Shown here: positions 1-64,000 of the stretch, in pieces | Position numbering within the stretch: position 1 is the first letter of the stretch | How the letters are laid out: each line of letters opens with the position of its first letter | From: Lacunisphaera sp. | GTDB taxonomy: Bacteria; Verrucomicrobiota; Verrucomicrobiia; Opitutales; Opitutaceae | Reading direction: 5' to 3' | Assembly (NCBI GenBank): GCA_009695095.1 | Contig: SIBQ01000001.1 | Coordinates: forward strand, 126,501 to 190,500 | DNA length: 64,000 nt | Made by a program: the position numbers and the translations under genes | Notes under the pieces: model-generated | The model's input: only the letters and a program-made list of their open reading frames with translations | Database searches by the model: none | What the model was told of the DNA's origin: nothing

Positions 1-600
1 GACAAAACCTGGGCGGTGCTGCAGGAGCTGAAGCAGAAAATCCCGACCCTCGCGCCCGTCAAGAATCCCGGCCAGAATGGCTTCGGCCGCGCCGTCCTTT
101 ACGGCCTCAGCCACATGAAGGGCGACGCCTGCGCCATCATGATGGCCGACGCCTCCGACTCGCCCGCCGACGCCGTGCGTTACTGGCGCCTGCTGAACGA
201 GGGCTGGGACTGCGTCTTCGGCAGCCGGTTCGTCAAGGGCAGCCGGGTCGTCGACTATCCGCGGATGAAACTCATGGTCAACCGCCTGGCCAACCTGCTC
301 GTTCGCGTCGGCTTCAACATCCCGCTCAACGACACCACCAACGCCTTCAAGGCCTACCGCCGGACGGTCATCGAGGGCTGCCGGCCGTTCCTCGCTCCGC
401 ACTTCAATCTCACGGTCGAGCTCTCGCTCAAAGCCATCGTGCGCGGCTACACCTGGACGGTCATCCCCATCACCTGGCGGAACCGCAAATACGGCGAGGC
501 CAAGCTCAAGATCAAGGAGATGGGCAGTCGCTATTTTTTCATCTGCGCCTACGTCTGGCTGGAGAAGTATTTCAGCCGCGGTGATTACCGGAAAAAATAG
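1..600 (+). CDS. Family 2 glycosyltransferase, 5' end outside window
   Basis: The reading frame is already open at base 1 and runs 199 codons to a TAG, so the N-terminus with the first nucleotide-binding strand is missing. The visible part has the acidic ADASDS motif that would bind the sugar-nucleotide metal, then GSRFVKGSR and the Arg/Asn-rich stretch (RMKLMVNRLANLL) typical of dolichol- or undecaprenyl-phosphate sugar transferases of the DPM1 type. No C-terminal membrane segments follow, as in soluble DPM1-like enzymes. It probably transfers a hexose to a polyprenyl-phosphate carrier or a growing glycan. It lies first in the sugar-nucleotide and glycosyltransferase run, which fits polysaccharide assembly. 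Acceptor and sugar cannot be read from the sequence. Confidence 0.85.
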   Translation, partial: DKTWAVLQELKQKIPTLAPVKNPGQNGFGRAVLYGLSHMKGDACAIMMADASDSPADAVRYWRLLNEGWDCVFGSRFVKGSRVVDYPRMKLMVNRLANLLVRVGFNIPLNDTTNAFKAYRRTVIEGCRPFLAPHFNLTVELSLKAIVRGYTWTVIPITWRNRKYGEAKLKIKEMGSRYFFICAYVWLEKYFSRGDYRKK

Positions 601-665
601 CCGCCGGCCCCGGCGAAAAACAGCTTGTTGCCGGCGCCCCCCGCGCCTTATCTGACCAGTTTCCC

Positions 666-1541
666 ATGATCTACCTGCTCGGCGGCTCCGGTTTTGTTGG
701 CTCGGCCTACCAGGCCCTGCTCGCGCGCAAGCAGATCCCCTTCCGCAACCTGCGGCGGTCCGACGTTGACTACGCCAACCAAGCCGCGCTCACCGATCTG
801 CTCCGCCGCGAGAAGCCGGCATTCCTTATCAACGCCGCCGGCTATACCGGCAAGCCCAACGTCGACGCCTGCGAACTGCACAAATCCGAGTGCCTGATGG
901 GCAATGCCGTGCTGCCGGACACCGTCGCCACGGCCTGCGCCGACGCCGGCGTGCCCTGGGGCCACGTCTCCTCCGGCTGCATTTTCTCCGGCGCGCGCCC
1001 CGACGGCTCCGGTTTCACGGAGTCCGACCCGCCGAACTTCACCTTCCGCACGAACCACTGCAGCTTCTACTCCGGCACCAAGGCCCTGGGCGAGGAAGTG
1101 CTGGCACGTTTCCCCCATGTCTACCTCTGGCGCCTGCGCATCCCCTTCAACCAGGTGGACAGCCCGCGCAACTATCTCAGCAAGCTCATGCGTTACCCAC
1201 GCCTGCTCGAGGCCGCCAATTCCATTTCTCAGCTCGACGAATTCGCCGCCGCCAGCCTCGCGTGCTGGGAGCAGCGCGTGCCCTTCGGCACCTACAACGT
1301 CACCAATCCCGGCCACATCACCACGCGCGAGGTCGTCGGCCTGATCCAGAAAACCGGCGTCTCGACCAAAAAGTTCGAGTTCTTCCGCGACGAGGCCGAG
1401 TTCATGCGCACCGCGGCGAAGACCCCGCGCTCCAACTGCGTCATGGATTCCAACAAGCTAGCCGCCACCGGGATCAAGCTCACCGAGGTCCACGAAGCCG
1501 TCGAACGCGACCTCCGCCGCTGGCAGAAAACCGCCTCTTAA
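666..1541 (+). CDS. RmlD-like NAD(P)-dependent sugar-nucleotide reductase/epimerase
   Basis: A 291-residue extended short-chain dehydrogenase. The Rossmann motif GGSGFVG lies at residues 6-12, a catalytic serine region SSGCIFSG near 100, and the YxxxK pair (YSGTK) near 135-139. The compact size and the order of these motifs resemble dTDP-4-dehydrorhamnose reductase (RmlD). Standing 6 bp before rmlB, it probably performs the last reduction of a dTDP-sugar. The phrase NAAGYTGKPNVDACE matches RmlD-like proteins, but the family also contains other 4-ketosugar reductases, so the exact product is inferred from context. No rmlC epimerase is seen nearby, so the sugar may not be L-rhamnose. The ATG start lies in TTTCCCATG with no Shine-Dalgarno. 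Confidence 0.8.
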   Translation: MIYLLGGSGFVGSAYQALLARKQIPFRNLRRSDVDYANQAALTDLLRREKPAFLINAAGYTGKPNVDACELHKSECLMGNAVLPDTVATACADAGVPWGHVSSGCIFSGARPDGSGFTESDPPNFTFRTNHCSFYSGTKALGEEVLARFPHVYLWRLRIPFNQVDSPRNYLSKLMRYPRLLEAANSISQLDEFAAASLACWEQRVPFGTYNVTNPGHITTREVVGLIQKTGVSTKKFEFFRDEAEFMRTAAKTPRSNCVMDSNKLAATGIKLTEVHEAVERDLRRWQKTAS

Positions 1542-1547
1542 ATTTTC

Positions 1548-2612
1548 ATGAACTTACTTGTCACAGGAGGCTGCGGTTTCATCGGGAGCAATTTCATCCG
1601 GCAGCGGCTGACCGAAAAAGGCTCGGCGCTCACCAAGCTCGTCAACCTCGACGCGCTCACCTACGCAGGCAACCCGGCGAACCTCGCCGACCTGGCGGGC
1701 GACAGGCGTTATGTCTTTGTGCATGGCGACATCGGCGACACCGCGCTCGTCGCCCGGCTGCTCGCCGAGCACGCGATTGGCGCCGTCGTCAACTTTGCCG
1801 CCGAGTCACACGTGGACCGCTCGATCGATTCGCCCGAGCCTTTCATCCAGACCAATGTCACCGGCACGCTCCGCCTGCTCAATTGCGCCAAGCAACACTG
1901 GAGCAAGCTCGCTGAGCCGAAAAAGTCCGCCTTCCGCTTCCTGCATGTCTCGACCGACGAGGTCTACGGCTCGCTGGCTCCCGGCGCCCCGGCCTTCACC
2001 GAGGAGCACAACTTCGAGCCCAACAGCCCCTACGCCGCCTCGAAAGCCGCGAGCGACCACCTCGTCCGCGCCTACCAGCACACCTACGGCCTGCCGACGC
2101 TGACGACCAACTGCTCGAACAACTACGGCCCCTACCACTTCCCGGAAAAACTCATCCCGCTGGTCATCCTCAACGCCCTCGAGGGCAAGCCGCTGCCGGT
2201 CTACGGCGACGGCATGCAGGTCCGCGACTGGCTCTATGTCAAGGATCACACCGCCGCTATCTGGCTCGTGCTGCACCAGGGCCACACCGGCGAGACCTAC
2301 AACATCGGCGGCCTGAACGAGCAGCCCAACATCGCCATCGTGAGAATGATCTGCGAGTTGCTCGACCGGAAGTCGCCGCGCACCGACGGCCGGAGCTACG
2401 CCGGCCAGATCACCCACGTCACCGACCGTCCCGGCCACGACCGCCGCTACGCGATCGACTGCACCAAGATCAACCGCGAGTTCGGCTGGAAGCCGGTTGA
2501 GTCCTTCGCCACCGGCATCGAAAAGACCGTGGATTGGTATTTGCAGAACCGTGCCTGGGCCGCGGAGCTGACCGCGAAGTATGCACGCCAGCGCCTCGGG
2601 GTTAAGGTTTAA
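1548..2612 (+). CDS. rmlB: dTDP-glucose 4,6-dehydratase
   Basis: A 354-residue extended SDR of normal length for RmlB. It converts dTDP-D-glucose to dTDP-4-keto-6-deoxyglucose in the cytoplasm. Visible signatures are the NAD-binding GGCGFIG at 7-13, FAAESHVDRSI near 85, the STDEVYG catalytic Thr-Asp-Glu triad near 135, and YAASK near 162. The NNYGPYHFPEKLIPL and VRDWLYV stretches are characteristic of RmlB rather than general epimerases. It is followed by rmlA after a 56-bp gap filled by 7-bp repeats, and preceded by a reductase gene, so the three probably form one dTDP-deoxysugar module. Confidence 0.95.
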   Translation: MNLLVTGGCGFIGSNFIRQRLTEKGSALTKLVNLDALTYAGNPANLADLAGDRRYVFVHGDIGDTALVARLLAEHAIGAVVNFAAESHVDRSIDSPEPFIQTNVTGTLRLLNCAKQHWSKLAEPKKSAFRFLHVSTDEVYGSLAPGAPAFTEEHNFEPNSPYAASKAASDHLVRAYQHTYGLPTLTTNCSNNYGPYHFPEKLIPLVILNALEGKPLPVYGDGMQVRDWLYVKDHTAAIWLVLHQGHTGETYNIGGLNEQPNIAIVRMICELLDRKSPRTDGRSYAGQITHVTDRPGHDRRYAIDCTKINREFGWKPVESFATGIEKTVDWYLQNRAWAAELTAKYARQRLGVKV

Positions 2613-2668
2613 GCGGGATAAGGTTTAAGTTGTAAGCCGGGGACTTCTGCTGCTTAAAACTTAAACCC
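2601..2668. repeat. Heptamer tract between rmlB and rmlA
   Basis: The last bases of rmlB and the whole gap up to the rmlA ATG read as consecutive degenerate 7-mers of the TTTAAGG type (for example GTTAAGG, TTTAAGC, GGTTTAA, GTTGTAA), then their complement (GCTTAAA, ACTTAAA). The two halves can pair into an imperfect hairpin. A near-identical tract lies between glyA and the yjbR-like gene (33066-33140). Confidence 0.75.
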
Positions 2669-3544
2669 ATGTCCCGCAAAGGCATCATCCTCGCCGGTGG
2701 CTCCGGCACCCGGCTCTACCCCCTCACCATCGCGGTGAGCAAGCAGCTCATGCCGGTCTACGACAAGCCGATGATCTATTATCCGCTGTCGGTGCTGATG
2801 CTCGCCGGCATCCGCGAGGCGCTGGTCATCTCCACCCCGCAGGACCTGCCGCTGTTCAAGCTTCTCCTCGGTGATGGCGCGCAATTCGGGCTCAAGCTCA
2901 GTCACGCTGTGCAACCCAAACCCGAGGGCCTGGCGCAGGCGTTCCACATCGCCGGCGACACCGGTTTTCTGAAGGGCGAGCCCTCCGCCCTGGTGCTGGG
3001 CGACAATCTTTTCTATGGTGCCGAGTTCGTGAAATCCCTGGAAGGCGCCGCCGCCCGCCCCACCGGCGCCACCATCTTCGGCTACCACGTCGCCAATCCC
3101 AGCGTCTACGGCGTGGTCGAATTCGCGCAGGACGGCAAGGTGCTCTCCCTCGAGGAAAAACCCAAGCAGCCCAAGTCCAGCTACGCCATTCCCGGGCTTT
3201 ATTTCTACGATCAGGAGGTCGTGGCGCTGGCGCGCAGCCTTAAGCCTTCCGCCCGCGGCGAACTTGAGATCACCGATCTCAACCGGCTCTACCTCGAAAA
3301 GGGCCGGTTGCACGTCAAGCTCCTTGGCCGCGGCACGGCCTGGCTCGACACCGGCACGCACGACTCGCTGATCGAGGCCGCCCAGTTTGTCCATGTCCTC
3401 GAGAACCGCACCGGCCTGAAGATCGCCTGCCTCGAGGAAATCGCTTACAAGAAGGGCTGGATCGACCGCGCCGGGATGGAAGCTAATATCAAGAAGCTCG
3501 GCAAGTCCGCTTACGGCGAATACCTCCGCCGGCTGCTCGCCTGA
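2669..3544 (+). CDS. rmlA: Glucose-1-phosphate thymidylyltransferase
   Basis: A 291-residue nucleotidyltransferase that makes dTDP-glucose from dTTP and glucose-1-phosphate, supplying RmlB. The N-terminal pyrophosphorylase motif [11 protein letters not shown] lies at residues 10-20, followed by [17 protein letters not shown], the standard RmlA signature. LGDNLFYG near 110 carries the metal- and sugar-binding Asp. The [16 protein letters not shown] motif near 225 is also typical. Length matches the family. The ATG follows a TTTAAG-type heptamer tract with no Shine-Dalgarno. Together with rmlB and the RmlD-like gene it forms a dTDP-sugar supply unit for the glycosyltransferases around it. Confidence 0.95.
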
Positions 3545-3595
3545 GATTCTGCGTGCGGCGCGCCGGCCGGCCGGTTACATCATGAACCGCCCGGC

Positions 3596-4609
3596 ATGAA
3601 GATATCGCTCATCATCCCGCTATACAACTGCCTGCCCCTGACCCAGGCCATGCTGGCGAGCCTGCGCGAGACGCTGCCGCCGAACCTCGATTGCGAAATC
3701 ATCCTGGTGGACGATGTCAGCACCGACGGCACGCGCGCCTGGCTGGCTGGCTTCTGCCAGCCAGCGGTGAGCCTGTCGAATCCGCCAACTACTGCCCACG
3801 CTCCATACCGGGCCATCCTCAACGAGAAAAACCTCGGCTTTGCCGCCGCCTGCAACCGGGGCGCGGCGGGCGCGACAGGCGAGTTTCTGTTTTTTCTCAA
3901 CAACGACCTGGTGCTGCTGCCGCGCTGGCTGGAACCGATGCTCGCCGCGTTCGATCGCTTCCCCGCGGCCGGCCTGGTGGGCAACGTGCAGCTCAACGCC
4001 GCGACCGGTGCCGTGGACCACGCAGGGATTTTCTTCAGCCACCAGGGCAAACCCGCGCATGACACCTCGATTTTCCCCCTCACCCGCCTGATGGGCCTGC
4101 CCGCCTTTCGGCCGGTTGACGCGCTCACCGGTGCGTGTTTCGCCATCCGTTCCTCCACGTGGCGGCTGCTTGGCGGTTTTGACGAGGGGTTCATTAATGG
4201 GAGCGAGGATATCGACCTCTGCCTGCGCGCCCACGCCGCCGGGCTGCGCCACTACATCGCGTTGCGCAGCGTGGTGCGGCACCACCTCAGCGCGTCCGCG
4301 GGCCGCAAACTCCACGACGAGCAGAACACCTTCCGGCTGGTGGAACGGTGGCGAGAAAAAATCGCCCTGCTGGCCGCGCGTGACTGGAGCCGGCAGCAGA
4401 TCATCACCCACGCCGACCAGTCAGGGGTGTTTGACTATTCCACGATTCAGGCCGCGCTGGCCTACCTGCTCGTGCTGCCCGTCCCGCCGTGGCCCGTGCG
4501 CGCGGGGGTGGCCGCCGCGATGGCCCGCGAGCGGCAGCGCTGGGGCGAATTGCTCGAGGGCGCGCCCGCCGCGCCGGTCCCCCCATCCGTGTGGATCGGC
4601 CTGATCTAG
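3596..4609 (+). CDS. Family 2 glycosyltransferase, rhamnosyltransferase-like
   Basis: A 337-residue GT-A fold enzyme. Residues 2-10 (KISLIIPLY) begin the nucleotide-binding fold, EIILVDDVSTDGT near 35 supplies the first Asp pair, FFLNNDLVLLP near 100 is the DxD equivalent, and GFDEGFINGSEDIDLCLR near 200 contains the catalytic base ED typical of WbbL-type transferases. About 70 C-terminal residues are helical and probably membrane-associated rather than spanning. It likely adds a deoxyhexose or hexose during surface polysaccharide assembly. Its TAG stop shares the palindrome CTAG with the stop of the opposing gene, so the two convergent genes overlap by four bases. Confidence 0.85.
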   Translation: MKISLIIPLYNCLPLTQAMLASLRETLPPNLDCEIILVDDVSTDGTRAWLAGFCQPAVSLSNPPTTAHAPYRAILNEKNLGFAAACNRGAAGATGEFLFFLNNDLVLLPRWLEPMLAAFDRFPAAGLVGNVQLNAATGAVDHAGIFFSHQGKPAHDTSIFPLTRLMGLPAFRPVDALTGACFAIRSSTWRLLGGFDEGFINGSEDIDLCLRAHAAGLRHYIALRSVVRHHLSASAGRKLHDEQNTFRLVERWREKIALLAARDWSRQQIITHADQSGVFDYSTIQAALAYLLVLPVPPWPVRAGVAAAMARERQRWGELLEGAPAAPVPPSVWIGLI

Positions 4610-5532
4610 CCCGCGCGCTCGACCGAGCGCACGACCGACTGTGGCCGGCGGTTTACGGTCAGGAACATCCGGCCGATATATTCGCCGATCAGGCCGAGCA
4701 TGACGAGCTGCGTGCCGGAGAAAACCAGCAGCGCGCCCATCAACGAGCCCCAGCCATAATCCGGACCCCGGCCCGTCAGCCACAAATAAAGCACCAGGGC
4801 GAGTCCGGCCAGACCCGCCACGGCCATGACGAGGCCGAGCAGGGTCGCCAGCCGCAGCGGCATCACCGAAAAATTCACCAATGTGCTGGCCCACAGCCCC
4901 AGCAGCCGGCGCAGGGTGTAGCCGCTCTGCCCGGCGGTGCGCCCGGCATGACGCACCTCCAGCGCCCCGATGTTCTGCGTCACCTGCAGGATAAGCCCGT
5001 CAATGTAGGGATACGGTCCATCGTGCGCCACAATTTCCTTGGCGACGAACGCACTCACGCAACGGAAGCTTGAAAGATAAAATCCCTTCGGCTTGTCCAG
5101 CACCCAGTCCGTCATCCGGTTGGTCAGCCAGCTGCCGAAATTGCGCCAGACCGAATGTTCCTTGTGCGAGTAATGGCCGTAAACCGCGTCAAGTCCTTCG
5201 CGCTTGGCGTGCTGCCAGAGCCGCACCGCCTCCGCCGCCGGATTCTGGCCGTCGTCGAGGTTGACGATGCAGGTGCCGCGGGCGTGGCGGTAGCCGGTGA
5301 GCACAGCGTTGTGCTCGCCGTAATTGCGGGCGTGGTTGACGAATATCATCGGGATGCGCGCATCGCGCAACAGCTCGCGGCAGAGGCCGGCGGTGGCGTC
5401 GCGGCTGCCGTCATTGACCAGCACCAGCTCGTGACCGCCCTCGATCGCGAGAATCTCGATTTCCTTCACCAGCGCGGTGATGGTCTCCGCGCCGTAGTAA
5501 AGGGGGATGACAAAGCTGAGGGCCGGGGTCAT
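4606..5532 (-). CDS. Polyprenyl-phosphate glycosyltransferase with two membrane helices
   Basis: A 308-residue ArnC/GtrB-like family 2 transferase. The catalytic domain shows SFVIPLYYGAETI at the start, LVNDGSRDAT near 37, and NLDDGQNPAAEA near 90 with the metal-binding acidic pair. Two hydrophobic helices follow, at about residues 230-255 and 265-290, then a basic tail (NRRPQSVV), as in membrane-bound enzymes that load a sugar onto undecaprenyl phosphate. It is on the opposite strand to its neighbours. Thirteen bases upstream lies a decayed membrane-protein fragment on the same strand, so it may once have belonged to a longer operon. Confidence 0.85.
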   Translation of the reverse strand: MTPALSFVIPLYYGAETITALVKEIEILAIEGGHELVLVNDGSRDATAGLCRELLRDARIPMIFVNHARNYGEHNAVLTGYRHARGTCIVNLDDGQNPAAEAVRLWQHAKREGLDAVYGHYSHKEHSVWRNFGSWLTNRMTDWVLDKPKGFYLSSFRCVSAFVAKEIVAHDGPYPYIDGLILQVTQNIGALEVRHAGRTAGQSGYTLRRLLGLWASTLVNFSVMPLRLATLLGLVMAVAGLAGLALVLYLWLTGRGPDYGWGSLMGALLVFSGTQLVMLGLIGEYIGRMFLTVNRRPQSVVRSVERAG

Positions 5533-5544
5533 TGCGGCAGCCTG

Positions 5545-5806
5545 TCATGACTTTCGAGCCACAGTCAGCACCGAACTGCCGAAAGGAAGCCGGCCCCCCA
5601 GCCCCAGCCAGCCCAGCTCCAGCGCCATCAAGGCGTTGCAGCCAGCCTGCCACCCACACAACCGCCGATTGCAGCGCGAAGCCGAAAGGCAGCGCAAGCA
5701 GCGGCCAGCAGTTCCGCCAGCGCCGCGGGGTGACCAACCACGACACACCCGCTCCCCAAAAAAAAGCCAGCAACACCAATCCGGCAGCAGCGAGGTAATA
5801 GAGCAT
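5545..5806 (-). pseudogene. Truncated, frameshifted N-terminus of a membrane protein
   Basis: An ATG at 5806 opens a convincing membrane protein start: about 54 residues with two hydrophobic segments (LAAAGLVLLAFFWGAGVSWLV and WPLLALPFGFALQSAVVWVAG). After that the frame turns into low-complexity Gly/Ala with no membrane character. The neighbouring frame continues hydrophobically (MALELGWLGLGGRLPFG) and stops at 5545. One frameshift near 5650 plus an early stop leave about 86 residues of what was probably a much longer multi-pass protein. It could instead be a small unannotated membrane peptide. The assignment rests on hydrophobicity alone. Confidence 0.4.
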
Positions 5807-5936
5807 GGGGCGCGGGGGAGAATATCAGGGCGGCGACCGGCGCTTGTGAAGCGAAATCCTGCCCGATAGTCCCCCCTTTACAAGCTGCGCCCGTCCCGCG
5901 ATAAAATCACGCTTGTTCCAGCCAGATAACAACCGC

Positions 5937-7541
5937 ATGACGCCCCGTCGCCGCCCCAAGTTCACCGGTCTTTTTCACGATGATGTCGTGACCGAATCCT
6001 ACTGGATGCGGGAGAAGGGTGTCCTGGCCCTGCCCCCGCTGGCGGGGATCAAGCAGCTTTCAGTCGTAGGCGAACTGCTGCCGCCAACGCCCGCCGATCC
6101 CACCTCCGCCGGCGAGCTCGGTCTGCGTATTTCCCTCGACGGCCGCGAAGTGGCCGCGCGCACCGCACTGGCCACGGGTCCGTTTCGCTTCGATCTCGAT
6201 CCCCCCGCCAGCGACACCACCATCGGGCATACGCTCGCCCTGCAAATCACCGGCGTCGGCTGGAGCAATCTGCTCGCGTGGCTCGGCCGCCTCACCGGCG
6301 CGGGTGGTTTGCAGCCCTGGCGGGCTCAGGCGCGCAACCGCCGGCTGCGCTTCGCGCGCCTAGAGGCCGGCGGCGAGGTGCTCTTCGATTTCTCCAACCG
6401 CGCCTCGCCCTGGAACGCCGCCTTTGCCCGCCGCTTCCTTCAGCTCGGGCTCAACGTCAGCGGCTACTTCCGGGCCGACCTCGGCATCGGCGAATCCGCC
6501 CGTTGCATGGCGCGCGCCGCGGAGGCCGCCAGCCTGCCGCTGGCGCTCGTGAACTTCAAGCTGCCGTGCAAGAATCCGCAATCCGACGAGACCTTCACGG
6601 CCCGGCTTCAGCCCGAAAACCCGTATCCCGTGAATGTGTTTCACGTCGATCCGCCCGGCATGCGCGACATCGACCACCACCACGGCGCGGGTTTCCGTCG
6701 CGGCAAATACAACATCGGCTACTGGGCCTGGGAGCTGCCGGACTTCCCTGACGCGTGGATCCATTTCACCGATTACTGCCACGAAGTCTGGGCGCCCTCG
6801 CGGTTCGCGGCCGAGGCCATCGCCCAAAAGGTGCCGGTGCCCGTGCTGGCCATGCCCCATGCGATTTCCTTTGCCCGGCCGTCGGGTGACTTCCGCCGGA
6901 AATTCGGCCTGCCGGCGGACAAATTTCTTTTTCTCTTTCTCTACGACCTCAACTCCTACTCGGAACGCAAGAATCCCGGTGCGGTGCTGGAGGCGTTTCG
7001 CCGCTCCGGGCTTGCCGGCCGCGGCGCCGCGCTCGTCATCAAGGTGCACAATGTCACCAGCAACCCGGCCGACTTCGAGCGCCTCCGCGAGACCACGGCG
7101 GCGCTGCCCGATGCCACCCTGATCACGCAAACCTTCACCCGGCAGGAAATCTACGAACTGGAGTCGGCCTGCGACTGCTTTGTCTCCCTGCACCGCTCGG
7201 AAGGCTTCGGCCTCGCCGTCGCCGAGAGCATGTATCTCGGCAAGCCGGTCATCTCGACCGACTGGTCGGGCACGGCCGAGTATGTCCACGCCGGCAACGG
7301 CTGCCCGGTGCGCTGCTGCCTCGTCACGCTCGAGCGCAACCACGGACCCTACGCCAAGGGCCAGACGTGGGCCGCGCCGGACATCGACCACGCCGCGTCG
7401 TGGATGCAGCAACTGGTGTCGGACCCAGCCCTGGGCGGGAAGCTCGGCGCCGCCGCCCGCGCCACCATCGAGGAAAACTTTTCCCCGGCGGTCATCGGGG
7501 TTCGTTACCGGCGCCGCCTCGAGGCCATCGCCGGCTGGTAG
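5937..7541 (+). CDS. GT4 glycosyltransferase with extra N-terminal domain
   Basis: A 534-residue protein with the start placed at ATG 5937; an in-frame TTG at 5913 would add eight residues. Residues 1 to about 135 are a beta-rich, non-catalytic module ending before the glycosyltransferase proper. A GT-B region follows, with FRADLGIGESARCMARA, then the C-terminal nucleotide-sugar site: SYSERKNPGAVLEAF near 345 and SLHRSEGFGLAVAESMYLGKPVI near 425, the classic EX7E motif of family GT4. It likely extends a surface glycan using an NDP-sugar. The N-terminal extension may bind glycan or a partner, which is inference. It converges with the membrane protein gene at 7545, only three bases away. Confidence 0.82.
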   Translation: MTPRRRPKFTGLFHDDVVTESYWMREKGVLALPPLAGIKQLSVVGELLPPTPADPTSAGELGLRISLDGREVAARTALATGPFRFDLDPPASDTTIGHTLALQITGVGWSNLLAWLGRLTGAGGLQPWRAQARNRRLRFARLEAGGEVLFDFSNRASPWNAAFARRFLQLGLNVSGYFRADLGIGESARCMARAAEAASLPLALVNFKLPCKNPQSDETFTARLQPENPYPVNVFHVDPPGMRDIDHHHGAGFRRGKYNIGYWAWELPDFPDAWIHFTDYCHEVWAPSRFAAEAIAQKVPVPVLAMPHAISFARPSGDFRRKFGLPADKFLFLFLYDLNSYSERKNPGAVLEAFRRSGLAGRGAALVIKVHNVTSNPADFERLRETTAALPDATLITQTFTRQEIYELESACDCFVSLHRSEGFGLAVAESMYLGKPVISTDWSGTAEYVHAGNGCPVRCCLVTLERNHGPYAKGQTWAAPDIDHAASWMQQLVSDPALGGKLGAAARATIEENFSPAVIGVRYRRRLEAIAGW

Positions 7542-7544
7542 CGA

Positions 7545-9176
7545 CTATTCCGGCGGCGCCACGGGCAGTTGCTGCTGCAGGTCGAGCCGCAGGTTTTGCA
7601 CCCGGAAGGCGAGCAAGCGCGGATCATTGCCGATGCGACTGGGCGGGGCGTCGGTGGAAAAATCGATCGCGTTGTCGCCCGGCTGCAGCACCACCTCACC
7701 AAGCACCACGTTGACCGTGCCGCTGCTCCCCAGTTCCGTGGCCCAGACATCCGCGCCATTGACCCGCAACCGCACACTGCGCCGCTCGTTCACAGTAAGC
7801 AAGAAGCGCAGCCGGGCCCGCAGGGAAACCGGGTGCGGGTTGTGCAGCGTGAGTGCGGCATCGCCCGCGGACCAGCACCAGTAATCGTTGTTATGGCGCT
7901 CTACCGGGTACCAGGTGTCGGAGAAATCGATGGTGACCTTTCCCCCGGCGCGGCCGTAGACCAGTTCGCCGCGCCCCTTGATCACATAGCCCTCGCCCGT
8001 CGGGGACTCCAGGGCGGCCGGTGCCACCAGCAGGGTGAGGTTGCCCAGCACCAGCACCAACCACCACGCGCGGCCGGTGGGCACGAGGATGTTGAAGGCG
8101 AGTTGCATGGGCAGCAGGACGCGCGAGGCGGCGCCGGGATAACCCTCCCAGACCGCATCACCGAGGAAAATCATGAGCAGGGCGAAGCTGAGACCGATGC
8201 GCCACCATGCCCGCGACCATTGTGGCCGCAGCACCAGATAGAGGAACTGCACCGTGAGCACGACCATCATGAGCAGGCTCCAGAGCGGACCGGCGCTGAC
8301 CACGGAGATGTCCCCCCAGCCGTCGGCGATCTCGTGCCACTTGCGCATATAGGCGGCGAAGGGCAGATCGAAGTTGCGCACGCCCAGATCACCCGCCTGA
8401 CCGCCCACGGTGCTTGCAATGTATAGCATCCACAGCGCCAGAGGGACCACCGTCAGCAACCCGCGCACCACCGCCAAGCCCCAAGCCCGGCCGTCGCCCG
8501 GTATTTTTGGCGCCAGGGCCGCCGCCCCCAAGAGATTGGTCTCCTTGCCCAGCCCGCTTAGTGCCAGCACGGCCGTCGCAGCCCAGAGACGGCCCTTTTC
8601 CAACAAGTAGACCCCAAAGGCAACCAGGAGCAGGCTCGGGCCGTCGAAGAGCGCGTTGCGAAAGCTTACGCAGACGCCGAACGAAAACATTATGCCCGCC
8701 CAGCGGACAAAATTGTCCCAGCTCCGCGGCGGAAACCAGTGCAGTAGCAGCCCGGCCAGCAGGAACCAGCTCAGGACATTCTGCAGCGCAAAGGCGTGCA
8801 GGATCCACTCGGGCCGGCCCAAACCCAGCACAAAGGCGGTGGCAGAAAACAGAATGCGGCGGGCCCGGTAGGGCAGGCTGTCGAGGGCATGGCGTAACTC
8901 GCGGTTCTGCAACGAGGGATCCATCGCGATCTGCACGTAATACTGCGCGTCATAGCCATCGGACCCCCGGGCCACATAGTAGTCGAGCTTGCGCACCTTG
9001 CTCAGTCGTGCGCTCTCTTGGTTAGCGCCGAAGGCGATCAGGTAGCTCAGCCCTTTGCCGGGAATATGGAATTGAGCCAGGGTCCAGACGAACAACACCA
9101 CCAAGGCGGCATAACCCAGACCAACCCGGGGGTTGATGTTATGGTTGCGCAGGTAATTCTGAATCCGCCCCCTCAT
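7545..9176 (-). CDS. Multi-pass membrane protein with C-terminal soluble domain
   Basis: The ATG at 9176 (MRGRIQNYLRNHN) gives 543 residues. About ten hydrophobic segments span residues 20-405, beginning with GYAALVVLFVWTLAQF. The first external loop holds an acidic, aromatic stretch (ARGSDGYDAQYYVQIA) that resembles the catalytic loop of GT-C polyprenyl-sugar transferases. The last 130 residues are soluble and beta-rich, with repeated R-L-R-V-N-G-type strands that suggest a periplasmic jelly-roll or carbohydrate-binding domain. It is probably a GT-C enzyme or a polymer-modifying membrane protein of the polysaccharide locus. No family could be named with certainty. It is divergent from the next membrane gene. 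Confidence 0.65.
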   Translation of the reverse strand: MRGRIQNYLRNHNINPRVGLGYAALVVLFVWTLAQFHIPGKGLSYLIAFGANQESARLSKVRKLDYYVARGSDGYDAQYYVQIAMDPSLQNRELRHALDSLPYRARRILFSATAFVLGLGRPEWILHAFALQNVLSWFLLAGLLLHWFPPRSWDNFVRWAGIMFSFGVCVSFRNALFDGPSLLLVAFGVYLLEKGRLWAATAVLALSGLGKETNLLGAAALAPKIPGDGRAWGLAVVRGLLTVVPLALWMLYIASTVGGQAGDLGVRNFDLPFAAYMRKWHEIADGWGDISVVSAGPLWSLLMMVVLTVQFLYLVLRPQWSRAWWRIGLSFALLMIFLGDAVWEGYPGAASRVLLPMQLAFNILVPTGRAWWLVLVLGNLTLLVAPAALESPTGEGYVIKGRGELVYGRAGGKVTIDFSDTWYPVERHNNDYWCWSAGDAALTLHNPHPVSLRARLRFLLTVNERRSVRLRVNGADVWATELGSSGTVNVVLGEVVLQPGDNAIDFSTDAPPSRIGNDPRLLAFRVQNLRLDLQQQLPVAPPE

Positions 9177-9297
9177 GCGCCACTTCCCTTCATTTCCAGC
9201 CGGCCGGCCCGGCCGGGGCCGCGGGTCAGCCAAGGTTTTTTAGTTTGAGCCACTTTTGCAAACAATGGCAGCCTCGCCTGCTCGACAACGCTAAATA

Positions 9298-10791
9298 ATG
9301 GACCTCCCCGCGCCCGCCCGGCTTACCGCCTTCCCCCTGCCTCGAACGTTGTCCGCGGTGTTCCTCGCCGTGCTGGTGATCGGTTATGCTTGGTTTCTTC
9401 GGTTGCACACCTCGCCCTATGCGGGGGGAGCTGATTCTTCCGGTTATCTGAACAGCGCCGCCCTGCTGCGTGCCGGCCAGTTGTCCACCGCGGCGCGCAC
9501 CCTGGCCGGGCACACAGCCGGGGATTTCGGCCCGCTGGCCCACCACCCGCTGGGCTTCACCACCCGGGCGGGCACCAACCTGATGGCCCCCTGCTACCCG
9601 ATTGGCCTTCCCCTGCACCTGGCCGCTTTTTCCTGCCTGGTCGGCCTCGATTGGGCCGCGATACCGCTGAACATCTGCAATGCGCTGGTCGGTGGCGCCC
9701 TACTGTATCTGCTCGCCCGCCGGTTGGATCTGCCCCGGTCCCTTGCGCTGGCTGGGACCGTTGGTCTGTTGCTGTGCCCACTGTATCTGTTCGCGGCCCT
9801 GCAGCCGATGAGCGACCTGCTCGCGCTCGTCTGGTCCCTGGCCGCACTGTATGCGGCGCTACGCGCGCGCGAGGGTTTGGGTTGGGCTTTGGGCTGCGGC
9901 GTCGCCGTGGCTTGGGCGGTGCTGGTGCGCCCCACGAACCTGCTGCTGGTCGTGCCGGTCGTGCTGGCACTGGGCACGTCTTGGCGCTCCCATCTCTGGG
10001 TCGGCTTGGGCGGACTGCCCGGGGCCCTGCTGCTCGCCAGCTACAACCGGCAGCTTTACGGCTCACCCTTTGTCACCGGTTACGGGGAGGTCTGGTCCGC
10101 CTTCAGTTCGGAGTTTCTGGCGCACAACCTGGCCCACTTCGCCCGCTGGATTCCTCTGCTGCTCTCCCCGGTTATAGTCCTGGCCCTGGCCGCTCCCTTC
10201 CTGCCCTCGGCCCGCCGGCGCGACAATTTGATCCTCGCCGTCTGGTTTTTTGCCCTGACCGGTCTTTATTTATTTTATTACCACTCAGGGGAAACGTGGT
10301 GGTATCTGCGCTTCATCCTGCCGGCTTTCCCCATGCTCATCCTCGCCGCCCTCCTCGTCCTGCAGGCTCTCTGGTCGCGCCCCCGGCCGGCCTGGCTCCA
10401 TGCCGCGTTCATCGGCTTGCTGCTCGTGCTGACCAGCTGGTGGCAGGTCCGACAGATCCGACAACTGGACCTCTTGGGCATGGAATCCGGCGAGCGCACC
10501 TACCCCGAGGCCGCACGCTGGGCGCAGCAAAACCTCCCGGCAAACTCGGCGGTGTTCAGCATGCAGGTCAGCGGCGCTTTCTATTACTACACCGATTTCC
10601 TGTTACTCCGTTGGGATCAATTCCAGTTTGAGAAACGGGAGGCGCTGCTGGCCGCGCTAGCCGCCGAAAACCGCCCTGCCTACGCGGCGTTGTTTCCGTT
10701 CGAGACGCCGGAGGCGCTGGAGCGCATCGGGGGGCAGTGGACAAAACTCGCCACCGTAGGCCAGGTGACTTTCTGGCGGAGGCAACCCTGA
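9298..10791 (+). CDS. GT-C type membrane glycosyltransferase, putative
   Basis: A 497-residue polytopic protein. The N-terminal helix (FLAVLVIGYAWFL) is followed by a loop with SPYAGGADSSGYLNSAALL, the acidic first extracytoplasmic loop expected in ArnT/PMT and RgtA-type transferases that use lipid-linked sugars. About ten further hydrophobic segments follow, and a soluble tail of about 110 residues begins near 385 (TYPEAARWAQQNLPANSAVFS), as in many bacterial family 39/83-like proteins. It would transfer a sugar from polyprenyl phosphate on the outer face of the membrane. The next gene begins at its stop codon, so the pair is likely cotranscribed. Confidence 0.65.
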   Translation: MDLPAPARLTAFPLPRTLSAVFLAVLVIGYAWFLRLHTSPYAGGADSSGYLNSAALLRAGQLSTAARTLAGHTAGDFGPLAHHPLGFTTRAGTNLMAPCYPIGLPLHLAAFSCLVGLDWAAIPLNICNALVGGALLYLLARRLDLPRSLALAGTVGLLLCPLYLFAALQPMSDLLALVWSLAALYAALRAREGLGWALGCGVAVAWAVLVRPTNLLLVVPVVLALGTSWRSHLWVGLGGLPGALLLASYNRQLYGSPFVTGYGEVWSAFSSEFLAHNLAHFARWIPLLLSPVIVLALAAPFLPSARRRDNLILAVWFFALTGLYLFYYHSGETWWYLRFILPAFPMLILAALLVLQALWSRPRPAWLHAAFIGLLLVLTSWWQVRQIRQLDLLGMESGERTYPEAARWAQQNLPANSAVFSMQVSGAFYYYTDFLLLRWDQFQFEKREALLAALAAENRPAYAALFPFETPEALERIGGQWTKLATVGQVTFWRRQP

Positions 10792-10796
10792 TTCCC

Positions 10797-11969
10797 GTGC
10801 TGCTTCTCGACGCCACCCACACCAGCCACACCCGCGCGCAGACCGGCATCCAGCGCGTGACGCGCTCGCTGTTCGCCGAGCTCGCCCGCGAGGGCAATGT
10901 CACCGGGATCTGCTACGATCCCTACCTGAACTCCTGGCGGCCGCTGGAGGCCCGCGAGCTCGACCACCTGCGCCCCGATCAAAAGGCCGCCGGATCGCGC
11001 GGCGCCAAGTGGCCGCTGCATCAACGCCTCGCCGGTCATGCACGCCGGCTGCTCGGCGCGCGGATCGACCTGCCCGCCGCCACGGGGCTGATCTGCCCGG
11101 AACTGTTCACCGCCCGGACCGGCGCTCACTGGCCCGAGATTTTTCCCCACGTGCACGGCCCGCGCGTCGCGTTGTTCAACGACGCGATCGGTCTGCAATA
11201 TCCCGAGTTGACCCCGCCCGCCACCGTGGCCCGGCTCCCGGCCTACCTGCGCGAACTGCTGCAATTCGACGGCGTGGCGGCCATCTCGGAAGCCTCCGCG
11301 GTCAGCTTGCGCGACTACTGGCGATGGCTGGGCGTCACCGACCCGCCGCCGGTCATGGGCCTGCCGCTCGCGGCTGATCCACCTGCCCCGTCTGCCGGTG
11401 ATCACCCGCCCGCCGTGAAAATCCCGCGCGTGCTTAGCGTCGGCACCATCGAGGGCCGGAAGAACCACCTCGCCCTGGTCGAGGCCTGCGAGCTCTTGTG
11501 GACGGAAGGCATGGAATTTGAACTGAATCTGATCGGCATCGCCCGGGCCGACACCGCCGGGCGCGCGCTGTCGAGGATCCATGCGCTCCAGCAGGCCGGG
11601 CGGCCTCTGCTCTATCACGGCGCGGCCGGCGAGGCGGAGTTGCAGGCCGCCTATCAGCAGTGCGCGTTCACCGTTTATCCGTCGCTGCTCGAGGGCTTCG
11701 GCCTTCCCGTGCTGGAAAGCCTCCAGCACGGGAAGCCCTGTGTCTGTTCCGCCCACGGCGCCGTGGGTGAATCCGCCACCGGGGGGGGCTGCGTGGTTTT
11801 GGATTCGGTGGACATGGCCAGTCTTGCCGCCGCGCTGCGGCGCTTGCTGAAAAATCCCGCGGAACTCGTCGCGCTCACCGCGGCGGTCAGGGCGCGCCGG
11901 TTCAAATCGTGGGCCGAATACGCGCGCGAATTGACCACGTGGATGTCGACGCTGCCGCGGCCGGCGTAG
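10797..11969 (+). CDS. GT4 glycosyltransferase
   Basis: A 390-residue GT-B enzyme from a GTG at 10797, six bases after the previous stop; a GGAGG sequence at 10778-10782 is one of the few good ribosome-binding candidates in the window. The N-terminus (VLLLDATHTSHTRAQTGIQRVT) is typical of mannosyl/fucosyl-transferase-like GT4 proteins. The C-terminal site shows VGTIEGRKNHLALVEA near 215 and YPSLLEGFGLPVLESLQHGKP near 295, the conserved EX7E motif. Its N-terminus and overall plan match the gene at 13316-14368, so the two are probably paralogues acting in the same glycan. Sugar and acceptor are unknown. Confidence 0.85.
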   Translation: MLLLDATHTSHTRAQTGIQRVTRSLFAELAREGNVTGICYDPYLNSWRPLEARELDHLRPDQKAAGSRGAKWPLHQRLAGHARRLLGARIDLPAATGLICPELFTARTGAHWPEIFPHVHGPRVALFNDAIGLQYPELTPPATVARLPAYLRELLQFDGVAAISEASAVSLRDYWRWLGVTDPPPVMGLPLAADPPAPSAGDHPPAVKIPRVLSVGTIEGRKNHLALVEACELLWTEGMEFELNLIGIARADTAGRALSRIHALQQAGRPLLYHGAAGEAELQAAYQQCAFTVYPSLLEGFGLPVLESLQHGKPCVCSAHGAVGESATGGGCVVLDSVDMASLAAALRRLLKNPAELVALTAAVRARRFKSWAEYARELTTWMSTLPRPA

Positions 11970-12058
11970 GGCTTGGCTCGCCGTAGCTCAGAGGGCGAAG
12001 GTGGCCTTTGCGGTTGCTAAGCCGCGCTTTCTGACCTCTATTCGCCCACCGATTTCCC

Positions 12059-13255
12059 ATGGCCCTTTCCCTGTTCACCAAAATCCAGAAAGCCATCATC
12101 GGGCGCGCACAGGATGACTACGCGACGAAGATGCGGCTGAAATACAAGCCCTATTACCACGCCATGGAGGCGCAGCAGGGCACGCACATCAGGCTGCAGG
12201 GGCGCGACATGCTCATGCTCTCGAGCAACGACTACCTCGGGCTGTCCTTTCACCCCAAGGTCATCGAGGCCTGCGGTTTGGGCGCCAAGGTCTGGGGCAG
12301 CAGCACCACCGGCGCCCGCATTTCCAACGGCTCACGCGCCTACCACACCGCCCTCGAGGAAAAACTCGCCGCCTTCCTCGGCCGCGAGGCCTGCCATGTC
12401 AGTGTCGCGGGCTATGTCTCCTGCTGCTCCGCTGTCGCCACCTTCGCGCAGAAAGGCGACCTCATCCTCGCCGATAAAAACATCCATTCCTGCCTGCTCG
12501 ACGGCATCCGGCTGTCCATGGCGACCGCCGAGCGTTTCAGCCACAACAACCCCGAGGATCTCCGCCAGATCCTCAAGGACGTCCCGCGCAACGCGCCGAA
12601 GATGCTCGTGGTCGAGGGTGTCTACTCGATGGAGGGCCACATCTGCCGGCTGCCCGAGCTGGCACAGATTGGCGAGGACAACGGCTGCTTCATGGTGCTC
12701 GACGATGCGCACGGCTTCGGCGTGCTCGGCCGGCAGGGCCGCGGCACCGTCGATCATTTCAAGCTGAACGACAAGGTCGACATCCTCTGCGGCTCGATGT
12801 CAAAATCACTCGCCAGCACCGGCGGTTTTGTCACCGGCTCGCGCGCGCTCATCGAATATCTGCGCACCAATTCCAAGCAGACCCTTTTCAGCGCCGCCCT
12901 CAGCTCCAGCCAGGCCGCGGCCGCCTCCGCCTCGCTCGACATCATGCAAGGCGAGCCGCAGCACCTCGCGCGCCTCTGGAAGAACACCAAGCGCTACCGC
13001 GAGATACTCAAGGGTCTCGGGCTTGACACCTGGGAGAGCGAGACGCCGGCCGTGCCCATCGTGCTCGGCTCGAAGGAACTGGTTTATCGTTTCTGGCAGG
13101 CCCTGCTCGAGAAGGGCGTGTTCACCGTCATGTCCATTGCCCCGGCCGTGCCGCCGGGCAAGGACCTGATCCGCACCGCCGTCTCCGCGTTGCACAGCGA
13201 CGAAGATCTCGAGAAGATCGGCGCGGCGATGGGCTACGCCGTCAAGCAGATGTAG
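12059..13255 (+). CDS. Alpha-oxoamine synthase (serine palmitoyltransferase/KBL/AONS-like)
   Basis: A 398-residue PLP enzyme that would condense an amino acid with an acyl thioester and release CO2. Visible are SSNDYLGLS near 55, GSSTTGARISNGS near 80-92 (glycine-rich substrate loop), ring-stacking His143, Asp215 and His218 in LDDAHGFG, and the PLP lysine Lys249 in SMSKSLAS. The C-terminal WQALLEKGVF segment and PAVPPGKDLIRTAVS resemble serine palmitoyltransferases and 2-amino-3-ketobutyrate ligases. No bioF neighbours (bioA, bioD, bioB) are present. Set among glycosyltransferases and 3 kb before a ketosynthase/reductase/ACP locus, a role in a sphingoid or other amino-lipid is plausible but unproven. 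Confidence 0.8.
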   Translation: MALSLFTKIQKAIIGRAQDDYATKMRLKYKPYYHAMEAQQGTHIRLQGRDMLMLSSNDYLGLSFHPKVIEACGLGAKVWGSSTTGARISNGSRAYHTALEEKLAAFLGREACHVSVAGYVSCCSAVATFAQKGDLILADKNIHSCLLDGIRLSMATAERFSHNNPEDLRQILKDVPRNAPKMLVVEGVYSMEGHICRLPELAQIGEDNGCFMVLDDAHGFGVLGRQGRGTVDHFKLNDKVDILCGSMSKSLASTGGFVTGSRALIEYLRTNSKQTLFSAALSSSQAAAASASLDIMQGEPQHLARLWKNTKRYREILKGLGLDTWESETPAVPIVLGSKELVYRFWQALLEKGVFTVMSIAPAVPPGKDLIRTAVSALHSDEDLEKIGAAMGYAVKQM

Positions 13256-13285
13256 GGGGCGCCACACCCCGCCTTTTTCATTGGT

Positions 13286-13306
13286 GGCGGGATCAGCGAT
13301 CCCGCC
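13286..13306. terminator. 21-bp palindrome in convergent gap (family A), putative bidirectional terminator
   Basis: Perfect 9-bp arms, GGCGGGATC and its complement, separated by the 3-nt loop AGC. It fills the 60-bp gap between the convergent genes ending at 13255 and 13316. Two further copies lie in the convergent gap at 34851-34900. No long T-run follows, so termination is inferred from position and stem stability. Confidence 0.6.
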
Positions 13307-13315
13307 CTACAAAGC

Positions 13316-14368
13316 TCAGCACAACGCTACCCGCAGGGTTTGCGCCGTTTCCGTCCAACGCGGCAACCGCCGCGCGATCGCCGCGGTTTGCAGCCGCCGG
13401 TTTTCCGCCGCATCGGTCAGCACGATCCGCAGTTTGGCCTGCCAGTCAGCAGCATCGCTGACCTTCGCCACCAGGCAGCCGCCAGCATCCGCATTCTCAC
13501 GCAGCACCGGCAGATCGCTGCACACGCACGGCACGCCGCGCCACAACGCCTCGAGCAACGGCAGGCCACACCCCTCGGCCATGGTGGGAAACGCCACGGC
13601 CCGGGCCGCAGAGTAAAGCCGGCCCAATTCGCGGTCGCCCGCGGTCGCATGAAAACGAAAACGCGACTCGCGCTTTTGCAGAGCCTGCATCCGCACGGCG
13701 GTGGGCGCACCGAAATGCGGGTTCACCCGGCCGACCACATGCAGCTCAAAATCCACCTGGTCGCGCCACAGTGCCTCCGCCACGTCGAGCAGGAACGCCT
13801 GGTTCTTCCGCGGCTCGATGATGCCCACGCAGAGCAGGGCCGGCCGCTCCTTCGTGATCAAGGCATCGCGCTGCACCCGGTTGCCCCCGTCGAAATCCGC
13901 CCCCAATTCGATCACCTCGACCTGCGCCCGCGGCGTCACGCCCTGCCAGCGCCAGAACTCCGTGAAATCATGCCGGGTCGCCTCGGAGACGGCCCACGCC
14001 CGGTCGAAACCCGCGAGCATCTTCATGTATTCCGGATGACGCTGGACGCTTTGCGGCCAGGTGATGTGCGGAAATTTGACCGGAATTGCATCGTGAAAAA
14101 TCGCCGCCAGCAGGCAGGGCGGGTTTTTCAGGAAATCCCAGAAGCCCGGCCGCTCCGCCTCGCAGAACATCTCCACCGTCAGCAGCCAGTCGGCTTGGGC
14201 AAACTTCACGGGTGCGCGCCGCTTGCCCGACACAAAGCCCCGGCGCATACCGTCCCACGCCACCTCTGTGACTGTGGAGCCCAGTCCCTCCCGCAGCCGC
14301 GAGGTCACCCGCATCAGGCCCGAGCGATGCTTCGCCGCGCCCATCTTGGTGGTGTCGTAGTAAATCAT
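13316..14368 (-). CDS. GT4 glycosyltransferase
   Basis: A 350-residue GT-B enzyme from ATG 14368 (MIYYDTTKMGAAKHRSGLMRVT); a longer in-frame start would only add a repeat-derived leader. The C-terminal half holds VGIIEPRKNQAFLLDVAEALW near 180 and FPTMAEGCGLPLLEALWRGVP near 265, the GT4 donor-site motif with its conserved Glu residues. The N-terminal DTT...SGLMRVTSRL pattern matches the gene at 10797, indicating paralogy. It is transcribed toward the oxoamine synthase gene and away from the GT4 gene at 14585, from which it is separated by a repeat-filled gap of 216 bases. Confidence 0.85.
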   Translation of the reverse strand: MIYYDTTKMGAAKHRSGLMRVTSRLREGLGSTVTEVAWDGMRRGFVSGKRRAPVKFAQADWLLTVEMFCEAERPGFWDFLKNPPCLLAAIFHDAIPVKFPHITWPQSVQRHPEYMKMLAGFDRAWAVSEATRHDFTEFWRWQGVTPRAQVEVIELGADFDGGNRVQRDALITKERPALLCVGIIEPRKNQAFLLDVAEALWRDQVDFELHVVGRVNPHFGAPTAVRMQALQKRESRFRFHATAGDRELGRLYSAARAVAFPTMAEGCGLPLLEALWRGVPCVCSDLPVLRENADAGGCLVAKVSDAADWQAKLRIVLTDAAENRRLQTAAIARRLPRWTETAQTLRVALC

Positions 14369-14377
14369 GCGGCTAGT

Positions 14378-14560
14378 TTGACCACGAATGGCACGGATGA
14401 ACACGGATTGAATGACCACTGAAAAACATCGAACCAGATTTCACAGGAGGTCGCAGAGGAGGCAGAGCAAGGCCCCCCTGGGCTGATTCTCTGCGGTCTC
14501 TGCGATCCCCTGTAAAAGTATTTATCCGTGTCCATCTGTATAATCTGTGGTTAAATTCCT
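14378..14560. repeat. Nested inverted heptamer tracts
   Basis: The outer arms (ACGAATGGCACGGATGAAC near 14380 and the complement-like CCGTGTCCATCTGTATAATC near 14525) and inner arms (CAGAGGAGGCAGAG near 14453 and GATTCTCTGCGGTCTCTGCG near 14482) form a nested imperfect palindrome. Each arm is built of 7-bp units. The element occupies the gap between two minus-strand glycosyltransferase genes. No ORF of interest lies in it. Confidence 0.7.
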
Positions 14561-14584
14561 CTTCGTGTCGTTGAGATGTCGTGG

Positions 14585-15829
14585 TTAAGCCTCCATGGCC
14601 TTCTGGAAGCACTCCACCAGGCGCGCGGTGTTCTGGTGCGCGTCGTAGTTCTCCTCCACCCAACGGCGGGCGGCCGTGCGCAGCGTGGCCGCAAGCTTGT
14701 CGTCCTCGCCCAGCCGGCGCAGGGCAATCACCCAGGCGGGTGGAAAATCCACGTCCGCCACCAATCCGGTGCGCTTCTGGCTGATCGCCTCGGTTGTCGC
14801 GGAAGTGGGTGAAGTCACCACCAGCACCCCCGCGGCCATGGCCTCGGGGATGACGTTCGGCAGGCCGTCACGGTCGCCGCTCGGCGCGACGACACCGGTG
14901 TGCAGCAGCACGTCGGCCCATGCCAGTTGCGCCCAGACCTCCGGCTGCGGCTGGTGGCCGAGAAATTTCACGTCGCCCCCCAAGCCGAGCTTGAAGGCCA
15001 GATCTTCGAGCTTCCCGCGCAGCGGCCCGGCGCCGACGATCCGCGCCTCATACGCGAGACCTGCGGCCTTGAGCGCGGCATAAATGCGGAGTTGGTGTTC
15101 CAGGCCTTTCTTGGGCACGAACCGCGCGATGCTGAGCAAGCGCAGCGGCCGGCGGTTCGCCCGCAGCGGTTTGAACGCCGGGAAAGTGTCGAGCCCGCGG
15201 CGGATGCAGATGATTTTCTCCGGAGCCACTCCGCGCTCGATGAGTTCGCGCCGGCCCGCCTCGGTCGAGGTGTGGATGAAACGCGCGTGCTGCAGTTTTT
15301 CCCGCAGCCACCAGTCCCCGCCGTGCTCATAGATATCGTAGGCGTGCGCGCCCGTGCTGTAGGGCCAGCCGAACATCCGCCAAAACACCCAGCCGGCGGT
15401 AGCGGGTGCGCCGGCCCAGGCGCCATGCACCAAGGCGGGCGGGTCCTGCTGCAGTTGCCAGGCAAAGCGGCCGGCGAAACCGGCCCCGAGCATGTTCTCC
15501 CAGAAATTCAGCCATGACGGCGCGCTGCGCGTCAACACACCCTCGAACAGGTCGCGAACCAGCCGCGGCCGGCGCACGCAATTCCACGGGAAGATGAAGA
15601 GTAACAGTGGGATCAGCCGCCATTTGGGAAAGTTTTGCACCGGCAGCCCGCGGAACTCCCCGCCCCCGCCCCAGAGCGAGTAGAGTTTCAGGTTCAGTCC
15701 TTTCGCCTGCAGGGCCGCCACGTCGCGCTGGAGGAAGGTCTCCGAGTTTTTCGGGAACGTCGTAAACAACAGGGCGATGTGGGGCGGCTTTGAGTCCAAG
15801 CTGGCCAACAAATAGCCACGAAGCGGCAC
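14585..15829 (-). CDS. GT4 glycosyltransferase, colanic-acid-type
   Basis: A 414-residue GT-B protein; the start is taken as GTG 15829, with no better ATG upstream. The N-terminal HIALLFTTFPKNSETFLQRDVAALQAKG pattern (SETF followed by a basic helix) is typical of WcaL/AmsK-like colanic acid transferases. The donor-binding half shows IARFVPKKGLEHQLRIYAAL near 225, LLHTGVVAPSGDRDGLPNVIPEAMAAG near 315 and SPTSATTEAI. It probably adds a galactose or similar sugar to a lipid-linked exopolysaccharide. It precedes the paralogous GT4 gene on the same strand, separated by a palindromic repeat element. Confidence 0.83.
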   Translation of the reverse strand: MPLRGYLLASLDSKPPHIALLFTTFPKNSETFLQRDVAALQAKGLNLKLYSLWGGGGEFRGLPVQNFPKWRLIPLLLFIFPWNCVRRPRLVRDLFEGVLTRSAPSWLNFWENMLGAGFAGRFAWQLQQDPPALVHGAWAGAPATAGWVFWRMFGWPYSTGAHAYDIYEHGGDWWLREKLQHARFIHTSTEAGRRELIERGVAPEKIICIRRGLDTFPAFKPLRANRRPLRLLSIARFVPKKGLEHQLRIYAALKAAGLAYEARIVGAGPLRGKLEDLAFKLGLGGDVKFLGHQPQPEVWAQLAWADVLLHTGVVAPSGDRDGLPNVIPEAMAAGVLVVTSPTSATTEAISQKRTGLVADVDFPPAWVIALRRLGEDDKLAATLRTAARRWVEENYDAHQNTARLVECFQKAMEA

Positions 15830-15977
15830 AAAATGACACTAAAAAGAAAGTGGGCGGCCTCCGGAATCCGGGAAACTCGAAGCTTGCGGCAAAGCCGGAT
15901 ATCGCCTGTCGTTCTTCAGCGGGCCGCCACTCCAGTCACCGAACACCCCGGCATAGAACAACACCGCCCGGCGACCA

Positions 15978-16427
15978 TTGTTGGTAAGGACTGCACACTC
16001 TGACCTCCCTAAGCGCAAGTCAATCGTATTAGTTGTTTACATCATGCTGCTCTCGCTTGGCCCGCTCACGGCCAGCGCAGAGAAGGCCGACTCGGGCCGC
16101 CGCCCATCCTCAAGCTTCAATGGCAACTGGCGCCGTGAGGATAACGGCTCAACCGTGACAATTTCAGTCACGGGCACTTTCGTCACGCTCATCTACACCC
16201 CCGGCACACCCGATCAAGGCACCGTCGAAGGAAACCAGGTAACCTATCGCAGCACTTCGGGCATTGAAATCAGGACGCCAAATGGAGAGGTAAAAACCGT
16301 CCGGGCCGTCGACGTCGGAACGATAACCCTTTCGCCCGACGGAAACGCAATCGTGAAGCAGCGGGTGTTGTCGGTTCCAAGAATGGGCGACAGGTCCTCC
16401 ACCCAGACATATTATCGGGTGAAGTAA
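15978..16427 (+). CDS. Small exported protein of unknown function
   Basis: Up to 149 residues. A basic segment (PKRK) precedes a hydrophobic stretch (SIVLVVYIMLLSLGPL) and a TASA cleavage-like site, so it is probably secreted. The mature part, about 110 residues, is beta-rich: FNGNWRREDNGSTVTISV, TLIYTPG, GTVEGNQVTYRS. It resembles the small lipocalin-like bacterial domains that report on a molecule's modification state, but no family is recognised. The start is uncertain: TTG at 15978 is the first in frame, while ATG 16044 would cut the signal peptide in half. It sits alone between opposing genes. Confidence 0.5.
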   Translation: MLVRTAHSDLPKRKSIVLVVYIMLLSLGPLTASAEKADSGRRPSSSFNGNWRREDNGSTVTISVTGTFVTLIYTPGTPDQGTVEGNQVTYRSTSGIEIRTPNGEVKTVRAVDVGTITLSPDGNAIVKQRVLSVPRMGDRSSTQTYYRVK

Positions 16428-16445
16428 GTCTTGCTGCGCTCCTGA

Positions 16446-17654
16446 TTATTTCCTCGGCTTGGGCGGGAACGGGCCGGGCTGCAGCGAGGTGCCAGACACT
16501 TCTTGGGCTAGGTCCACCAGTTCCCGGACGACCAGGATCGGATCCTCCTCGTAGCGGAGATTCAGGAAATTATCGCACAGCTGCGCGTAGCGCTGGCGGT
16601 CAGCCATCCAGCCGTCGATGATGCGGCCGAAGTCGGCGGCGTTGGTGATGAGCTCCACCCCGGCCCCGCGATGAAAGAACTTCACCGTCAGCTCCTCCTG
16701 CGGCATGACGCCGCCGATAACATTAATGATGATGGGGCAGCGGAAATGCAGGGCCTTGGCGCAGGTGGTGGTGCCACCGCGCGTGACAATGGCGTCGCTC
16801 ACCTGCATGAGCAGGTGCACTTCCTCGGAAAACCCGTCGACGTGGCAGTTGAACTCCGGGTGCTCGGTGCGCCAGTGCACCAGCTCGTTGTAGGTCTCAC
16901 GGTTACGGCCGCAGATGACAACGGCCTGGATCTCAGCGGCATGCGGCAGGAGTTTCGGCAGGAGTTCTCGGTGGTTGTTGGCGCCGTTGCCGCCAGTGGC
17001 GAGAAACACGGTGAAAAGGTCGGGGCGCAGCTCGAGCGTGTGCTCGAGGTAAGCCGCGCGGGCCGCGGCATCAAACACCTCCAGATGAGCTCGGGGCGCC
17101 ATCAGATAGCCGCGCACGCGGGTGCGGGCAGCGGGCATGCCGAGCTTGACGGCGTAATCGCGCGCCGTGGGGGTACGTGATATATAGAGGTCGGCCGTCG
17201 GCTCAACCCAGTTGGCGCTGTAACCGAAACCGCCGGAGAACTCGCCGCAGTAGGTGGCGCAGCGTACCCGGTTTGCCCCGAGGAGCTGGCGCGCGAGCTG
17301 GAAATAGCCTCGGTTGAGACAGTCGTGCACGCTGAACACAAGATGCGGCTGATACTCACGCAACACCGCGGTGTAGTAATGACGGCCGAAGCTGACCGAA
17401 CGGCGGTTGAGCAGGCTGAGCAGCTCGACGAACAGGAAGAAGGCCTTGTGCAGCCACGGAGATTTCTTCTGGATCCAGTTGTAGAAATCCACCCCGGTTC
17501 GGTAAAAGCCGGAGGATTTTTCAAGCATCTGCTCGATGCGAACGTCAACGTCGTGGCGGTAGAGCTCAAAGCACCACTCAGCGAAGGCCTGCGCGCGCGC
17601 GTTGTGGCCGGCCCCGGTGCTGGAAGTGAGGACGAGTATGCGGACGCGCACCAT
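16446..17654 (-). CDS. MGDG synthase-like (GT28) diacylglycerol glycosyltransferase
   Basis: A 402-residue protein from ATG 17654 (MVRVRILVLTSSTG). The N-terminal SSTGAGHNARAQAFAEW at 11-27 is the acceptor-side signature of the monogalactosyldiacylglycerol synthase family. The C-terminal half has FLATGGNGANNHRELLPKLLP near 225, VICGRNRETYNEL near 255, and SDAIVTRGGTTTCAKALHFRCPIIIN near 300, matching the UDP-sugar site of GT28 enzymes such as MurG and UgtP. It would transfer a sugar to diacylglycerol or a similar lipid at the inner membrane face. A longer frame upstream to 18242 is only open reading through repeats. It is the last gene of the minus-strand lipid locus. Confidence 0.85.
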   Translation of the reverse strand: MVRVRILVLTSSTGAGHNARAQAFAEWCFELYRHDVDVRIEQMLEKSSGFYRTGVDFYNWIQKKSPWLHKAFFLFVELLSLLNRRSVSFGRHYYTAVLREYQPHLVFSVHDCLNRGYFQLARQLLGANRVRCATYCGEFSGGFGYSANWVEPTADLYISRTPTARDYAVKLGMPAARTRVRGYLMAPRAHLEVFDAAARAAYLEHTLELRPDLFTVFLATGGNGANNHRELLPKLLPHAAEIQAVVICGRNRETYNELVHWRTEHPEFNCHVDGFSEEVHLLMQVSDAIVTRGGTTTCAKALHFRCPIIINVIGGVMPQEELTVKFFHRGAGVELITNAADFGRIIDGWMADRQRYAQLCDNFLNLRYEEDPILVVRELVDLAQEVSGTSLQPGPFPPKPRK

Positions 17655-17755
17655 GGTCAGAGATAATAAGTAGGGCGAGTTCTCCGAACGAGCCGCGGCC
17701 GAGTTGATGGCCACAGAAGGCGCAGAAAATGCAAAAGGAGATATACCTCGCTGCC

Positions 17756-17851
17756 TGTCATCCTGAGCAAAGCGAAGGATCCATCCGTTGCCGATATTCC
17801 GCTGAATGAAGATGTCGCTACGCTCGGAACTTCGCTGTGCCCAGAATGACA
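17756..17851. repeat. Interspersed inverted repeat, family B, copy 1
   Basis: The left arm TGTCATCCTGAGCAAAGCGA and a right arm ending CCAGAATGACA are separated by about 55 bases. It lies upstream of the MGDG-like gene. A short heptamer tract (CCACAGA, AGGCGCA, GAAAATG) precedes it at 17711-17742. Related copies lie at 22894, 38271, 47053 and 57512. Confidence 0.75.
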
Positions 17852-17910
17852 AAATGAGATCATTTTTGCGTCTATTGTATTTGTTGGTGGCAAAATGGTT
17901 TGGAGATGAT

Positions 17911-18759
17911 TCAGAGCCCGAAATATTTCGCCAGGATTCTCCGGCGCAGTGAGAGCGAGCCAAGTCGGGCGAGTAGCGGGCTGAGCACCGCCTGGAAGAA
18001 ACGCCCGGTGCGCACCGTGCCGCTGCGGCCGCGGAGCAGGGCGCGCCGCAGGCTCTCCGCCGCATGGACCGGCGCGGGGCCCGAGGCCATGAGCCGGCCG
18101 AAAGCCGACCAGACCCGGTCCAGGCGGGCTTTTTGCGCCGGATCCGTCGCGAGCAAGCTCTCTCCCACCGGCGCGGGGCGCTGCACCGAGCCCTCGAAAT
18201 CCGTGCGGTAATCGCCGGGACGGAAATCAATGATGATGACACCCGTGCCCTCGGTCTCGAGCATGAGGCTCTCGTTGAGCGCGGAGAGACCGGATTTCAC
18301 CACGTTGTAGGCGGCCTGGTAAGGCAGGGGAAACTCGGCCGCGAGGGAAGAGATGCTGACGAGGGCGCCCCGCCGCCGGGCGAGCATACCACGCAGCGCG
18401 GCGTGGCTGAGGCGTGCAGTGTTCACCAGCATCAATTCGATCTGCTTTTGCCAAACGGAGAAATCGGTCTCCGCAAAACTACCGAACACACCGTAACCGG
18501 CGTTGTTGACCACGAGGTCGAACCCGCCAGCGGCGCGGGCAGCCTCAAGAAATATTTTTTCCGCCGCGGCGCCATCAGCGAGCTCGAGCGCGACCGGGTG
18601 AAATTTATCGCGGACGGGCAGCCGGGCCGTTTCGCGGGCCGTGCCCCACACCTCGACGCCCTCCGCGAGCAGCATCTCCGCAAAGGCGCGGCCCAAGCCG
18701 GTGCTGGCCCCCGTGACCAGGGCCGTGCGATATCGAGCGGAGAGGGCGCCGGGACTCAT
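17911..18759 (-). CDS. Short-chain dehydrogenase, 3-ketoacyl reductase-like
   Basis: A 282-residue classical SDR. The coenzyme motif TGASTGLG lies at 16-23, NNAG at 85-88, the catalytic serine in SISSLAA near 137, and YNVVK at 151-155, so the catalytic triad is complete. A 90-residue C-terminal extension ends in a basic segment (RRRILAKYFGL), which suggests membrane association as in 3-ketosphinganine reductases and other lipid SDRs. Ten bases downstream of the ketosynthase gene on the same strand, it is placed to reduce the 3-ketoacyl product of that enzyme. Reduction of a ketosphingoid made by the oxoamine synthase at 12059 is a second possibility. Confidence 0.8.
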   Translation of the reverse strand: MSPGALSARYRTALVTGASTGLGRAFAEMLLAEGVEVWGTARETARLPVRDKFHPVALELADGAAAEKIFLEAARAAGGFDLVVNNAGYGVFGSFAETDFSVWQKQIELMLVNTARLSHAALRGMLARRRGALVSISSLAAEFPLPYQAAYNVVKSGLSALNESLMLETEGTGVIIIDFRPGDYRTDFEGSVQRPAPVGESLLATDPAQKARLDRVWSAFGRLMASGPAPVHAAESLRRALLRGRSGTVRTGRFFQAVLSPLLARLGSLSLRRRILAKYFGL

Positions 18760-18769
18760 GACAGTCGAC

Positions 18770-20029
18770 TCAAACGCTTTTAAACACGAGGCAGACGTTG
18801 GCCCCCCCGAAACCGCTGCTGTTGCTGAGAATGACGTTGGGCTGGTGCGGCAGCGTGGCGCGGATAATGTTCAGGCCTTCGCAAGCCGGGTCGATCTTGG
18901 AGATGTGGGCCGAACCGGGCATGAACCCCTCCTTCATGGCCAGGGCGCAGAAACCCGCCTCCATCGCGCCGGCCAGCGAGAGGCCGTGCCCGGTCAGTGC
19001 CTTGGTGCTGCTGATGGCCGGGCGCGTCGGCGAGTTCTGGAAAATGGACTTGAGGGCGCGAGCCTCGGACAGATCACCGATGGGCGTGGAGGTAGCGTGG
19101 GCGTTGACGTAATCCACGGACTCGACGGTAACGTCAGTATAGTTCAGCGCGTTTTCAATTGCCATGCGGAGGCCGGCGCCGTCGGGATGCGAAATGGCCA
19201 CGTTGTAGCCGTCGGACGCCTGGCCCCAACCGGCCACCTCGCCATAGACCTTGGCGCGACGGCGGGCGACCTCCTCCTCACCTTCCAGCACCAGCACGGC
19301 GGCGCCGCCGGTGCCGACAAATCCGTCGCGCGCCACGTCGAACGGCCGCGAGGCGATGGACGGATCGTGCTGGAGCGAGAGGGCGCGCATGCCGGCGAAC
19401 GGCAGGATGCTCTCCACGTTGCCGTCCTCGGCGCCGACCACGAACATGCGTTTCTGGCGGCCGAGCTTGATCTCGTCGTAGGCAAAGCCGAGCGCATGGG
19501 CCGACGAGGCGCAGGCGGAGGAGAAGCCGGTCGAGGCGCCCTTGATCTTGAACTGCGAGACCAGGTTGAAATTGACCGTGCCGGAAATGGCGGCGACGAC
19601 GCCGAGGGGAGCGCAGCGCATGACGCCCATCTTCCGCATCCGCTCCAGGTGATGGCCGAGTAAAAAGGGTGAACCGGCGGAGGCCGCGTAGAGGCCGGTG
19701 TGCGGGTTGGACCAGTCCGCCTCAGTCAGCTTGGCGTCCTCGACCGCCTGCTGCATGGCGCAGTAGGCGTAGATTCCGTGGGGCGCCATGCCGCGCAGGG
19801 TTTCCCGGCGGATGTTGTAGCGCGCGGGGAAGATCCAGTCCTCGGCGTCGGTGGTGTCGGTCTGGAAGTCCCGGATCGGCGCGGCGACCTTAACCGGCAC
19901 CTCGGCTTTCTGGAAAGGCGGGAACTGCACGATGCCATGGCGCAATTCGCGCAGGCTCTCGGAGACCGCCACGGCGCTGTTGCCAATGCTGGTGATGAAG
20001 CCGACGCCGGTGATGTAGACTTTCCGCAT
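18770..20029 (-). CDS. Beta-ketoacyl-ACP synthase, FabB/FabF type
   Basis: A 419-residue thiolase-fold ketosynthase; the start is ATG 20029 (MRKVYITGVGFITSIG), since upstream codons add nothing family-like. The Cys-His-His triad is intact: Cys173 in SSACASSAH, His311 in NAHATSTPIGD, His348 in TKALTGHGLSLAG, with Lys343 in place. NSSGFGGANVCLVF at the C-terminus is the standard glycine-rich closing motif. A partner chain-length factor is not seen. It would extend an acyl-ACP with malonyl-ACP, the ACP probably being that of the fused protein encoded immediately upstream. Housekeeping fatty-acid genes (fabD, fabG, fabH, acpP) are absent here, so a dedicated acyl chain is more likely than bulk synthesis. 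Confidence 0.88.
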   Translation of the reverse strand: MRKVYITGVGFITSIGNSAVAVSESLRELRHGIVQFPPFQKAEVPVKVAAPIRDFQTDTTDAEDWIFPARYNIRRETLRGMAPHGIYAYCAMQQAVEDAKLTEADWSNPHTGLYAASAGSPFLLGHHLERMRKMGVMRCAPLGVVAAISGTVNFNLVSQFKIKGASTGFSSACASSAHALGFAYDEIKLGRQKRMFVVGAEDGNVESILPFAGMRALSLQHDPSIASRPFDVARDGFVGTGGAAVLVLEGEEEVARRRAKVYGEVAGWGQASDGYNVAISHPDGAGLRMAIENALNYTDVTVESVDYVNAHATSTPIGDLSEARALKSIFQNSPTRPAISSTKALTGHGLSLAGAMEAGFCALAMKEGFMPGSAHISKIDPACEGLNIIRATLPHQPNVILSNSSGFGGANVCLVFKSV

Positions 20030-20147
20030 GAGGGAGGTTAGACCGCGGATATCACTCGGGGAGCCACGGCACAAGTGTGGCGTATGAAAACGCTTTCCCC
20101 GGTGCGGTCAACCACCGCAGCCCCCGCGGTCCGCTGCGCACGCGACC

Positions 20148-21086
20148 TCAGGCGTTGACCGCGGCCAGCGCCGGGTCGGAGGCGACCGCAGCCGCGGGCT
20201 GGGCCTGCGGCGCGGGTTCCGCGACTTCCTCGGCAAAGGCGAAAGTGAGGGTGATTTCCTCGGCGATGGCCGCCTTTTCCTGACCGACGCGAATCTGGCC
20301 CTCGAAGGTCGCGAGCGGCGACTTGAGCCGCTTGGGCTTGATGGAAAGGTTGAGCACTTCACCCGGCCGGCACACCCGGTGGCAGCGGACGCCCTCGCAC
20401 GAGGTGAAGAAAATAGTGCGGTGATCGACGGTCTTGCCGGCCTCGCCGACCTGGCCCTCGAGCAGGAACAACACCGCGAGCTGGCCGAGCGCCTCGAGCA
20501 TGATGGAGGCCGGGAGCACGGGGTTGTCTTTGAAATGACCCTGCAGGAAAAATTCCTGGCCGCTAATCTTGTATTTGGCGTTGGCGCCGTGGGCGTTGAC
20601 CGACGCCTCGCCGAGAAAAAGGAATGGCGGCTGGATCGGCATGACCGACACAATCGCCTCGATGGGCAGGAACTTGGTCGGCTTCGGCAGGGGCAGGCCG
20701 CGGACCTTGCACTCGATGAAAGTTTTGACGTCGCCGACGGTGCGCAGGTGGCGGAGCTCCTCGTTGTTGATGGTCATCTGGAGCACGTCTTCCACGAGGA
20801 TGACGATTTCCATCATAGTCAGCGAATCGATGCCCAGATCCTCGATGATTCGCAGGTCGTCCTCCGCCTCTTTCAATTTGGGCCGCAGGTCGGGCTCGAC
20901 GTAGCGCTCTATGATACCCAGCACAATGGCCGGCAAATGTTCGGTATTGCCGGTCTTGCGAAACTGCGCAGCCGCCTCGTAAGTCGCCGCAGAACAGCGT
21001 TTCAGCGCCTCGCGAAGATTTGCATCATCATCGGGCGTGAACGGTTTGAGCGGTATGCCCGAAGGATTGGTTACTGACTGAGCCAT
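20148..21086 (-). CDS. Acyl carrier protein fused to FabZ/FabA-like dehydratase
   Basis: A 312-residue two-domain protein. Residues 45-130 form an acyl carrier domain with DLGIDSLTMMEIV, Ser88 being the phosphopantetheine site. Residues 145-290 form a hot-dog dehydratase with GHFKDNPVLPASIMLEALGQ, in which His184 and Glu198 match the catalytic pair of FabZ/FabA. The last 25 residues are an Ala/Pro-rich tail. The carrier would hold the growing chain while the attached domain removes water from the 3-hydroxyacyl intermediate. The 118-bp gap to the ketosynthase and the common strand support one operon. Fusion of ACP and dehydratase is unusual, since they are normally separate proteins. Confidence 0.88.
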   Translation of the reverse strand: MAQSVTNPSGIPLKPFTPDDDANLREALKRCSAATYEAAAQFRKTGNTEHLPAIVLGIIERYVEPDLRPKLKEAEDDLRIIEDLGIDSLTMMEIVILVEDVLQMTINNEELRHLRTVGDVKTFIECKVRGLPLPKPTKFLPIEAIVSVMPIQPPFLFLGEASVNAHGANAKYKISGQEFFLQGHFKDNPVLPASIMLEALGQLAVLFLLEGQVGEAGKTVDHRTIFFTSCEGVRCHRVCRPGEVLNLSIKPKRLKSPLATFEGQIRVGQEKAAIAEEITLTFAFAEEVAEPAPQAQPAAAVASDPALAAVNA

Positions 21087-21272
21087 TGCCCGAATAATAA
21101 AGTTAAGGCCGGTGGATATGTAAACCCAAAAAAACTATCCCCGCCGACCGGAAAATATCGCGTTTATGGGTGTAATTTAGCCTGTTGACTTGCCATGACT
21201 TGCGCGGCCACATGCCGATTCTCCGCGTTTAACCGACTGCGTTGAGGTCAGGTTTATTTTTTTACACGGCAG

Positions 21273-22454
21273 ATGCAGCCACCCGCCTCCAGCAAAACCG
21301 CCCCGCCCGCCAGGCATCTGGTACTGGTCACGCATGAATTCTTTCCCCATCGCGGTGGCATCGCGGTTTATGCCGCGGAAATGGCCCGCGCCGCCCAGGA
21401 ACTGGGCTATGCCGTGGAAGTCTGGGCCCCCGCCCTGCCGGAGGGCGTGCCGGATCAACCCTGGCCCTTCCCGGTCCGGCGCCTGCCACTGGCCGGCGAT
21501 CACAGCCTGTTGAGCCAATGGCGGATGGTCCGCCAGCTCCTGGCCCAACGCCACCGCCTGCGCGAGGCAACGCTCTACATCCCCGAGCCCGGCCCGCTCC
21601 TCGCCATGCTGCTGCTGCAATATTTTGACACGCTGAGGCCGGCGCAGCTCATCCTGACTTTTCATGGCTCCGAGATCCAGCGCCTCGCCTCGCGCTGGCC
21701 CTTGCGCTGGAGCACTACCCATCTGCTGCACAAAGCCTCCCGCGTCAGCGTGGTCAGCACTTTTGCCCACGACTTGTTGCAACAGCACTTCCCCCTGGCC
21801 GCCAATAAAGTCGTCATCACGCCGGGCGCGTTGCGCACCGACCTCACGTTGGGCGCGCCGGCGCCCGGCGCCAAGCCCGCCGGCAAAACCATCATCCTGA
21901 CGGTCGCCCGGCTCAATCCCCGCAAGGGCCAGCTCAAGGTCATCGCCGCGCTCAACGCCCTGCCCGCCGCCCAACGCGCCTCACTCGAATACTGGCTGGT
22001 GGGCGCGCACAGCAAGGAGAACTACGCCGCGACGCTGGCCACGGCCGCCACCGCCGCCGGGTTTCCCGTCAAATTCCTCGGCGACATCCCGGACGATAAA
22101 CTGGGCGCGATCTACGCGCAGGCCGACATCTTTGCGATGACCTGCATGCCGCACAAGCAGAGCGTGGAGGGATTCGGCCTCGTTTACCTCGAGGCCGGCG
22201 CGCACGGCTTACCGGTCGTCGCCCACGCCATTGGCGGCGTGCCCGAGGCCGTCGTGCACGAAGAGACCGGCCTGCTGGTCGCGCCCGGCGACCAAGCCGC
22301 GCTCACGGCAGCCTTCACCCGCCTGCTGGGTGATCCCGTGCTCCGGCGCCGGCTGGGCGAAGCCGGCCGCGTCCGCGCCAGCCGGCGCACCTGGCGCGAC
22401 TCCGCCCAATCCTTGTTTGGACAACCGGCCCCGCCCCGTAGCCTACCGCCATGA
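21273..22454 (+). CDS. GT4 glycosyltransferase
   Basis: A 393-residue GT-B enzyme. The N-terminal LVTHEFFPHRGGIAVYAAEMARAA (glycine-rich acceptor loop) is characteristic of PimB-like and phosphatidylinositol mannosyltransferase-type proteins. The donor site shows VARLNPRKGQLKVIAAL near 210 and SVEGFGLVYLEAGAHGLPVVAH near 295. It diverges from the ACP-dehydratase gene across 186 bases, and its stop overlaps the ATG of the thioesterase gene in ATGA, implying translational coupling. In this setting it may glycosylate a lipid made by the neighbouring acyl enzymes. Confidence 0.85.
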   Translation: MQPPASSKTAPPARHLVLVTHEFFPHRGGIAVYAAEMARAAQELGYAVEVWAPALPEGVPDQPWPFPVRRLPLAGDHSLLSQWRMVRQLLAQRHRLREATLYIPEPGPLLAMLLLQYFDTLRPAQLILTFHGSEIQRLASRWPLRWSTTHLLHKASRVSVVSTFAHDLLQQHFPLAANKVVITPGALRTDLTLGAPAPGAKPAGKTIILTVARLNPRKGQLKVIAALNALPAAQRASLEYWLVGAHSKENYAATLATAATAAGFPVKFLGDIPDDKLGAIYAQADIFAMTCMPHKQSVEGFGLVYLEAGAHGLPVVAHAIGGVPEAVVHEETGLLVAPGDQAALTAAFTRLLGDPVLRRRLGEAGRVRASRRTWRDSAQSLFGQPAPPRSLPP

Positions 22455-22858
22455 TCGAATCGCGCTCTCAGATCACCGTTCGCTACGCCGAGACTGACAT
22501 GATGGGCATCGTCTATCATGGCAGCTACCTGCCGTGGTTCGAGGTCGGCCGCACCATCCTGCTCAAGGAATGCGGCATCGTCTACCGCGAGCTCGAGGCC
22601 CTGGGCTATCGGCTGCCGGTCATCGAGCTCGGCACCAAGTTTTTCAAGCCCGCGCTTTATGACGACACCGTGACCGTCATCACCCGGCTGAAGGAGCGCC
22701 CGTTGCTCCGCATCCGGCTCGATTACGAGGTGCGCCGAGGCGACGAGCTGCTCGTCACCGGCTTCACGGCCCACACCTTCATCAACAAGGCCGGCGATCC
22801 CGTGCGGCCGCCCGCGCAATACACAAACAGGATGCGCGAGTTGTTTCGGACGAAGTAG
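22451..22858 (+). CDS. YbgC/FadM-type acyl-CoA thioesterase
   Basis: A 135-residue single hot-dog domain of normal length. RYAETDMMGIVYHGSYLPWFEVGR near 11-34 is the family signature, with Asp16 as catalytic acid and His23 in the active-site loop. It hydrolyses an acyl-CoA or acyl-ACP thioester in the cytoplasm. The ATG overlaps the preceding glycosyltransferase stop by four bases, and the gene sits opposite an ACP/ketosynthase operon, so it may release or edit the chain made there. The same family also works with Tol-Pal genes, none of which are visible. Confidence 0.88.
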   Translation: MIESRSQITVRYAETDMMGIVYHGSYLPWFEVGRTILLKECGIVYRELEALGYRLPVIELGTKFFKPALYDDTVTVITRLKERPLLRIRLDYEVRRGDELLVTGFTAHTFINKAGDPVRPPAQYTNRMRELFRTK

Positions 22859-22893
22859 GGCGGATTCTCTCCCGGACATTTCTTCGCAGGTTT

Positions 22894-22922
22894 TGTCATT
22901 CTGAGCGAAGCGAAGAATGACA
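22894..22922. terminator. Family B hairpin, copy 2, in convergent gap; putative bidirectional terminator
   Basis: Perfect 9-bp arms TGTCATTCT and AGAATGACA around an 11-nt loop. It lies between the convergent thioesterase and queG genes and is the shortest, cleanest copy of the family. T-residues at 22891-22894 precede it on the plus strand, giving a poly-A/T flank suited to termination on the minus strand. Confidence 0.55.
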
Positions 22923-22946
22923 GTATCGATGACTAAAGGATGGTGA

Positions 22947-24131
22947 TCAGCTCGAGGGGTTGGCGTATTCCGCCAGCACCGCCTCGTCGGTTTCGCGGGC
23001 GCGGGCGGACTGGAGGAATTCGGCCGCGCTGCTCCCGGCAATTTGCCGCACCGCCCACACCGCATGCGCCCGCACGACGGGCGATTCATGGCTGGCCAGT
23101 TTTCCGAGCGCCGGCAGCAGGCCCGCCTCGCCCGCATTGCCCGCCACCACACAGGCGTTGCGCAACAGGCCGGTGAGCTTGAGCCGCTTGATCGCGGTGC
23201 GACGGAAAGTCTCGGCAAACCGCGCCGGAGTCAGCTCCAGGATTTCCCGCAGGTCCAGTGCGCCGAGGTCGTCGCGCGCCGCCAGCAGCAGCCGCCGGCC
23301 GGCCCGCGCAAAACGATTCCACGGGCAGACCTCGAGGCAGACATCGCAGCCGTAAATCCGGGTGCCGATGCCTGCGCGCAGCTCGCGCGGGATAAGGCCC
23401 TTGTTCTCGATGGTCTGGTAGGAAATGCAGCGCCGCGCGTCCACCACCCCCGGCCGGGGGAAAGCGCTGGTCGGGCACGCGTCGAGACAGCGCGTGCACT
23501 TGCCGCAGAGGAGTCCCGCCGGCTCGTCCCCGGCCGGCGCGAGCGGTTTCTGGCGCAGTGAATCATCGGGCGCGATTTCCACCCGCGTCAGGATGGTCGC
23601 CAGGAAAAGCCAGTTGCCGTGTGTTTTTGAGATGAGCATGGCGTTCTTGCCCAGGAACCCGAGCCCGGTTCGCGCCGCCCAGCCGCGCTCCAGCACCGGC
23701 CCCGTGTCCACATAGTAGCGGTAATCCGCCGCGCCGATCGCGCACATTTCCTCCAGCACGCGGCCCGCCGCGGCCAGCCCGGGCTTGATGGTGTCGTGGT
23801 AATCCTCGTGCAGGGCGTAGCGCGCCCAGAGCGGCCTGTTCTCTGTTCTCCGTCTGCTGGTCTCGGCTTGTCCCGCCCAATAATTGACGCCGAGCACGAT
23901 GACTGACTGCGCGCCGGGCAAAACCAAGTCCACCTTCATGCGCTGGTCGGCCGTGCGCTCCATCCACTCCATATCGGCCTGATGGCCGGCGTCCAGCCAG
24001 CGGCGGAGACTCGAACTCCCCCCGCCGGCCACGGCCGCATACCGCACCTCGTCAAATCCCAGTGCGTGCAGCCGCGACCGGAGCGCTTCGCGCGTCCCGC
24101 CCTCAACCCTCAGCCCGGCCGGCGCGGTCAT
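22947..24131 (-). CDS. queG: Epoxyqueuosine reductase
   Basis: A 394-residue cobalamin and iron-sulfur enzyme that makes queuosine in tRNA from epoxyqueuosine. Two 4Fe-4S clusters are visible: CGKCTRCLDACPTSAF near 190 and CDVCLEVCPWNRFA near 240. GFLGKNAMLIS and the DTGPVLERGWAARTGLG stretch before the clusters match QueG. A HEAT-like helical tail follows (LGKLASHESPVVRAHAVWAVRQ). A heptamer tract inserts an Arg-rich piece (TSRRRTENRPLW) near residue 90. It overlaps aroK in ATGA, so the two are translationally coupled. Confidence 0.92.
   Translation of the reverse strand: MTAPAGLRVEGGTREALRSRLHALGFDEVRYAAVAGGGSSSLRRWLDAGHQADMEWMERTADQRMKVDLVLPGAQSVIVLGVNYWAGQAETSRRRTENRPLWARYALHEDYHDTIKPGLAAAGRVLEEMCAIGAADYRYYVDTGPVLERGWAARTGLGFLGKNAMLISKTHGNWLFLATILTRVEIAPDDSLRQKPLAPAGDEPAGLLCGKCTRCLDACPTSAFPRPGVVDARRCISYQTIENKGLIPRELRAGIGTRIYGCDVCLEVCPWNRFARAGRRLLLAARDDLGALDLREILELTPARFAETFRRTAIKRLKLTGLLRNACVVAGNAGEAGLLPALGKLASHESPVVRAHAVWAVRQIAGSSAAEFLQSARARETDEAVLAEYANPSS
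23836..23863. repeat. Heptamer tract inside queG
   Basis: Four consecutive 7-mers on the plus strand (CTGTTCT twice, CCGTCTG, CTGGTCT) lie within the coding region and encode part of TSRRRTENR on the minus strand. The 28-bp unit keeps the frame only in combination with its flanks. Confidence 0.65.
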
Positions 24132-24664
24132 TTTTTTAGGTGCGCGGTCTCGAGCCGGTAGACCCGCAGCACATGCGCCGCAATCTCCCGCAACGGCCGG
24201 CTGTCGGTCAGCACGATGGTGCCAGTGCGCCGGTAAATCTCCTCCCGCTGCGCATAAAGCTCCCGCAGCCGCTGCTCCGGGTTCTCCACCTGCAGCAGCG
24301 GCCGGTGGGTCGTGTGCATCGTGCGCCGGATGATGGTGTCAATCGGCGCGTGCAGGCACATCACCACGCCGCGGCTACGCAGCAATTCCAGCATGCCCGG
24401 CGGTACCACCAGCCCGCCGCCGCACGCCACCACGCACTGTAACGCCGGATGCCCGTGCTCGGCAAATTCCCGTTCCAGCGCGCGGAATTTCGTCTCACCG
24501 TCCTCGGCAAATATCTTCCCAACCGGCCGCCCCTGGGCGCGCTCGATCTCGTGGTCGCTGTCGAGAAATTTGAAGCCCAGCTGCCGCGCCACCAGCCGGC
24601 CGACGGTGCTTTTGCCCGTGCCCATGAAGCCCACCAGGTAGAGATTGATGTCCACGGAAGTCAT
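24128..24664 (-). CDS. aroK: Shikimate kinase
   Basis: A 178-residue P-loop kinase from ATG 24664 (MTSVDINLYLVGFMG). The Walker A GFMGTGKST lies at residues 12-20; LDSDHEIE near 35 carries the shikimate-binding Asp; ETKFRALEREF has the second Arg; CGGGLV near 80 is the shikimate-binding glycine loop; RPLL supplies the lid Arg. It phosphorylates shikimate in the chorismate pathway. A longer in-frame start at 24721 would give a 19-residue leader without family features. Its TGA overlaps the queG ATG, an arrangement without obvious metabolic link. Confidence 0.93.
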   Translation of the reverse strand: MTSVDINLYLVGFMGTGKSTVGRLVARQLGFKFLDSDHEIERAQGRPVGKIFAEDGETKFRALEREFAEHGHPALQCVVACGGGLVVPPGMLELLRSRGVVMCLHAPIDTIIRRTMHTTHRPLLQVENPEQRLRELYAQREEIYRRTGTIVLTDSRPLREIAAHVLRVYRLETAHLKK

Positions 24665-24829
24665 TCGCTGACCCTGACGCAACACCGTGGGATTCCCGGG
24701 TGCAAGTATGCGTTGAGCCATATCGTGTCCCGGTCCTCCGCCTCTTCCGCCCTCGCCTGGGCGGCGGGGGAGGAGCCGGCGACTTTCCCGCTGTTCAAAC
24801 CGCGGGAAAAATTACACACTTGCCCTGTC

Positions 24830-25900
24830 ATGTCCGCCCCGCCCCGCCCGGTCCGCCACGATTATACCTTCGCCAGCGACAACTCCGCCGGCCTCGCCCC
24901 CGAGGCGCTGGCCGCGTTGATCGCCGCCAACCCGGGGGGCGCCCCCTCCTACGGCGAGGACGAGTGGACCGCCCGTGCGAAAAAACTGCTCGGCGGGATC
25001 TTCGCGACCGAGTGCGAAGTGTTCCTCGTCTTCAACGGCACCGCCGCCAACGCCCTCCCGCTCGCCCACTTCTGCCGCAGCCACCACAGCATCATCTGCC
25101 ATGAGGTTTCGCACGTTGACACGGACGAGTGCGGCGCGCCGGAATTCTTCACGGGCGGCAGCAAGGTCATCGCCCTCCCCGGCGCGTCGGGCAAGCTGCA
25201 ACCCGCCGACCTCGAGCCGGTTTTCCGGCGCGGGCACGGGGTGCATTATCCGAAGGCCGGCGCACTCTCGCTCACACAGTCCACCGAGTGGGGCACGGTC
25301 TACACCCCCGACGAGGTGCGCGCGCTTTGCGCGGAGGCCAAAAAGCACGGGCTCGCCGTGCACATGGACGGCGCGCGCTTTGCCAACGCCGCCAGCACCC
25401 TCTCCACCCGCGGCTGCTCGCCCGCCGACTTCACGTGGCGCGCCGGCGTGGATGTGCTGAGTTTTGGCGGCACCAAGAACGGCATGAACACCACCGAGGC
25501 GGTTGTCTTCTTCAACCCGGAGCACGCGCGGGAATTCGAATACCGCGTCAAGCAGGGCGGCCAGCTGGCCTCGAAGATGCGCTTCGCCGCGGCCCAGTGG
25601 ATCGGCATGCTCGAGACCGGCGCCTGGCTGCGCCACGCTGCGCACGCCAATGCCATGGCGCAGAAACTCGCCGCCGCGCTGCGCGGGCTGCCCGGCGTGA
25701 AGTTCGCCGCCGAACCGGAGTCGAATGGCGTTTTCCTGCTGCTGCCGGTTGCCGCAGCAGAGGCGTTGTGGGCGCGCGGCTGGCACTTCTACCTCTACCA
25801 GATCAGCCGCAACCCGGTTTACCGGCTGATGTGCTCCTGGGCCACGACGCCCGACGCCATCGACCGTTTCGTCGCCGAGCTGCGGTCAGTGCTGGGTTGA
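24830..25900 (+). CDS. Low-specificity threonine aldolase/beta-eliminating lyase
   Basis: A 356-residue PLP fold-type I enzyme from ATG 24830. SDNSAGLAPEALAAL at 16-30 and PSYGEDEWTARAKK near 42 match threonine aldolases. HEVSHVDTDECGAPEFFTGGSK near 90 and HMDGARFANAAS near 180 are typical, the latter with the PLP-ring Asp. SFGGTKNGMNTTEAVVFF near 210 holds the PLP lysine (Lys in GGTKNG). It would split threonine or allo-threonine into glycine and acetaldehyde, feeding glycine to glyA. Upstream in-frame codons run antisense through aroK and are not coding. Confidence 0.88.
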   Translation: MSAPPRPVRHDYTFASDNSAGLAPEALAALIAANPGGAPSYGEDEWTARAKKLLGGIFATECEVFLVFNGTAANALPLAHFCRSHHSIICHEVSHVDTDECGAPEFFTGGSKVIALPGASGKLQPADLEPVFRRGHGVHYPKAGALSLTQSTEWGTVYTPDEVRALCAEAKKHGLAVHMDGARFANAASTLSTRGCSPADFTWRAGVDVLSFGGTKNGMNTTEAVVFFNPEHAREFEYRVKQGGQLASKMRFAAAQWIGMLETGAWLRHAAHANAMAQKLAAALRGLPGVKFAAEPESNGVFLLLPVAAAEALWARGWHFYLYQISRNPVYRLMCSWATTPDAIDRFVAELRSVLG

Positions 25901-26252
25901 TTTTCCTCTGAAAACTTCGGTTCTGGCTGGATTCTTGTATGTTCAACCCGAGTTTAAAACGGGAAGAAGGTAAAGCCCAAGACGGTTTCCGAGAGGGGCC
26001 AATCGCTTGTCGGTGGAAGCCGGCATGGGCGGGATGGCTCGGCGAGGGCGCGAGGTCTTGAGTGCAACCGCCGGGACGCCGCGCCGCCTGACTGTCGGGG
26101 CGGCGCTGGGATCAGCAGGCCGTTTGGATTCACGAGGCTCGACCTCGCCGCGAAGTTTAGCCAGCAGGCTGGTTTGTCATCCCCGAACGGCACCGCAAGC
26201 CGCACACCAAGAAAAAACGCCTCCCGTGAGGAAGGATTATTTTGCTGGCGGC
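25901..26252. other. Intergenic stretch without a convincing gene
   Basis: 352 bases between the convergent threonine aldolase and FKBP genes. A small open frame on the minus strand (25954-26205) has no start context or family features. The only structured element seen is the weak hairpin near 26211-26231. Confidence 0.6.
26211..26231 (-). terminator. Possible terminator of the FKBP gene
   Basis: Read on the minus strand, CCTCACGGGAGG (4-bp stem) is followed by GCGTTTTTT, about 20 bases past the FKBP stop codon. The stem is short, so the call is tentative. Confidence 0.35.
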
Positions 26253-27116
26253 TTACTTGTCGGCCGGCGCCGGAGCCGCGGGCGCTTTTGTCGCATCCTT
26301 GGCGCTGAGCAGCTCAGCCTCGAAGACGAGGGTGGCCCCGGGCGGGATGGCCTGGTTGCCCACGTCGCCATAGGCCAACAATGACGGGATGTAGAGTTTG
26401 ATTTTACCGCCCACCCCGATCTTCTGCAGGCCTTCAAACATCCCGGTGATGACGCCGTCAGGATGCTGCTGGCTGACGGGCTGCAGGACAAACTCGTAGG
26501 GCTTGCCGCTCTCCACCGAGTTCTCAAACGGCTGCCCGTTGGTGAACGAGCCTGTGTAATGGATGGCGAGCTGCTGGCCGATATTCGGCATCGCGCCCGT
26601 GCCCGCCTTGAGAATCTCGTAGCGCAAACCACTGGGCAGTTCGACGACGCTCTTGTTTTCCTTGAGCTTGGCGAAGAACGCCTGGCCTTCGGCGAGGTTC
26701 TGAAACCGCAGCTTGGTGAAGAACGCCTCCTGTTTCTTGCCCATGAACTCCCGGAGCTGGTCTTGAATCTGCTTCGGGTCGTAGGGCAGCTCCTTGTTGT
26801 TTAGCGCCAGACCAATGCCGCGGACCATGGCCTCTATCTGGGCGGGCGTGAACTCGAAGGCCTCCACTTGATTAACCAGGCGCGACTGCAGAATGAAGAT
26901 ATAGCCGAAAGCCTCCAGCAGTTGGGCATCGGTGAATTTGACCACGGCGGGTGCAGCCGGGGCCGCCGCCGGAGCGGACACGGGGGTCTTCGCGGGAGCG
27001 GCCGGGGTGCCACTCGAGACACCAGGGACATTGAATTTGACCGGGTCCTCGGCGGACGCGGCGACCAGCAGGCCCAGACTGAAGAGGCCGGCACTAATTT
27101 TGGATGGGGATTTCAT
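26253..27116 (-). CDS. FKBP-type peptidyl-prolyl isomerase, exported
   Basis: A 287-residue folding enzyme. A signal peptide (SAGLFSLGLLVAASAE) lies at residues 6-23, then a Pro/Ala-rich linker to 60, an FKBP N-terminal dimerisation-like helical region (QLLEAFGYIFILQSRLVNQVEAF to QAFFAKLKENKSV) and an FKBP C-domain from about 160. The isomerase core shows GAMPNIGQQLAIHYTGSFTNGQPFENS, GVITGMFEGLQKIGVGGKIKLYIPSLLAYG and a closing LVFEAELL, all standard. It resembles FkpA/Mip periplasmic isomerases. A low-complexity Ala/Pro tail ends the protein. Confidence 0.92.
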   Translation of the reverse strand: MKSPSKISAGLFSLGLLVAASAEDPVKFNVPGVSSGTPAAPAKTPVSAPAAAPAAPAVVKFTDAQLLEAFGYIFILQSRLVNQVEAFEFTPAQIEAMVRGIGLALNNKELPYDPKQIQDQLREFMGKKQEAFFTKLRFQNLAEGQAFFAKLKENKSVVELPSGLRYEILKAGTGAMPNIGQQLAIHYTGSFTNGQPFENSVESGKPYEFVLQPVSQQHPDGVITGMFEGLQKIGVGGKIKLYIPSLLAYGDVGNQAIPPGATLVFEAELLSAKDATKAPAAPAPADK

Positions 27117-27290
27117 TGCGAGGAGTTAAGCCCGATTAGGAAACGGCCCGGGCGGTTTTGTGCCGTAAAAACGCCGGAATTTGGCGTCCGCCGGTCAAAA
27201 ATCAACCCCTTTGGCGATGAATATTTGCGCGGCTCCCGGCGCAGCCGGGGCTTGTCAGCCTCCCCAACCTCCCCAAGGCTGGCCAATCCC

Positions 27291-29198
27291 ATGAACGAAA
27301 ACCAATTCTGGCACAGCACTGACGGCCAGATTTTGACGGTAAAGAGCAAGGGCGGCGACAAGGTCGCCCTGACCCTCGTTTTCTGGCCGCGCCACCCCGC
27401 CGAGATGGACTTCCTCAAGACGCACCTCGCCAGCCTCCATTTCACCGAGCGCAGCTCGCTCGCCCGCATCGGCATCGAGATGCACCTGCAGGGGGCACCG
27501 GCCGTCGAGGGCAACCGCCTCGTGCTCGCCGCCGACGCCTTCATTTTCGACGCCAACTTTCCCCACGCCAGCTACTGGAAGAAGCTGCTGCGCCCCGGCA
27601 TGCCCGTGGGCCGGCTGTTCTACGCGCCCGCCGCCGCCCAGCTCTCCACCGGCGAAATCTGGGCGGCCATCAAGGCCAACGGCCTCAAGCTGCCCAACAC
27701 CATCAGCATCGACTCGCACGGCCGCGTCTTCCTCACGCCGCACCAGGTCAGCTATACGCTTTCTCCCAAGCTCCAGCGGCTCAACTTCGAGCACATCGTC
27801 AGCGGCAACGCCGGCCGCATGTTTCTCGACAAGGTCCAGGTCCGTCACGACGCCTCCCCCCTCACGATCCCGCCGCGCTCCGGCATTCTCACCAGTTGCT
27901 CCATGTATCTGAAGGAGCACTATGTAGTGCTCAACCAGGGCGAGGGCAACTTCGGCCTCCACACCAGCGCCGTCCTGCTCGATCCCATCAAGACTTTCGG
28001 CACGAATGTCATGCTCGAGATCTACAACACCGGCGGCCAGCCGGTGGTGAACCCGATGGTGTCGGTCGACATTTTCCGCGCCCCGCCGTTCTCGGATCCC
28101 GAGGTCAAGACGCTCACCAAGAAACGCCAGCGCCTGCTCTCCACCGCGAGCCAGCTCTTTGAGTGCCTCGACCACCATCCGCCCCTCGACTTCCCCGAGC
28201 CCACCCCGAAGACCAAAATCACCGTCCGCGGCCAGAGCGCCACGATGGAAAACCGCAGCGTGCTCGTCCGCGCCGGCGAGGATTTGAAAAAAAGCCTCCC
28301 GGCCTTCCCCAGCGGCATCGGCTGCCACACGATGATCCAGGCGCTCGACAACGCGCCGGCCGACGCCGACACGCTCATCATCGATTATTTCCCCGACCTC
28401 CTCGAGCACATCGAGCTCCTCACCCGCATCGGCGACGTGAAACTCAAGCGCATCATCTTCCGCAAGGCCTCGCGCACCCACGGCTATTTCCTCTCCAGCA
28501 ACGCCCACGCCCGTCTCGACACCTACCAGGCCATCGGCGTGCAGGCCTACTGGTATGACGAACTCACCAAGGAAATCTACCTGCACGTCTACAAGAAGGA
28601 GCACGGTTTCTTCGTCCGCGAGGAGCTGGCGCGCAAATTCCAGGAGACCACCCTGCTGGCCTTTTACGGCTCGGCCGTCGGACTCGACCAGGCCGATACC
28701 GAGCGCATCACCCGCCTCGTCGAGCAACTCACCGGTTTCATCGGCCCCAACGTCGGCGTGCTCACAGGCGGCGGCGGCGGGGTCATGCGCCTGGCGACCG
28801 ACTCGGCGCGCAACAAGGGCGCGCTGACCGGCGCCTGTTTCCTCGAGCTCGAGGCGGAGAAGCTCGAGCTCGGCGTGGATTTTTTCAACACCTTCCAGGA
28901 AAGCTCGCGTCACTTCCGTCAGAAATGGTTTGAGGCGACGGATTTTTGCATCTTCAACGTTGGCGGCGTGGGCACGCTTGAGGAAATCGGCATCGAGATG
29001 TGCAACCTCAAGCTCGGCATCCGCCCCCGCACCCCCTACGTGTTCTTCAACGCCAAATTCTGGAGCGACCTCCGCCGCCAGGTCCGCGCGATGATCAACA
29101 CCAAGCGCGCCCCCGCCTGGATGGCCGACTACCTCCTCTTCACTGACGACCCCGACGAAGTCGTCAGATTCTACCGGAAGACCCTGCAGGTGCTGTGA
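27291..29198 (+). CDS. LOG-domain protein with large N-terminal region
   Basis: A 635-residue protein from ATG 27291. Residues from about 455 to the end form a Rossmann fold of the LOG/lysine-decarboxylase-like family: LAFYGSAVGLDQADTERI, LTGGGGGVMRLATDSARNKG and FNVGGVGTLEEIGIEMCNLKLG, the last replacing the usual PGGxGTxxE with VGGVGTLEE. LOG proteins cleave ribose from nucleotide monophosphates or bind nucleotides. The first 450 residues include two similar sections (FPHASYWKKLLRPG, GILTSCSMYLKEHYVVLNQGEG) and no recognised fold. It starts after a heptamer-type stretch with no Shine-Dalgarno. Function of the long form is unknown. Confidence 0.7.
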   Translation: MNENQFWHSTDGQILTVKSKGGDKVALTLVFWPRHPAEMDFLKTHLASLHFTERSSLARIGIEMHLQGAPAVEGNRLVLAADAFIFDANFPHASYWKKLLRPGMPVGRLFYAPAAAQLSTGEIWAAIKANGLKLPNTISIDSHGRVFLTPHQVSYTLSPKLQRLNFEHIVSGNAGRMFLDKVQVRHDASPLTIPPRSGILTSCSMYLKEHYVVLNQGEGNFGLHTSAVLLDPIKTFGTNVMLEIYNTGGQPVVNPMVSVDIFRAPPFSDPEVKTLTKKRQRLLSTASQLFECLDHHPPLDFPEPTPKTKITVRGQSATMENRSVLVRAGEDLKKSLPAFPSGIGCHTMIQALDNAPADADTLIIDYFPDLLEHIELLTRIGDVKLKRIIFRKASRTHGYFLSSNAHARLDTYQAIGVQAYWYDELTKEIYLHVYKKEHGFFVREELARKFQETTLLAFYGSAVGLDQADTERITRLVEQLTGFIGPNVGVLTGGGGGVMRLATDSARNKGALTGACFLELEAEKLELGVDFFNTFQESSRHFRQKWFEATDFCIFNVGGVGTLEEIGIEMCNLKLGIRPRTPYVFFNAKFWSDLRRQVRAMINTKRAPAWMADYLLFTDDPDEVVRFYRKTLQVL

Positions 29199-29254
29199 CG
29201 AAATCGGGTCTGAGCTCCAGGTCATGGAGTCCAGAGGTAAGATAAAAATGTTTC

Positions 29255-29290
29255 CCCCCGAGACCCCGGAACCTAGAACCTAGCACCTTC
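29255..29290. repeat. Heptamer tract before purD
   Basis: The units AACCTAG, AACCTAG, CACCTTC run directly into the purD ATG, after a CCCCCCGAGACCCCGG stretch. No Shine-Dalgarno is present between tract and start. Confidence 0.6.
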
Positions 29291-30577
29291 ATGGCACTTC
29301 CATCCTCCGTCCTCGTCGTCGGCTCCGGCGGGCGCGAGCACGCTCTCATCAAGTCGCTCGCGGCCTCGTCCGGCCAACCCCGCCTGCTGTGCGCCCCGGG
29401 TAACGCCGGGATCGCGTCGGAAGCCGCCTGCTTCCCCGTCGCGGTCGACGACCTCGCCGGGCTCGTTGCGCTCGCGCAGCGCGAGCAGGTCGGGTTCGTC
29501 GTCGTCGGACCCGAGGTGCCGCTCTCGCTCGGCCTAGCGGACAAACTCATCGCCGCCGGCATTCCGGTTTACGGGCCCAAGGCCGACGGCGCCCGGCTCG
29601 AAGCCTCCAAGATTTTCACGAAGGAAATTTTGCTGAAACATAAAATTCCCACCGCGCCGGCTGGAATTTTCAGCGATGTCGCCCCCGCCCTCGCCTATCT
29701 GAAAAAACGCAGCGCACCGATTGTCATCAAGGCTGACGGACTCGCCGCCGGTAAGGGTGTCGTGGTTGCACAATCGTTGGCCGAGGCGGAGACCGCCGTG
29801 CGCGACATGCTCGGCGGAAAATTCGGCGCGAGCGGCAAACAGATCCTCATCGAGGACTGCTTGTTCGGCGAAGAGACCTCGCTGCTCGTCATCGTGTCGG
29901 GCCGCGACTACGTCATCCTGCCGACAGCCCAGGATCACAAGCGCATCGGCGACGGCGACACCGGCCCGAACACCGGCGGCATGGGCGCCTACTCGCCCGC
30001 CGAGGTCGTCACGCCCGCGCTGCTCCAGCGCATTGACCGCGAAATCGTCCGCCCTTCCGTCGACGCGATCGCCGTCGAGGGCATCGAATTCCGTGGCACG
30101 CTCTTCATCGGGATCATGCTCACGCCGGGCGGCCCAAGTGTGCTCGAATACAACACCCGCTTCGGCGATCCCGAGACGCAGGTCGTGCTGCCGCGCCTGT
30201 CCACCGACCTGCTCGCGCTCCTCTGGGCCGCCACCCGGGGTGAATTGCGCGGCTTCAAGCCGGACGTGAAGCCCGATTACGCGGTGTGCGTGGTTGTTGC
30301 CGCCAAGGGATATCCGGACAGTTACGCCAAGAATGACGTGATCACTCTTCCTCCCACCTCCTCCCTCCCGCCTCAGACCTTCATCTACCATGCCGGCACG
30401 GCTAGGAACGCCGCGGGACAGATCGTGACCAACGGCGGCCGCGTGCTCGGCGTCACCGCCCTTGGGGCTACCTTGCGCGAGGCCACCGCCCGCGCTTATG
30501 CCGCTTGCGACCAGCTGCAATGCGCGTCCAAATACTTTCGCCGCGACATCGGCGCCCGCCAGCTCAACCGCTTATGA
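29291..30577 (+). CDS. purD: Phosphoribosylamine-glycine ligase
   Basis: A 428-residue ATP-grasp enzyme of normal length for the second step of purine synthesis. [15 protein letters not shown] at the start, [13 protein letters not shown] near 76, [13 protein letters not shown] near 145 and [25 protein letters not shown] near 215 are diagnostic. [16 protein letters not shown] near 285 completes the metal site. A heptamer tract inserts Pro/Ser-rich residues ([11 protein letters not shown]) between TLPP and YHAGTA near residue 355, where other PurD proteins are shorter. Its stop TGA overlaps the ATG of the next gene. Confidence 0.95.
30345..30379. repeat. Heptamer tract inside purD
   Basis: Five 7-mers of the TCCTCCC/TCCCGCC type lie in frame and encode the [11 protein letters not shown] insertion in the C-terminal domain. 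The 35-bp array is not a multiple of 3, so the flanks must compensate. Confidence 0.6.
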
Positions 30578-31213
30578 GAAAACCTCTCTCCCTGTTCTCA
30601 ATTCTCTGTGCTCTGTCCTCTGTTTCGGCCACCGCCACCGAGCTGACCGACCTGGGCCAGGGTTTGTCCTATCTGCGCGTCCATTCCCTCGGTGACTCGG
30701 AGAAAGCCCTGCGCTTCGCCGTGCCCGGGGCGGGTGCTCTCGTGCTCGACCTGCGCCATGCCACGACAAGCGACGATGATGTCGAAGCCTTGAAGGTCGC
30801 GCTATCCGGCCAGCACCCCGTTGTTCATTTTGGTCAGCCCTGCGACACCCTCAGTGATCGTAACGGCGATCGCCCAGACGTCCGCACTGACATTGGGCGC
30901 ACCGGGCTCGGCGCCCGCGCCCAACGTCGTGGTGCAGACTGCCGCCGCAGCCGACCGACGCGCTTATGACGCGCTGGAAACCGGCACCCCTCTCGCCACA
31001 CTCATCTCCGGCAAAGTTGAGAAGGATCGCTTTGATGAGGCGACGCTCGTGAAGGAGTTCAAGAACGGCAACCCCGATGCCTCGCCCCCGCCTCTGCCCG
31101 ACCCCACGGCACTCAAGTCCGCGGCGGCCCCGGAGAAGCTGGTTCCGCTGACCGACCGTGTGCTGCAGCGTGCCGTGCATCTGCACAGGGCCGGGCTGGT
31201 TCTGCGTCGCTGA
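30574..31213 (+). pseudogene. Frameshifted gene for a small exported protein
   Basis: ATG 30574 opens a frame with a signal peptide (LSLFSILCALSSVSATA) and continues to about residue 80 (DVEALKVALSGQHP). There it loses sense and later stops at 30969. The frame one base over resumes at 30821 with LFILVSPATPSVIV and runs to a TGA at 31213, giving ALTLGAPGSAPAPNVVVQT and a charged C-terminus. Joining the two near 30818 yields about 213 residues with one smooth composition, so one inserted base (perhaps in CCCC) is the likely cause. A sequencing error is possible. Its signal peptide is encoded by a heptamer tract. No family is recognised. Confidence 0.65.
30584..30627. repeat. Heptamer tract encoding a signal peptide
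   Basis: Units such as TCTGTGC, TCTGTCC, TCTGTTT with 7-bp spacing form the hydrophobic core of the exported protein starting at 30574. Confidence 0.65.
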
Positions 31214-31215
31214 TC

Positions 31216-31290
31216 GCGGGGCGTTTCTTTGTGTTTCCGCGCTTTCTGCCTTTAGCTCACAGCCTAAAGCTTCCAGCTTAGTACTTAATA
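31216..31290. repeat. Heptamer tract before the phosphatase gene
   Basis: About ten consecutive degenerate 7-mers (TTCTTTG, TGTTTCC, GCGCTTT, CTGCCTT, TAGCTCA, CAGCCTA, AAGCTTC, CAGCTTA, GTACTTA) run into the ATG at 31291. The CTAAAGC and GCTTTAG-like parts form an inverted pair. Confidence 0.75.
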
Positions 31291-31776
31291 ATGCCCGCGT
31301 CCGGTCACATTCTTATTGTTTGCACCGGCAACATCTGCCGCAGCCCGATGGGCGAGGGTCTGCTCAAGCACGCGCTCTCCGGCCAGCCCGAGCCGTTGAA
31401 ATCAATCCGGGTCGTCTCCGCCGGCGTCGCGGCCCGCACCGGCGGGGCGATCTCGGAAAACTCCGTCATCGCCCTCAAGAATGCCGGCATCGACATCAGC
31501 GGCCAGCGCAGCCAGGCCCTCACCCAGAAGTTGCTCGACGATGCCCTCGTGGTCTTCGGCATGACTGAGTCGCACCGGGCCATCATCCAGCTGCGCGCCC
31601 GCCCCATCCCGCCCCAGCTCTACCTGTTCCGTGAGTTCCTGCCGCCACCCGCCGAGAGGGAGATCGGCGACCCCTACGGCGGCCCGCTCAAGCTCTACGA
31701 GACCTGCCGCGACGAGATGGTCGAGGCCATCCCCATCCTCATCGCCTTTCTTAAGACACTTGTTCACCAAAAATAA
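31291..31776 (+). CDS. Low-molecular-weight protein-tyrosine phosphatase
   Basis: A 161-residue enzyme of normal family length. The P-loop VCTGNICRSPM at 10-20 supplies nucleophile Cys11 and Arg17, and DPYGG near 127 supplies the general-acid Asp. In bacteria these phosphatases often remove phosphate from tyrosine-phosphorylated polysaccharide kinases or arsenate-reductase-like substrates; nothing here selects a substrate. It sits downstream of purD and upstream of glyA, with a heptamer tract on either side. The start ATG has no Shine-Dalgarno. Confidence 0.9.
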   Translation: MPASGHILIVCTGNICRSPMGEGLLKHALSGQPEPLKSIRVVSAGVAARTGGAISENSVIALKNAGIDISGQRSQALTQKLLDDALVVFGMTESHRAIIQLRARPIPPQLYLFREFLPPPAEREIGDPYGGPLKLYETCRDEMVEAIPILIAFLKTLVHQK

Positions 31777-31806
31777 ACTTCCTCTCACTCCCGGCTCCCT
31801 GCTCCC

Positions 31807-33075
31807 ATGTCGCTTAACGCCTCCCCGCTCTCGCAACTTGATCCCGCCATTTACGCCGCCATCGCCGGCGAATTCGCCCGGCAGCAGCATCACCTCGAGC
31901 TGATCGCCTCGGAAAATTTCACCTACCCCGCCGTCCTCGAGGCGCAGGGCAGCGTGCTGACCAACAAATACGCCGAGGGCTACCCGGGGAAACGTTGGTA
32001 TGGCGGCTGCGAATTTGTCGACCAGGTCGAGAACCTGGCGATCGCGCGCGCCAAGCAGCTCTTCAACGCCGAGCACGCCAACGTCCAGCCTCATTCCGGC
32101 TCCCAGGCCAATTTCGCCGTCTACACCGCCATGCTCTCGCCGGGCGACAAGATCCTCGGCATGAACCTCAGCCACGGCGGCCACCTCACGCACGGCAACC
32201 CGGCCAATTTTTCCGGCAAGCTATATAACTTCTGCCAATACGGCGTGCACGAGGCCGACGGCCGCATTGACTACGACGAGCTCGCCGCCACCGCCGCGCG
32301 CGAGCAGCCGAAGATGATCACCGTCGGCGCCTCCGCCTACTCGCGCATCATCGACTTCGCGAAAATGGGCGAGATCGCCCGCTCGGCCGGCGCCCTGCTT
32401 TTCGCCGACATTGCGCACATCGCCGGGCTCGTCGCGTCGGGCCACCACCCCTCGCCCTTCCCGCACGCCGACTTTGTCACCACCACCACGCACAAGACGC
32501 TGCGCGGCCCGCGCGGCGGCCTCACGATGTGCAAGGCGGCGCACGCCAAGCTCATTGATTCCGCGGTCTTCCCCGGCGGCCAGGGCGGTCCGCTCATGCA
32601 CATCATCGCCGCCAAGGCCGTGTGCTTCGTCGAGTGCCTCAAGCCGGAGTTCAAGGCCTACAGCGCCCAGGTGATCAAGAATGCGCAGGCGCTCGCCGCC
32701 GGCATGACGCAGCGCGGCCTCAAGATCGTCTCCGGCGGGACGGACAACCACCTGATGCTCGTCGACCTCCGCGCCAAGCTGCCGAATCTCACCGGCAAGG
32801 TCGCGCAGGAGACGCTCGATCGCGCCAACATCACCTGCAACAAGAACGCCGTGCCGTTCGAGACGCGCTCGCCTTTCCAGGCCTCCGGCATCCGGCTCGG
32901 CTCGCCCGCGATGACGACCCGCGGGATGAAGGAAGCCGAGATGGAGGAAATCGCCGGGCTGATTGACGGCGTGCTGGTCGCCATCGGCACCCCGACCGAG
33001 GCCGCCGTTCTCGGCGCCACCAAGGAGAAGGTCATCAAGCTGACGGGCAAATTCCCCCTGCCGTATAAGTTGTAA
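31807..33075 (+). CDS. glyA: Serine hydroxymethyltransferase
   Basis: A 422-residue PLP enzyme that interconverts serine and glycine while loading one-carbon units on tetrahydrofolate. [39 protein letters not shown] near 24-60 is the universal SHMT signature. [11 protein letters not shown] near 95 binds folate/PLP, and [11 protein letters not shown] near 230 contains the PLP lysine. The C-terminal [19 protein letters not shown] stretch matches too. It lies 8 kb from a threonine-aldolase-like gene, so glycine supply may be linked. The start follows a CTCCCGG/CTCCCTG heptamer tract. Confidence 0.96.
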
Positions 33076-33140
33076 GGTTTAAGTTTTAAGCACCCGACAT
33101 TCCGGCTTAAACTTTATCCCCTTAAACCTTAAAGCTTGTC
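33066..33140. repeat. Heptamer tract between glyA and yjbR-like gene
   Basis: GGTTTAA, GTTTTAA units then CTTAAAC, CCTTAAA, CCTTAAA form an inverted pair around ACCCGACATTCC. The glyA stop lies at its edge. It is very similar to the tract before rmlA. Confidence 0.75.
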
Positions 33141-33144
33141 GCCC

Positions 33145-33498
33145 ATGCGCCTCGACCGGCTCAAGACCTTCGCGCCCTCCCTGCCGCACGCGACATTCGT
33201 GAAGCAGTGGGGCGAGAACCTCGTCTTCAAGATTGGCGGCAAGATGTTCCTGATTGTCTCGCTTGACGGTGAAACCATCGAGGGTTGCGCCTTCAAGTGC
33301 ACGCCGGCCGACTACGCCCGGCTGACCGGCGAGGTCGACGGCGTCATCCCGGCGCGCTACAATATGCTCAAATCCCATTGGGTGCAGCTGGAAGATCCCG
33401 AGGCCCTGGCCGAGACCCAATTCAAGGAGCAGGTCCGCATCGCCTACGATCTGGTGAAGGCCAAACTGCCAAAGAAGCTGCAGGCGGAGTTGGCATAA
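33145..33498 (+). CDS. MmcQ/YjbR family protein
   Basis: A 117-residue protein from ATG 33145. The fold of this family is a small alpha/beta DNA-binding-like domain; the conserved core is visible as VKQWGENLVFKIGGKMFLIVSLDG and LVKAKLPKKL at the end. Conserved H/K residues in the GEVDGVIPARYNMLKSHWVQLE segment match YjbR proteins, which are small, widespread and of uncertain function. It follows glyA and precedes a protease-like lipoprotein, with no functional link apparent. Confidence 0.8.
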   Translation: MRLDRLKTFAPSLPHATFVKQWGENLVFKIGGKMFLIVSLDGETIEGCAFKCTPADYARLTGEVDGVIPARYNMLKSHWVQLEDPEALAETQFKEQVRIAYDLVKAKLPKKLQAELA

Positions 33499-33614
33499 AC
33501 GCTGTGAATCCCGCCCGGCGGGTTGAAACAGGCTTTGCGCGCGGGCTTCTTTCACTCAATCTTCGCCGATTTCCCCTTCTCCTCCTTGAGCCCAACCGCC
33601 GCCAGTCCCGCCGA

Positions 33615-34844
33615 ATGAAGCCGCGTTCCCCCGTTTCGCGCCGCGCACTTCCCCGGCTGGCCAGCAGTGTATTGTTGGCCGCTTACAGCCTGCTCTCCAC
33701 CGGTTGCGCGTCCACGCCGCGACGCACCACGGGTCGGACCCTCGTCGAGGCGAAGAGCACCATCCTGCCCGCCCACATCATCTCCAATTTCTTCGTCGTC
33801 GAGACCAGATGGACCGACGGCCACACCTACCGCTTCCTCCTCGATACCGGCTCGACCGTGACCTACGTGGCACCCGACCTGGCGAAGCGCTTTGCCGTGA
33901 AGGAGCGCAAGGGCACGCCGCCCCGCACCGTGCGCGTGCGCTCGGCCAACGGTGGCGAGATCGAGCTCCCGTCCATCACCCTGCAAAAGCTCACGCTGGC
34001 CGACGCCACGTTCGAGCGGGTGCCCGCCCTCGTCTTTGATTTCGTCGACCTCTCCGGTCACCTCGGCGTGCGGATTGACGGCCTCATCGGCTTCCCGGTT
34101 TTCCGCGATACGCTGCTAACCCTCGACTACCCGGGCGAGCGGCTCGTCATCGCGCCCTACCCGGTCGTGCCACCCCCGGCAGCCAAGCCGTTGCCGCGCA
34201 CCTCGAGCATTGCCTTCAACAACCAGCAGGGCACGCCGCTGATCCCGATCCAGATGGGCAACGAGTCTTTCATTGTGCTCATCGACTCCGGCAGCGACGG
34301 CAGCCTCAGCCTCAACCCCGTGGGCCTGCACCCGCGTTTCGCCAACAGCCCGCGCCTCGGCACGCTCATCTCTTCACTACAGGGCGACCGCCGCCAGCTC
34401 ACCGGCCGGCTCAACCTCGACGTCTTCATCGGCGCACACACCATCAAGAAACCCATTGTGGATCTCACCGACCAACTCTCGTCCATCGGCGGCGAGTTTT
34501 TGCGCCACTTCGTCCTCACCTTCGACCAGCGCCGCAACCGGGTGACCTTCGTGCGCGACGCCGACGGCACCGTGACCATGGGGCCGCGCCGCAGCTCCGG
34601 CCTGTCCTTCGCCCGCTCGCCGGTTTACTGGCGGGTGCTCACCGTCATTCCCGACACTCCCACGGCCCAGCTGCCCGTGCAGACAGGTGATCTCTGCGTC
34701 CGGATCAACGGCGAGCCGGTCGAGAAATGGACCTTCGAACGCTACGCCGCGCTGGTGAAGTCCGCCGCGAAGATCACCCACACTTTCCTGACCGGTGCCC
34801 GGGAAACCGACCTCGAGATCCCGGTGTTCGAGCTGGTGCCGTGA
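33615..34844 (+). CDS. Retropepsin-like aspartic protease lipoprotein with PDZ domain
   Basis: A 409-residue exported protein from ATG 33615. A signal peptide ends in a lipobox (LLSTGC at about 27-32), so it should be acylated and anchored on the cell surface or periplasmic membrane face. Two aspartic-protease half sites are visible: LLDTGSTVTYV near 80 and LIDSGSDGSLS near 223, which together could form a single-chain active site. The C-terminal region (residues 320-409) reads like a PDZ domain, with PVQTGDLCVRINGEPVEKW. Such proteins may process exported substrates. It converges with rsmB across the family A palindromes. Confidence 0.85.
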   Translation: MKPRSPVSRRALPRLASSVLLAAYSLLSTGCASTPRRTTGRTLVEAKSTILPAHIISNFFVVETRWTDGHTYRFLLDTGSTVTYVAPDLAKRFAVKERKGTPPRTVRVRSANGGEIELPSITLQKLTLADATFERVPALVFDFVDLSGHLGVRIDGLIGFPVFRDTLLTLDYPGERLVIAPYPVVPPPAAKPLPRTSSIAFNNQQGTPLIPIQMGNESFIVLIDSGSDGSLSLNPVGLHPRFANSPRLGTLISSLQGDRRQLTGRLNLDVFIGAHTIKKPIVDLTDQLSSIGGEFLRHFVLTFDQRRNRVTFVRDADGTVTMGPRRSSGLSFARSPVYWRVLTVIPDTPTAQLPVQTGDLCVRINGEPVEKWTFERYAALVKSAAKITHTFLTGARETDLEIPVFELVP

Positions 34845-34850
34845 TTGTAG

Positions 34851-34871
34851 GGCGGGATCGCTGATCCCGCC
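34851..34871. terminator. 21-bp palindrome, family A, copy 2
   Basis: Perfect 9-bp arms GGCGGGATC and GATCCCGCC around GCT, seven bases after the stop of the aspartic protease gene. With copy 3 it fills the convergent gap to rsmB. Confidence 0.6.
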
Positions 34872-34879
34872 TATCTCGC

Positions 34880-34900
34880 GGCGGGGTCAGCGACCCCGCC
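34880..34900. terminator. 21-bp palindrome, family A, copy 3
   Basis: Arms GGCGGGGTC and GACCCCGCC around AGC. It differs from copies 1 and 2 by a compensating G/C pair, so pairing is kept while the sequence drifts. Confidence 0.6.
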
Positions 34901-34909
34901 CTGCAGCTT

Positions 34910-36265
34910 TCAAGTCTTCTTCATCAAAAACGCCCCGGCACCGTCGTGGCCGTCCTTCCATGGATAGGTCTGCACACTGCGCTCGAGCTTGAACGCCCCG
35001 CCGGCGCGGCTCTCGAAAAACGCCTTGATGACCCCTTCATTTTCCACGGCATCGATGCTGCACGTGCTATAAACGAGCCGGCCGCCGGACTTCACCAGCC
35101 GCGCGGCCGCGTGTAGCAAAGCGATCTGCTGCTCAGCGTGCCCCGTGAAGTCGCCGTCCTGCATCCGCCATTTCACGTCAATGCGGTGGCGCATCACTCC
35201 GGTATTGGAGCAGGGTGCGTCGAGCAGCACGGCGTCGTAGCTCTCCGGCAATTGTAAGTTCCGATAGAAATCGGTCTTTACCTGGCGCAGGTCCGCCTCC
35301 ACCTGCGCCACCTCCACTCCTTTGGGCGCCCGGGACAGATTCTCCTTTAATCGAACGAGCCGGATGTCCGGCTTGCCCGGTGTAGCGGGCTCGTCGAGCG
35401 CGACGACCTTTCCCGTCTTCATCGTGTCGGCGATGAACAGGCTCTTGCCGCCGGGCGCGGCACAGGCATCGAGAATGACCTCGCCGGATTGCGGCGCGAG
35501 CAGCCCGATGCACAATCGCGTCGAGGGATCCTGAAGGTAAAGCGCGCCTTCGTTGGCCAGCCGTCGGACTTCGTCCCACTTGCCGGCCTTCACCTCAAAA
35601 AACCCGACCCATCTGGTCGGCGCCAAAAACTCAGGCACGGGCGCCTCAATCCGCCAGCGCGCATACACCGGGGCGGGCTGTTGGTTCCATTCGAGCAGCT
35701 TTTTCGTCGTGGCCGCGCCAAATCGCGCGGTCCACCGCTGCACCAGCCATTCCGGATGGGAGAACTCCGTGGCGAGATCGGCGGGTTGGTCCGCCAGCCG
35801 AGCGGCCAGCTTGCGGGCCACCGCGTTGACCAGCCGGGCTTCCTTGGGACTGGCGACGGTCTTGGCCTGCTCCACCGCGTGGTGGATGACCTGAGCCACG
35901 CTGTCCGGACCGGCTTCGAGCAATTCAAAACCCGCGACCAGCAACACCGCCCGAACCTTGGTGCGGGGGGCGTGCGCCATGAGTCCGGCCAGCGCAGCCT
36001 CGAGCCGGCCCGACCAGCGGACCACGCCATAAAACAGGTGCTGGGCCCGGGCGCGCTCCTGGCCGGCCAGGCTTGCCGCAAGTCCTTCCAGCAACGTGTC
36101 CACCCTCTCGTTGGTGGCCAGCCAACGCTCGGTCAGGAGCACCGCCCGCACCCAGCCGCTGGCCGTCTCCGGTCCGCCGGTGCCCGGTTCACTCTGGGCG
36201 CCGGCCACGATGGATTTTGGCCCTGCAGTGGCTTTTCCCAAACCCTGTTTGACATCCCGCATCAT
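34910..36265 (-). CDS. rsmB: 16S rRNA m5C967 methyltransferase-like, RsmB
   Basis: A 451-residue SAM enzyme from ATG 36265, with ATG 36262 or TTG 36304 possible. An N-terminal NusB-like helical region (ERARAQHLFYGVVRWSGRLEAALAG) precedes the PUA-linked catalytic part. ILDACAAPGGKSLFIAD binds SAM; DAPCSNTGVMRH supplies the release cysteine; VYSTCSIDAVENE supplies the catalytic cysteine. These motifs in this order identify an RsmB/RsmF-type cytosine-5 methyltransferase. The N-terminal NusB-like part supports RsmB. It is divergent from greA with about 40 bases between the starts, leaving room for only one compact promoter region. Confidence 0.88.
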   Translation of the reverse strand: MMRDVKQGLGKATAGPKSIVAGAQSEPGTGGPETASGWVRAVLLTERWLATNERVDTLLEGLAASLAGQERARAQHLFYGVVRWSGRLEAALAGLMAHAPRTKVRAVLLVAGFELLEAGPDSVAQVIHHAVEQAKTVASPKEARLVNAVARKLAARLADQPADLATEFSHPEWLVQRWTARFGAATTKKLLEWNQQPAPVYARWRIEAPVPEFLAPTRWVGFFEVKAGKWDEVRRLANEGALYLQDPSTRLCIGLLAPQSGEVILDACAAPGGKSLFIADTMKTGKVVALDEPATPGKPDIRLVRLKENLSRAPKGVEVAQVEADLRQVKTDFYRNLQLPESYDAVLLDAPCSNTGVMRHRIDVKWRMQDGDFTGHAEQQIALLHAAARLVKSGGRLVYSTCSIDAVENEGVIKAFFESRAGGAFKLERSVQTYPWKDGHDGAGAFLMKKT

Positions 36266-36306
36266 TCTCCCCTCTACTAATCGGTTCACTGACTCTATAA
36301 GCAATT

Positions 36307-38154
36307 ATGAATTCCGAAGCCATCACCGCGACCATTGTCAAACATTCCGCCATGAAGGGCTCCAAGGCCAAACTGGCGTCGATGGAACCGGGCGCTTACG
36401 TGGTCCATCGCAGCTGGGGCTTAGGCCAGATCAAAGAGTATGACGAATCCGACCAGAAACTGGTCATCGATTTCAAGGGCAAGAAGAACCACCGCATGGA
36501 TCCGGCCTTCTGCGTCGGCAGCATGGAGGTCCTCCCCGCCAAGCATATCCTCGCCCGCAAAGAAAACGAGCCCGCCAAGATCAAGGAGCTCATCGCGGAT
36601 GACCCCGTCCAGCTCGTCATCGACACCCTGTCCGCCTATTCGAACAAGGCCGCCAGCGCCATCGAGCTCGAAATCGTCCTGACCCAGGTGGTCGGCGAGG
36701 AAAAATTCAAGCGCTGGTTCTCCAACGTCAAGAAGCAGCTGATCAAGGATCCGCGCGTCCGCGTCCCGGCCAAGAAGACCGATTGCTACGTCGTGCGCAA
36801 CGAACCCGTGTCCGCCGAGACGGAGATCATGGAGGAGTTCGCCAACACCCGCTCCGCCCGCCGGCGCATCTCCCTCGCCGAGGACCTCCTCGCTGCGTCC
36901 ATCAAAGAGGAGTCCAAACAGTCCCTCGCCCAAGTCCTCAGCGGCCTCACCGAGGCCGTGCGCGACAGCAACCAGCTCGACGCCGCCGAGCGCCTCTACG
37001 GCGCTTACGTTCGCGACGAGCTCGCCAAGATTCTCGGCCACGACAACTCCTCCGTCACGCCCAACCAGTCCGAGCTCATCAAGGAAATCCGCGGCCTCAC
37101 CGCCATCGCCGAGAAAATTCCGGTCCATTTCCAGTCCCGCTTTCTCGCCCTCGTCAAGGAGACGCACCCCCTCGAGTGGCGCGAGATCGTCTTCGCCCTC
37201 CTCAAGACCTCGCAGGGCAAGTTCACCACTGAGTGCATCAATTTCCTCATGGAAAACGGCCAGGGCGCCGAGCTCGCCGCCGCCCTCAAGCGCTGGAAGA
37301 CGGAGCAGAACCTTCGCGCTCCTGTCCTCCTCTGGATCATCAAGAACCGCCACTCGAAGAAATTTTCCAAGCTGCTCAACGAACTTGTCACCCCCCGCCT
37401 GCTTGGCGCTATCTTCTTTGCCATCGATTACGAGGCGTTGCAGTCCGCCGGCACCCGCCGCATCCCGCTCGCCGAGGCCCTGAGCGACGACGCCGAGCTC
37501 ATCTCCGACCTCCTTTCCTCCGCCGACACCGAGGCCGCCCGCGATCTCGGCAACAGCCTGCTGCTCAACCAGGGCTTCGAGGAGCTGACCAAGAAGTCCC
37601 TGCTCGCCCGCTTCATCAAGCTCTTCCCCTCGCTCCAGACCCTTGTCTCCGGCGAGTCCGAGTCCAAGGACGAGCAGTTACTCGTCTCCCGCGAGAGCTA
37701 CGAGCGCAAGCGGATCGAATACGAGGAGATCGCCTCCAAGCGCATTCCGGAAAACTCCAAGGCCATCGCCACGGCCCGCGAGCACGGCGACCTCAAGGAA
37801 AACTCCGAGTTCAAGATGGCCAAGCAGGACCAGGGTGTGCTCATGGGCCAGAAAGCCCAGCTCGAGCGCGACCTCGCCCGGGCCCACATCACCGATTTCG
37901 CCGAGGCCTCGACCGACCAGGTCAGTGCCGGCACCATCGTGGATCTCCGCGACATCGCCAATGGCAAGGCCGTCCGCTACACCGTGCTCGGCGCCTGGGA
38001 CAGCGATCCCGTCAAGCACGTCCTCGCCTATAAGACTCCCCTCGGCCAGGCCATCATGGGCAAGAAAATCGGCGAGCACGTGAAACTCAAGATCGGCAGC
38101 ACCAACCAGGAATTCCAGATCGCTGGCATCACCCGTTTCGTTGACGCCAAGTAA
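36307..38154 (+). CDS. greA: GreA-type transcript cleavage factor with long N-terminal extension
   Basis: A 615-residue protein, about four times ordinary GreA. The C-terminal 155 residues are GreA: the coiled coil with tip residues AREHGDLKENSEF near 490-503 and the FKBP-like body ending in IGEHVKLKIG. The first 80 residues contain EPGAYVVHRSWGLGQI and VIDFKGKKNHRMD, which resemble the CarD/TRCF RNA-polymerase-interacting domain. Residues 85-455 are helical repeats without a recognised name. Chlamydiae also carry greatly elongated GreA, so this fits PVC bacteria. It would rescue stalled RNA polymerase. Confidence 0.85.
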   Translation: MNSEAITATIVKHSAMKGSKAKLASMEPGAYVVHRSWGLGQIKEYDESDQKLVIDFKGKKNHRMDPAFCVGSMEVLPAKHILARKENEPAKIKELIADDPVQLVIDTLSAYSNKAASAIELEIVLTQVVGEEKFKRWFSNVKKQLIKDPRVRVPAKKTDCYVVRNEPVSAETEIMEEFANTRSARRRISLAEDLLAASIKEESKQSLAQVLSGLTEAVRDSNQLDAAERLYGAYVRDELAKILGHDNSSVTPNQSELIKEIRGLTAIAEKIPVHFQSRFLALVKETHPLEWREIVFALLKTSQGKFTTECINFLMENGQGAELAAALKRWKTEQNLRAPVLLWIIKNRHSKKFSKLLNELVTPRLLGAIFFAIDYEALQSAGTRRIPLAEALSDDAELISDLLSSADTEAARDLGNSLLLNQGFEELTKKSLLARFIKLFPSLQTLVSGESESKDEQLLVSRESYERKRIEYEEIASKRIPENSKAIATAREHGDLKENSEFKMAKQDQGVLMGQKAQLERDLARAHITDFAEASTDQVSAGTIVDLRDIANGKAVRYTVLGAWDSDPVKHVLAYKTPLGQAIMGKKIGEHVKLKIGSTNQEFQIAGITRFVDAK

Positions 38155-38454
38155 GGTGGCACCTGGCCTCCGGACGGGCTTTCTTCATTCTTCTCAAGCC
38201 GCGCCCCCCGCGCAGCTTGTTATTTTACCCGCGGATAACACGGATGACCGCGGATGAGACACCCACCACCTGTCATTCTGAGCAACGCGAATAATCCAGG
38301 AGGATGCTTGCCGGCGCGCGTCATTCTGGATGCTTTGCTTCACTCAGCATGACGGCATTGACGATTTGGCCTTGATCCGTATCCATCCGCGGGAAATCAG
38401 CCTTCCTTCCCCGCGCTTGTCATCCGCGGCGTTTCCCCTCAGTGGTGTCCCGTC
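38155..38454. other. Repeat-filled intergenic region
   Basis: 300 bases between greA and the ArsR-methyltransferase gene. It holds a heptamer tract (CGCGGAT, AACACGG, ATGACCG at 38230-38262), family B copy 3 (38271-38353) and a shorter complementary tract (GATCCGTATCCATCCGCGG near 38375). No gene is seen. Confidence 0.65.
38271..38353. repeat. Interspersed inverted repeat, family B, copy 3
   Basis: Left arm TGTCATTCTGAGCAACGCGA and right arm ending CTCAGCATGACGG, with an internal GCGTCATTCTGGATGC. Longer and more degenerate than the copy at 22894. Confidence 0.7.
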
Positions 38455-39393
38455 GTGAACTCCTCTTGGGACACTCTGAAAACCCTGTCCGATTCAACGC
38501 GGCTGCGCCTGCTCTCACTGTTGCTCAAGGAGGAGTTGTCCGTCGCCGAACTGCAGGAAATCCTCGGCATGGCCCAGTCGCGCATCTCCTCCCAACTCGC
38601 GTTGCTGCGGCAGGCCGGCTTTGTCACCGACCGCCGCGAGGGGAAAAAGGCCTTCTACTCCCTCTGCACCGGCCTCGCGCCCAAGCAGCTCGCGTTGCTC
38701 CGGGCCGCGTGCGAGTCCGTCACCGAGCTCATCGAGTCCAGCGAGGACCGGGAAAACCTCGACCGCATCCTGCAAAAACGTCGCCGGGTCTCCGAACAAT
38801 ATTTCAACCTCATTGCCGGCAAGCTTGGCAAACATCACTGCCCCGGCCGCTCGTGGGAAGCCCTCGGCCATCTGGCGCTCCGGCTCGTGCCCGCCATCAC
38901 CGTGGCCGACCTCGGCGCCGGCGAGGGCCTCGTCTCCCAGTTGATCGCCCACCGCGCCGAGCGCGTGTGGTGCATCGACAACTCACTCCGCATGGTGAAG
39001 GTCGGGACCGGGCTGGCGAAAAAGAACGGACTCGCCAACCTCGTCTACAAGCTCGGCGATATCGAGCAGGTGCCGCTGCCCGACAAGTCCGTGGACCTCG
39101 CCATCCTCTCGCAGGCGCTCCATCACGCCAATCATCCGCAGACCGCGGTCAACGAGGCGCATCGCATCCTCAATCCCGGCGGCCAGCTCCTCGTCCTCGA
39201 CCTGAAGGAGCATACCTTTGAAAAGGCCCGTGAACTCTACGGCGATCTCTGGCTCGGCTTCAAGGGAAGCGCCCTCCACGGGTTTTTGAAGAAAGCCGGC
39301 TTCTCGAAAGTCGAGGTGGAAACCGTCTCCCGCGAGGCGAGCGAGCCGCACTTCGAAACCCTCCTCGCCAGCGGCGTGAAGGCCGGGAATTGA
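38455..39393 (+). CDS. ArsR-family regulator fused to SAM methyltransferase
   Basis: A 312-residue protein from a GTG start at 38455. Residues 5-75 form an ArsR winged helix: TLSDSTRLRLLSLLLKEELSVAELQ, recognition helix MAQSRISSQLALLRQAG, wing DRREGKKAFYSL. Residues 130-300 form a class I methyltransferase with VADLGAGEGLVSQLIA (SAM glycine motif), IDNS acidic position and LSQALHHANHPQTAV. No metal-binding cysteine pair is visible in the DNA-binding domain. A fusion of this kind is known around methionine and selenium metabolism genes, but none lie next to it. It may sense SAM-dependent products. Confidence 0.82.
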   Translation: MNSSWDTLKTLSDSTRLRLLSLLLKEELSVAELQEILGMAQSRISSQLALLRQAGFVTDRREGKKAFYSLCTGLAPKQLALLRAACESVTELIESSEDRENLDRILQKRRRVSEQYFNLIAGKLGKHHCPGRSWEALGHLALRLVPAITVADLGAGEGLVSQLIAHRAERVWCIDNSLRMVKVGTGLAKKNGLANLVYKLGDIEQVPLPDKSVDLAILSQALHHANHPQTAVNEAHRILNPGGQLLVLDLKEHTFEKARELYGDLWLGFKGSALHGFLKKAGFSKVEVETVSREASEPHFETLLASGVKAGN

Positions 39394-39455
39394 TCCCCTG
39401 CAAAAACGTTACGCGGCTGCGTACCGGTGAACCAAGCCGGAGCTCACTGGCAATC

Positions 39456-40892
39456 TTAGAAATTAAAGCTGGCGGCGTAGGCCGTGCGCTCGGCGCTGAG
39501 GGTCAGCTCGCGCCACTTGGCGATGCCCCACGGATTACCTGTGCCGGTGGTGTTGCTGTAGTTCAGCAGGGCCTCGTCGTAACGAAAGCCGGCGTTGCCT
39601 GTGAGGCTGATGTTGCGCGCCACCACTGAGCCCCAGACCTCGCCGTTGCCGGAGATGCTGAAGTCGGCGTTGGGGGCGTTAATCGCGGCCACGGTGGTCG
39701 CGTTGCCGCTCAGGGCAATGGTCTGGCCCGAACCGGTGTTGGTGCCGTAGATCAGGCAGCTCGTGGCGTTGGGGTTGGCGTTCGCCATGCCGTTGCTGCC
39801 GCCGGCGATGTTGCCGTCGGTATAAATGGTCAGGTTGCCTGTCGTGGTGATCTGGATCTTCGCGTTGCCGCTGATCGCCACCGCCGTAGTGACCGCGTGG
39901 TTTTGCAGGTAAAGCACGACCTTGCCCGAGACGGTCAGCTGGTTATTGCCGCTCATCGAGACCGACGCGCCCGAGGCGAAGTTGTAGTGGTATTTGCCGT
40001 CGGCCGCCGCCACGTCCCCCACGCGGGGCAGCGCAGTGGCGGCACTGATGCTGGAGGTGATGCTGTTGACCAGCGCCGGCAGCGCCGGGGCCACCGGCGT
40101 GTCGAGATTGCTGGTAAACCCGTTGTTGACGAGGCCGGTGTCCCAACCGGTGCCGGTCGGGGTGCTGGCCAGCACGGCGCCGGCAGCGTGCGTGACCGTG
40201 CCGCCGCCGGTGCCAATCCGGCCAAAAATATCGGCGCTGCCGGTGCTGATGGCACCACTCGTGGCGCTGATCGTGCCGACAAAGCAATTGGCGGTCATGA
40301 CCGCCGCGGTATAGCCGATAGGCGCGGTCGCGGGATTGTTGTCCGGATCGGAATTCCAGCTGGAGACCACAGTATTGGTTGAAAATGTTATGGTGTTTTT
40401 CGCAATCAGGCCGGCGGCAAAAATGGCCCGTCGCTTCAGGGTGATCTCCACCATCCGGCTGAGACCGAGACCGGAGGCGGGCAGGATCGTCGCCTTGGCC
40501 ACCAACTTGGGCCCCGAGCCCGCCGGCGGGTTGTAGTCGGTGACGTAGATCTGGAGGGTGCCCGTGGCGCCGTTATCGAGCGCCAGGCTGGGATATTTGC
40601 GCGTGGCCACCGTACCGGTGAGCGTCCAGCCGGCCCAAGCCGCAGCCGGCGTCGCCGCGTTGTCGAGCTGGTTGTAGCTCTCCAGCCCCTCCTCCAGCCC
40701 CTGTTCGGCCAGGGTCAGGGCGGTCGTGTTCACAAAAGCGCGGTCCGCCAGGGTGTAGGAGTTGCGCGCCACCCGCAGGTAACCCGTCAGCGCGATGGCG
40801 ATGATCGTGCAGAACAGCAGGCACGTGATGAGCACGGAGCCGCGAACCGCCCCGGCGGTCTGGTCAGTTGGACGGCTTGTTGCGGAGGACAT
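39456..40892 (-). CDS. Minor pilin/PilX-like protein
   Basis: A 478-residue protein from ATG 40892; its 5' end overlaps the previous gene by 29 bases. The N-terminus has a single hydrophobic segment (LITCLLFCTIIAIALTGYL) with TTALTLAEQGLEEGLESYN after it, the pattern of PilX-type minor pilins, which begin with a hydrophobic helix followed by AEQG...E. The rest is long, Gly/Thr/Asn-rich and beta-rich, with repeated GN-x-T-IxxSGN motifs (TVSGKVVLYLQ, SGNAKIQITTTGN, ISGNGEVWGSVVARN) that suggest a beta-solenoid adhesin-like region. It probably joins the tip of a type IV pilus or a secretion pseudopilus. Confidence 0.75.
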   Translation of the reverse strand: MSSATSRPTDQTAGAVRGSVLITCLLFCTIIAIALTGYLRVARNSYTLADRAFVNTTALTLAEQGLEEGLESYNQLDNAATPAAAWAGWTLTGTVATRKYPSLALDNGATGTLQIYVTDYNPPAGSGPKLVAKATILPASGLGLSRMVEITLKRRAIFAAGLIAKNTITFSTNTVVSSWNSDPDNNPATAPIGYTAAVMTANCFVGTISATSGAISTGSADIFGRIGTGGGTVTHAAGAVLASTPTGTGWDTGLVNNGFTSNLDTPVAPALPALVNSITSSISAATALPRVGDVAAADGKYHYNFASGASVSMSGNNQLTVSGKVVLYLQNHAVTTAVAISGNAKIQITTTGNLTIYTDGNIAGGSNGMANANPNATSCLIYGTNTGSGQTIALSGNATTVAAINAPNADFSISGNGEVWGSVVARNISLTGNAGFRYDEALLNYSNTTGTGNPWGIAKWRELTLSAERTAYAASFNF

Positions 40893-41439
40893 AGGAGGCG
40901 GAGACAACCAGCGTGTTCTGATCCACGGTGGTCTGCGCGGAGGTGCGCAGATTCATTGTGAGCTGTAGCCGCTTGGTGGAAAAGTTGTCCGAGGCCGCTG
41001 CGTTCGTGCGGGTGAAGCGCGTGAAACTCAGCGCGGTGACGTTGCGCGCCATGACGATGCGCGGGTTGGTGGACGCGGCATCCCCTGGCTGACGGTAGAA
41101 ACTGCCGGCGGTCGAACCCGTAGTGCCGCTGTCCAGGGCGTAGGTCACTCGGTTGCCATAGGCCGCGTAATTATCCGGCACAGCCAGCGTGACCGAGGTG
41201 GCGCTGTTCCAAGTCAGGTTCAAGGACATGCGCACATCCTGGGCAAACTCATCGACCGCGCGACGCGACTGGGCCTCCATGTCGGCGTAGTTCGAAGCGG
41301 ACATCCCCGAGCGCCCCATCATGAGCACCACTGACAGCACCCCGGTCATCACAAAGGAGCCGAGACCGCTGGCGAACATCAGCTCGACCAGGGTCAATCC
41401 GGTCACGAAGTGATCACGTCTGGCTGTAGAAGTAATCAT
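40864..41439 (-). CDS. Minor pilin, PilW-like
   Basis: A 191-residue protein from ATG 41439. The prepilin signature GLTLVELMFASGLGSFVMTGVLS starts at residue 14: G/LTLVE is the prepilin peptidase site and methylated-residue motif, followed by a hydrophobic helix. The mature part is about 170 residues with RAVDEFAQDVRMSLNLTW. Length and position match PilW-type minor pilins. Its start lies inside the end of the preceding pseudopilin, whose true C-terminus is in another frame (see 41414-41868). Confidence 0.8.
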   Translation of the reverse strand: MITSTARRDHFVTGLTLVELMFASGLGSFVMTGVLSVVLMMGRSGMSASNYADMEAQSRRAVDEFAQDVRMSLNLTWNSATSVTLAVPDNYAAYGNRVTYALDSGTTGSTAGSFYRQPGDAASTNPRIVMARNVTALSFTRFTRTNAAASDNFSTKRLQLTMNLRTSAQTTVDQNTLVVSASYVLRNKPSN

Positions 41440-41868
41440 AAAGCCCGTTGCGCGAGTAGCGCATGGAGAGATGGCGGAATAGCGGCCGGTTGTCGGCGCC
41501 CAGCCAGTCAACCTGCAGGGAGATGACGCGTGTATGGCCTTGGGATTCGTCACGGTGCGCGAGAGGGTGAATCGGCTGCCGATGAACGCGTTCGCAGTGA
41601 ACGCCGCATCAAGCGTCAGTGGCGTGGCGGCTGTCGAAAAGGCATTGACCGTGGTCCAGTCGGCCAGCCGCAGCTTCTCCATCTCGCTTTGCAACATCTG
41701 GGAGGCGATGTTCAGGTCGCGCGCGTTCTGCAGGCTGATAAAGGCGCGCTGCAGGGTGGTGACGGCCGTGGAGAGGACCAGCGCCATCACCAGCGCGGCC
41801 ATGGCCACTTCGATGATGGTGACTCCGCGCGTGCGGCGTAGCCGGGAAAATGGTGCCGGGCGATTCAT
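41414..41868 (-). pseudogene. Frameshifted PulG/PilV-like minor pilin
   Basis: ATG 41868 begins MNRPAPFSRLRRTRGVTIIEVAMAALVM, a prepilin with cleavage site RG-VTIIE. The frame is good to about residue 113 (RTVTNPKAIH), then switches. The alternative frame continues sensibly as VISLQVDWLGADNRPLFRHL and ends at TGA 41414-41416 with GLYDYFYSQT. A single missing base near 41528 explains both; the present frame otherwise reads into the next gene as a false fusion. Without correction the mature pilin would carry about 40 unrelated residues. A sequencing error cannot be excluded. It overlaps the upstream gene by ATGA. Confidence 0.75.
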
Positions 41869-42485
41869 CACGGCACAAACGGGGGGATCGACAGGTCGAC
41901 GATGCCCCAATGCTTGGTTTGCCCGTCTTGGACCAGGCGGGCCGCGAACCGTGCCACGATGCCATCGGCCAATTCCAGCTGGCCGGCCACCCGACAAGTT
42001 ATCCTGACCACACCGTTGATTGTCTCCAAGCCAACCGGCGAGGGAGTGTTGAAGGCCTTGGCGCGCAAGACCGGCCCATGCTCCGCCAGACGCGTCAGCC
42101 CGGCTTCTATGCGCCGGGCCCGCGCATTGGGGTGAACCGCCGGACCGTGGTTCCAGAAGGCCGGGTGTGCGCACGCAAACAGTGTCGCTGGCCTCCAATC
42201 GCTCCCGCTAGCCAGCAGGATGGATTCGGTGTAAGCCCCCGGCGAGCTGGAATCCAAGCGGGCGGTCATGGCGAGCGACTGATAATAGGCCGCGTGCGCG
42301 CTGATGGGCGCGGACTGCGTGTACAGCCAGACGGCCAGGCCAAGGCCGCCGGCCAGCAACAGCATCAGTCCACGTTCGAGTCTCGTGAGCGTTCGCCCCG
42401 GCTGCACCGGCCGGAAGCTGCCCGGGATCAACTTCACCTGCCCCCGGTCGACACTGGCGGCTGCCCGACGCAACAGCTCGCGCAT
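41868..42485 (-). CDS. Pilus-operon membrane protein of unknown family
   Basis: A 205-residue protein. A cytoplasmic region of about 38 residues precedes one hydrophobic helix (GLMLLLAGGLGLAVWLYTQS), so it is probably a single-pass protein with a periplasmic C-terminal domain of about 145 residues. Its stop overlaps the ATG of the pilin gene in ATGA, showing it is the first gene of the minor-pilin operon. The mature domain contains VLRAKAFNTPSPVGLETINGVVRITC. It resembles pilus assembly or secretion accessory proteins only in topology. No family is recognised. Confidence 0.6.
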   Translation of the reverse strand: MRELLRRAAASVDRGQVKLIPGSFRPVQPGRTLTRLERGLMLLLAGGLGLAVWLYTQSAPISAHAAYYQSLAMTARLDSSSPGAYTESILLASGSDWRPATLFACAHPAFWNHGPAVHPNARARRIEAGLTRLAEHGPVLRAKAFNTPSPVGLETINGVVRITCRVAGQLELADGIVARFAARLVQDGQTKHWGIVDLSIPPFVP

Positions 42486-42872
42486 GGTGAGGCGATGGCG
42501 AACGGGAATCGGTTAGGGCCTGACCGGTTGGGTGATGGAATAGTGACGGGTCGCTTGCATGGACGATGGCAGAACCGTGGGACTATGCGGCCGCTGTTCC
42601 GCCCAGGGCAAATAATAGCATGCGTCGCACTATCTGGCATCCGCCTATTCCTGTATTTTTGCCTCGGGATAAATGCTGGGGGATTTTTCAACATCTGAGG
42701 GAGAGTTGGCCCCATATCGTCCTGGGTCTTGGCAAAAACTGCCCGGCAAACCTCGCGTCAGGCCCGCAATGCTCCCCCCCCCAGGTGAAAAAGGCCTGTC
42801 AAAAAAGCGCTTTCCCTCTTTTCAGCTCAGCCTGATTCCGAATCTGCAATAAAGTATAAAAACAAAAACGAC
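42486..42872. other. Intergenic region between ptsP and the pilin operon
   Basis: 387 bases. On the minus strand it should hold the ptsP end and the promoter for the minor-pilin operon; a TATTAT hexamer lies at 42612-42617 on that strand but no good -35 box faces it. A poly-C run (about 9) near 42775 and an AT-rich patch at 42840-42870 are the only other marks. A small open frame at 42566-42835 on the plus strand has no support. Confidence 0.5.
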
Positions 42873-44636
42873 TCACTCCACCTTTATGCGCTCGTTGTAG
42901 AACGCCTCGATCAGCGCGAAGGTTTTCTTCGGGTCGGTTTGCTTGAGCGCCTCGGAGGCGAGCAACCGGGCGTCGCTCAGCTTCATCGCGCGGATGATGA
43001 ATTTCACGGAAGGCAGCAGCGTGGGTGCCATGCTCAGCTCGTCCACTCCCATGCCGAGTAGCAGCGGCGCATAAATCGCCTCACCCGCCATCTCGCCGCA
43101 AACGCTGACCTTGAGCTGGTGCTCATGGCCGGTGTTCACGATCTGCTTGAGCACGCGCAGCACTGCGGGGTGCGACGGGTCGTAGAGGTGGGCGATGCGG
43201 CTGTTGCCGCGGTCGATGGCGAGCAGGTACTGGATGAGATCGTTGGTGCCGATGCTGAAGAAGTCGCAGCGCTCTGCCAGCAAGTCGCCGGCGAGGGCCG
43301 CACTGGGTATCTCAATCATCGTGCCCACGCGCATTTTTTCATCGAAGGGCTGGTTGCGCTGCCTCAGCTCCGTCCGGGCCTCGGCGAGCAGTGCGTTGGC
43401 GCGGTCCAGCTCCTCGGCGCCGCTGATCATCGGATACATCAGCTCCACCGTGCCGTGTGCGCTGGCGCGGAGGACGGCGCGGAGTTGGTTCTTGAACATT
43501 TCCGGGTTTTCCAGGCACATGCGGATCGCCCGGAAACCAAGAAAGGGATTCGCCTCCGGGCCGATGAGGTGCGGGTCGCCGGGCAGCGGCTTGTCGCCGC
43601 CCACGTCGAGTGTGCGGATGGTCACGGACGCGGGCGCGAGGCCGGTGACGATTTCGCGGTAGGCGGCATACTGCTGTTCCTCCGTGGGCATCTTTCCCGC
43701 GCTGAGAAAGAGAAACTCCGTGCGGTAAAGGCCGACCCCGTCCGCGCGATACTGCTTCACCAGCGCGACCTCATCGGGCTTCTCGATGTTGGCGCGCAGC
43801 GTCACCTTCACGCCGTCGAGCGTCTCGGCCGGAAGTTCGTTGACCGCCATCAGTCGCGATTCGAAGGATTTCTTCGCCTTCTCGACCCTGCCGTAGCGGA
43901 GCAGTGTCGGCTCGGTCGGATTGACGATGACGACGCCGTCATAGCCGTCAACCAGCAGCCAGTCTCCGTCCTGGAGCTTGGTGGTGAGGTCATTCGTGCC
44001 GACAATCGCGGGGATTTTCATCGAGCGCGCCACGATGACGGCGTGGCTCGTGCGGCTGCCGGCGTCGGTCACGATGCCCAGCGCAGCGCTGCGGTCGATG
44101 CCCGCCGCCTCGGACGGCGAGATATCGTGCGCCACGATGATGCGTTGCTCCACCAGCTCGGTCAGGCTGCTGGCCGCCTGCCCGAGCAGGACATGCAACA
44201 CGCGCTTGGCCACATCCTTGATGTCGGCGGCGCGTTCCCGCAGGTATTCGTCGTCAATCTCGGCAAAAGCCCGGATGTAGCGCTCGGCGACGGCATTGAA
44301 GCACGTCTCGATGTTCAGGCCGGATTTTTGGAAATCGCGGATGGTCTCGCCGATGAGTGCCTGGTCCTCGATCACCATCTGGTGCGCGTCGAAGATGAGC
44401 GCCTCCTCCTCGCCCAGGTTCTTGGTCACCTGGGCCTGAATTTTGGAAATCTGCTGTCGCGTGACTACCAGCGCCTGCTCGAAGCGCGCGATTTCTGCCG
44501 GGCGCTTGTCCGGGTCCACCGTGTAGCGCGGGATTTCCAGCTCGCTCTGCATGTAGAGAAACACCTGCCCGTAGGCGATGCCCTTGGATGCGGCGATGCC
44601 CGGGAGGACTAGTTCGCTTTGGGCGTTGGGATCCAT
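42873..44636 (-). CDS. ptsI: Phosphoenolpyruvate-protein phosphotransferase
   Basis: A 587-residue enzyme I, starting at ATG 44636 (MDPNAQSELVL). It takes phosphate from PEP and passes it to HPr. The active-site His198 lies in AGSRTSHAVIVARS; the PEP site shows GVGLYRTEFLFLSAGKMPTEEQQ near 295, LDVGGDKPLPGDPH near 350 and EIPSAALAGDLLAERCDFFSIGTNDL near 440-465; the catalytic cysteine stretch VCGEMAGE comes near 500. Length fits enzyme I (about 570-590) rather than PtsP with GAF domain. No HPr or sugar-specific EII gene is visible, so it may serve regulation, as in other PVC bacteria. Confidence 0.92.
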   Translation of the reverse strand: MDPNAQSELVLPGIAASKGIAYGQVFLYMQSELEIPRYTVDPDKRPAEIARFEQALVVTRQQISKIQAQVTKNLGEEEALIFDAHQMVIEDQALIGETIRDFQKSGLNIETCFNAVAERYIRAFAEIDDEYLRERAADIKDVAKRVLHVLLGQAASSLTELVEQRIIVAHDISPSEAAGIDRSAALGIVTDAGSRTSHAVIVARSMKIPAIVGTNDLTTKLQDGDWLLVDGYDGVVIVNPTEPTLLRYGRVEKAKKSFESRLMAVNELPAETLDGVKVTLRANIEKPDEVALVKQYRADGVGLYRTEFLFLSAGKMPTEEQQYAAYREIVTGLAPASVTIRTLDVGGDKPLPGDPHLIGPEANPFLGFRAIRMCLENPEMFKNQLRAVLRASAHGTVELMYPMISGAEELDRANALLAEARTELRQRNQPFDEKMRVGTMIEIPSAALAGDLLAERCDFFSIGTNDLIQYLLAIDRGNSRIAHLYDPSHPAVLRVLKQIVNTGHEHQLKVSVCGEMAGEAIYAPLLLGMGVDELSMAPTLLPSVKFIIRAMKLSDARLLASEALKQTDPKKTFALIEAFYNERIKVE

Positions 44637-44690
44637 GGCAGGAGGGCTCCACGGATTAACCAACTCCCGTGCGCAGCGGTCAATGCGGAA

Positions 44691-45575
44691 CTAGGCCAGG
44701 CGCGCCTCCTGTACGAACGCCGCCGGCCCCCAGCACTCGCGAATGCGCGCCACAAGCGGGGCCGTCACGAAATTGTCACCAAGCAGCGCAAAGCAGGCGC
44801 TGCCGCTGCCGCTCATGCGCGCCGCAACGCCAAACTCGTTCCGCAGCTTTCCGAGCAGCACCGGCAGGGCGGTGTATTTTTCAAAGGCTGCGCCCTCCAG
44901 GTTGTTAAATAAAATCTCCTCGGCCGGTGCCTGGCCTCGCAACCATGCGGCGATCTTTTGCTCAGCTTGGTCCGCGGGCAGATAGTCGGTCTTGCGCAAC
45001 GCCATCCGGCCATAGGCCCACACTGTGCTGATGGCGAAACCGGGCTTGAACAGCAGCACCCGCCGGCCATGCAAGCGCGACCCCTCTGCCAGGACCTCGA
45101 GATGCTCGCCGCGCCCGCGCACGATGACCGGCGCGTTTTTTAGAAAGAGCGCGCAATCCGAGCCGAGTGTCGTCGCGATTTCGAACAGCTTTGCCTCCGC
45201 CAGTTTCGCGCCAGAAACTTGGTTTAACGCGCGCAGTGTCGCCACCGCGTTGCTGCTGCCGCCGCCGAGTCCCGCGCCCAAGGGGATGCGTTTCGTCAGC
45301 TTGAAACTCATCCCGCCCTTCCAGCCGGTCGCAGCCGCAAAGGCATGCGCCGCCTTCCACACCAGGTTGCTCCCGTCCACCGGCACCGCCGGGTCACTGC
45401 ATGCCAGGCTGAATTGGCTCCCGGCTCCCGGCTCCCTGCTCCCTGCTTCCAACTCATCGCCGAAGTCCAGCGGGGCGACGACCGACACCAGATCATGGAA
45501 ACCGTCGGCCCGCCGCCCAGTGACAGCGAGATAAAGATTAACTTTGGCCGGCGAAAACACGGTGACGGCGTTCAC
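44691..45575 (-). CDS. ispE: 4-diphosphocytidyl-2-C-methyl-D-erythritol kinase
   Basis: A 294-residue GHMP kinase for the fourth step of the MEP isoprenoid pathway, from GTG 45575 (VNAVTVFSPAKVNLYL). The SPAKVNLYL signature is at residues 8-16; PLGAGLGGGSSNAVATL near 98-114 is the ATP-binding glycine loop; SGSGSACFALLG near 265 is the closing motif. A GTG at 45617 would add 14 residues. A heptamer tract inserts AGSREPGAGSQ near residue 52 where most IspE proteins are shorter. It is divergent from pyrF, with starts 60 bases apart. Confidence 0.92.
   Translation of the reverse strand: MNAVTVFSPAKVNLYLAVTGRRADGFHDLVSVVAPLDFGDELEAGSREPGAGSQFSLACSDPAVPVDGSNLVWKAAHAFAAATGWKGGMSFKLTKRIPLGAGLGGGSSNAVATLRALNQVSGAKLAEAKLFEIATTLGSDCALFLKNAPVIVRGRGEHLEVLAEGSRLHGRRVLLFKPGFAISTVWAYGRMALRKTDYLPADQAEQKIAAWLRGQAPAEEILFNNLEGAAFEKYTALPVLLGKLRNEFGVAARMSGSGSACFALLGDNFVTAPLVARIRECWGPAAFVQEARLA
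45417..45451. repeat. Heptamer tract inside ispE
   Basis: Five perfect-to-near-perfect 7-mers (GCTCCCG twice, GCTCCCT twice, GCTTCCA) in the coding strand encode, on the minus strand, part of EAGSREPGAGSQ. The same units flank ispD (46327-46360) and glyA. Confidence 0.7.
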
Positions 45576-45634
45576 GGCGCACAAAAAAGCATGGCGGTGG
45601 TCACAGTTTCCCCCCACGGTATCCGTCCCCTCAC

Positions 45635-46330
45635 ATGGCTTGCGACCTAATTTTGGCCCTCGATGTCCCCACGCGCGAAGCCGCCGCGCCCATCCTCCGC
45701 CAGTTGCGCGGCCAGCTGCGCTGGGTAAAGGTCGGCCTGCAGCTGTTCACCGCCTACGGTCCCAACTATGTGCGCGAGGTCGCAGGGATGGGCTTTAAGG
45801 TCTTTCTCGACCTGAAGCTGCACGACATTCCGAACACTGTCGCCAAGGCCGTCGAGTCACTCGCGCCGCTGCCCATCTCGATGCTCACCCTGCACACCGC
45901 GGGCGGGGCCAAGATGATGCGTGCCGCCCGCGCGGCGCAGCAGCAGCACATCCCCAACCTGCTGCTGCTTGGCGTCACGGTCCTCACCTCGATGGATTCC
46001 GTCGGACTCAGCGAAATCGGCGTCGCCGCCTCGTCCGCTGACCAGGTTGCCCGCCTCGGGCAGCTCGCCGCCGACTCCGGCCTGCGCGGACTCGTCTGCT
46101 CGCCGCTCGAGGTGGCGATGCTGCGCTCGCAACTGCCCGCGGACATGCAGCTCATCACGCCCGGCATCCGCCCCACCAGCGAGACGGGTGACGACCAGAA
46201 GCGCGTCATGACACCCGCCGACTCCGCCCGCGCCGGCTCCACCTACCTTGTGGTCGGCCGCCCGATCCTGCAGGCCGCCGACCCGGCCACAGCCGCCCGG
46301 GCCATCCTGGCGGAGCTGGCCGGCTCCTAG
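45635..46330 (+). CDS. pyrF: Orotidine 5'-phosphate decarboxylase
   Basis: A 231-residue TIM-barrel enzyme for the last step of UMP synthesis. LILALDVPTREAA near 5 supplies the first Asp; KVGLQLF near 33 the second Lys; FLDLKLHDIPNTVAKAV near 56-72 is the DxKxxD catalytic motif; VTPGIRP (ITPGIRP) near 180 and VVGRPILQA near 210 bind the phosphate. All catalytic residues are present. It lies upstream of ispD on the same strand, separated by a heptamer tract. Confidence 0.95.
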   Translation: MACDLILALDVPTREAAAPILRQLRGQLRWVKVGLQLFTAYGPNYVREVAGMGFKVFLDLKLHDIPNTVAKAVESLAPLPISMLTLHTAGGAKMMRAARAAQQQHIPNLLLLGVTVLTSMDSVGLSEIGVAASSADQVARLGQLAADSGLRGLVCSPLEVAMLRSQLPADMQLITPGIRPTSETGDDQKRVMTPADSARAGSTYLVVGRPILQAADPATAARAILAELAGS

Positions 46331-46360
46331 CTCCATGCTCCCTGCTCCCTGCTTCAGTCC

Positions 46361-47062
46361 ATGAGCCGCACCGCCGCCATCCTGCTCGCCGCCGGCCGCA
46401 GCCGCCGCATGGACGGAGCCATTGCCGACAAGATCCTCGCCCCGCTCGCCGGCAAACCGGTCTTCGCGCACTCGGCGAGCACATTCTGCCGCAGCGGCGT
46501 GGTGGACACCTTTATTGTAACCTATCGTGACCAGCGACAAATGGTCGAGCTTTCCGCCTATGCCCCGACGCCCACCCTCTTCGTGCCCGGCGGTCATGAA
46601 CGGCTGGATTCCGTCGCTGCTGCACTCGCCGAGCTGCCCGACGATGTCGTTTACGTTTTCATCCACGACTGCGCCCGGCCGCTGGTGCGCGCCGAGCAGC
46701 TCGTCGCCCTGCACAAGATCGTGCGCCGCGAGGACGCCGTCGTGCTCGCCCACCGCTTGACCGACACCATCAAGGAACACCGTGGCGAGGGCCGGCTGTG
46801 CACCCTCGACCGGAAGCACCTTTGGGCGATGGAGACCCCGCAGGTTTTTTCCCGGAAACTGATCTGCCGCGCTTACGCCGCCGTCGCGGAGCGCAACCTC
46901 GCTATCACCGACGACGCCGCCGCGGTCGAACTGCTCAAGCACCCGGTGGCCTTGTTGGAAAATCCGCACCCGAACCCGAAGCTGACAACCCCCGCGGATC
47001 TGGCTTACTTGGAATTCCTCCTCACCCGCACTAACTCTAAAGTCCCTTTCCCGTCATTCTGA
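46361..47062 (+). CDS. ispD: 2-C-methyl-D-erythritol 4-phosphate cytidylyltransferase
   Basis: A 233-residue nucleotidyltransferase for the third MEP step. AAILLAAGRSRRMDG at 4-18 has the glycine-Arg loop; KPVFAHSASTF follows; HDCARPLVRAEQLV near 105 carries the conserved Asp-Ala-Arg motif (DCARP, replacing DAARP); ITDDAAAVE near 188 is the metal- and substrate-binding TDD motif. It sits with ispF 135 bases downstream and ispE 0.8 kb upstream, giving three of the MEP enzymes in one area. The start follows a GCTCCCT heptamer tract. Confidence 0.93.
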   Translation: MSRTAAILLAAGRSRRMDGAIADKILAPLAGKPVFAHSASTFCRSGVVDTFIVTYRDQRQMVELSAYAPTPTLFVPGGHERLDSVAAALAELPDDVVYVFIHDCARPLVRAEQLVALHKIVRREDAVVLAHRLTDTIKEHRGEGRLCTLDRKHLWAMETPQVFSRKLICRAYAAVAERNLAITDDAAAVELLKHPVALLENPHPNPKLTTPADLAYLEFLLTRTNSKVPFPSF

Positions 47063-47136
47063 GCGCAGTGAAGAACCCATGCCTGGCATCCCTTCACCGT
47101 CTCATTCCTGGATCTTTCGCTGCGCTCAGGATGACA
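47053..47136. repeat. Interspersed inverted repeat, family B, copy 4
   Basis: Left arm GTCATTCTGAGCGCAGTGAA and right arm CTTTCGCTGCGCTCAGGATG lie about 40 bases apart, immediately after the ispD stop. The arms pair nearly perfectly. A heptamer tract (CTGTATTCTTTTTCGTGTC) follows up to the ispF start. Confidence 0.75.
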
Positions 47137-47139
47137 CGC

Positions 47140-47197
47140 TTCGGTTGTCTGTATTCTTTTTCGTGTCTTTCGTATGTTTTGTGGTGACTCTCCCCTC
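47140..47197. repeat. Heptamer tract before ispF
   Basis: Units GTTGTCT, GTATTCT, TTTTCGT, GTCTTTC, GTATGTT, TTGTGGT end directly at the ispF ATG. A related tract occurs before the DUF721 gene (61334-61462). Confidence 0.7.
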
Positions 47198-47680
47198 ATG
47201 AACTTCCGCATCGGACACGGCTACGACATCCACCGCACCGCGGCCGGCCGGAAGCTCGTGCTCGGCGGCGTGACCTTCGCTACCGACGTCGGCCTCGACG
47301 GCCACTCCGACGCCGACGTGCTGACCCACGCCATCTGCGACGCATTGCTCGGCGCGGCGGCCCTGCCGGACATCGGCCACCAATTCCCCAACACCGACCC
47401 CGCCTACAATAACGCCGACTCGCAAAAGCTGCTCCAGCAAGTGGTCGCCGCCCTGCGCGAACGTGGCTGGGCGCCGGTCAACATCGACGCCACCCTCATT
47501 GCGGAGATACCCAAGATCGCCCTGCGGCTAGCCGACATGAAGGCCGCCCTGGCCAGATCCACCGGCCTGTCCGTCAATGACATCGGTCTCAAGGCCACAA
47601 CCAACGAGGGCGTGGGTGACATCGGCCGCGGACTCGCCATCGCCGCCCACGCCGTCTGCCTGATCATCAGACAGAATTAA
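47198..47680 (+). CDS. ispF: 2-C-methyl-D-erythritol 2,4-cyclodiphosphate synthase
   Basis: A 160-residue trimeric enzyme of normal length, the fifth MEP step. RIGHGYDIHR at 4-13 contains Asp/His zinc ligands; LDGHSDADVLTHAICDALLGA near 34-54 completes the metal site; ALPDIGHQFPNTDP follows; ATTNEGVGDIGRG near 136 is the CDP-binding loop. All conserved ligands are visible. It stands directly before the first OppA-type gene, with a heptamer tract between. Confidence 0.95.
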   Translation: MNFRIGHGYDIHRTAAGRKLVLGGVTFATDVGLDGHSDADVLTHAICDALLGAAALPDIGHQFPNTDPAYNNADSQKLLQQVVAALRERGWAPVNIDATLIAEIPKIALRLADMKAALARSTGLSVNDIGLKATTNEGVGDIGRGLAIAAHAVCLIIRQN

Positions 47681-47755
47681 CAGAATCCATAGAATGATTC
47701 AGGAAAGGCATTTGGTTCATTATGTTATTTCTGTCTTAATCCTTTTTCTATGCAG
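47671..47755. repeat. Heptamer tract across the start of the first OppA gene
   Basis: CAGAATT, AACAGAA, TCCATAG, AATGATT and then TTATGTT, ATTTCTG, TCTTAAT, CCTTTTT, CTATGCA form opposing arms. The second half encodes the hydrophobic core of the lipoprotein signal peptide. Confidence 0.65.
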
Positions 47756-49328
47756 TGGCCTGCTGGTCTCTTGCGCCAGGCGCGGGACGCTGGCGGACCT
47801 GGGCACGCGCAAGCAGGTGCTGCACCGGGGTCTGAGCGCCGATCCATCCGAACTCGATCCGCACCTCATCACCGGCCTGCCCGAGATAAACGTCGTCTCG
47901 ACTCTCTTCGAGGGCCTCGTGGCCGAGGATCCCGTCGACCTACATCCCGTGCCCGGCGTGGCCGAGAGCTGGGACATATCTCCCGACGGACTCACCTACA
48001 CCTTCCATCTGCGCGCCAACGCCCGCTGGTCCAATGGCGAACCCGTGACTGCGCAGGATTTTTCCAATTCGATCCGCCGCGTCCTCACCCACACGCTGGC
48101 TGCCGATTACGCCACGATGCTTTACGTGCTGGTCAACGCCGCAGCCTACCACCAGGGGTTGCTCGCCGACTTCTCACAGGTCGGCGTTGCGACCCCTGAT
48201 GCCCGCACCGTGCGCTTTACACTGGCACACCCGGCCCAGTATTTCCTGTCGCTGCTCTCCCACCCCGCGTGGTTCCCGGTCTATCTGCCGGTGCTCGAAA
48301 ATGCCGGCCCATCCGGCCAGCGCGGCAGCAAGTGGACGCGACCCGGCCGCCTCGTCGGCAACGGCCCGTTCGTCCTCACCCAATGGAAGCCCGGTGAGGT
48401 GATCGTCGTGGCCAAATCCCCGACCTACTGGGACGCGGCGACGGTGCGCCTGCACGCCATCCATTTTCATCCCGCCGCGGACGTCGAGAGCGAAGAGCGG
48501 GCGTTCCGCGCCGGCCAGCTGCACCTGACCGAGTCACTGCCGGTGAGCAAGGTGGACACTTACAAGCGTGAGCAACCCGGCGTGCTGAAAATCAGCCCGT
48601 TTCTCGACACCTATTTCTACCGGCTGAACACCACCCGGCCCGGCTTGGGCGACGTGAAGGTGCGGCAGGCGCTCGCCCTCGCGGTCGATCGCGGGGCCAT
48701 CGTGGAAAAAATCACCCACGGTGGCCAGCAGCCGGCTGATTCTTTTACCCCGCCCCAAGTCCGCGAATACCACCCGGCCGAGCCATTGCAGGAAGACTTT
48801 GAGCGAGCCCGCCAGCTGCTGGCGCAGGCTGGCCATCCCGGCGGCCGCGGCCTGCCGCCGCTCGAAATCATGATCAACAGCTCCGGCAACCACCGCGCGA
48901 TCGCCGAGGCCATCCAGGAAATGTGGAGGCGCGAACTCGGCCTCGAGGTGCGCGTCAACAACATGGAGCAGGCCACGCTGCTCGAGAACCGCCGCACGCT
49001 CGACTACCAGATCCTCCGCTCCGACTGGGCCGGCGACTACCTCGACGCGACGACGTTCCTGAAGGTCTTCACCTCCGATTCCAGCAACAACCACACCGGC
49101 TGGAAAAATGCGGCCTACGACCGCCTCCTGCACGAGGCCGACCGCACCACCGGACTGGCCGCGCGGCAGGCGCTGCTGCAACGCGCCGAAGCCATCCTGC
49201 TGAAGGAGGTGCCGATCATCCCGATCTACTTCTTCACCACGGTGCGCGCCGTGCATCCGGCCGTGCACGGCTGGCATCCCACGCTGCTCGACCGGCACCC
49301 CTACAAATATGTCTGGCTGGAAAATTAA
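47694..49328 (+). CDS. Peptide ABC transporter substrate-binding lipoprotein (OppA-type), copy 1
   Basis: A 544-residue SBP family 5 protein. The signal peptide ends in a lipobox (LLVSCA at about 22-27), so the protein should be lipid-anchored outside the inner membrane. SADPSELDPHLITGLPEINVV near 50, LFEGLVAEDP, and PVPGVAESWDISPDGLTYTFHLRANARWSNGEPVTAQDF near 85-125 are the hallmark of oligopeptide-binding proteins. GNGPFVLTQWKPGEVIVVAKSPTYWD near 220 and NTTRPGLGDVKVRQALALAVDR near 315 complete the family. It is the first of four paralogues feeding the OppB/OppC pair. Confidence 0.88.
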   Translation: MIQERHLVHYVISVLILFLCSGLLVSCARRGTLADLGTRKQVLHRGLSADPSELDPHLITGLPEINVVSTLFEGLVAEDPVDLHPVPGVAESWDISPDGLTYTFHLRANARWSNGEPVTAQDFSNSIRRVLTHTLAADYATMLYVLVNAAAYHQGLLADFSQVGVATPDARTVRFTLAHPAQYFLSLLSHPAWFPVYLPVLENAGPSGQRGSKWTRPGRLVGNGPFVLTQWKPGEVIVVAKSPTYWDAATVRLHAIHFHPAADVESEERAFRAGQLHLTESLPVSKVDTYKREQPGVLKISPFLDTYFYRLNTTRPGLGDVKVRQALALAVDRGAIVEKITHGGQQPADSFTPPQVREYHPAEPLQEDFERARQLLAQAGHPGGRGLPPLEIMINSSGNHRAIAEAIQEMWRRELGLEVRVNNMEQATLLENRRTLDYQILRSDWAGDYLDATTFLKVFTSDSSNNHTGWKNAAYDRLLHEADRTTGLAARQALLQRAEAILLKEVPIIPIYFFTTVRAVHPAVHGWHPTLLDRHPYKYVWLEN

Positions 49329-50997
49329 TTTCGCAGGGCTGCCCCTCGCCGGCAGGCCGCGGGGCGCTCCGGGCACGGCGACAAGCGCCGGCCCTACATT
49401 TTCCGTTTTCTGTCTTCTGTCCTCTGTCCTCCGGCAGTCCACCGTAGCCTTGTGTGTAGGCGGATGTCTTCTGTCCGCCGGCTGTCCGCGGCGGGAGGCA
49501 GTCGTGCCCGCCGGCCAGGTGCTCCGCCTTAGCCAGCGCAACGAGCCGGCCACGCTCGACCCGCACCTCGCCACCCTGCCGGACGAATTTTTCATTATAC
49601 GCGCACTAAGCGAGGGCCTGCTCACGCCGGGGCCCGACGGCGGCGCGCCGCAACCCGCAGTCGCCGAGCGCTGGGAAATCTCGCCTGATGGCCGCACCTA
49701 CACATTCCATCTTCGCCCCGGGGCGAAATGGTCCAATGGTGACCCGGTGACGGCCGGCGATTTTGTCTACTCCATCCAGCGCGCACTGTCCCCTGCGCTG
49801 GCCGCGCCCAAGGTCGCGCTGTTTTTCCCACTGCGAAACGCGGAAGCCTTCTCTACCGGAAGGCTGCCGGATTATTCCGCCGTCGGCGTGCTCGCGCCCG
49901 GCGACCACCGGCTCGAGCTCACGCTGGAGGAACCCACCGCGGACTTCCTGGCAATCGTGGCCAGCGGCCCGTGGATTCCGGTGCATCGGGCCACGATTGA
50001 GCAATTCGGCCGCAGGGACCAGCGCGACACTGGGTGGACCCGCGCGGGTAATTTCATCGGCAACGGACCGTTCACGCTCACGGCCTGGCGACCGAACCAG
50101 GAGATCATCGTGCAGCGCAACCCGGCCTACTGGGATGCCGCCGAGGTGAGACTGCCGGAAATCCGCTTTCTGGCCTTCGACAACGGCGACGCCGAGGAAC
50201 GCGCCTTCCGCGCCGGCCAGCTGGACGTAACCCTGTCGGTGCCGTTCACCAAAATCCTCGCTTATCGCGCGGCGCAACCGCCGGTGCTGCACCAGGTGCT
50301 GTTGCACGAGACGCGCTACCTCGCCCTGAACATGACCCGCCCGCCGCTGGACAATCCCAAGGTGCGCTACGCCCTCGCCCTGGCGCTCAACCGCGCTGAC
50401 CTGGTGGAAAAAGTACTGCTCGGCGGGCAGCAGCCCGCCCTCAACTTCATCCCCCCCGGCTTGGGCGGCTACACGCCCGCCACCCGCCTCACGGAGGACG
50501 CGGCCGAAGCCCGGCGGTTGCTGGGCGAAGCGGGATTCCCCGAGGGCCGCGGATTCCCCAAACTGGAAATCACCACCTGGGTCGGCACGCCCGTGCTCGA
50601 GGCCATCCAGCAGATGTGGCGGCGCGAACTCGGCATCGAGGTCACCCTCGCCCAGCGCGAGGCGCGCACCCACCTCGCCGCGCTTGCTGCGGGCGACTAC
50701 GCCATCGCGCTGGTTACGGCTATTCCGGACTACGACGGCGCCTCGGATCTTTTCATCGACCTGCGGAGCGGCGACCCGGGCAACTATCCGCACTGGCGCA
50801 ATGTGGAATTCGACCGGCTCGTGGCCGTCGCGGCCCGCCACGCCGCCTACCAGCAGGCGGAAAAAGTGCTGCTCGATGACCTGCCGCTCATCCCGCTCTA
50901 TTTCAATTCGCAGAATTTCCTCGTGCAACCCCGGGTCAAACACTGGCAGACGGACCGGATTTGGACGCGTTTCTACCGGAAAGTTACTGTCGAATGA
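49309..50997 (+). CDS. Peptide ABC transporter substrate-binding lipoprotein (OppA-type), copy 2
   Basis: A 562-residue SBP family 5 protein whose ATG lies inside the end of copy 1. The hydrophobic leader (FSVFCLLSSVL, then VALCVGGCLLSAGC) is unusually long and is partly encoded by a heptamer tract; the second lipobox, LLSAGC near residue 59, is the better one. SQRNEPATLDPHLATLPDEFF, VAERWEISPDGRTYTFHLRPGAKWSNGDP and IGNGPFTLTAWRPNQEIIVQRNPAYWD follow. If the N-terminal 30 residues are dropped, the protein matches the other paralogues in length. Substrate specificity is unknown. Confidence 0.85.
   Translation: MSGWKINFAGLPLAGRPRGAPGTATSAGPTFSVFCLLSSVLRQSTVALCVGGCLLSAGCPRREAVVPAGQVLRLSQRNEPATLDPHLATLPDEFFIIRALSEGLLTPGPDGGAPQPAVAERWEISPDGRTYTFHLRPGAKWSNGDPVTAGDFVYSIQRALSPALAAPKVALFFPLRNAEAFSTGRLPDYSAVGVLAPGDHRLELTLEEPTADFLAIVASGPWIPVHRATIEQFGRRDQRDTGWTRAGNFIGNGPFTLTAWRPNQEIIVQRNPAYWDAAEVRLPEIRFLAFDNGDAEERAFRAGQLDVTLSVPFTKILAYRAAQPPVLHQVLLHETRYLALNMTRPPLDNPKVRYALALALNRADLVEKVLLGGQQPALNFIPPGLGGYTPATRLTEDAAEARRLLGEAGFPEGRGFPKLEITTWVGTPVLEAIQQMWRRELGIEVTLAQREARTHLAALAAGDYAIALVTAIPDYDGASDLFIDLRSGDPGNYPHWRNVEFDRLVAVAARHAAYQQAEKVLLDDLPLIPLYFNSQNFLVQPRVKHWQTDRIWTRFYRKVTVE
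49398..49434. repeat. Heptamer tract encoding a lipoprotein leader
   Basis: TTTTCCG, TTTTCTG, TCTTCTG, TCCTCTG, TCCTCCG are five consecutive 7-mers. They encode FSVFCLLSSVLRQ in the leader of the OppA-type protein. Confidence 0.7.
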
Positions 50998-51073
50998 TTC
51001 CCAGACGCCGGGGTATTGGTCGAGCGGGATTTTCACCGCTTGTGCTGGGGGGGTCTCCGTTCCCTCCGCTCCC

Positions 51074-51376
51074 ATGTTCGCCTTCAACCAATCCTGCAGT
51101 CGGAGTATCCGCTGGTTGCGTGCTCTTCTGATCGGGGTCGGACGGTGGTGGACGGCAGGTTCCACCGCCACCGCCCAGGAGACCGAACCACCCCGTCCCG
51201 TATCGGCCATCCGCGGTCCGAGCGGGGCGTGCTCAAGGTCGGGCCACCAATGACAGCTTTCCCTATTGCTATGCCGGGCCGGACCAACAGCCAGTCGGGT
51301 TCATGATCGACCTGTTCAATGCAGCGGCCAAGGTGAGGAACCTGCGGATACAGCGCGTCGTGCACCCCGCGTGAGA
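51074..51376 (+). pseudogene. Remnant of an SBP family 3 sensor or binding protein
   Basis: Pieces in three frames belong together. One frame from ATG 51074 gives a signal-peptide-like WLRALLIGVGRWWTAG and ATAQETEPPRPV. A second reads RSERGVLKVG, the usual beginning of an extracellular solute-binding family 3 domain. A third runs from about 51241: [39 protein letters not shown], then a TGA at 51373-51375. Two frameshifts and an early stop leave only the first third of the domain. It lies between OppA copy 2 and the M28 peptidase, within the 405 bases that otherwise hold no gene. Confidence 0.6.
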
Positions 51377-51402
51377 TCTCCCCAAAAAAAATCCCCCCGC
51401 CT

Positions 51403-53061
51403 ATGAAAATCCGCTTGCTGCTGTTTGTCTCCCTGCTGAGCCCCGCGACCCTCGCGTTCGCCGCCGCGCCGGTTGCCGCCATTTCCGCCGCGAACATTCT
51501 CGCGCGGGTCAGGATCCTCTCCTCGGACGAATTCGAGGGCCGCGCTCCCGGCTCGGCCGGCGAAGAAAAGACCGTCGCCTACCTCATCGGTGAATTCAAA
51601 AAGCTCGGCCTCGCGCCTGGCAACCCCGACGGCACCTACCTCCAGAATGTCCCGCTCGTCGGCATCACCTCGACCCCCACACTCACGTTCACTCTGGACG
51701 GCCGCATGCTGCCGCTGGAAAACATCAACGAGTTTGTCGGACCGTCCAGCCGCCTCGTGCCGCGCGTCGTGGCAAAGGACAGTGAGGTCGTGTTCGTCGG
51801 CTACGGCGTGAGCGCGCCGGAATTCGGCTGGGACGACTACAAGGGCCAGGATGTGCGCGGCAAGACGGTCGTCATGCTCGTCAATGACCCGCCGATCACC
51901 GACGCGACCGGTCAGCTCGACCCGAAGGTTTTCGGCGGCAAGGCCATGACCTACTACGGCCGCTGGACCTACAAATACGAGATCGCGGCCGAGAAGGGCG
52001 CGGCCGCCTGTCTCATTGTGCACGAGACTGGACCGGCGGCCTACCCGTTTGCCGTCATCACTGGCAGCCGCAGCCGCGAGAACTTTGAGATCAGCGTGCC
52101 CGACCGCAACGCCGGCCACGTCGGAATGGAAGGCTGGCTCACCGTTGACACCGCGCGCAAACTTTTCACCGCGTGCGGGAAGGATTACGATGTCCTGAAG
52201 GCCGCCGCGATCCGCCGTGATTTCCGGCCGGTCGCGCTCGGCGCCAAGGCCTCGTTCACTATCGACAACACGCTACGCAATGTCGCCTCGAAGAATGTCG
52301 CCGCGCTCCTGCCGGGGTCCGATCCAAAGCTGCGCCACGAATACGTCATCTACACCGCGCACTGGGACCACCTCGGCCGCGACAACCGCCTGACCGGTGA
52401 CCAGATTTTCAACGGCGCCGCCGACAACGCCGCCGGCGTCGCCGTGCTGTTGGAACTCGCCCAGGCGTTCACCGCGCTCCCGGCGGACCAGCGCTCAAAG
52501 CGCAGCATCCTTTTCCTTTCGGTCACCGCCGAGGAGAAGGGCTTGCTCGGCTCGCGCTACTACGCCCAGGACCCGCTCTACCCGCTCACTCAAACCCTCG
52601 CTAACATCAACATGGACGGCGCGAACCAGTTTGGCCCCACGAGCGACATGGCCACCGTCGGCTTCGGGGCCTCGACCCTCGACGAGATCGGCATGACCGT
52701 CGCCACGCAGCAAGGCCGCACCATGCTGTCCGAGTCGCACCCTGAGCGCGGCTCCTATTACCGCAGCGACCATTTCGAATTCGCTAAGGTCGGCGTGCCC
52801 TCCTACTACCCGAAAAACGGCAAGCTCTTCATCGGCCAGCACGCCGACTTTGGCGAGAAGCTCCAGGCTGATTACATTGCCAACGACTACCACAAGGTCA
52901 CCGACGAGATTAAACCCGGCTGGACGTTCGAGGGCGCGGCGCAGGACACGGAGTTCCTGCTGCAGGTCGGCCTCCGCGTCGCCAACGGCGACACTTGGCC
53001 CGAGTGGAAGCCGGGTAACGAGTTTAAGGCCCGCCGTGACGCGATGATGAAGGGCAAATAG
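51403..53061 (+). CDS. Secreted M28 family aminopeptidase with PA domain
   Basis: A 552-residue zinc peptidase. A signal peptide ([18 protein letters not shown]) occupies residues 4-21, so it acts outside the cell. A PA-type insert runs from about 125 to 250 ([19 protein letters not shown]). The catalytic M28 domain shows all metal ligands: TAHWDHLG near 325, [16 protein letters not shown] near 345, [15 protein letters not shown] near 378 (catalytic Glu), [10 protein letters not shown] near 402 and [11 protein letters not shown] near 450. It trims amino acids from extracellular peptides. It sits among four OppA-type lipoproteins and near a proline iminopeptidase, so it probably prepares peptides for uptake. 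Confidence 0.92.
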
Positions 53062-53072
53062 GCGATCCGGCC

Positions 53073-54692
53073 GTGCCGTCCCACCCTGCCTTTTTTGCTT
53101 TCACCCTTGGTGCCGCTGCGCTGCTGGCCGGCTGCGGCCGGGGTGGTCCGGCGCCCGTGGCCGCCGCTCCGCCCAAGATCCTTCATCTCGGCAACGGCGC
53201 CGAGCCGCAGGACCTCGACCCGCAAGCCGTCGCCGGCATTCCCGAGCACAAGCTCATCATGGCCCTGTTCGAGGGCCTCGTGACCGAGGACGCCAAGGAC
53301 CTGCACCCGATACCCGGCATGGCCGAACGCTGGGAAATATCGCCCGACGGCCTCGTCTACACCTTCCACCTGCGTGCCGGGCTCAAGTGGTCGGACGGCG
53401 AGCCGCTCACCGCCGGGGATTTCATACAATCCTACCAGCGGATGCTCACGCCGGCTTTCGCCGCGGAGTACTCCTACCTGCTCTGGTTTGTGCGGGGCGC
53501 GGAGGAATACAACCGGGGCACGCTCACCGATTTCTCGACGGTGGGCTTCGCGACGCCCGATGACCGCACGCTGCAGGTCACGCTCAAATCGCCCGTGCCC
53601 TTCCTGCTGAACATCATCGCGAGCCACTACACCTGGATGCCCGTGCCGCTGCGCATCATCGCGCAATACGGTCCGGCCCACCAGCGCCGCTCGCCGTGGA
53701 CCCGGGCCGGCCGATTGGTGAGCAACGGCCCGTTTCTCCTGAAGGAGTGGTCGCCCAACCAGAAGATCATCGTCGTGCGCAACCCGCACTACTGGGACGC
53801 CGCGAATGTGAAGCTGGACGAAATCCACTTCTATTCCATCGATGACCTCTCCACCGAGGAACGCATGTTCCGCACCGGGCAGCTGCACCTGGCGCGGGAA
53901 ATCCCGCTGGCCAAGATCGACACCTACCGGCGGGATTATCCCGCGGCGCTGCACCTCGAGCCCCACCTCGGTGTCAGCTTTTACTATTTCAATGTGACGC
54001 GGCCGCCGTTCACCGACAAGCGGGTGCGCCGCGCGCTCGCCCTCGCCATTGACCGCGAAAGCCTGGTGAAAAATGTCCTGCGCGGCGGCCAGTCGCCGGC
54101 CTACGTGCTCAGTTATCCCGGCACCGCCGGCTATTACCCGCGGGCGAAGCTAGTGGGCGGGATCGAGGAGGCCCGGCGCCTCCTGGCCGAGGCGGGCTAT
54201 CCCGGCGGCCAGGGTTTCCCCACGGTCGAGCTGCTCTACAATTCCTCCGAGAACAACCGCATCCTGGCCGAGGCGATGCAGCAGATGTGGCGCCAAAACC
54301 TCGGCGTGGACATCCGCCTGGCCAACCATGAATGGAAGGTCTACCGCGACGCACTGCACGGGCACAATTTCACCCTCGGCCGCGCCGGCTGGATCGCCGA
54401 CTACGTGGATCCGCACGTGTTCCTCGAAATCTGGGTCACGGGCAACGGCAACAACGACGGAGTCTTTTCCAGCGCGGAATATGACCGGCTCTTCCGGCAG
54501 GCCCTGCTGGCCCAGACCCAGGCGGAGCGCTATGAGTGCTATCAGAAAATGGACGCCATCCTCGTGGAAGAGTGCCCGATGCTCCCCCTCTATCACTATA
54601 CCCGCGTCTACGCACTGAGCCCGAAGGTGCGGGGCTGGTATCCCACGCTGCTCGACAACCACCCTTACAAGTTCCTCGATCTCGCCGAGTGA
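53073..54692 (+). CDS. Peptide ABC transporter substrate-binding lipoprotein (OppA-type), copy 3
   Basis: A 539-residue SBP family 5 protein from a GTG start at 53073. The lipobox is LLAGCG at about residues 17-22. NGAEPQDLDPQAVAGIPEHKLI, LFEGLVTEDAKDLHPIPGMAERWEISPDGLVYTFHLR and SNGPFLLKEWSPNQKIIVVRNPHYWD are family-typical. It is the closest neighbour of copy 4, whose GTG start overlaps its TGA, so the two should be cotranslated. Differences in the binding cleft suggest different peptide preferences, which is inferred. Confidence 0.88.
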   Translation: MPSHPAFFAFTLGAAALLAGCGRGGPAPVAAAPPKILHLGNGAEPQDLDPQAVAGIPEHKLIMALFEGLVTEDAKDLHPIPGMAERWEISPDGLVYTFHLRAGLKWSDGEPLTAGDFIQSYQRMLTPAFAAEYSYLLWFVRGAEEYNRGTLTDFSTVGFATPDDRTLQVTLKSPVPFLLNIIASHYTWMPVPLRIIAQYGPAHQRRSPWTRAGRLVSNGPFLLKEWSPNQKIIVVRNPHYWDAANVKLDEIHFYSIDDLSTEERMFRTGQLHLAREIPLAKIDTYRRDYPAALHLEPHLGVSFYYFNVTRPPFTDKRVRRALALAIDRESLVKNVLRGGQSPAYVLSYPGTAGYYPRAKLVGGIEEARRLLAEAGYPGGQGFPTVELLYNSSENNRILAEAMQQMWRQNLGVDIRLANHEWKVYRDALHGHNFTLGRAGWIADYVDPHVFLEIWVTGNGNNDGVFSSAEYDRLFRQALLAQTQAERYECYQKMDAILVEECPMLPLYHYTRVYALSPKVRGWYPTLLDNHPYKFLDLAE

Positions 54693-56353
54693 ACGGGGTT
54701 GCCAGCCGGAAGTCGGCCGCGCTTGCTGGCGCCGTGCCGACAAGCGTGCGCCTCCTGGTTTCTCTTGCCGCGGTGATGTGCCTCGCCGCGTGCAGCCGGC
54801 GCGAGACGCCGGTCGAGGCCGGCAATCGCGCGCAGATTCTCCACCAGGGCATTGCCACGGAACCGCAGGACCTCGATCCGCACCTCCTGCAGTTCCAATC
54901 CCACTTCAACGTCCTCATGGCCCTGGGCGAGGGGCTGGTCGGTTACGATCCGCACGACCTGCATCCCGTGCCCGGGGTGGCCGAGCGCTGGGAGATATTG
55001 CCGGACGGACTGGTCTACCTCCTTCACCTGCGGGCCGACGCTCGCTGGTCCAACGGTGACGCTGTCACCGCCCATGATTTTGTCTTCAGCGCCCGCCGCC
55101 TGCTGTCGCCCGCCCTCGGCTCGCCTTTCCGCTATTATTATGACGACGTGCGCGGGGCAAAAGAATACTCGGCTGCCGCCGCACCTGATTTCTCGACGGT
55201 TGGCGTCCGCGCCCTGGACGACCGCACCCTGCGCATTGAGCTCCTTCATCCCACTCCCTACTTCCTGTTCCTCCTGGGCAACTGGTCCTGGTATCCCGTG
55301 CATCGCGCCACCGTGGAAAAATACGGCCGGTTCGACCAGCCCTTCACCGACTGGTCCAAGCCCGGGCGTTTCGTCGGCAACGGACCCTTCACCCTGACGG
55401 AATGGAAGCCCGGCCAGGTCATCATCGTGCGGCGGAACCCGCGTTACTGGGATGCTGCGCGCGTGCGGCTGAGCGAAATCCATTTCCACTGCATTGAGAG
55501 CTCCGACACCGAGGAACGCGCCTTTCGCTCCGGCCAGCTGCACATCACCGAGAATGTGCCGGGCAGCAAGTTGCGCGACTACGCGGCGCAACGGCCCAGC
55601 CCGCTGAAGGTCGCGCCGATTTTCTCCACCTATCTCTACGCACTCAACATCACCCGCCCGCCCTTTGACGATGTGCGCGTGCGCCGGGCTTTTCCCCTCG
55701 CACTCGACCGGGAACGCATTGTCACCAGCCAGATCGCGAGCGGCATCCTGCCCGCCCGCTCCTTTGTGCCCCCGGTCGCCGGTTACGTCTATGACGGCGA
55801 GGCCGGGTTGCGCTTCGATCCCGGGGAGGCCCGCCAGCTCCTCGCCGCCGCCGGCTATCCGGACGGTCGCGGCTTTCCGCCGGTCGAGCTGGCCACCAAC
55901 ACCAGCGTGCTCCATCGGGAGCTTGCGGAAATCGTGCAGCAGATGTGGCAGAAACATCTCGGCGTGCGGGTGGGCATCGCCTCCAAGGAAAGCAAGGTCT
56001 TCTTCCAGGAGCGCATGCTGAAACAATACCAGCTCAGCCGCATGAGCTGGATCGGCGATTACCCCGATGCCTTCGGTTTCCTCACTGTCTACCTGAGCGA
56101 CGGCGGCCAGAACACCACCGGATACGCCAGCCCCGAGTATGACCGCCTGGCCCTGACCGCGGCGCGCACCCTCAACGAAACGGAGCGACGCGCCCGCTAT
56201 CGCGAAGCCGAAACTCTCCTGTTGCGCGACGCGCCCATCATTCCGGTCTTTTACGACACCGGCCGCCATCTCGTCAGTCCAGCGGTGCAAGGTCGTTACC
56301 CCAACCTGCTGGAATTCCACTCCTACCAGGGATTGTGGCTGGAGAACAAGTGA
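54689..56353 (+). CDS. Peptide ABC transporter substrate-binding lipoprotein (OppA-type), copy 4
   Basis: A 554-residue SBP family 5 protein from GTG 54689, which overlaps the stop of copy 3 in GTGA. A Ser/Arg-rich N-terminus precedes the hydrophobic core (LLVSLAAVMCLAAC) with lipobox LAAC near residue 34. GIATEPQDLDPHLLQFQSHFNVLMALGEGLVGYDP, VAERWEILPDGLVYLLHLR and FVGNGPFTLTEWKPGQVIIVRRNPRYWD are clear. oppB follows after 191 bases that contain heptamer tracts, so transcription may continue into the permease genes. Confidence 0.87.
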   Translation: MNGVASRKSAALAGAVPTSVRLLVSLAAVMCLAACSRRETPVEAGNRAQILHQGIATEPQDLDPHLLQFQSHFNVLMALGEGLVGYDPHDLHPVPGVAERWEILPDGLVYLLHLRADARWSNGDAVTAHDFVFSARRLLSPALGSPFRYYYDDVRGAKEYSAAAAPDFSTVGVRALDDRTLRIELLHPTPYFLFLLGNWSWYPVHRATVEKYGRFDQPFTDWSKPGRFVGNGPFTLTEWKPGQVIIVRRNPRYWDAARVRLSEIHFHCIESSDTEERAFRSGQLHITENVPGSKLRDYAAQRPSPLKVAPIFSTYLYALNITRPPFDDVRVRRAFPLALDRERIVTSQIASGILPARSFVPPVAGYVYDGEAGLRFDPGEARQLLAAAGYPDGRGFPPVELATNTSVLHRELAEIVQQMWQKHLGVRVGIASKESKVFFQERMLKQYQLSRMSWIGDYPDAFGFLTVYLSDGGQNTTGYASPEYDRLALTAARTLNETERRARYREAETLLLRDAPIIPVFYDTGRHLVSPAVQGRYPNLLEFHSYQGLWLENK

Positions 56354-56447
56354 ACCCGGCTCGTGTCTGGCTTGGGTGAGCGGCGGTCTCCGCACCGACG
56401 CCCATCGTCGATACGGAAATCGACGACCACCAATTTTTCCTTCTGGC

Positions 56448-56544
56448 CTAGCCGTTCCGTCCTCTGTTCTCTGCTTGCCTCGCCATAGTCCCCCAATGCG
56501 GGCCGAAGGCGGTTCCCTCCGTTCTCTGTCTCCTGTAACCCACC
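56448..56544. repeat. Heptamer tracts before oppB
   Basis: Two 7-mer tracts, one near 56455-56485 (CCGTCCT, CTGTTCT, CTGCTTG) and one at 56508-56540 (CGTTCTC, TGTCTCC), run to the oppB ATG. No Shine-Dalgarno is seen. Confidence 0.65.
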
Positions 56545-57462
56545 ATGTTCCACTTCATCGCCCGCCGCCTGCTACAGGTCATCCCGGTGATGTTTGTGAT
56601 CATCACGGCAACCTTCTTCATGGTGCGCTTCGTGCCGGGCGGGCCCTTCACCGCGGAGAAGGCTATTCCGCCGGAAATCCTGAAAAACCTCGAGGCCCAC
56701 TACGGCCTCGATCAACCACTCTGGCGGCAATACCTGAACTATCTCGGCCGCGTCGTGCACGGTGATCTCGGACCGTCGTTCAAGTATTCCAACCGCACGG
56801 TCAACGAGATCATCGCGCAAAAACTGCCCACTTCACTTGAACTCGGTTCCCTCGCGCTGCTCGTCGCGCTGCTGGTTGGTCTTCCCCTCGGCGTGCTGGC
56901 CGCCGTCCGTCGCAACAGCTGGCTGGATTACCTCGCCAGCTCCGCCGGCATGCTCGGCATCTGCGTGCCGACCTTCGTGCTGGGGCCGCTGCTTGCCCTC
57001 TCGTTCGGCATCCACCTGCACTGGTTCAATGTTTCCGGCTGGTCCGATCCGAGCGACCGCATCCTGCCGTGCCTCACCCTCGGCTTCGTTTACGCCGCCT
57101 ACATCATGCGCCTGACCCGCGGCGGCATGCTTGAGGTGCTGAACCAGGATTACATTCGCACCGCCCGTGCCAAGGGCGCGTCGGAGGCACGCGTCGTCCT
57201 GCAGCACGCCCTACGTGGCGGCCTGCTGCCGGTCGTGTCCTTCCTCGGCCCGGCCATCGCCGGCATCCTCACCGGATCGTTCGTCATCGAGACCATTTTC
57301 CAGATCCCGGGCCTCGGCCGCGAGTTCGTCAACAGCGCCTTCAACCGCGACTACACCCTCGTGCTCGGCACGGTCATCCTCTATGCGGGCCTGATCGTCG
57401 TCCTCAACCTGGTGGTGGACGTCGTGCAGGTGTGGCTCAACCCGAAGCTGAAGTTTGAATGA
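56545..57462 (+). CDS. oppB: Peptide ABC transporter permease OppB
   Basis: A 305-residue inner-membrane protein with six predicted helices. The N-terminal LLQVIPVMFVIITATFFMVRFVPGGPF is the OppB/DppB signature. The EAA loop that contacts the ATPase is seen as DYIRTARAKGASEARVVLQHALRGG near 205-230. It pairs with OppC to form the channel. The neighbouring SBP genes supply ligands, but no OppD/OppF ATPase gene lies in the window, so the energy subunits must come from elsewhere. Confidence 0.93.
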   Translation: MFHFIARRLLQVIPVMFVIITATFFMVRFVPGGPFTAEKAIPPEILKNLEAHYGLDQPLWRQYLNYLGRVVHGDLGPSFKYSNRTVNEIIAQKLPTSLELGSLALLVALLVGLPLGVLAAVRRNSWLDYLASSAGMLGICVPTFVLGPLLALSFGIHLHWFNVSGWSDPSDRILPCLTLGFVYAAYIMRLTRGGMLEVLNQDYIRTARAKGASEARVVLQHALRGGLLPVVSFLGPAIAGILTGSFVIETIFQIPGLGREFVNSAFNRDYTLVLGTVILYAGLIVVLNLVVDVVQVWLNPKLKFE

Positions 57463-57511
57463 AGAACTTTTCCCACGGATGAACACGGAGAGAGAACCAA
57501 TCCAAGAGATT

Positions 57512-57592
57512 TGTCATTCTGAACGTAGCGAAGAATCCATCTGCCTGTATCTCCACCCTGTCCCCGGATCCTTCGCTACGCTCAGGATGACA
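57512..57592. repeat. Interspersed inverted repeat, family B, copy 5
   Basis: Left arm TGTCATTCTGAACGTAGCGA and right arm CTTCGCTACGCTCAGGATGA around a 40-nt centre, in the oppB-oppC gap. Heptamer-like tracts (CACGGAT, GAACACG and AATCCGT) flank both sides. The element sits inside a likely operon, so it does not necessarily terminate. Confidence 0.75.
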
Positions 57593-57640
57593 CGCCACGG
57601 CAATCCATCCGGGCCCATCGGTGCAATCCGTGACTAAAAA

Positions 57641-58546
57641 ATGTCTTCCGGCACACCACAGCTCACCGCTGCTCCCCAAACGCCTGCCGAAACCGAACCC
57701 GGTTCCTCGCTCTGGCGCGACGCCTGGCACCGGCTGCAGAAGAACAAACTGGCCGTATTCGGCGGTGGCTTGCTGCTCGTCCTCACGGTGCTCTGTATCG
57801 TCGGCCCGTGGTTTCTCCGTTTTTCCTATCAGGAGCAAAACCTCGACCTCGGCGCCACGCCGCCCGGCGCGCAACACTGGCTGGGCACTGACACTCTCGG
57901 CCGCGATCTCCTAGTCCGCCTGCTCTACGGCGGCCGCATCTCACTCGGGGTCGGACTCTGCGCCACGTTCGTCGCCCTCACCATTGGCGTCGCCTATGGC
58001 GCCGTCGCCGGCTATATCGGCGGCAAGGCCGACGCTGTCATGATGCGGCTGGTGGACATCATCTACGCGCTGCCCTTCACCATCTTCGTCATCCTGCTGA
58101 TGGTGTTCTTCGGCCGGAACATCTTCCTGCTTTTCGTCGCCATCGGCGCCGTGGAGTGGCTGACCATGGCGCGCATCGTCCGCGGCCAGATCATGTCGCT
58201 GAAGAAGATGGAGTTCATCGAAGCCGCCCGGTCGCTTGGTCTGAGCAATCAGCGCATCATTTTCCGTCACCTGATTCCCAATGTGCTCGGGCCCATCATC
58301 GTCTACACCACGCTCACCATCCCCGCCGTCATGCTGCTCGAGGCCTTCCTCAGCTTCCTCGGCCTCGGCGTCCAGCCACCCATGAGCTCGTGGGGCACAC
58401 TCATCAAGGACGGCGCCGAGAAGATGGAGGAATTCTCGTGGCTGCTCATCTTCCCCGGCACCCTTTTTTCCCTGACGCTTTTCTCGCTCAACTTCCTCGG
58501 CGACGGGTTAAGGGATGCGCTCGACGTGAGGACCGCGAAGGATTAA
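57641..58546 (+). CDS. oppC: Peptide ABC transporter permease OppC
   Basis: A 301-residue inner-membrane protein. WHRLQKNKLAVFGGGLLLVLTVLCIVGPWF is the N-terminal OppC_N pattern, LGTDTLGRDLLVRLLYGGRISLGVG near 85-110 the standard periplasmic loop, and FIEAARSLGLSNQRIIFRHLIPN near 190 the EAA cytoplasmic loop. LSFLGLGVQPPMSSWG near 240 is characteristic of DppC/OppC. With OppB it forms the translocation pore for peptides captured by the lipoproteins upstream. Confidence 0.93.
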   Translation: MSSGTPQLTAAPQTPAETEPGSSLWRDAWHRLQKNKLAVFGGGLLLVLTVLCIVGPWFLRFSYQEQNLDLGATPPGAQHWLGTDTLGRDLLVRLLYGGRISLGVGLCATFVALTIGVAYGAVAGYIGGKADAVMMRLVDIIYALPFTIFVILLMVFFGRNIFLLFVAIGAVEWLTMARIVRGQIMSLKKMEFIEAARSLGLSNQRIIFRHLIPNVLGPIIVYTTLTIPAVMLLEAFLSFLGLGVQPPMSSWGTLIKDGAEKMEEFSWLLIFPGTLFSLTLFSLNFLGDGLRDALDVRTAKD

Positions 58547-58557
58547 CAAGGCGATTC

Positions 58558-59565
58558 ATGAATTGTCCCCCGCATCGCCGATCGCACCTCCTCGTCAGGG
58601 CAGTGCTGGCCGCGCGACTCCTCGGGTGTGTGCTGTCCGTCTGGCTGACGGCGGTATCGCTGCCCGCCAGCGAGCCGGGGCAGATTGTTGCCCAGCAAAA
58701 AGTGCGCGAGGGGTTCATTGCGGTCACAGGAGGCAAGGTCTGGTTCCGGATCATCGGCGCCGACAAGCCGGGCATTCCACTGCTGACCCTCCATGGCGGT
58801 CCGGGGGTCCCGTCCGATGCACTGGAACTGCTGGCGCCCCTGACCGACGAGCGCCCGCTGGTGGTTTACGATCAGCTCGGTTCGGGACGGTCGGACGTGC
58901 CGGAAGGCAACTCGCTCTACCGCGTCGAGCGCTACGTCGAGGAACTTGCCCAAGTGCGGGCGGCCCTCGGACTCAAACGCGTGCACCTGATGGGTCACTC
59001 GTGGGGCACGATGCTGGGACTGGAATATATGCTCACCAAGCCGGCGGGGGTGGAGAGCCTCATTTTCGCCGGCCCGTGCCTGAGCGTGAAGCGTTGGGTG
59101 GATGACCAAAAATCCTACCTGGCCCAGATGCCGCAAAGCGTGCGCGATGCCGTCGCGAAAAATGAAGCCGCCGGCACGACCACCTCGCCCGAATACCTGG
59201 CGGCCGTCGGCGCCTACTACCGGCAGCACCTGTTGCGGATGGACGAGTGGCCCCCGATCATGAAGCGCGACCGGTTTGGCGATGCCGTCTATCAATACAT
59301 GTGGGGGCCGAGCGAGTTCACCTGCACGGGAACCCTCGGGACCTACGAGCGGGCCGACCGGCTCGCTGAAATCCGGGTGCCGACGCTCTATACCTGCGGC
59401 GAGTTTGACGAAGCCACTCCTGCGGCCACCGCCTTCTACCAAGGCCAGACCCCGGGCGCGAAGATCAAGGTCTTCGCCGGCGCATCCCACATGACCTACG
59501 TCGAACAGCCCGAGGCGTATTGCGCCGCGGTGCGCGAATTCCTGCACGGGGTGGAAAAACACTAA
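58558..59565 (+). CDS. Proline iminopeptidase-like alpha/beta hydrolase, exported
   Basis: A 335-residue serine hydrolase from ATG 58558. A hydrophobic N-terminal stretch (LLVRAVLAARLLGCVLSVWL) ends near residue 35 and suggests export. LLTLHGGPGVPSD near 80 is the oxyanion-hole motif, HLMGHSWGTMLGLEYML near 140 holds the nucleophilic serine, EFDEATPAATAF near 285 the acidic residue, and ASHMTYVEQPE near 312 the histidine. This order and the HGGPG motif match prolyl iminopeptidases. It would remove N-terminal proline from peptides, complementing the M28 aminopeptidase upstream. Twelve bases separate it from oppC. Confidence 0.85.
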   Translation: MNCPPHRRSHLLVRAVLAARLLGCVLSVWLTAVSLPASEPGQIVAQQKVREGFIAVTGGKVWFRIIGADKPGIPLLTLHGGPGVPSDALELLAPLTDERPLVVYDQLGSGRSDVPEGNSLYRVERYVEELAQVRAALGLKRVHLMGHSWGTMLGLEYMLTKPAGVESLIFAGPCLSVKRWVDDQKSYLAQMPQSVRDAVAKNEAAGTTTSPEYLAAVGAYYRQHLLRMDEWPPIMKRDRFGDAVYQYMWGPSEFTCTGTLGTYERADRLAEIRVPTLYTCGEFDEATPAATAFYQGQTPGAKIKVFAGASHMTYVEQPEAYCAAVREFLHGVEKH

Positions 59566-59582
59566 CCGCACTTCGCTCGCCC

Positions 59583-61325
59583 ATGTTCCGTCGCTTCCGT
59601 CCCTATTTCCGCTACCTCCTGGAAAATCGCGGCCCGCTCTCCGCCGCGATCTTCTACGGCCTGCTCTTCGGTGTGACTAGCGGCCTCGGTCTGCCGGCGC
59701 TCGTTAAATACGTCTTCCCGCCGATCTTCGACCGCCAAGACCCGCCGCTGGCCTCATCCACGATCTGGCTCATCGCCGCCAGCGTGCCCGTACTCTTTCT
59801 GCTCCGCGCCGTCACCGGCTACCTCAACAGCTATTACGTGTCGCTGACCGGCGTCCGCATACTGGAGGCGGTTCGGCTCGATTATTTCCGCAAGCTCCAG
59901 TGGCTGCCGCTCTCGTTCCTGCAGCGCAAGGCCAGTGGCGACCTCATCTCACGCGGTCTGGCTGACACCGCGCAGTTGCAATTCACCCTCTCCCTAGTCG
60001 CCAACGACGGGGTCAAGCAGCCTATGCAGCTGCTCGGTGCCCTGGGCTTCCTCCTCTGGCAGGCCTTCACCACCGACGGTGCGCTGCTCGTGCTGGTCTG
60101 CCTCGCCGTCGTGCCGCTCACAGTCCTGCCCGTGCATTATGTCGGCAAGAAAATCGTCAAGCGCGCCCTGGAGGTGCAAAGCCAGCTTGGCGACATGTCA
60201 TCACAATTCGTCGAGAATCTCGCTGCCGCCCGCGAGGTCCGCGCCTTCGGTCTCGAACAGCGCGAGATCGAGCGCTTCAGCCAGGCCACCAGGGGGCTGG
60301 TCGTCGCGCAGATGAAGACGGTGAAATATGCGCAGGCCCTCACCCCGGCCATTGAGATCCTGTCCGGCGCCGGCATCGCCGCCTCCCTGGTCTTTGCCTA
60401 TGACGCCGGGGTCAAATGGGACACTTTTTTTGCCATTATTACCGCGCTCTACCTCTGCTACGAGCCGATCAAGAAGATCGGCTACCTCAACACCGAGCTG
60501 AACCGCGGCACGGCTTCGCTCGATCGCCTGGAGCACGTGCTCCACGAGCCGGTGACCATCACCGACCCGGCCCAGCCGAAGCCCGTCACGCGCCTGCGCG
60601 GCAACATCGCGTTCACCGACGTCACCTTCTCCTACGGTGAGGCGCCTGCTCTCTCAGGTGTCAACGCCGCGATTCCCGCCGGCACCGTCTGCGCGCTGGT
60701 CGGCCCGAGCGGTGCGGGCAAGAGCACCTTCGCCAACCTCGTGCCGCGCTTCTTCGAGGTCGGGGCCGGGGCCGTCACCATCGACGGCATCGACGTTCGC
60801 GCCATGCGGCTCGCCGACCTGCGCAACAACATCGCCCTCGTCTCGCAGGAGCCCGTGCTCTTCAACGACACCATCTACAACAACCTCGCCCTCGGCAAGG
60901 CGGCCGCCTCGCGCGACGAGATCATGGCGGCGGCCCGCAGCGCCCACGCCGACGAGTTCATCTCCAAGCTGCCGCAGGGCCACGACACCATCGTCGGCGA
61001 ACGCGGCGCGCTGCTCTCCGGCGGCCAGAAGCAACGCATCGCCATCGCCCGCGCCTTCCTCCGCCACGCCCCCATTCTCATTCTCGACGAGGCCACCAGT
61101 GCACTCGACTCCGACAGCGAGGCGGCGGTGCAGGACGCGCTGCGCAAACTCGTCGTTGGTAAGACCGTGCTTATCATCGCCCACCGATTCAGCACCATCC
61201 GCGACGCCTCGATGATCCTCGTGTTCGACCAGGGCCGGATCGTCGCCCAAGGCAACCACGCCTCACTCTACGCCGGCAACGCGCTCTACAAGTCGCTCTA
61301 CGACCGGCAGCAGGGCGCTGTTTGA
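59583..61325 (+). CDS. MsbA-like ABC exporter (membrane domain plus ATPase)
   Basis: A 580-residue half-transporter from ATG 59583. Residues 20-315 contain six predicted helices with the coupling segments LEAVRLDYFRKLQWLPLSFLQRKASGDLISR near 100-130 and VENLAAAREVRAFGLEQREIERF near 215. The ATPase domain has Walker A GPSGAGKST at 374-382, Q-loop VSQEPVLFND near 420, signature LLSGGQKQR near 477-485 and Walker B ILILDEATSALDSDSE near 499. It would flip a lipid or glycolipid, like MsbA, and might serve the surface glycolipid made by the earlier loci. No accessory gene accompanies it. Confidence 0.9.
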   Translation: MFRRFRPYFRYLLENRGPLSAAIFYGLLFGVTSGLGLPALVKYVFPPIFDRQDPPLASSTIWLIAASVPVLFLLRAVTGYLNSYYVSLTGVRILEAVRLDYFRKLQWLPLSFLQRKASGDLISRGLADTAQLQFTLSLVANDGVKQPMQLLGALGFLLWQAFTTDGALLVLVCLAVVPLTVLPVHYVGKKIVKRALEVQSQLGDMSSQFVENLAAAREVRAFGLEQREIERFSQATRGLVVAQMKTVKYAQALTPAIEILSGAGIAASLVFAYDAGVKWDTFFAIITALYLCYEPIKKIGYLNTELNRGTASLDRLEHVLHEPVTITDPAQPKPVTRLRGNIAFTDVTFSYGEAPALSGVNAAIPAGTVCALVGPSGAGKSTFANLVPRFFEVGAGAVTIDGIDVRAMRLADLRNNIALVSQEPVLFNDTIYNNLALGKAAASRDEIMAAARSAHADEFISKLPQGHDTIVGERGALLSGGQKQRIAIARAFLRHAPILILDEATSALDSDSEAAVQDALRKLVVGKTVLIIAHRFSTIRDASMILVFDQGRIVAQGNHASLYAGNALYKSLYDRQQGAV

Positions 61326-61333
61326 TCCCAACT

Positions 61334-61462
61334 GAGATTGGCCACAAAAAGTCACGAAAAGGTTTCCATGCGCCCCGATTATGTTTCGTGAGCCTATATG
61401 GCGCCTTAAAAGCTTCACTCGCCTCTTGGTTTTTGTGATTTTTTGTGGCTAAAATAACTCTT
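61334..61462. repeat. Heptamer tract before the DUF721 gene
   Basis: CCACAAA, AAGTCAC, GAAAAGG near 61343 and the opposing TTTTTGT, GATTTTT, TGTGGCT near 61430 form arms that can pair. The tract ends 13 bases before the ATG at 61463. Confidence 0.65.
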
Positions 61463-61843
61463 ATGTCCGACGAACCCAAGGAATTTTCCCGTGCGGTGGA
61501 GAATCTCATCGCCGGCTTCCGCGAGCTCCCGACGGACCGGGGCCGCTCCAAACGCCGCCAGACGACCGAACTCGGCTCCCTCGTGGACGAACTGCTGGTC
61601 AAATACCGGATCAGCCATGACTCGCTCGAACACAGCATCCGGGAAAAGTGGCCCGAGCTGGTTGGTGTCGCCAACGCGTCCTATTCGCACCCGGTCGTCG
61701 TCGAACGCGGACTGCTGGTTGTCCTCGTCTCGCACGCCGTCGTCCGCAACGAACTTTTCCTGCACCGGGAGTCCATCCTTGCGAAACTCAAGAAACTGCC
61801 CGGCTGCGCAGATATCCGGGGCGTGGCACTGCGGGCGGGTTGA
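61463..61843 (+). CDS. DUF721/DciA-like protein
   Basis: A 126-residue protein from ATG 61463. The DUF721 domain is visible as LGSLVDELLVKYRISHDSLEHSIREKWPELVG and VVVERGLLVVLVSHAVVRNELFLHRESIL, ending in GCADIRGVALRAG. In other bacteria this family includes DciA, which loads the replicative helicase. A weak-acid, helical N-terminus precedes the domain. Context gives no clue beyond housekeeping. Confidence 0.75.
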   Translation: MSDEPKEFSRAVENLIAGFRELPTDRGRSKRRQTTELGSLVDELLVKYRISHDSLEHSIREKWPELVGVANASYSHPVVVERGLLVVLVSHAVVRNELFLHRESILAKLKKLPGCADIRGVALRAG

Positions 61844-61871
61844 CGAGCATTATGAACAATAGTATTAAAGG

Positions 61872-62351
61872 ATGAATACTGTGACTGACAGAGCGCAGCA
61901 ATTACTACAGCAAACGCCGTTCCCACGATTATTCATTACGGGGGCCTGTCACGTATTCGCCATGGCTCTGCGATCTGCGTTTCCGGCTTATGCTTTAGTC
62001 AGAATTAAACAGGGCAAGAATGACTATGCTCATATCGCTACTTGCCCAGAGTGCGGTATGCTTCTCGACGCTTATGGCTGGATTTCCTACCAGAAGTATC
62101 AAGATGAACACGGGGAACCGGTCGAAGTAAACGTCATCACGGAAAGTGAGGTCAAATCCTACTCCGACTTTTGCTGGGAGTGTGAATTCGTGGAGTGCGT
62201 GGAAACCGAAGCTCGCGCGTGGATCGAAAGACATCGCGTGGTATTTAGCGGTGCCTCAAAAGGACCGATCAATGGCCATCCACGAATCCAGGTCTTTGGC
62301 GCGACAGAAGCTGGCTATCGAATTGTAAGAAATAATTTTCAGACTAGCTAA
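61872..62351 (+). CDS. Small protein of unknown function, AT-rich
   Basis: A 159-residue protein whose start ATG 61872 overlaps a good ribosome-binding sequence (AAAGGATG), unlike nearly all other genes here. It contains two Cys pairs, CPEC near 58 and CWEC near 106, and a CVE after, so a metal or disulfide site is possible. VFAMALRSAFPAYALVRIKQ and SGASKGPINGHPRIQVFG are the other notable runs. Base composition is clearly lower in GC than upstream, suggesting acquisition. No family is recognised. Confidence 0.6.
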   Translation: MNTVTDRAQQLLQQTPFPRLFITGACHVFAMALRSAFPAYALVRIKQGKNDYAHIATCPECGMLLDAYGWISYQKYQDEHGEPVEVNVITESEVKSYSDFCWECEFVECVETEARAWIERHRVVFSGASKGPINGHPRIQVFGATEAGYRIVRNNFQTS

Positions 62352-62369
62352 TTCGGTCATGCCTAAGAC

Positions 62370-63233
62370 TTAGACTATACGACTCGGCTTCTGCCCGGAC
62401 AATTCCGCGATTTCCTCTGCGAGTTGACCCGCTCGTATCTCCAATTCGACCCTTTCCTGGTCGAGCATCTCCGCCCGCTCTGCTGCGAGTTCATCCAGCA
62501 CGCCGGGTCTCTGCTCGCTCAGTTGGAAAAGCTCGTAATCTGGGCTCTCTTTCAAGCGATTAAGCGATTCAATAAGCTTAATGATTTCCAGCTGCAGCGT
62601 CTCATTTATGCGCCGCAACTGGCTGAGTTTCGTCTCGTCGCTGAAATCCAAGTTTACCCAGCCTTGACGCAGAATAAAGCCGTGTGGGTCCTCGGCGATT
62701 TCCTTCAAGGTCTTGAGATCGCCACAATCCTTGGCGTGATTGATTGCGCTGGTCAGCCTTTGATACGTCTCCAGCTTGTCGGGCTGGCTGGCAAAGCGGT
62801 CGGGGTGATACATCTTCACCAACTTCTTCCAATGCTGTGCCAGCTCACGCTCCTCCCCGGCGGTGAGTTGCCTCCGTTCCGCCATCGTTACGGTCGTCTC
62901 TTCGTAATCCTCGCCCGTTTGTCTTCTTGCCTTTTCGTAATTCTCCTCGGTTTGTTTTGCTTCCCCTTCGTCGCCGCGCCCCAGCGAGTTCAAAAATCTT
63001 TGCCGGTAGCCAACGATAAGCCGCAGTCGGTCACGTTTTTCGTAGCGTTCCCGCAATCGCCGGAACAGCGCGGCCCGCACGACATCGACCCGCGCTTTTT
63101 CTTTTGCATACTCGACCTCCAATTCGGCCAGTCTTGTTTGTGCATCAACCACAAGCTGCTGCAATTGCTCCAACTCGGGATTGACGGGCAGACTCACATC
63201 AGAGCTGATCTTGCTTTGAGTATCCTTCATCAA
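62370..63233 (-). CDS. Coiled-coil protein with a central J-domain
   Basis: A 287-residue protein. The J-domain core WKKLVKMYHPDRFASQPDKLETYQRLTSAINHAK lies at residues 134-168, with HPD at 143-145, so an Hsp70 partner is expected. Long charged coiled coils flank it: residues 20-115 (EQLQQLVVDAQTRLAELEVEY) and 210-275 (AERAEMLDQERVELEIRAGQ). No zinc finger or signal peptide is present, so this is a type III-like J-protein in the cytoplasm. The start is MM at 63233/63230. It lies 10 bases downstream of the Sel1 gene on the same strand and the two may be one unit. Confidence 0.8.
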   Translation of the reverse strand: MMKDTQSKISSDVSLPVNPELEQLQQLVVDAQTRLAELEVEYAKEKARVDVVRAALFRRLRERYEKRDRLRLIVGYRQRFLNSLGRGDEGEAKQTEENYEKARRQTGEDYEETTVTMAERRQLTAGEERELAQHWKKLVKMYHPDRFASQPDKLETYQRLTSAINHAKDCGDLKTLKEIAEDPHGFILRQGWVNLDFSDETKLSQLRRINETLQLEIIKLIESLNRLKESPDYELFQLSEQRPGVLDELAAERAEMLDQERVELEIRAGQLAEEIAELSGQKPSRIV

Positions 63234-63243
63234 GTTGCGGGTT

Positions 63244-64000
63244 TCAACCGTAGCGGCTTGCCCTTTGTCCGTCGGAAATTTCCCGGGATCGTTTCTGCGC
63301 GACTAACGTTTTTTCACGCCCAAGAGCGGCTTCCATCCATGCTCTGGTTTTCATATCCTCTTCATGACCGTAAGTATCCCGCCCAACCTTTGTTTTGTAG
63401 ATGAACCAAGCAAGCCCCTCGATTTCACACTTCGTCACACCATCACCATAGTAATATTTAAGAGCGAGTTTAGGCAGCGCGCCAGAGTGAAATCGCAAAG
63501 CAGCTTTCCGAAACCATTTTACGGCTTCACTATTGTTCACCAGAACCCCGTCGCCGTCGGCATACATTTGGCCCAGATAGAACTGAGCATCGTAGTGGCC
63601 TTGTTCGGCGGCCTTGCGATACCATTTCTCCGCGTCGGTGCGGTTCTGCGCCACGCCGATGCCGTTGGCATAGATTATACCTAGATTATTTTGGGCACTG
63701 GCGTTCCCCTTTTCGGCGGCTTTACGATACCACTCGACCGTTTCCGTGGGCTTTTTGCCCAGATCGTAATCGTAATCTTGATTGACCACGCGATGGTCGG
63801 TCGCCCTGCGATGCCATTTATTCGCTTCGATTTCATCCTGATTCACACCTTCACCGTTGGCATACATTAGGCCCAACTTATACTGGGCAGCGCGGTGGCC
63901 TTGCTCGGCGGCCATGCTCGGCGGCCATGCGAAACCATTTCACGGCTTCAACACTATCATGTGTTTCGCGAAGTCCTGTGGCATCATTATACCCGAGATG
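63244..64000 (-). pseudogene. Sel1-repeat protein, frame broken by a 13-bp duplication, 5' end outside window
   Basis: The main frame (63244-63915) encodes about five Sel1-like repeats: AAEQGHRAAQYKLGLMYANGEGV, AAEKGNASAQNNLGIIYANG, AAEQGHYDAQFYLGQMYADGDGV. The 13-bp sequence GCTCGGCGGCCAT is present twice in tandem at 63903-63928. Before it, the frame from the window edge reads LGYNDATGLRETHDSVEAVKWFRMAAE, which should continue directly into AAEQG; the extra 13 bases throw it out of frame. With one copy removed the gene is continuous past base 64000. Sel1 repeats usually mediate protein-protein contacts. Confidence 0.8.

What the first reader, a model, noticed from the sequence alone, without database searches (positions are those of the whole stretch)
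2601..61462. Genome-wide family of 7-bp repeat tracts placed directly before start codons
At least a dozen short tracts read as runs of degenerate 7-mers, with 7-bp periodicity over 28-75 bases. Units differ between tracts (TTTAAGG type before rmlA and the yjbR-like gene, GCTCCCT before ispD and glyA, AACCTAG before purD, TTCTGTC before oppB, TTTTCGT before ispF and the DUF721 gene) but the period does not. Many contain two opposed arms, so they can form hairpins. Nearly all end within a few bases of an ATG. A sequence class defined by period rather than by sequence, located at translation starts in a genome without Shine-Dalgarno sites, could act in translation or mRNA folding, or be a mobile or slippage-driven element.
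Basis: seen in the sequence. Interest (0 to 1): 0.85.

Follow-up and report, generated by a model that had tools for sequence, protein, structure and literature searches.

The report
Seven-base repeats framing S23 mobile elements
The odd seven-base repeats scattered between the genes of this bacterium look like the leftover ends of small jumping-gene-like elements that carry a little-understood five-part ring protein (S23), and across bacteria those ends mostly carry about five repeat units, which suggests one repeat per protein subunit.

Summary
The period is real: in 41,972 intergenic bases of this genome, self-similarity is concentrated at 7, 14 and 21 nt (26 segments at lag 7 against 0.4 in shuffles). 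The ispF and dciA tracts are period 9 and 10. Adjacency to starts is mixed: weak in this genome, clear in relatives; one tract lies inside a gene. Best reading: the tracts are arms of small insertion elements built round an S23 gene (PF05635, '23S rRNA IVP', a four-helix bundle whose solved relatives are five-chain). Of 163 S23 genes from bacteria and archaea, 139 have a degenerate 7- or 8-nt array nearby and 81 have both sides, usually inverted. PIN and Y1 genes rarely or never do. Period-7 array length spikes at 4.5 units, i.e. five cores. Units are more alike where S23 proteins are. In the window, the rmlA-gap tract sits where two relatives carry an S23 gene, and a 6-bp gap one gene away is empty here but holds S23 elements in three relatives. 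Solo tracts are then relics or gene-less forms. One unit per subunit, and how they move, are inferred. Ten paper searches found no published link.

The parts
1542..1547 (.). 6-bp gap before rmlB: the site is empty here, but carries an S23-gene element in three relatives (G130/L107, G157/L111, G037/L217)
   Evidence: flank matches; sequences
2600..2637 (+). 5' arm of a solo element between rmlB and rmlA, unit TTTAAGG, five TAAG cores by eye with one 2-nt irregularity; overlaps the upstream stop codon; below the automatic threshold (score 6 per piece)
   Evidence: orthologous site holds S23-gene elements with other units in G147 (L110) and G153 (L108)
2653..2667 (+). 3' arm (inverted) of the same solo element, ends 1 nt before the rmlA ATG
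   Evidence: fold z -1.9
30595..30623 (+). solo tract, unit CTCTGTC; start of the next gene unclear
31788..31806 (+). solo tract before glyA (SHMT), unit GCTCCCT
33066..33090 (+). 5' arm of a solo element before the YjbR gene, unit TTTAAGT; overlaps the upstream stop codon
   Evidence: fold z -4.4
33106..33137 (+). 3' arm (inverted) of the same solo element; the part 33120-33137 scores 8.5 at lag 7
45416..45450 (-). five-unit GCTCCCT tract inside the coding sequence of the GHMP-kinase gene (probably ispE), residues 55-68 of the 308-aa ORF, in a loop of variable length
46323..46353 (+). solo tract between pyrF and ispD, unit GCTCCCT; other species have other units or none at this site
49399..49431 (+). 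solo tract before an SBP_bac_5 gene, unit TTCTGTC
56456..56473 (+). weak tract (score 6), unit CTCTGTT, before a BPD_transp_1 permease gene
47159..47182 (+). period-9 tract in the gap before ispF (not period 7)
61343..61447 (+). period-10 inverted arms (61343-61361 and 61430-61447) before the DciA (DUF721) gene
   Evidence: (fold z -4.5)

Best explanation
The tracts are the terminal arms of small insertion elements of about 480 bp. A complete element reads: array of about five degenerate 7-nt (sometimes 8-, rarely 9- or 10-nt) units, S23 gene (PF05635), inverted array of the same unit. Copies that lack the gene are the solo tracts and hairpins seen in the window. Shown: the association of S23 genes with such arrays, the inverted arrangement, the five-unit length of the period-7 arrays, occupied and empty orthologous sites, and single arms of the same unit left where relatives have the whole element. 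Inferred: the S23 ring (five chains in the solved relatives) binds one arm with one unit per subunit, each subunit reading about four nearly fixed bases and tolerating about three variable ones, much as TRAP reads its triplets (TRAP is recalled). That would explain why the period is kept while the sequence differs from element to element. Also inferred: the element moves as a unit, prefers or survives best in sense orientation inside operons, and leaves gene-less arms. The enzyme that moves it is unknown.
For: Association: genus loci, lag-7 arrays on the left/right/both in 21/20/13 of 34 S23 loci (far windows 3), against 1/1/0 of 23 PIN and 0/0/0 of 21 Y1_Tnp loci. Phylum: 13/15/9 of 27 at lag 7 and 7/6/5 at lag 8. 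Named loci of bacteria and one archaeon: 44 up, 53 down, 39 both of 76 at lag 7 and 11/9/6 at lag 8, against 6 and 2 of 137 far windows. Together 139 of 163 S23 genes have at least one array and 81 both. Twenty further loci without a confident tblastn hit had been left out; of the 17 whose position was simple, 15 have at least one array and 9 both. Inversion: upstream array against reverse complement of the downstream one 0.81, other loci 0.50, not reversed 0.43 (79 loci); flank complementarity of 34 or more in 61 of 76 against 8 of 76 for mismatched partners. Five units: with a 4-nt core, 187 distinct period-7 arrays count 4:31, 5:79, 6:31, 7:9; length spike of 73 of 189 at 4.5 units; simulation shows that detection favours longer arrays. 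Solved relatives 2gsc (5 chains) and 2rld (chains A-E). Unit follows protein: similarity 0.47-0.49 below 50% protein identity, 0.50 at 50-60%, 0.59 at 60-70% (95 pairs), 0.69 at 70-80% (13 pairs), pairs in different contexts; none of 2000 permutations reached the observed mean for pairs of 50% or more (0.5045, maximum 0.5031). Mobility: empty and filled sites, three sites on the window's contig, two of them in the window, single arms in G159 and G160. Sense orientation: 50 of 59 against 179 of 339 background genes.
Against: No S23 gene lies in the window, so its tracts are linked by site, period, length and arrangement, not by a gene beside them. The arms of L107 and L108 at the window's sites are read by eye and are below my threshold. 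G004, with no PF05635 match, still has three good tracts in 80 kb; lag-7 segments of 11 or more number 5 in 400 kb of five genomes without S23 and 8 in 400 kb of six with it. Unit similarity of solo tracts to genus S23 arms is only slightly above a reversed control (0.72 against 0.67, p 0.025, 25 tracts) and not above it for the bacteria-wide set. Core width 3 or 5 moves the count peak to 5-6 or 4-5, period-8 lengths show no spike, genus arrays count 4:12, 5:22, 6:19 of 66, and 18 of 101 bacteria-wide period-7 arrays have 8 or more units. A contiguous core was not shown beyond the selection effect, and arms are not complementary unit by unit beyond the shared consensus. 24 of 163 S23 genes show no array at my threshold. 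Period is not kept at 60-70% protein identity (95 of 152 pairs share it). No RT (PF00078) and no Y1 transposase (PF01797) was found in this genome. The 80 named loci are the best of 584 candidates for one query, and some genus loci are orthologous. Closeness of arms to starts in relatives would also suit a role in translation.
Confidence: 0.72

Rival explanations
1. Simple slippage products: 7-nt tandem repeats expand by replication slippage, and S23 genes merely tolerate or attract them.
For: Heptanucleotide repeats are the commonest long simple repeats in most genomes surveyed and slippage was proposed (earlier survey as described in PMC4679880, passages). Some arrays are long (18-26 units). 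Units differ between species at the same site.
Against: Peak at five units, inverted pairs, near restriction to periods 7 and 8, tie to one protein family but not to PIN or Y1 genes.
Confidence: 0.12
2. Domesticated operon control: S23 is a resident RNA-binding regulator and the arrays are its mRNA sites, without mobility.
For: 50 of 59 S23 genes are in sense with both neighbours. In one operon the S23 stop overlaps the next start and the 3' arm is translated as the N-terminus of the next protein. Folds of the YjbR and dciA gaps are stable (z -4.4 and -4.5), though rmlA (-1.9) and ispD (+0.8) are not.
Against: Presence and absence differ between species of one genus at several sites. Similar protein plus unit recurs in other contexts and another phylum: L099/L109 against the acidobacterial L264, 70-71% protein identity. 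Different S23 types occupy one site.
Confidence: 0.2
3. Translation-start elements.
For: In relatives 12 of 15 co-directional tracts end within 20 nt of a start against 35.7% expected, 4 of the 15 before ispD. Shine-Dalgarno sites are rare. TAACTGA repeats before starts in Beggiatoaceae were read this way (PMC4679880, abstract and passages).
Against: In this genome 4 of 15 against 15.6% expected; tracts inside coding sequence and on both sides of S23 genes; the start calls are biased towards tract ends by masking.
Confidence: 0.1

Closest known systems
23S rRNA intervening sequences (IVS) with an S23p ORF (Leptospira, Coxiella)
   Same: S23-family ORF in a stem-bordered insert of similar size. 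The Coxiella IVS has three tandem GACAGAT heptamers and a fourth variant before the S23p start, varying in number between strains (PMC4990558, passages); a tract beside an S23 gene of this genome has GACAGAG units (L048 12371-12397).
   Different: Those lie in 23S rRNA; these lie between protein genes. A general five-unit inverted-arm plan and gene-less copies were not described in the passages seen.
Dispersed bacterial heptanucleotide repeats (TAACTGA of Beggiatoaceae, GGGAATC of Xanthomonas, cyanobacterial STRR, Geobacter heptanucleotide elements)
   Same: 7-nt tandem units, mostly intergenic. In Xanthomonas mostly four units and often in inverted pairs (PMC4692102, section 10); Geobacter sites with four or five units (PMC2700814, passages).
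   Different: Each report deals with one or a few unit sequences; none of the passages seen ties the repeats to S23 genes. STRR papers were seen only in a search listing; what I say of STRR is recall.
Avd of diversity-generating retroelements
   Same: Same fold (4dwl, TM about 0.8, Foldseek E 0.06-0.1). PF05635 is noted as Avd-like (PMC10053308, passages).
   Different: No reverse transcriptase found in this genome; arrays of this kind are not a known DGR part (recall).
REP elements and their RAYT transposases
   Same: Dispersed inverted repeats, some copies with a gene between them (recall).
   Different: No Y1_Tnp in this genome, and the 21 Y1 loci of the genus examined have no 7-nt arrays.

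Membership tests
S23-encoding IVS | encodes an S23/PF05635 protein | tested here: met
   gene-bearing elements only, 8 matches in this genome (7 over cut-off); not the solo tracts of the window
S23-encoding IVS | bordered by complementary sequences | tested here: met
   61 of 76 against 8 of 76 controls
S23-encoding IVS | inserted in a 23S rRNA helix | tested here: not met
   the sites looked at lie between protein genes; Rfam finds no RNA family in the window and seven S23 loci
S23-encoding IVS | excised from the RNA by RNase III | not testable with these tools
   needs RNA work
heptanucleotide simple repeats (LSSR/STRR) | tandem 7-nt units above chance | tested here: met
heptanucleotide simple repeats (LSSR/STRR) | unit number varies between strains by slippage | not tested
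   no strain pairs compared
REP/RAYT | Y1_Tnp transposase associated with the repeats | tested here: not met
DGR | reverse transcriptase | tested here: not met
   no PF00078 match in the 91.5% complete genome
DGR | Avd-like pentameric four-helix bundle | tested here: inconclusive
   fold matches 2gsc, 2rld and, weakly, 4dwl; the oligomer of these proteins was not tested

The most novel reading that the evidence does not exclude
S23 elements are a bacteria-wide class of mobile elements with protein-read ends: a pentameric ring recognises an array of five short units, one per subunit, so the ends are defined by number and spacing and not by sequence. They would be the common source of the scattered heptanucleotide repeats known from Xanthomonas, Beggiatoaceae, cyanobacteria and Geobacter, and the 23S rRNA intervening sequences would be those copies that landed in rRNA.
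Probability: 0.45. Interest if true: 0.92.

Novelty: new variant of a known kind. Interest (0 to 1): 0.84.

Why it matters
Two old puzzles, the function of S23/IVP proteins and the abundance of degenerate heptanucleotide repeats, turn out to share one address. The link gives S23 a concrete, testable ligand with a predicted stoichiometry, and explains how a repeat class can keep its period while its sequence changes. If the ends are read by count and spacing, that is an unusual way for an element to recognise itself.

Tried and rejected
Exact hairpin: units of one arm permuted pair with the other arm as well as the real order (0.840 against 0.842 mean identity, 64 loci). Density of tracts against number of S23 genes: weak and confounded by lineage. 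Solo units against S23 units: small excess in the genus, none bacteria-wide. Contiguous four-base core: not separable from the choice of the best window. RT- or RAYT-driven movement: neither enzyme found here. Known RNA family: no Rfam hit in the window and seven S23 loci. GCTCCCT as a family-wide unit: two copies in tandem in 11 of 150 genomes of the family, reversed control in 4, so one unit does not mark the class. Co-directional against other gaps in this genome: 15 of 163 against 3 of 92, p 0.12. Target-site duplication: at the permease/ATPase site both ends resemble the ATPase start in G150 and less so in G000; read by eye, not tested. At the G071 site the arm unit AAGCTNT resembles the host gene's own end, present in species without the element: target choice or a target-derived unit, unresolved. 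One search labelled sides 5' and 3' before I found that these loci are not turned to the match strand; 'up/down' mean left and right. Dropped rows: loci shorter than 3,100 bases (2 of 36 S23, 7 of 30 PIN, 9 of 30 Y1) and one of 28; 4 of 80 with short flanks (among them one of the two archaeal loci); 20 of 184 loci without a confident tblastn hit and 7 of 170 genes with short flanks (17 of the 20 were looked at). Of 112 PF05635 matches in the genus I fetched 36 loci and 40 further regions, not all. Unit names at the pyrF-ispD gap and the arms of L107 and L108 are read by eye.
Full report
1. The observation. I scored self-match at each lag with +1/-1.5 segments. In the window alone, lag 7 gives 7 segments of 9 or more. 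In the window plus 20 stretches of the same genome (449,649 bases), the 235 of 255 gaps that are up to 600 bp give 26 segments at lag 7, 16 at 14 and 10 at 21, against shuffle means of 0.4, 0.7 and 0.3, and 0 to 5 at all other lags from 4 to 30. Five of the 20 stretches had been picked for GCTCCCT hits. The period is real and dominant in this genome. Listing the tracts shows many units in one genome, some in opposed pairs, and some inside coding sequence, for example in a GDP-mannose dehydratase gene (L048 13185-13246) and in the window's GHMP-kinase gene.

2. The lead. Tracts on several stretches stood beside a small gene. One lies between the two genes of an ABC transporter and encodes an S23 protein (L041 4837-5199); another has a PF05635 match. 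The genome has 8 PF05635 matches, 7 over the cut-off, and all 8 have at least one 7-nt tract of score 9 or more within 80 bp of the match.

3. The test. In the genus, S23 loci have lag-7 arrays within 300 bp on the left in 21 and on the right in 20 of 34, on both in 13; PIN loci 1, 1 and 0 of 23; Y1 transposase loci none of 21. Twenty-seven loci from 27 genomes of the phylum give 13, 15 and 9 at lag 7 and 7, 6 and 5 at lag 8. Seventy-six of 80 named loci, from Acidobacteria, Bacteroidetes, Firmicutes, Proteobacteria, Planctomycetes, candidate phyla, one Methanophagales archaeon and others, give 44 upstream, 53 downstream and 39 both at lag 7, and 11, 9 and 6 at lag 8, while far windows give 6 and 2 of 137. 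In all, of 163 S23 genes with enough flank, 101 have an upstream, 119 a downstream, 81 both and 139 at least one array. Twenty loci had been left out for want of a confident tblastn hit; 15 of the 17 that could be placed have an array, 9 on both sides. Upstream and reverse-complemented downstream arrays share the unit (0.81 against 0.50 between loci, 79 loci). The strand of the upstream array is mostly purine-rich (187 of 227 arrays over 0.5).

4. Five units. Counting cores of four bases with at most one mismatch, 187 distinct period-7 arrays give 2:1, 3:7, 4:31, 5:79, 6:31, 7:9 and 29 with 8 or more; 38 period-8 arrays peak at 5 (13). Period-7 array length has a spike at 4.5 units (73 of 189), which is five cores and four spacers; period-8 lengths show no such spike. 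Core widths 3 and 5 move the peak by about one (52 at five and 56 at six; 61 at four and 69 at five). In the genus alone 22 of 66 have five and 19 six; in the own-genome sample 17 of 33 tracts have five. Simulated arrays show that longer ones are easier to detect. The nearest solved structures have five chains in the entry (2gsc; 2rld chains A-E), and the Xanthomonas one is described as a homopentamer (PMC4990558, passage). AlphaFold gives a confident four-helix bundle for an S23 protein of this genome (pLDDT 96), closest to 2gsc and 2rld and, with weak E-values, to Avd 4dwl. One unit per subunit is my inference from these numbers.

5. Protein and unit. In pairs of loci without similar flanks, unit similarity is 0.47 to 0.49 below 50% protein identity, 0.50 at 50-60%, 0.59 at 60-70% and 0.69 at 70-80%. 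L099 and L109 of this genus and L264 of an acidobacterium have 70-71% identical proteins, AGTGAC-type units and different contexts.

6. Sites with and without. At the ABC transporter junction, 11 of 21 genomes of the genus have the two genes 16-26 nt apart in match coordinates, and where the junction is visible stop and start overlap or nearly touch. G000, G155, G150 and G162 have an S23 element there, and G151 an S23 element of another type with other arms; G147 has a 381-nt insert whose end resembles a decayed S23 gene by eye; the rest were not resolved. In G000 the S23 stop overlaps the next start and the 3' arm is read as the N-terminus of the ATPase. At a second site five of ten genomes looked at have gene (in G154 a fragment) and arms, G159 keeps a 3' arm only, G160 a 5' arm only, both of the same unit, and G071, G093 and G151 have neither. 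At a third only G071 of ten looked at has the element. In the window, the rmlB-rmlA gap with its opposed TTTAAGG arms is where G147 and G153 carry an S23 gene with arms of other units, and the 6-bp gap on the other side of rmlB is empty here while G130, G157 and G037 carry S23 elements there; the arms of G130 are of TTTAAGG type by eye. Another solo pair of this genome (L043 4167-4283) is the site of an S23 element in G155. At the pyrF-ispD gap of 17 relatives, units read by eye differ between species (7-mers, 8-mers, a 6-mer) and four have none.

7. What the tracts do. Adjacency to starts is weak here (4 of 15 co-directional tracts, 15.6% expected) but clear in relatives (12 of 15, 35.7% expected; only 4 of the 15 before ispD), with the caution that masking biases start calls. 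This may mean that insertions at stop-start junctions are tolerated or preferred, or that arms touch translation. S23 genes are in sense with both neighbours in 50 of 59 cases against 179 of 339 background genes (some of the 59 are orthologous). No reverse transcriptase or Y1 transposase was found in this genome, so the moving enzyme is open. Arms are not complementary unit by unit beyond their shared consensus, as expected if a protein, not a stem, reads them.

8. What is known. Heptanucleotide repeats are known from several lineages: TAACTGA before starts in Beggiatoaceae, with S1, Csp and Csr proteins suggested as binders (PMC4679880, abstract and passages); GGGAATC in Xanthomonas, mostly four units and often inverted pairs (PMC4692102, section 10); Geobacter elements (PMC2700814, passages). 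The Coxiella IVS has heptamers before its S23p ORF (PMC4990558, passages). PF05635 is noted as Avd-like (PMC10053308, passages). In the listings of ten searches and the passages read I saw no paper that ties the repeats to S23 genes in general; the library holds open-licence papers only.

9. Limits. The named loci are the best hits of one query. Gene starts in the scripts are my own calls. The genome is 91.5% complete in 41 contigs. The solo tracts of the window are tied to S23 elements by site in one clear case, and by period, length and arrangement in the others. The organism's name was not tested.

Noticed in passing
window 22859-22946, 38155-38454, 47063-47197, 57463-57640, 17715-17910: Recurrent TCATTCTGAGC...GAAGAATG-type palindromes in gaps: another dispersed repeat family beside the 7-nt one (read by eye).
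   Followed up: no
window 13256-13315 and 34845-34909: GGCGGGATCAGCGATCCCGCC-type palindromes at gene ends (read by eye).
   Followed up: no
window 14369-14584, 47159-47182, 61326-61462: Arrays of period 9 and 10 (TTTCGTG, CACGGATGAA types; the first stretch by eye). An S23 locus with period-9 arms (L111) and one with period 10 (L306) suggest a related class.
   Followed up: partly
window 30505-31213: Two overlapping open frames, no Pfam match for the second; possible frameshift or mis-called start after a 7-nt tract.
   Followed up: no
L048 (G000:C26:20001-37021): Very dense in tracts: 12 in 17 kb, against 0 to 6 on the other stretches; the stretch was picked for a hit.
   Followed up: partly
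G004, L368 10898-10985: A genome of the family without any PF05635 match still has good inverted 7-nt arms.
   Followed up: no
literature, PMC10910872: A large CRISPR survey lists '23S rRNA IVP' in a figure legend on new CRISPR associations; 7-nt arms might be taken for short arrays.
   Followed up: no
L418 (G071) against L420 (G160): The arm unit AAGCTNT resembles the end of the host gene in species without the element: target choice or a target-derived unit.
   Followed up: partly
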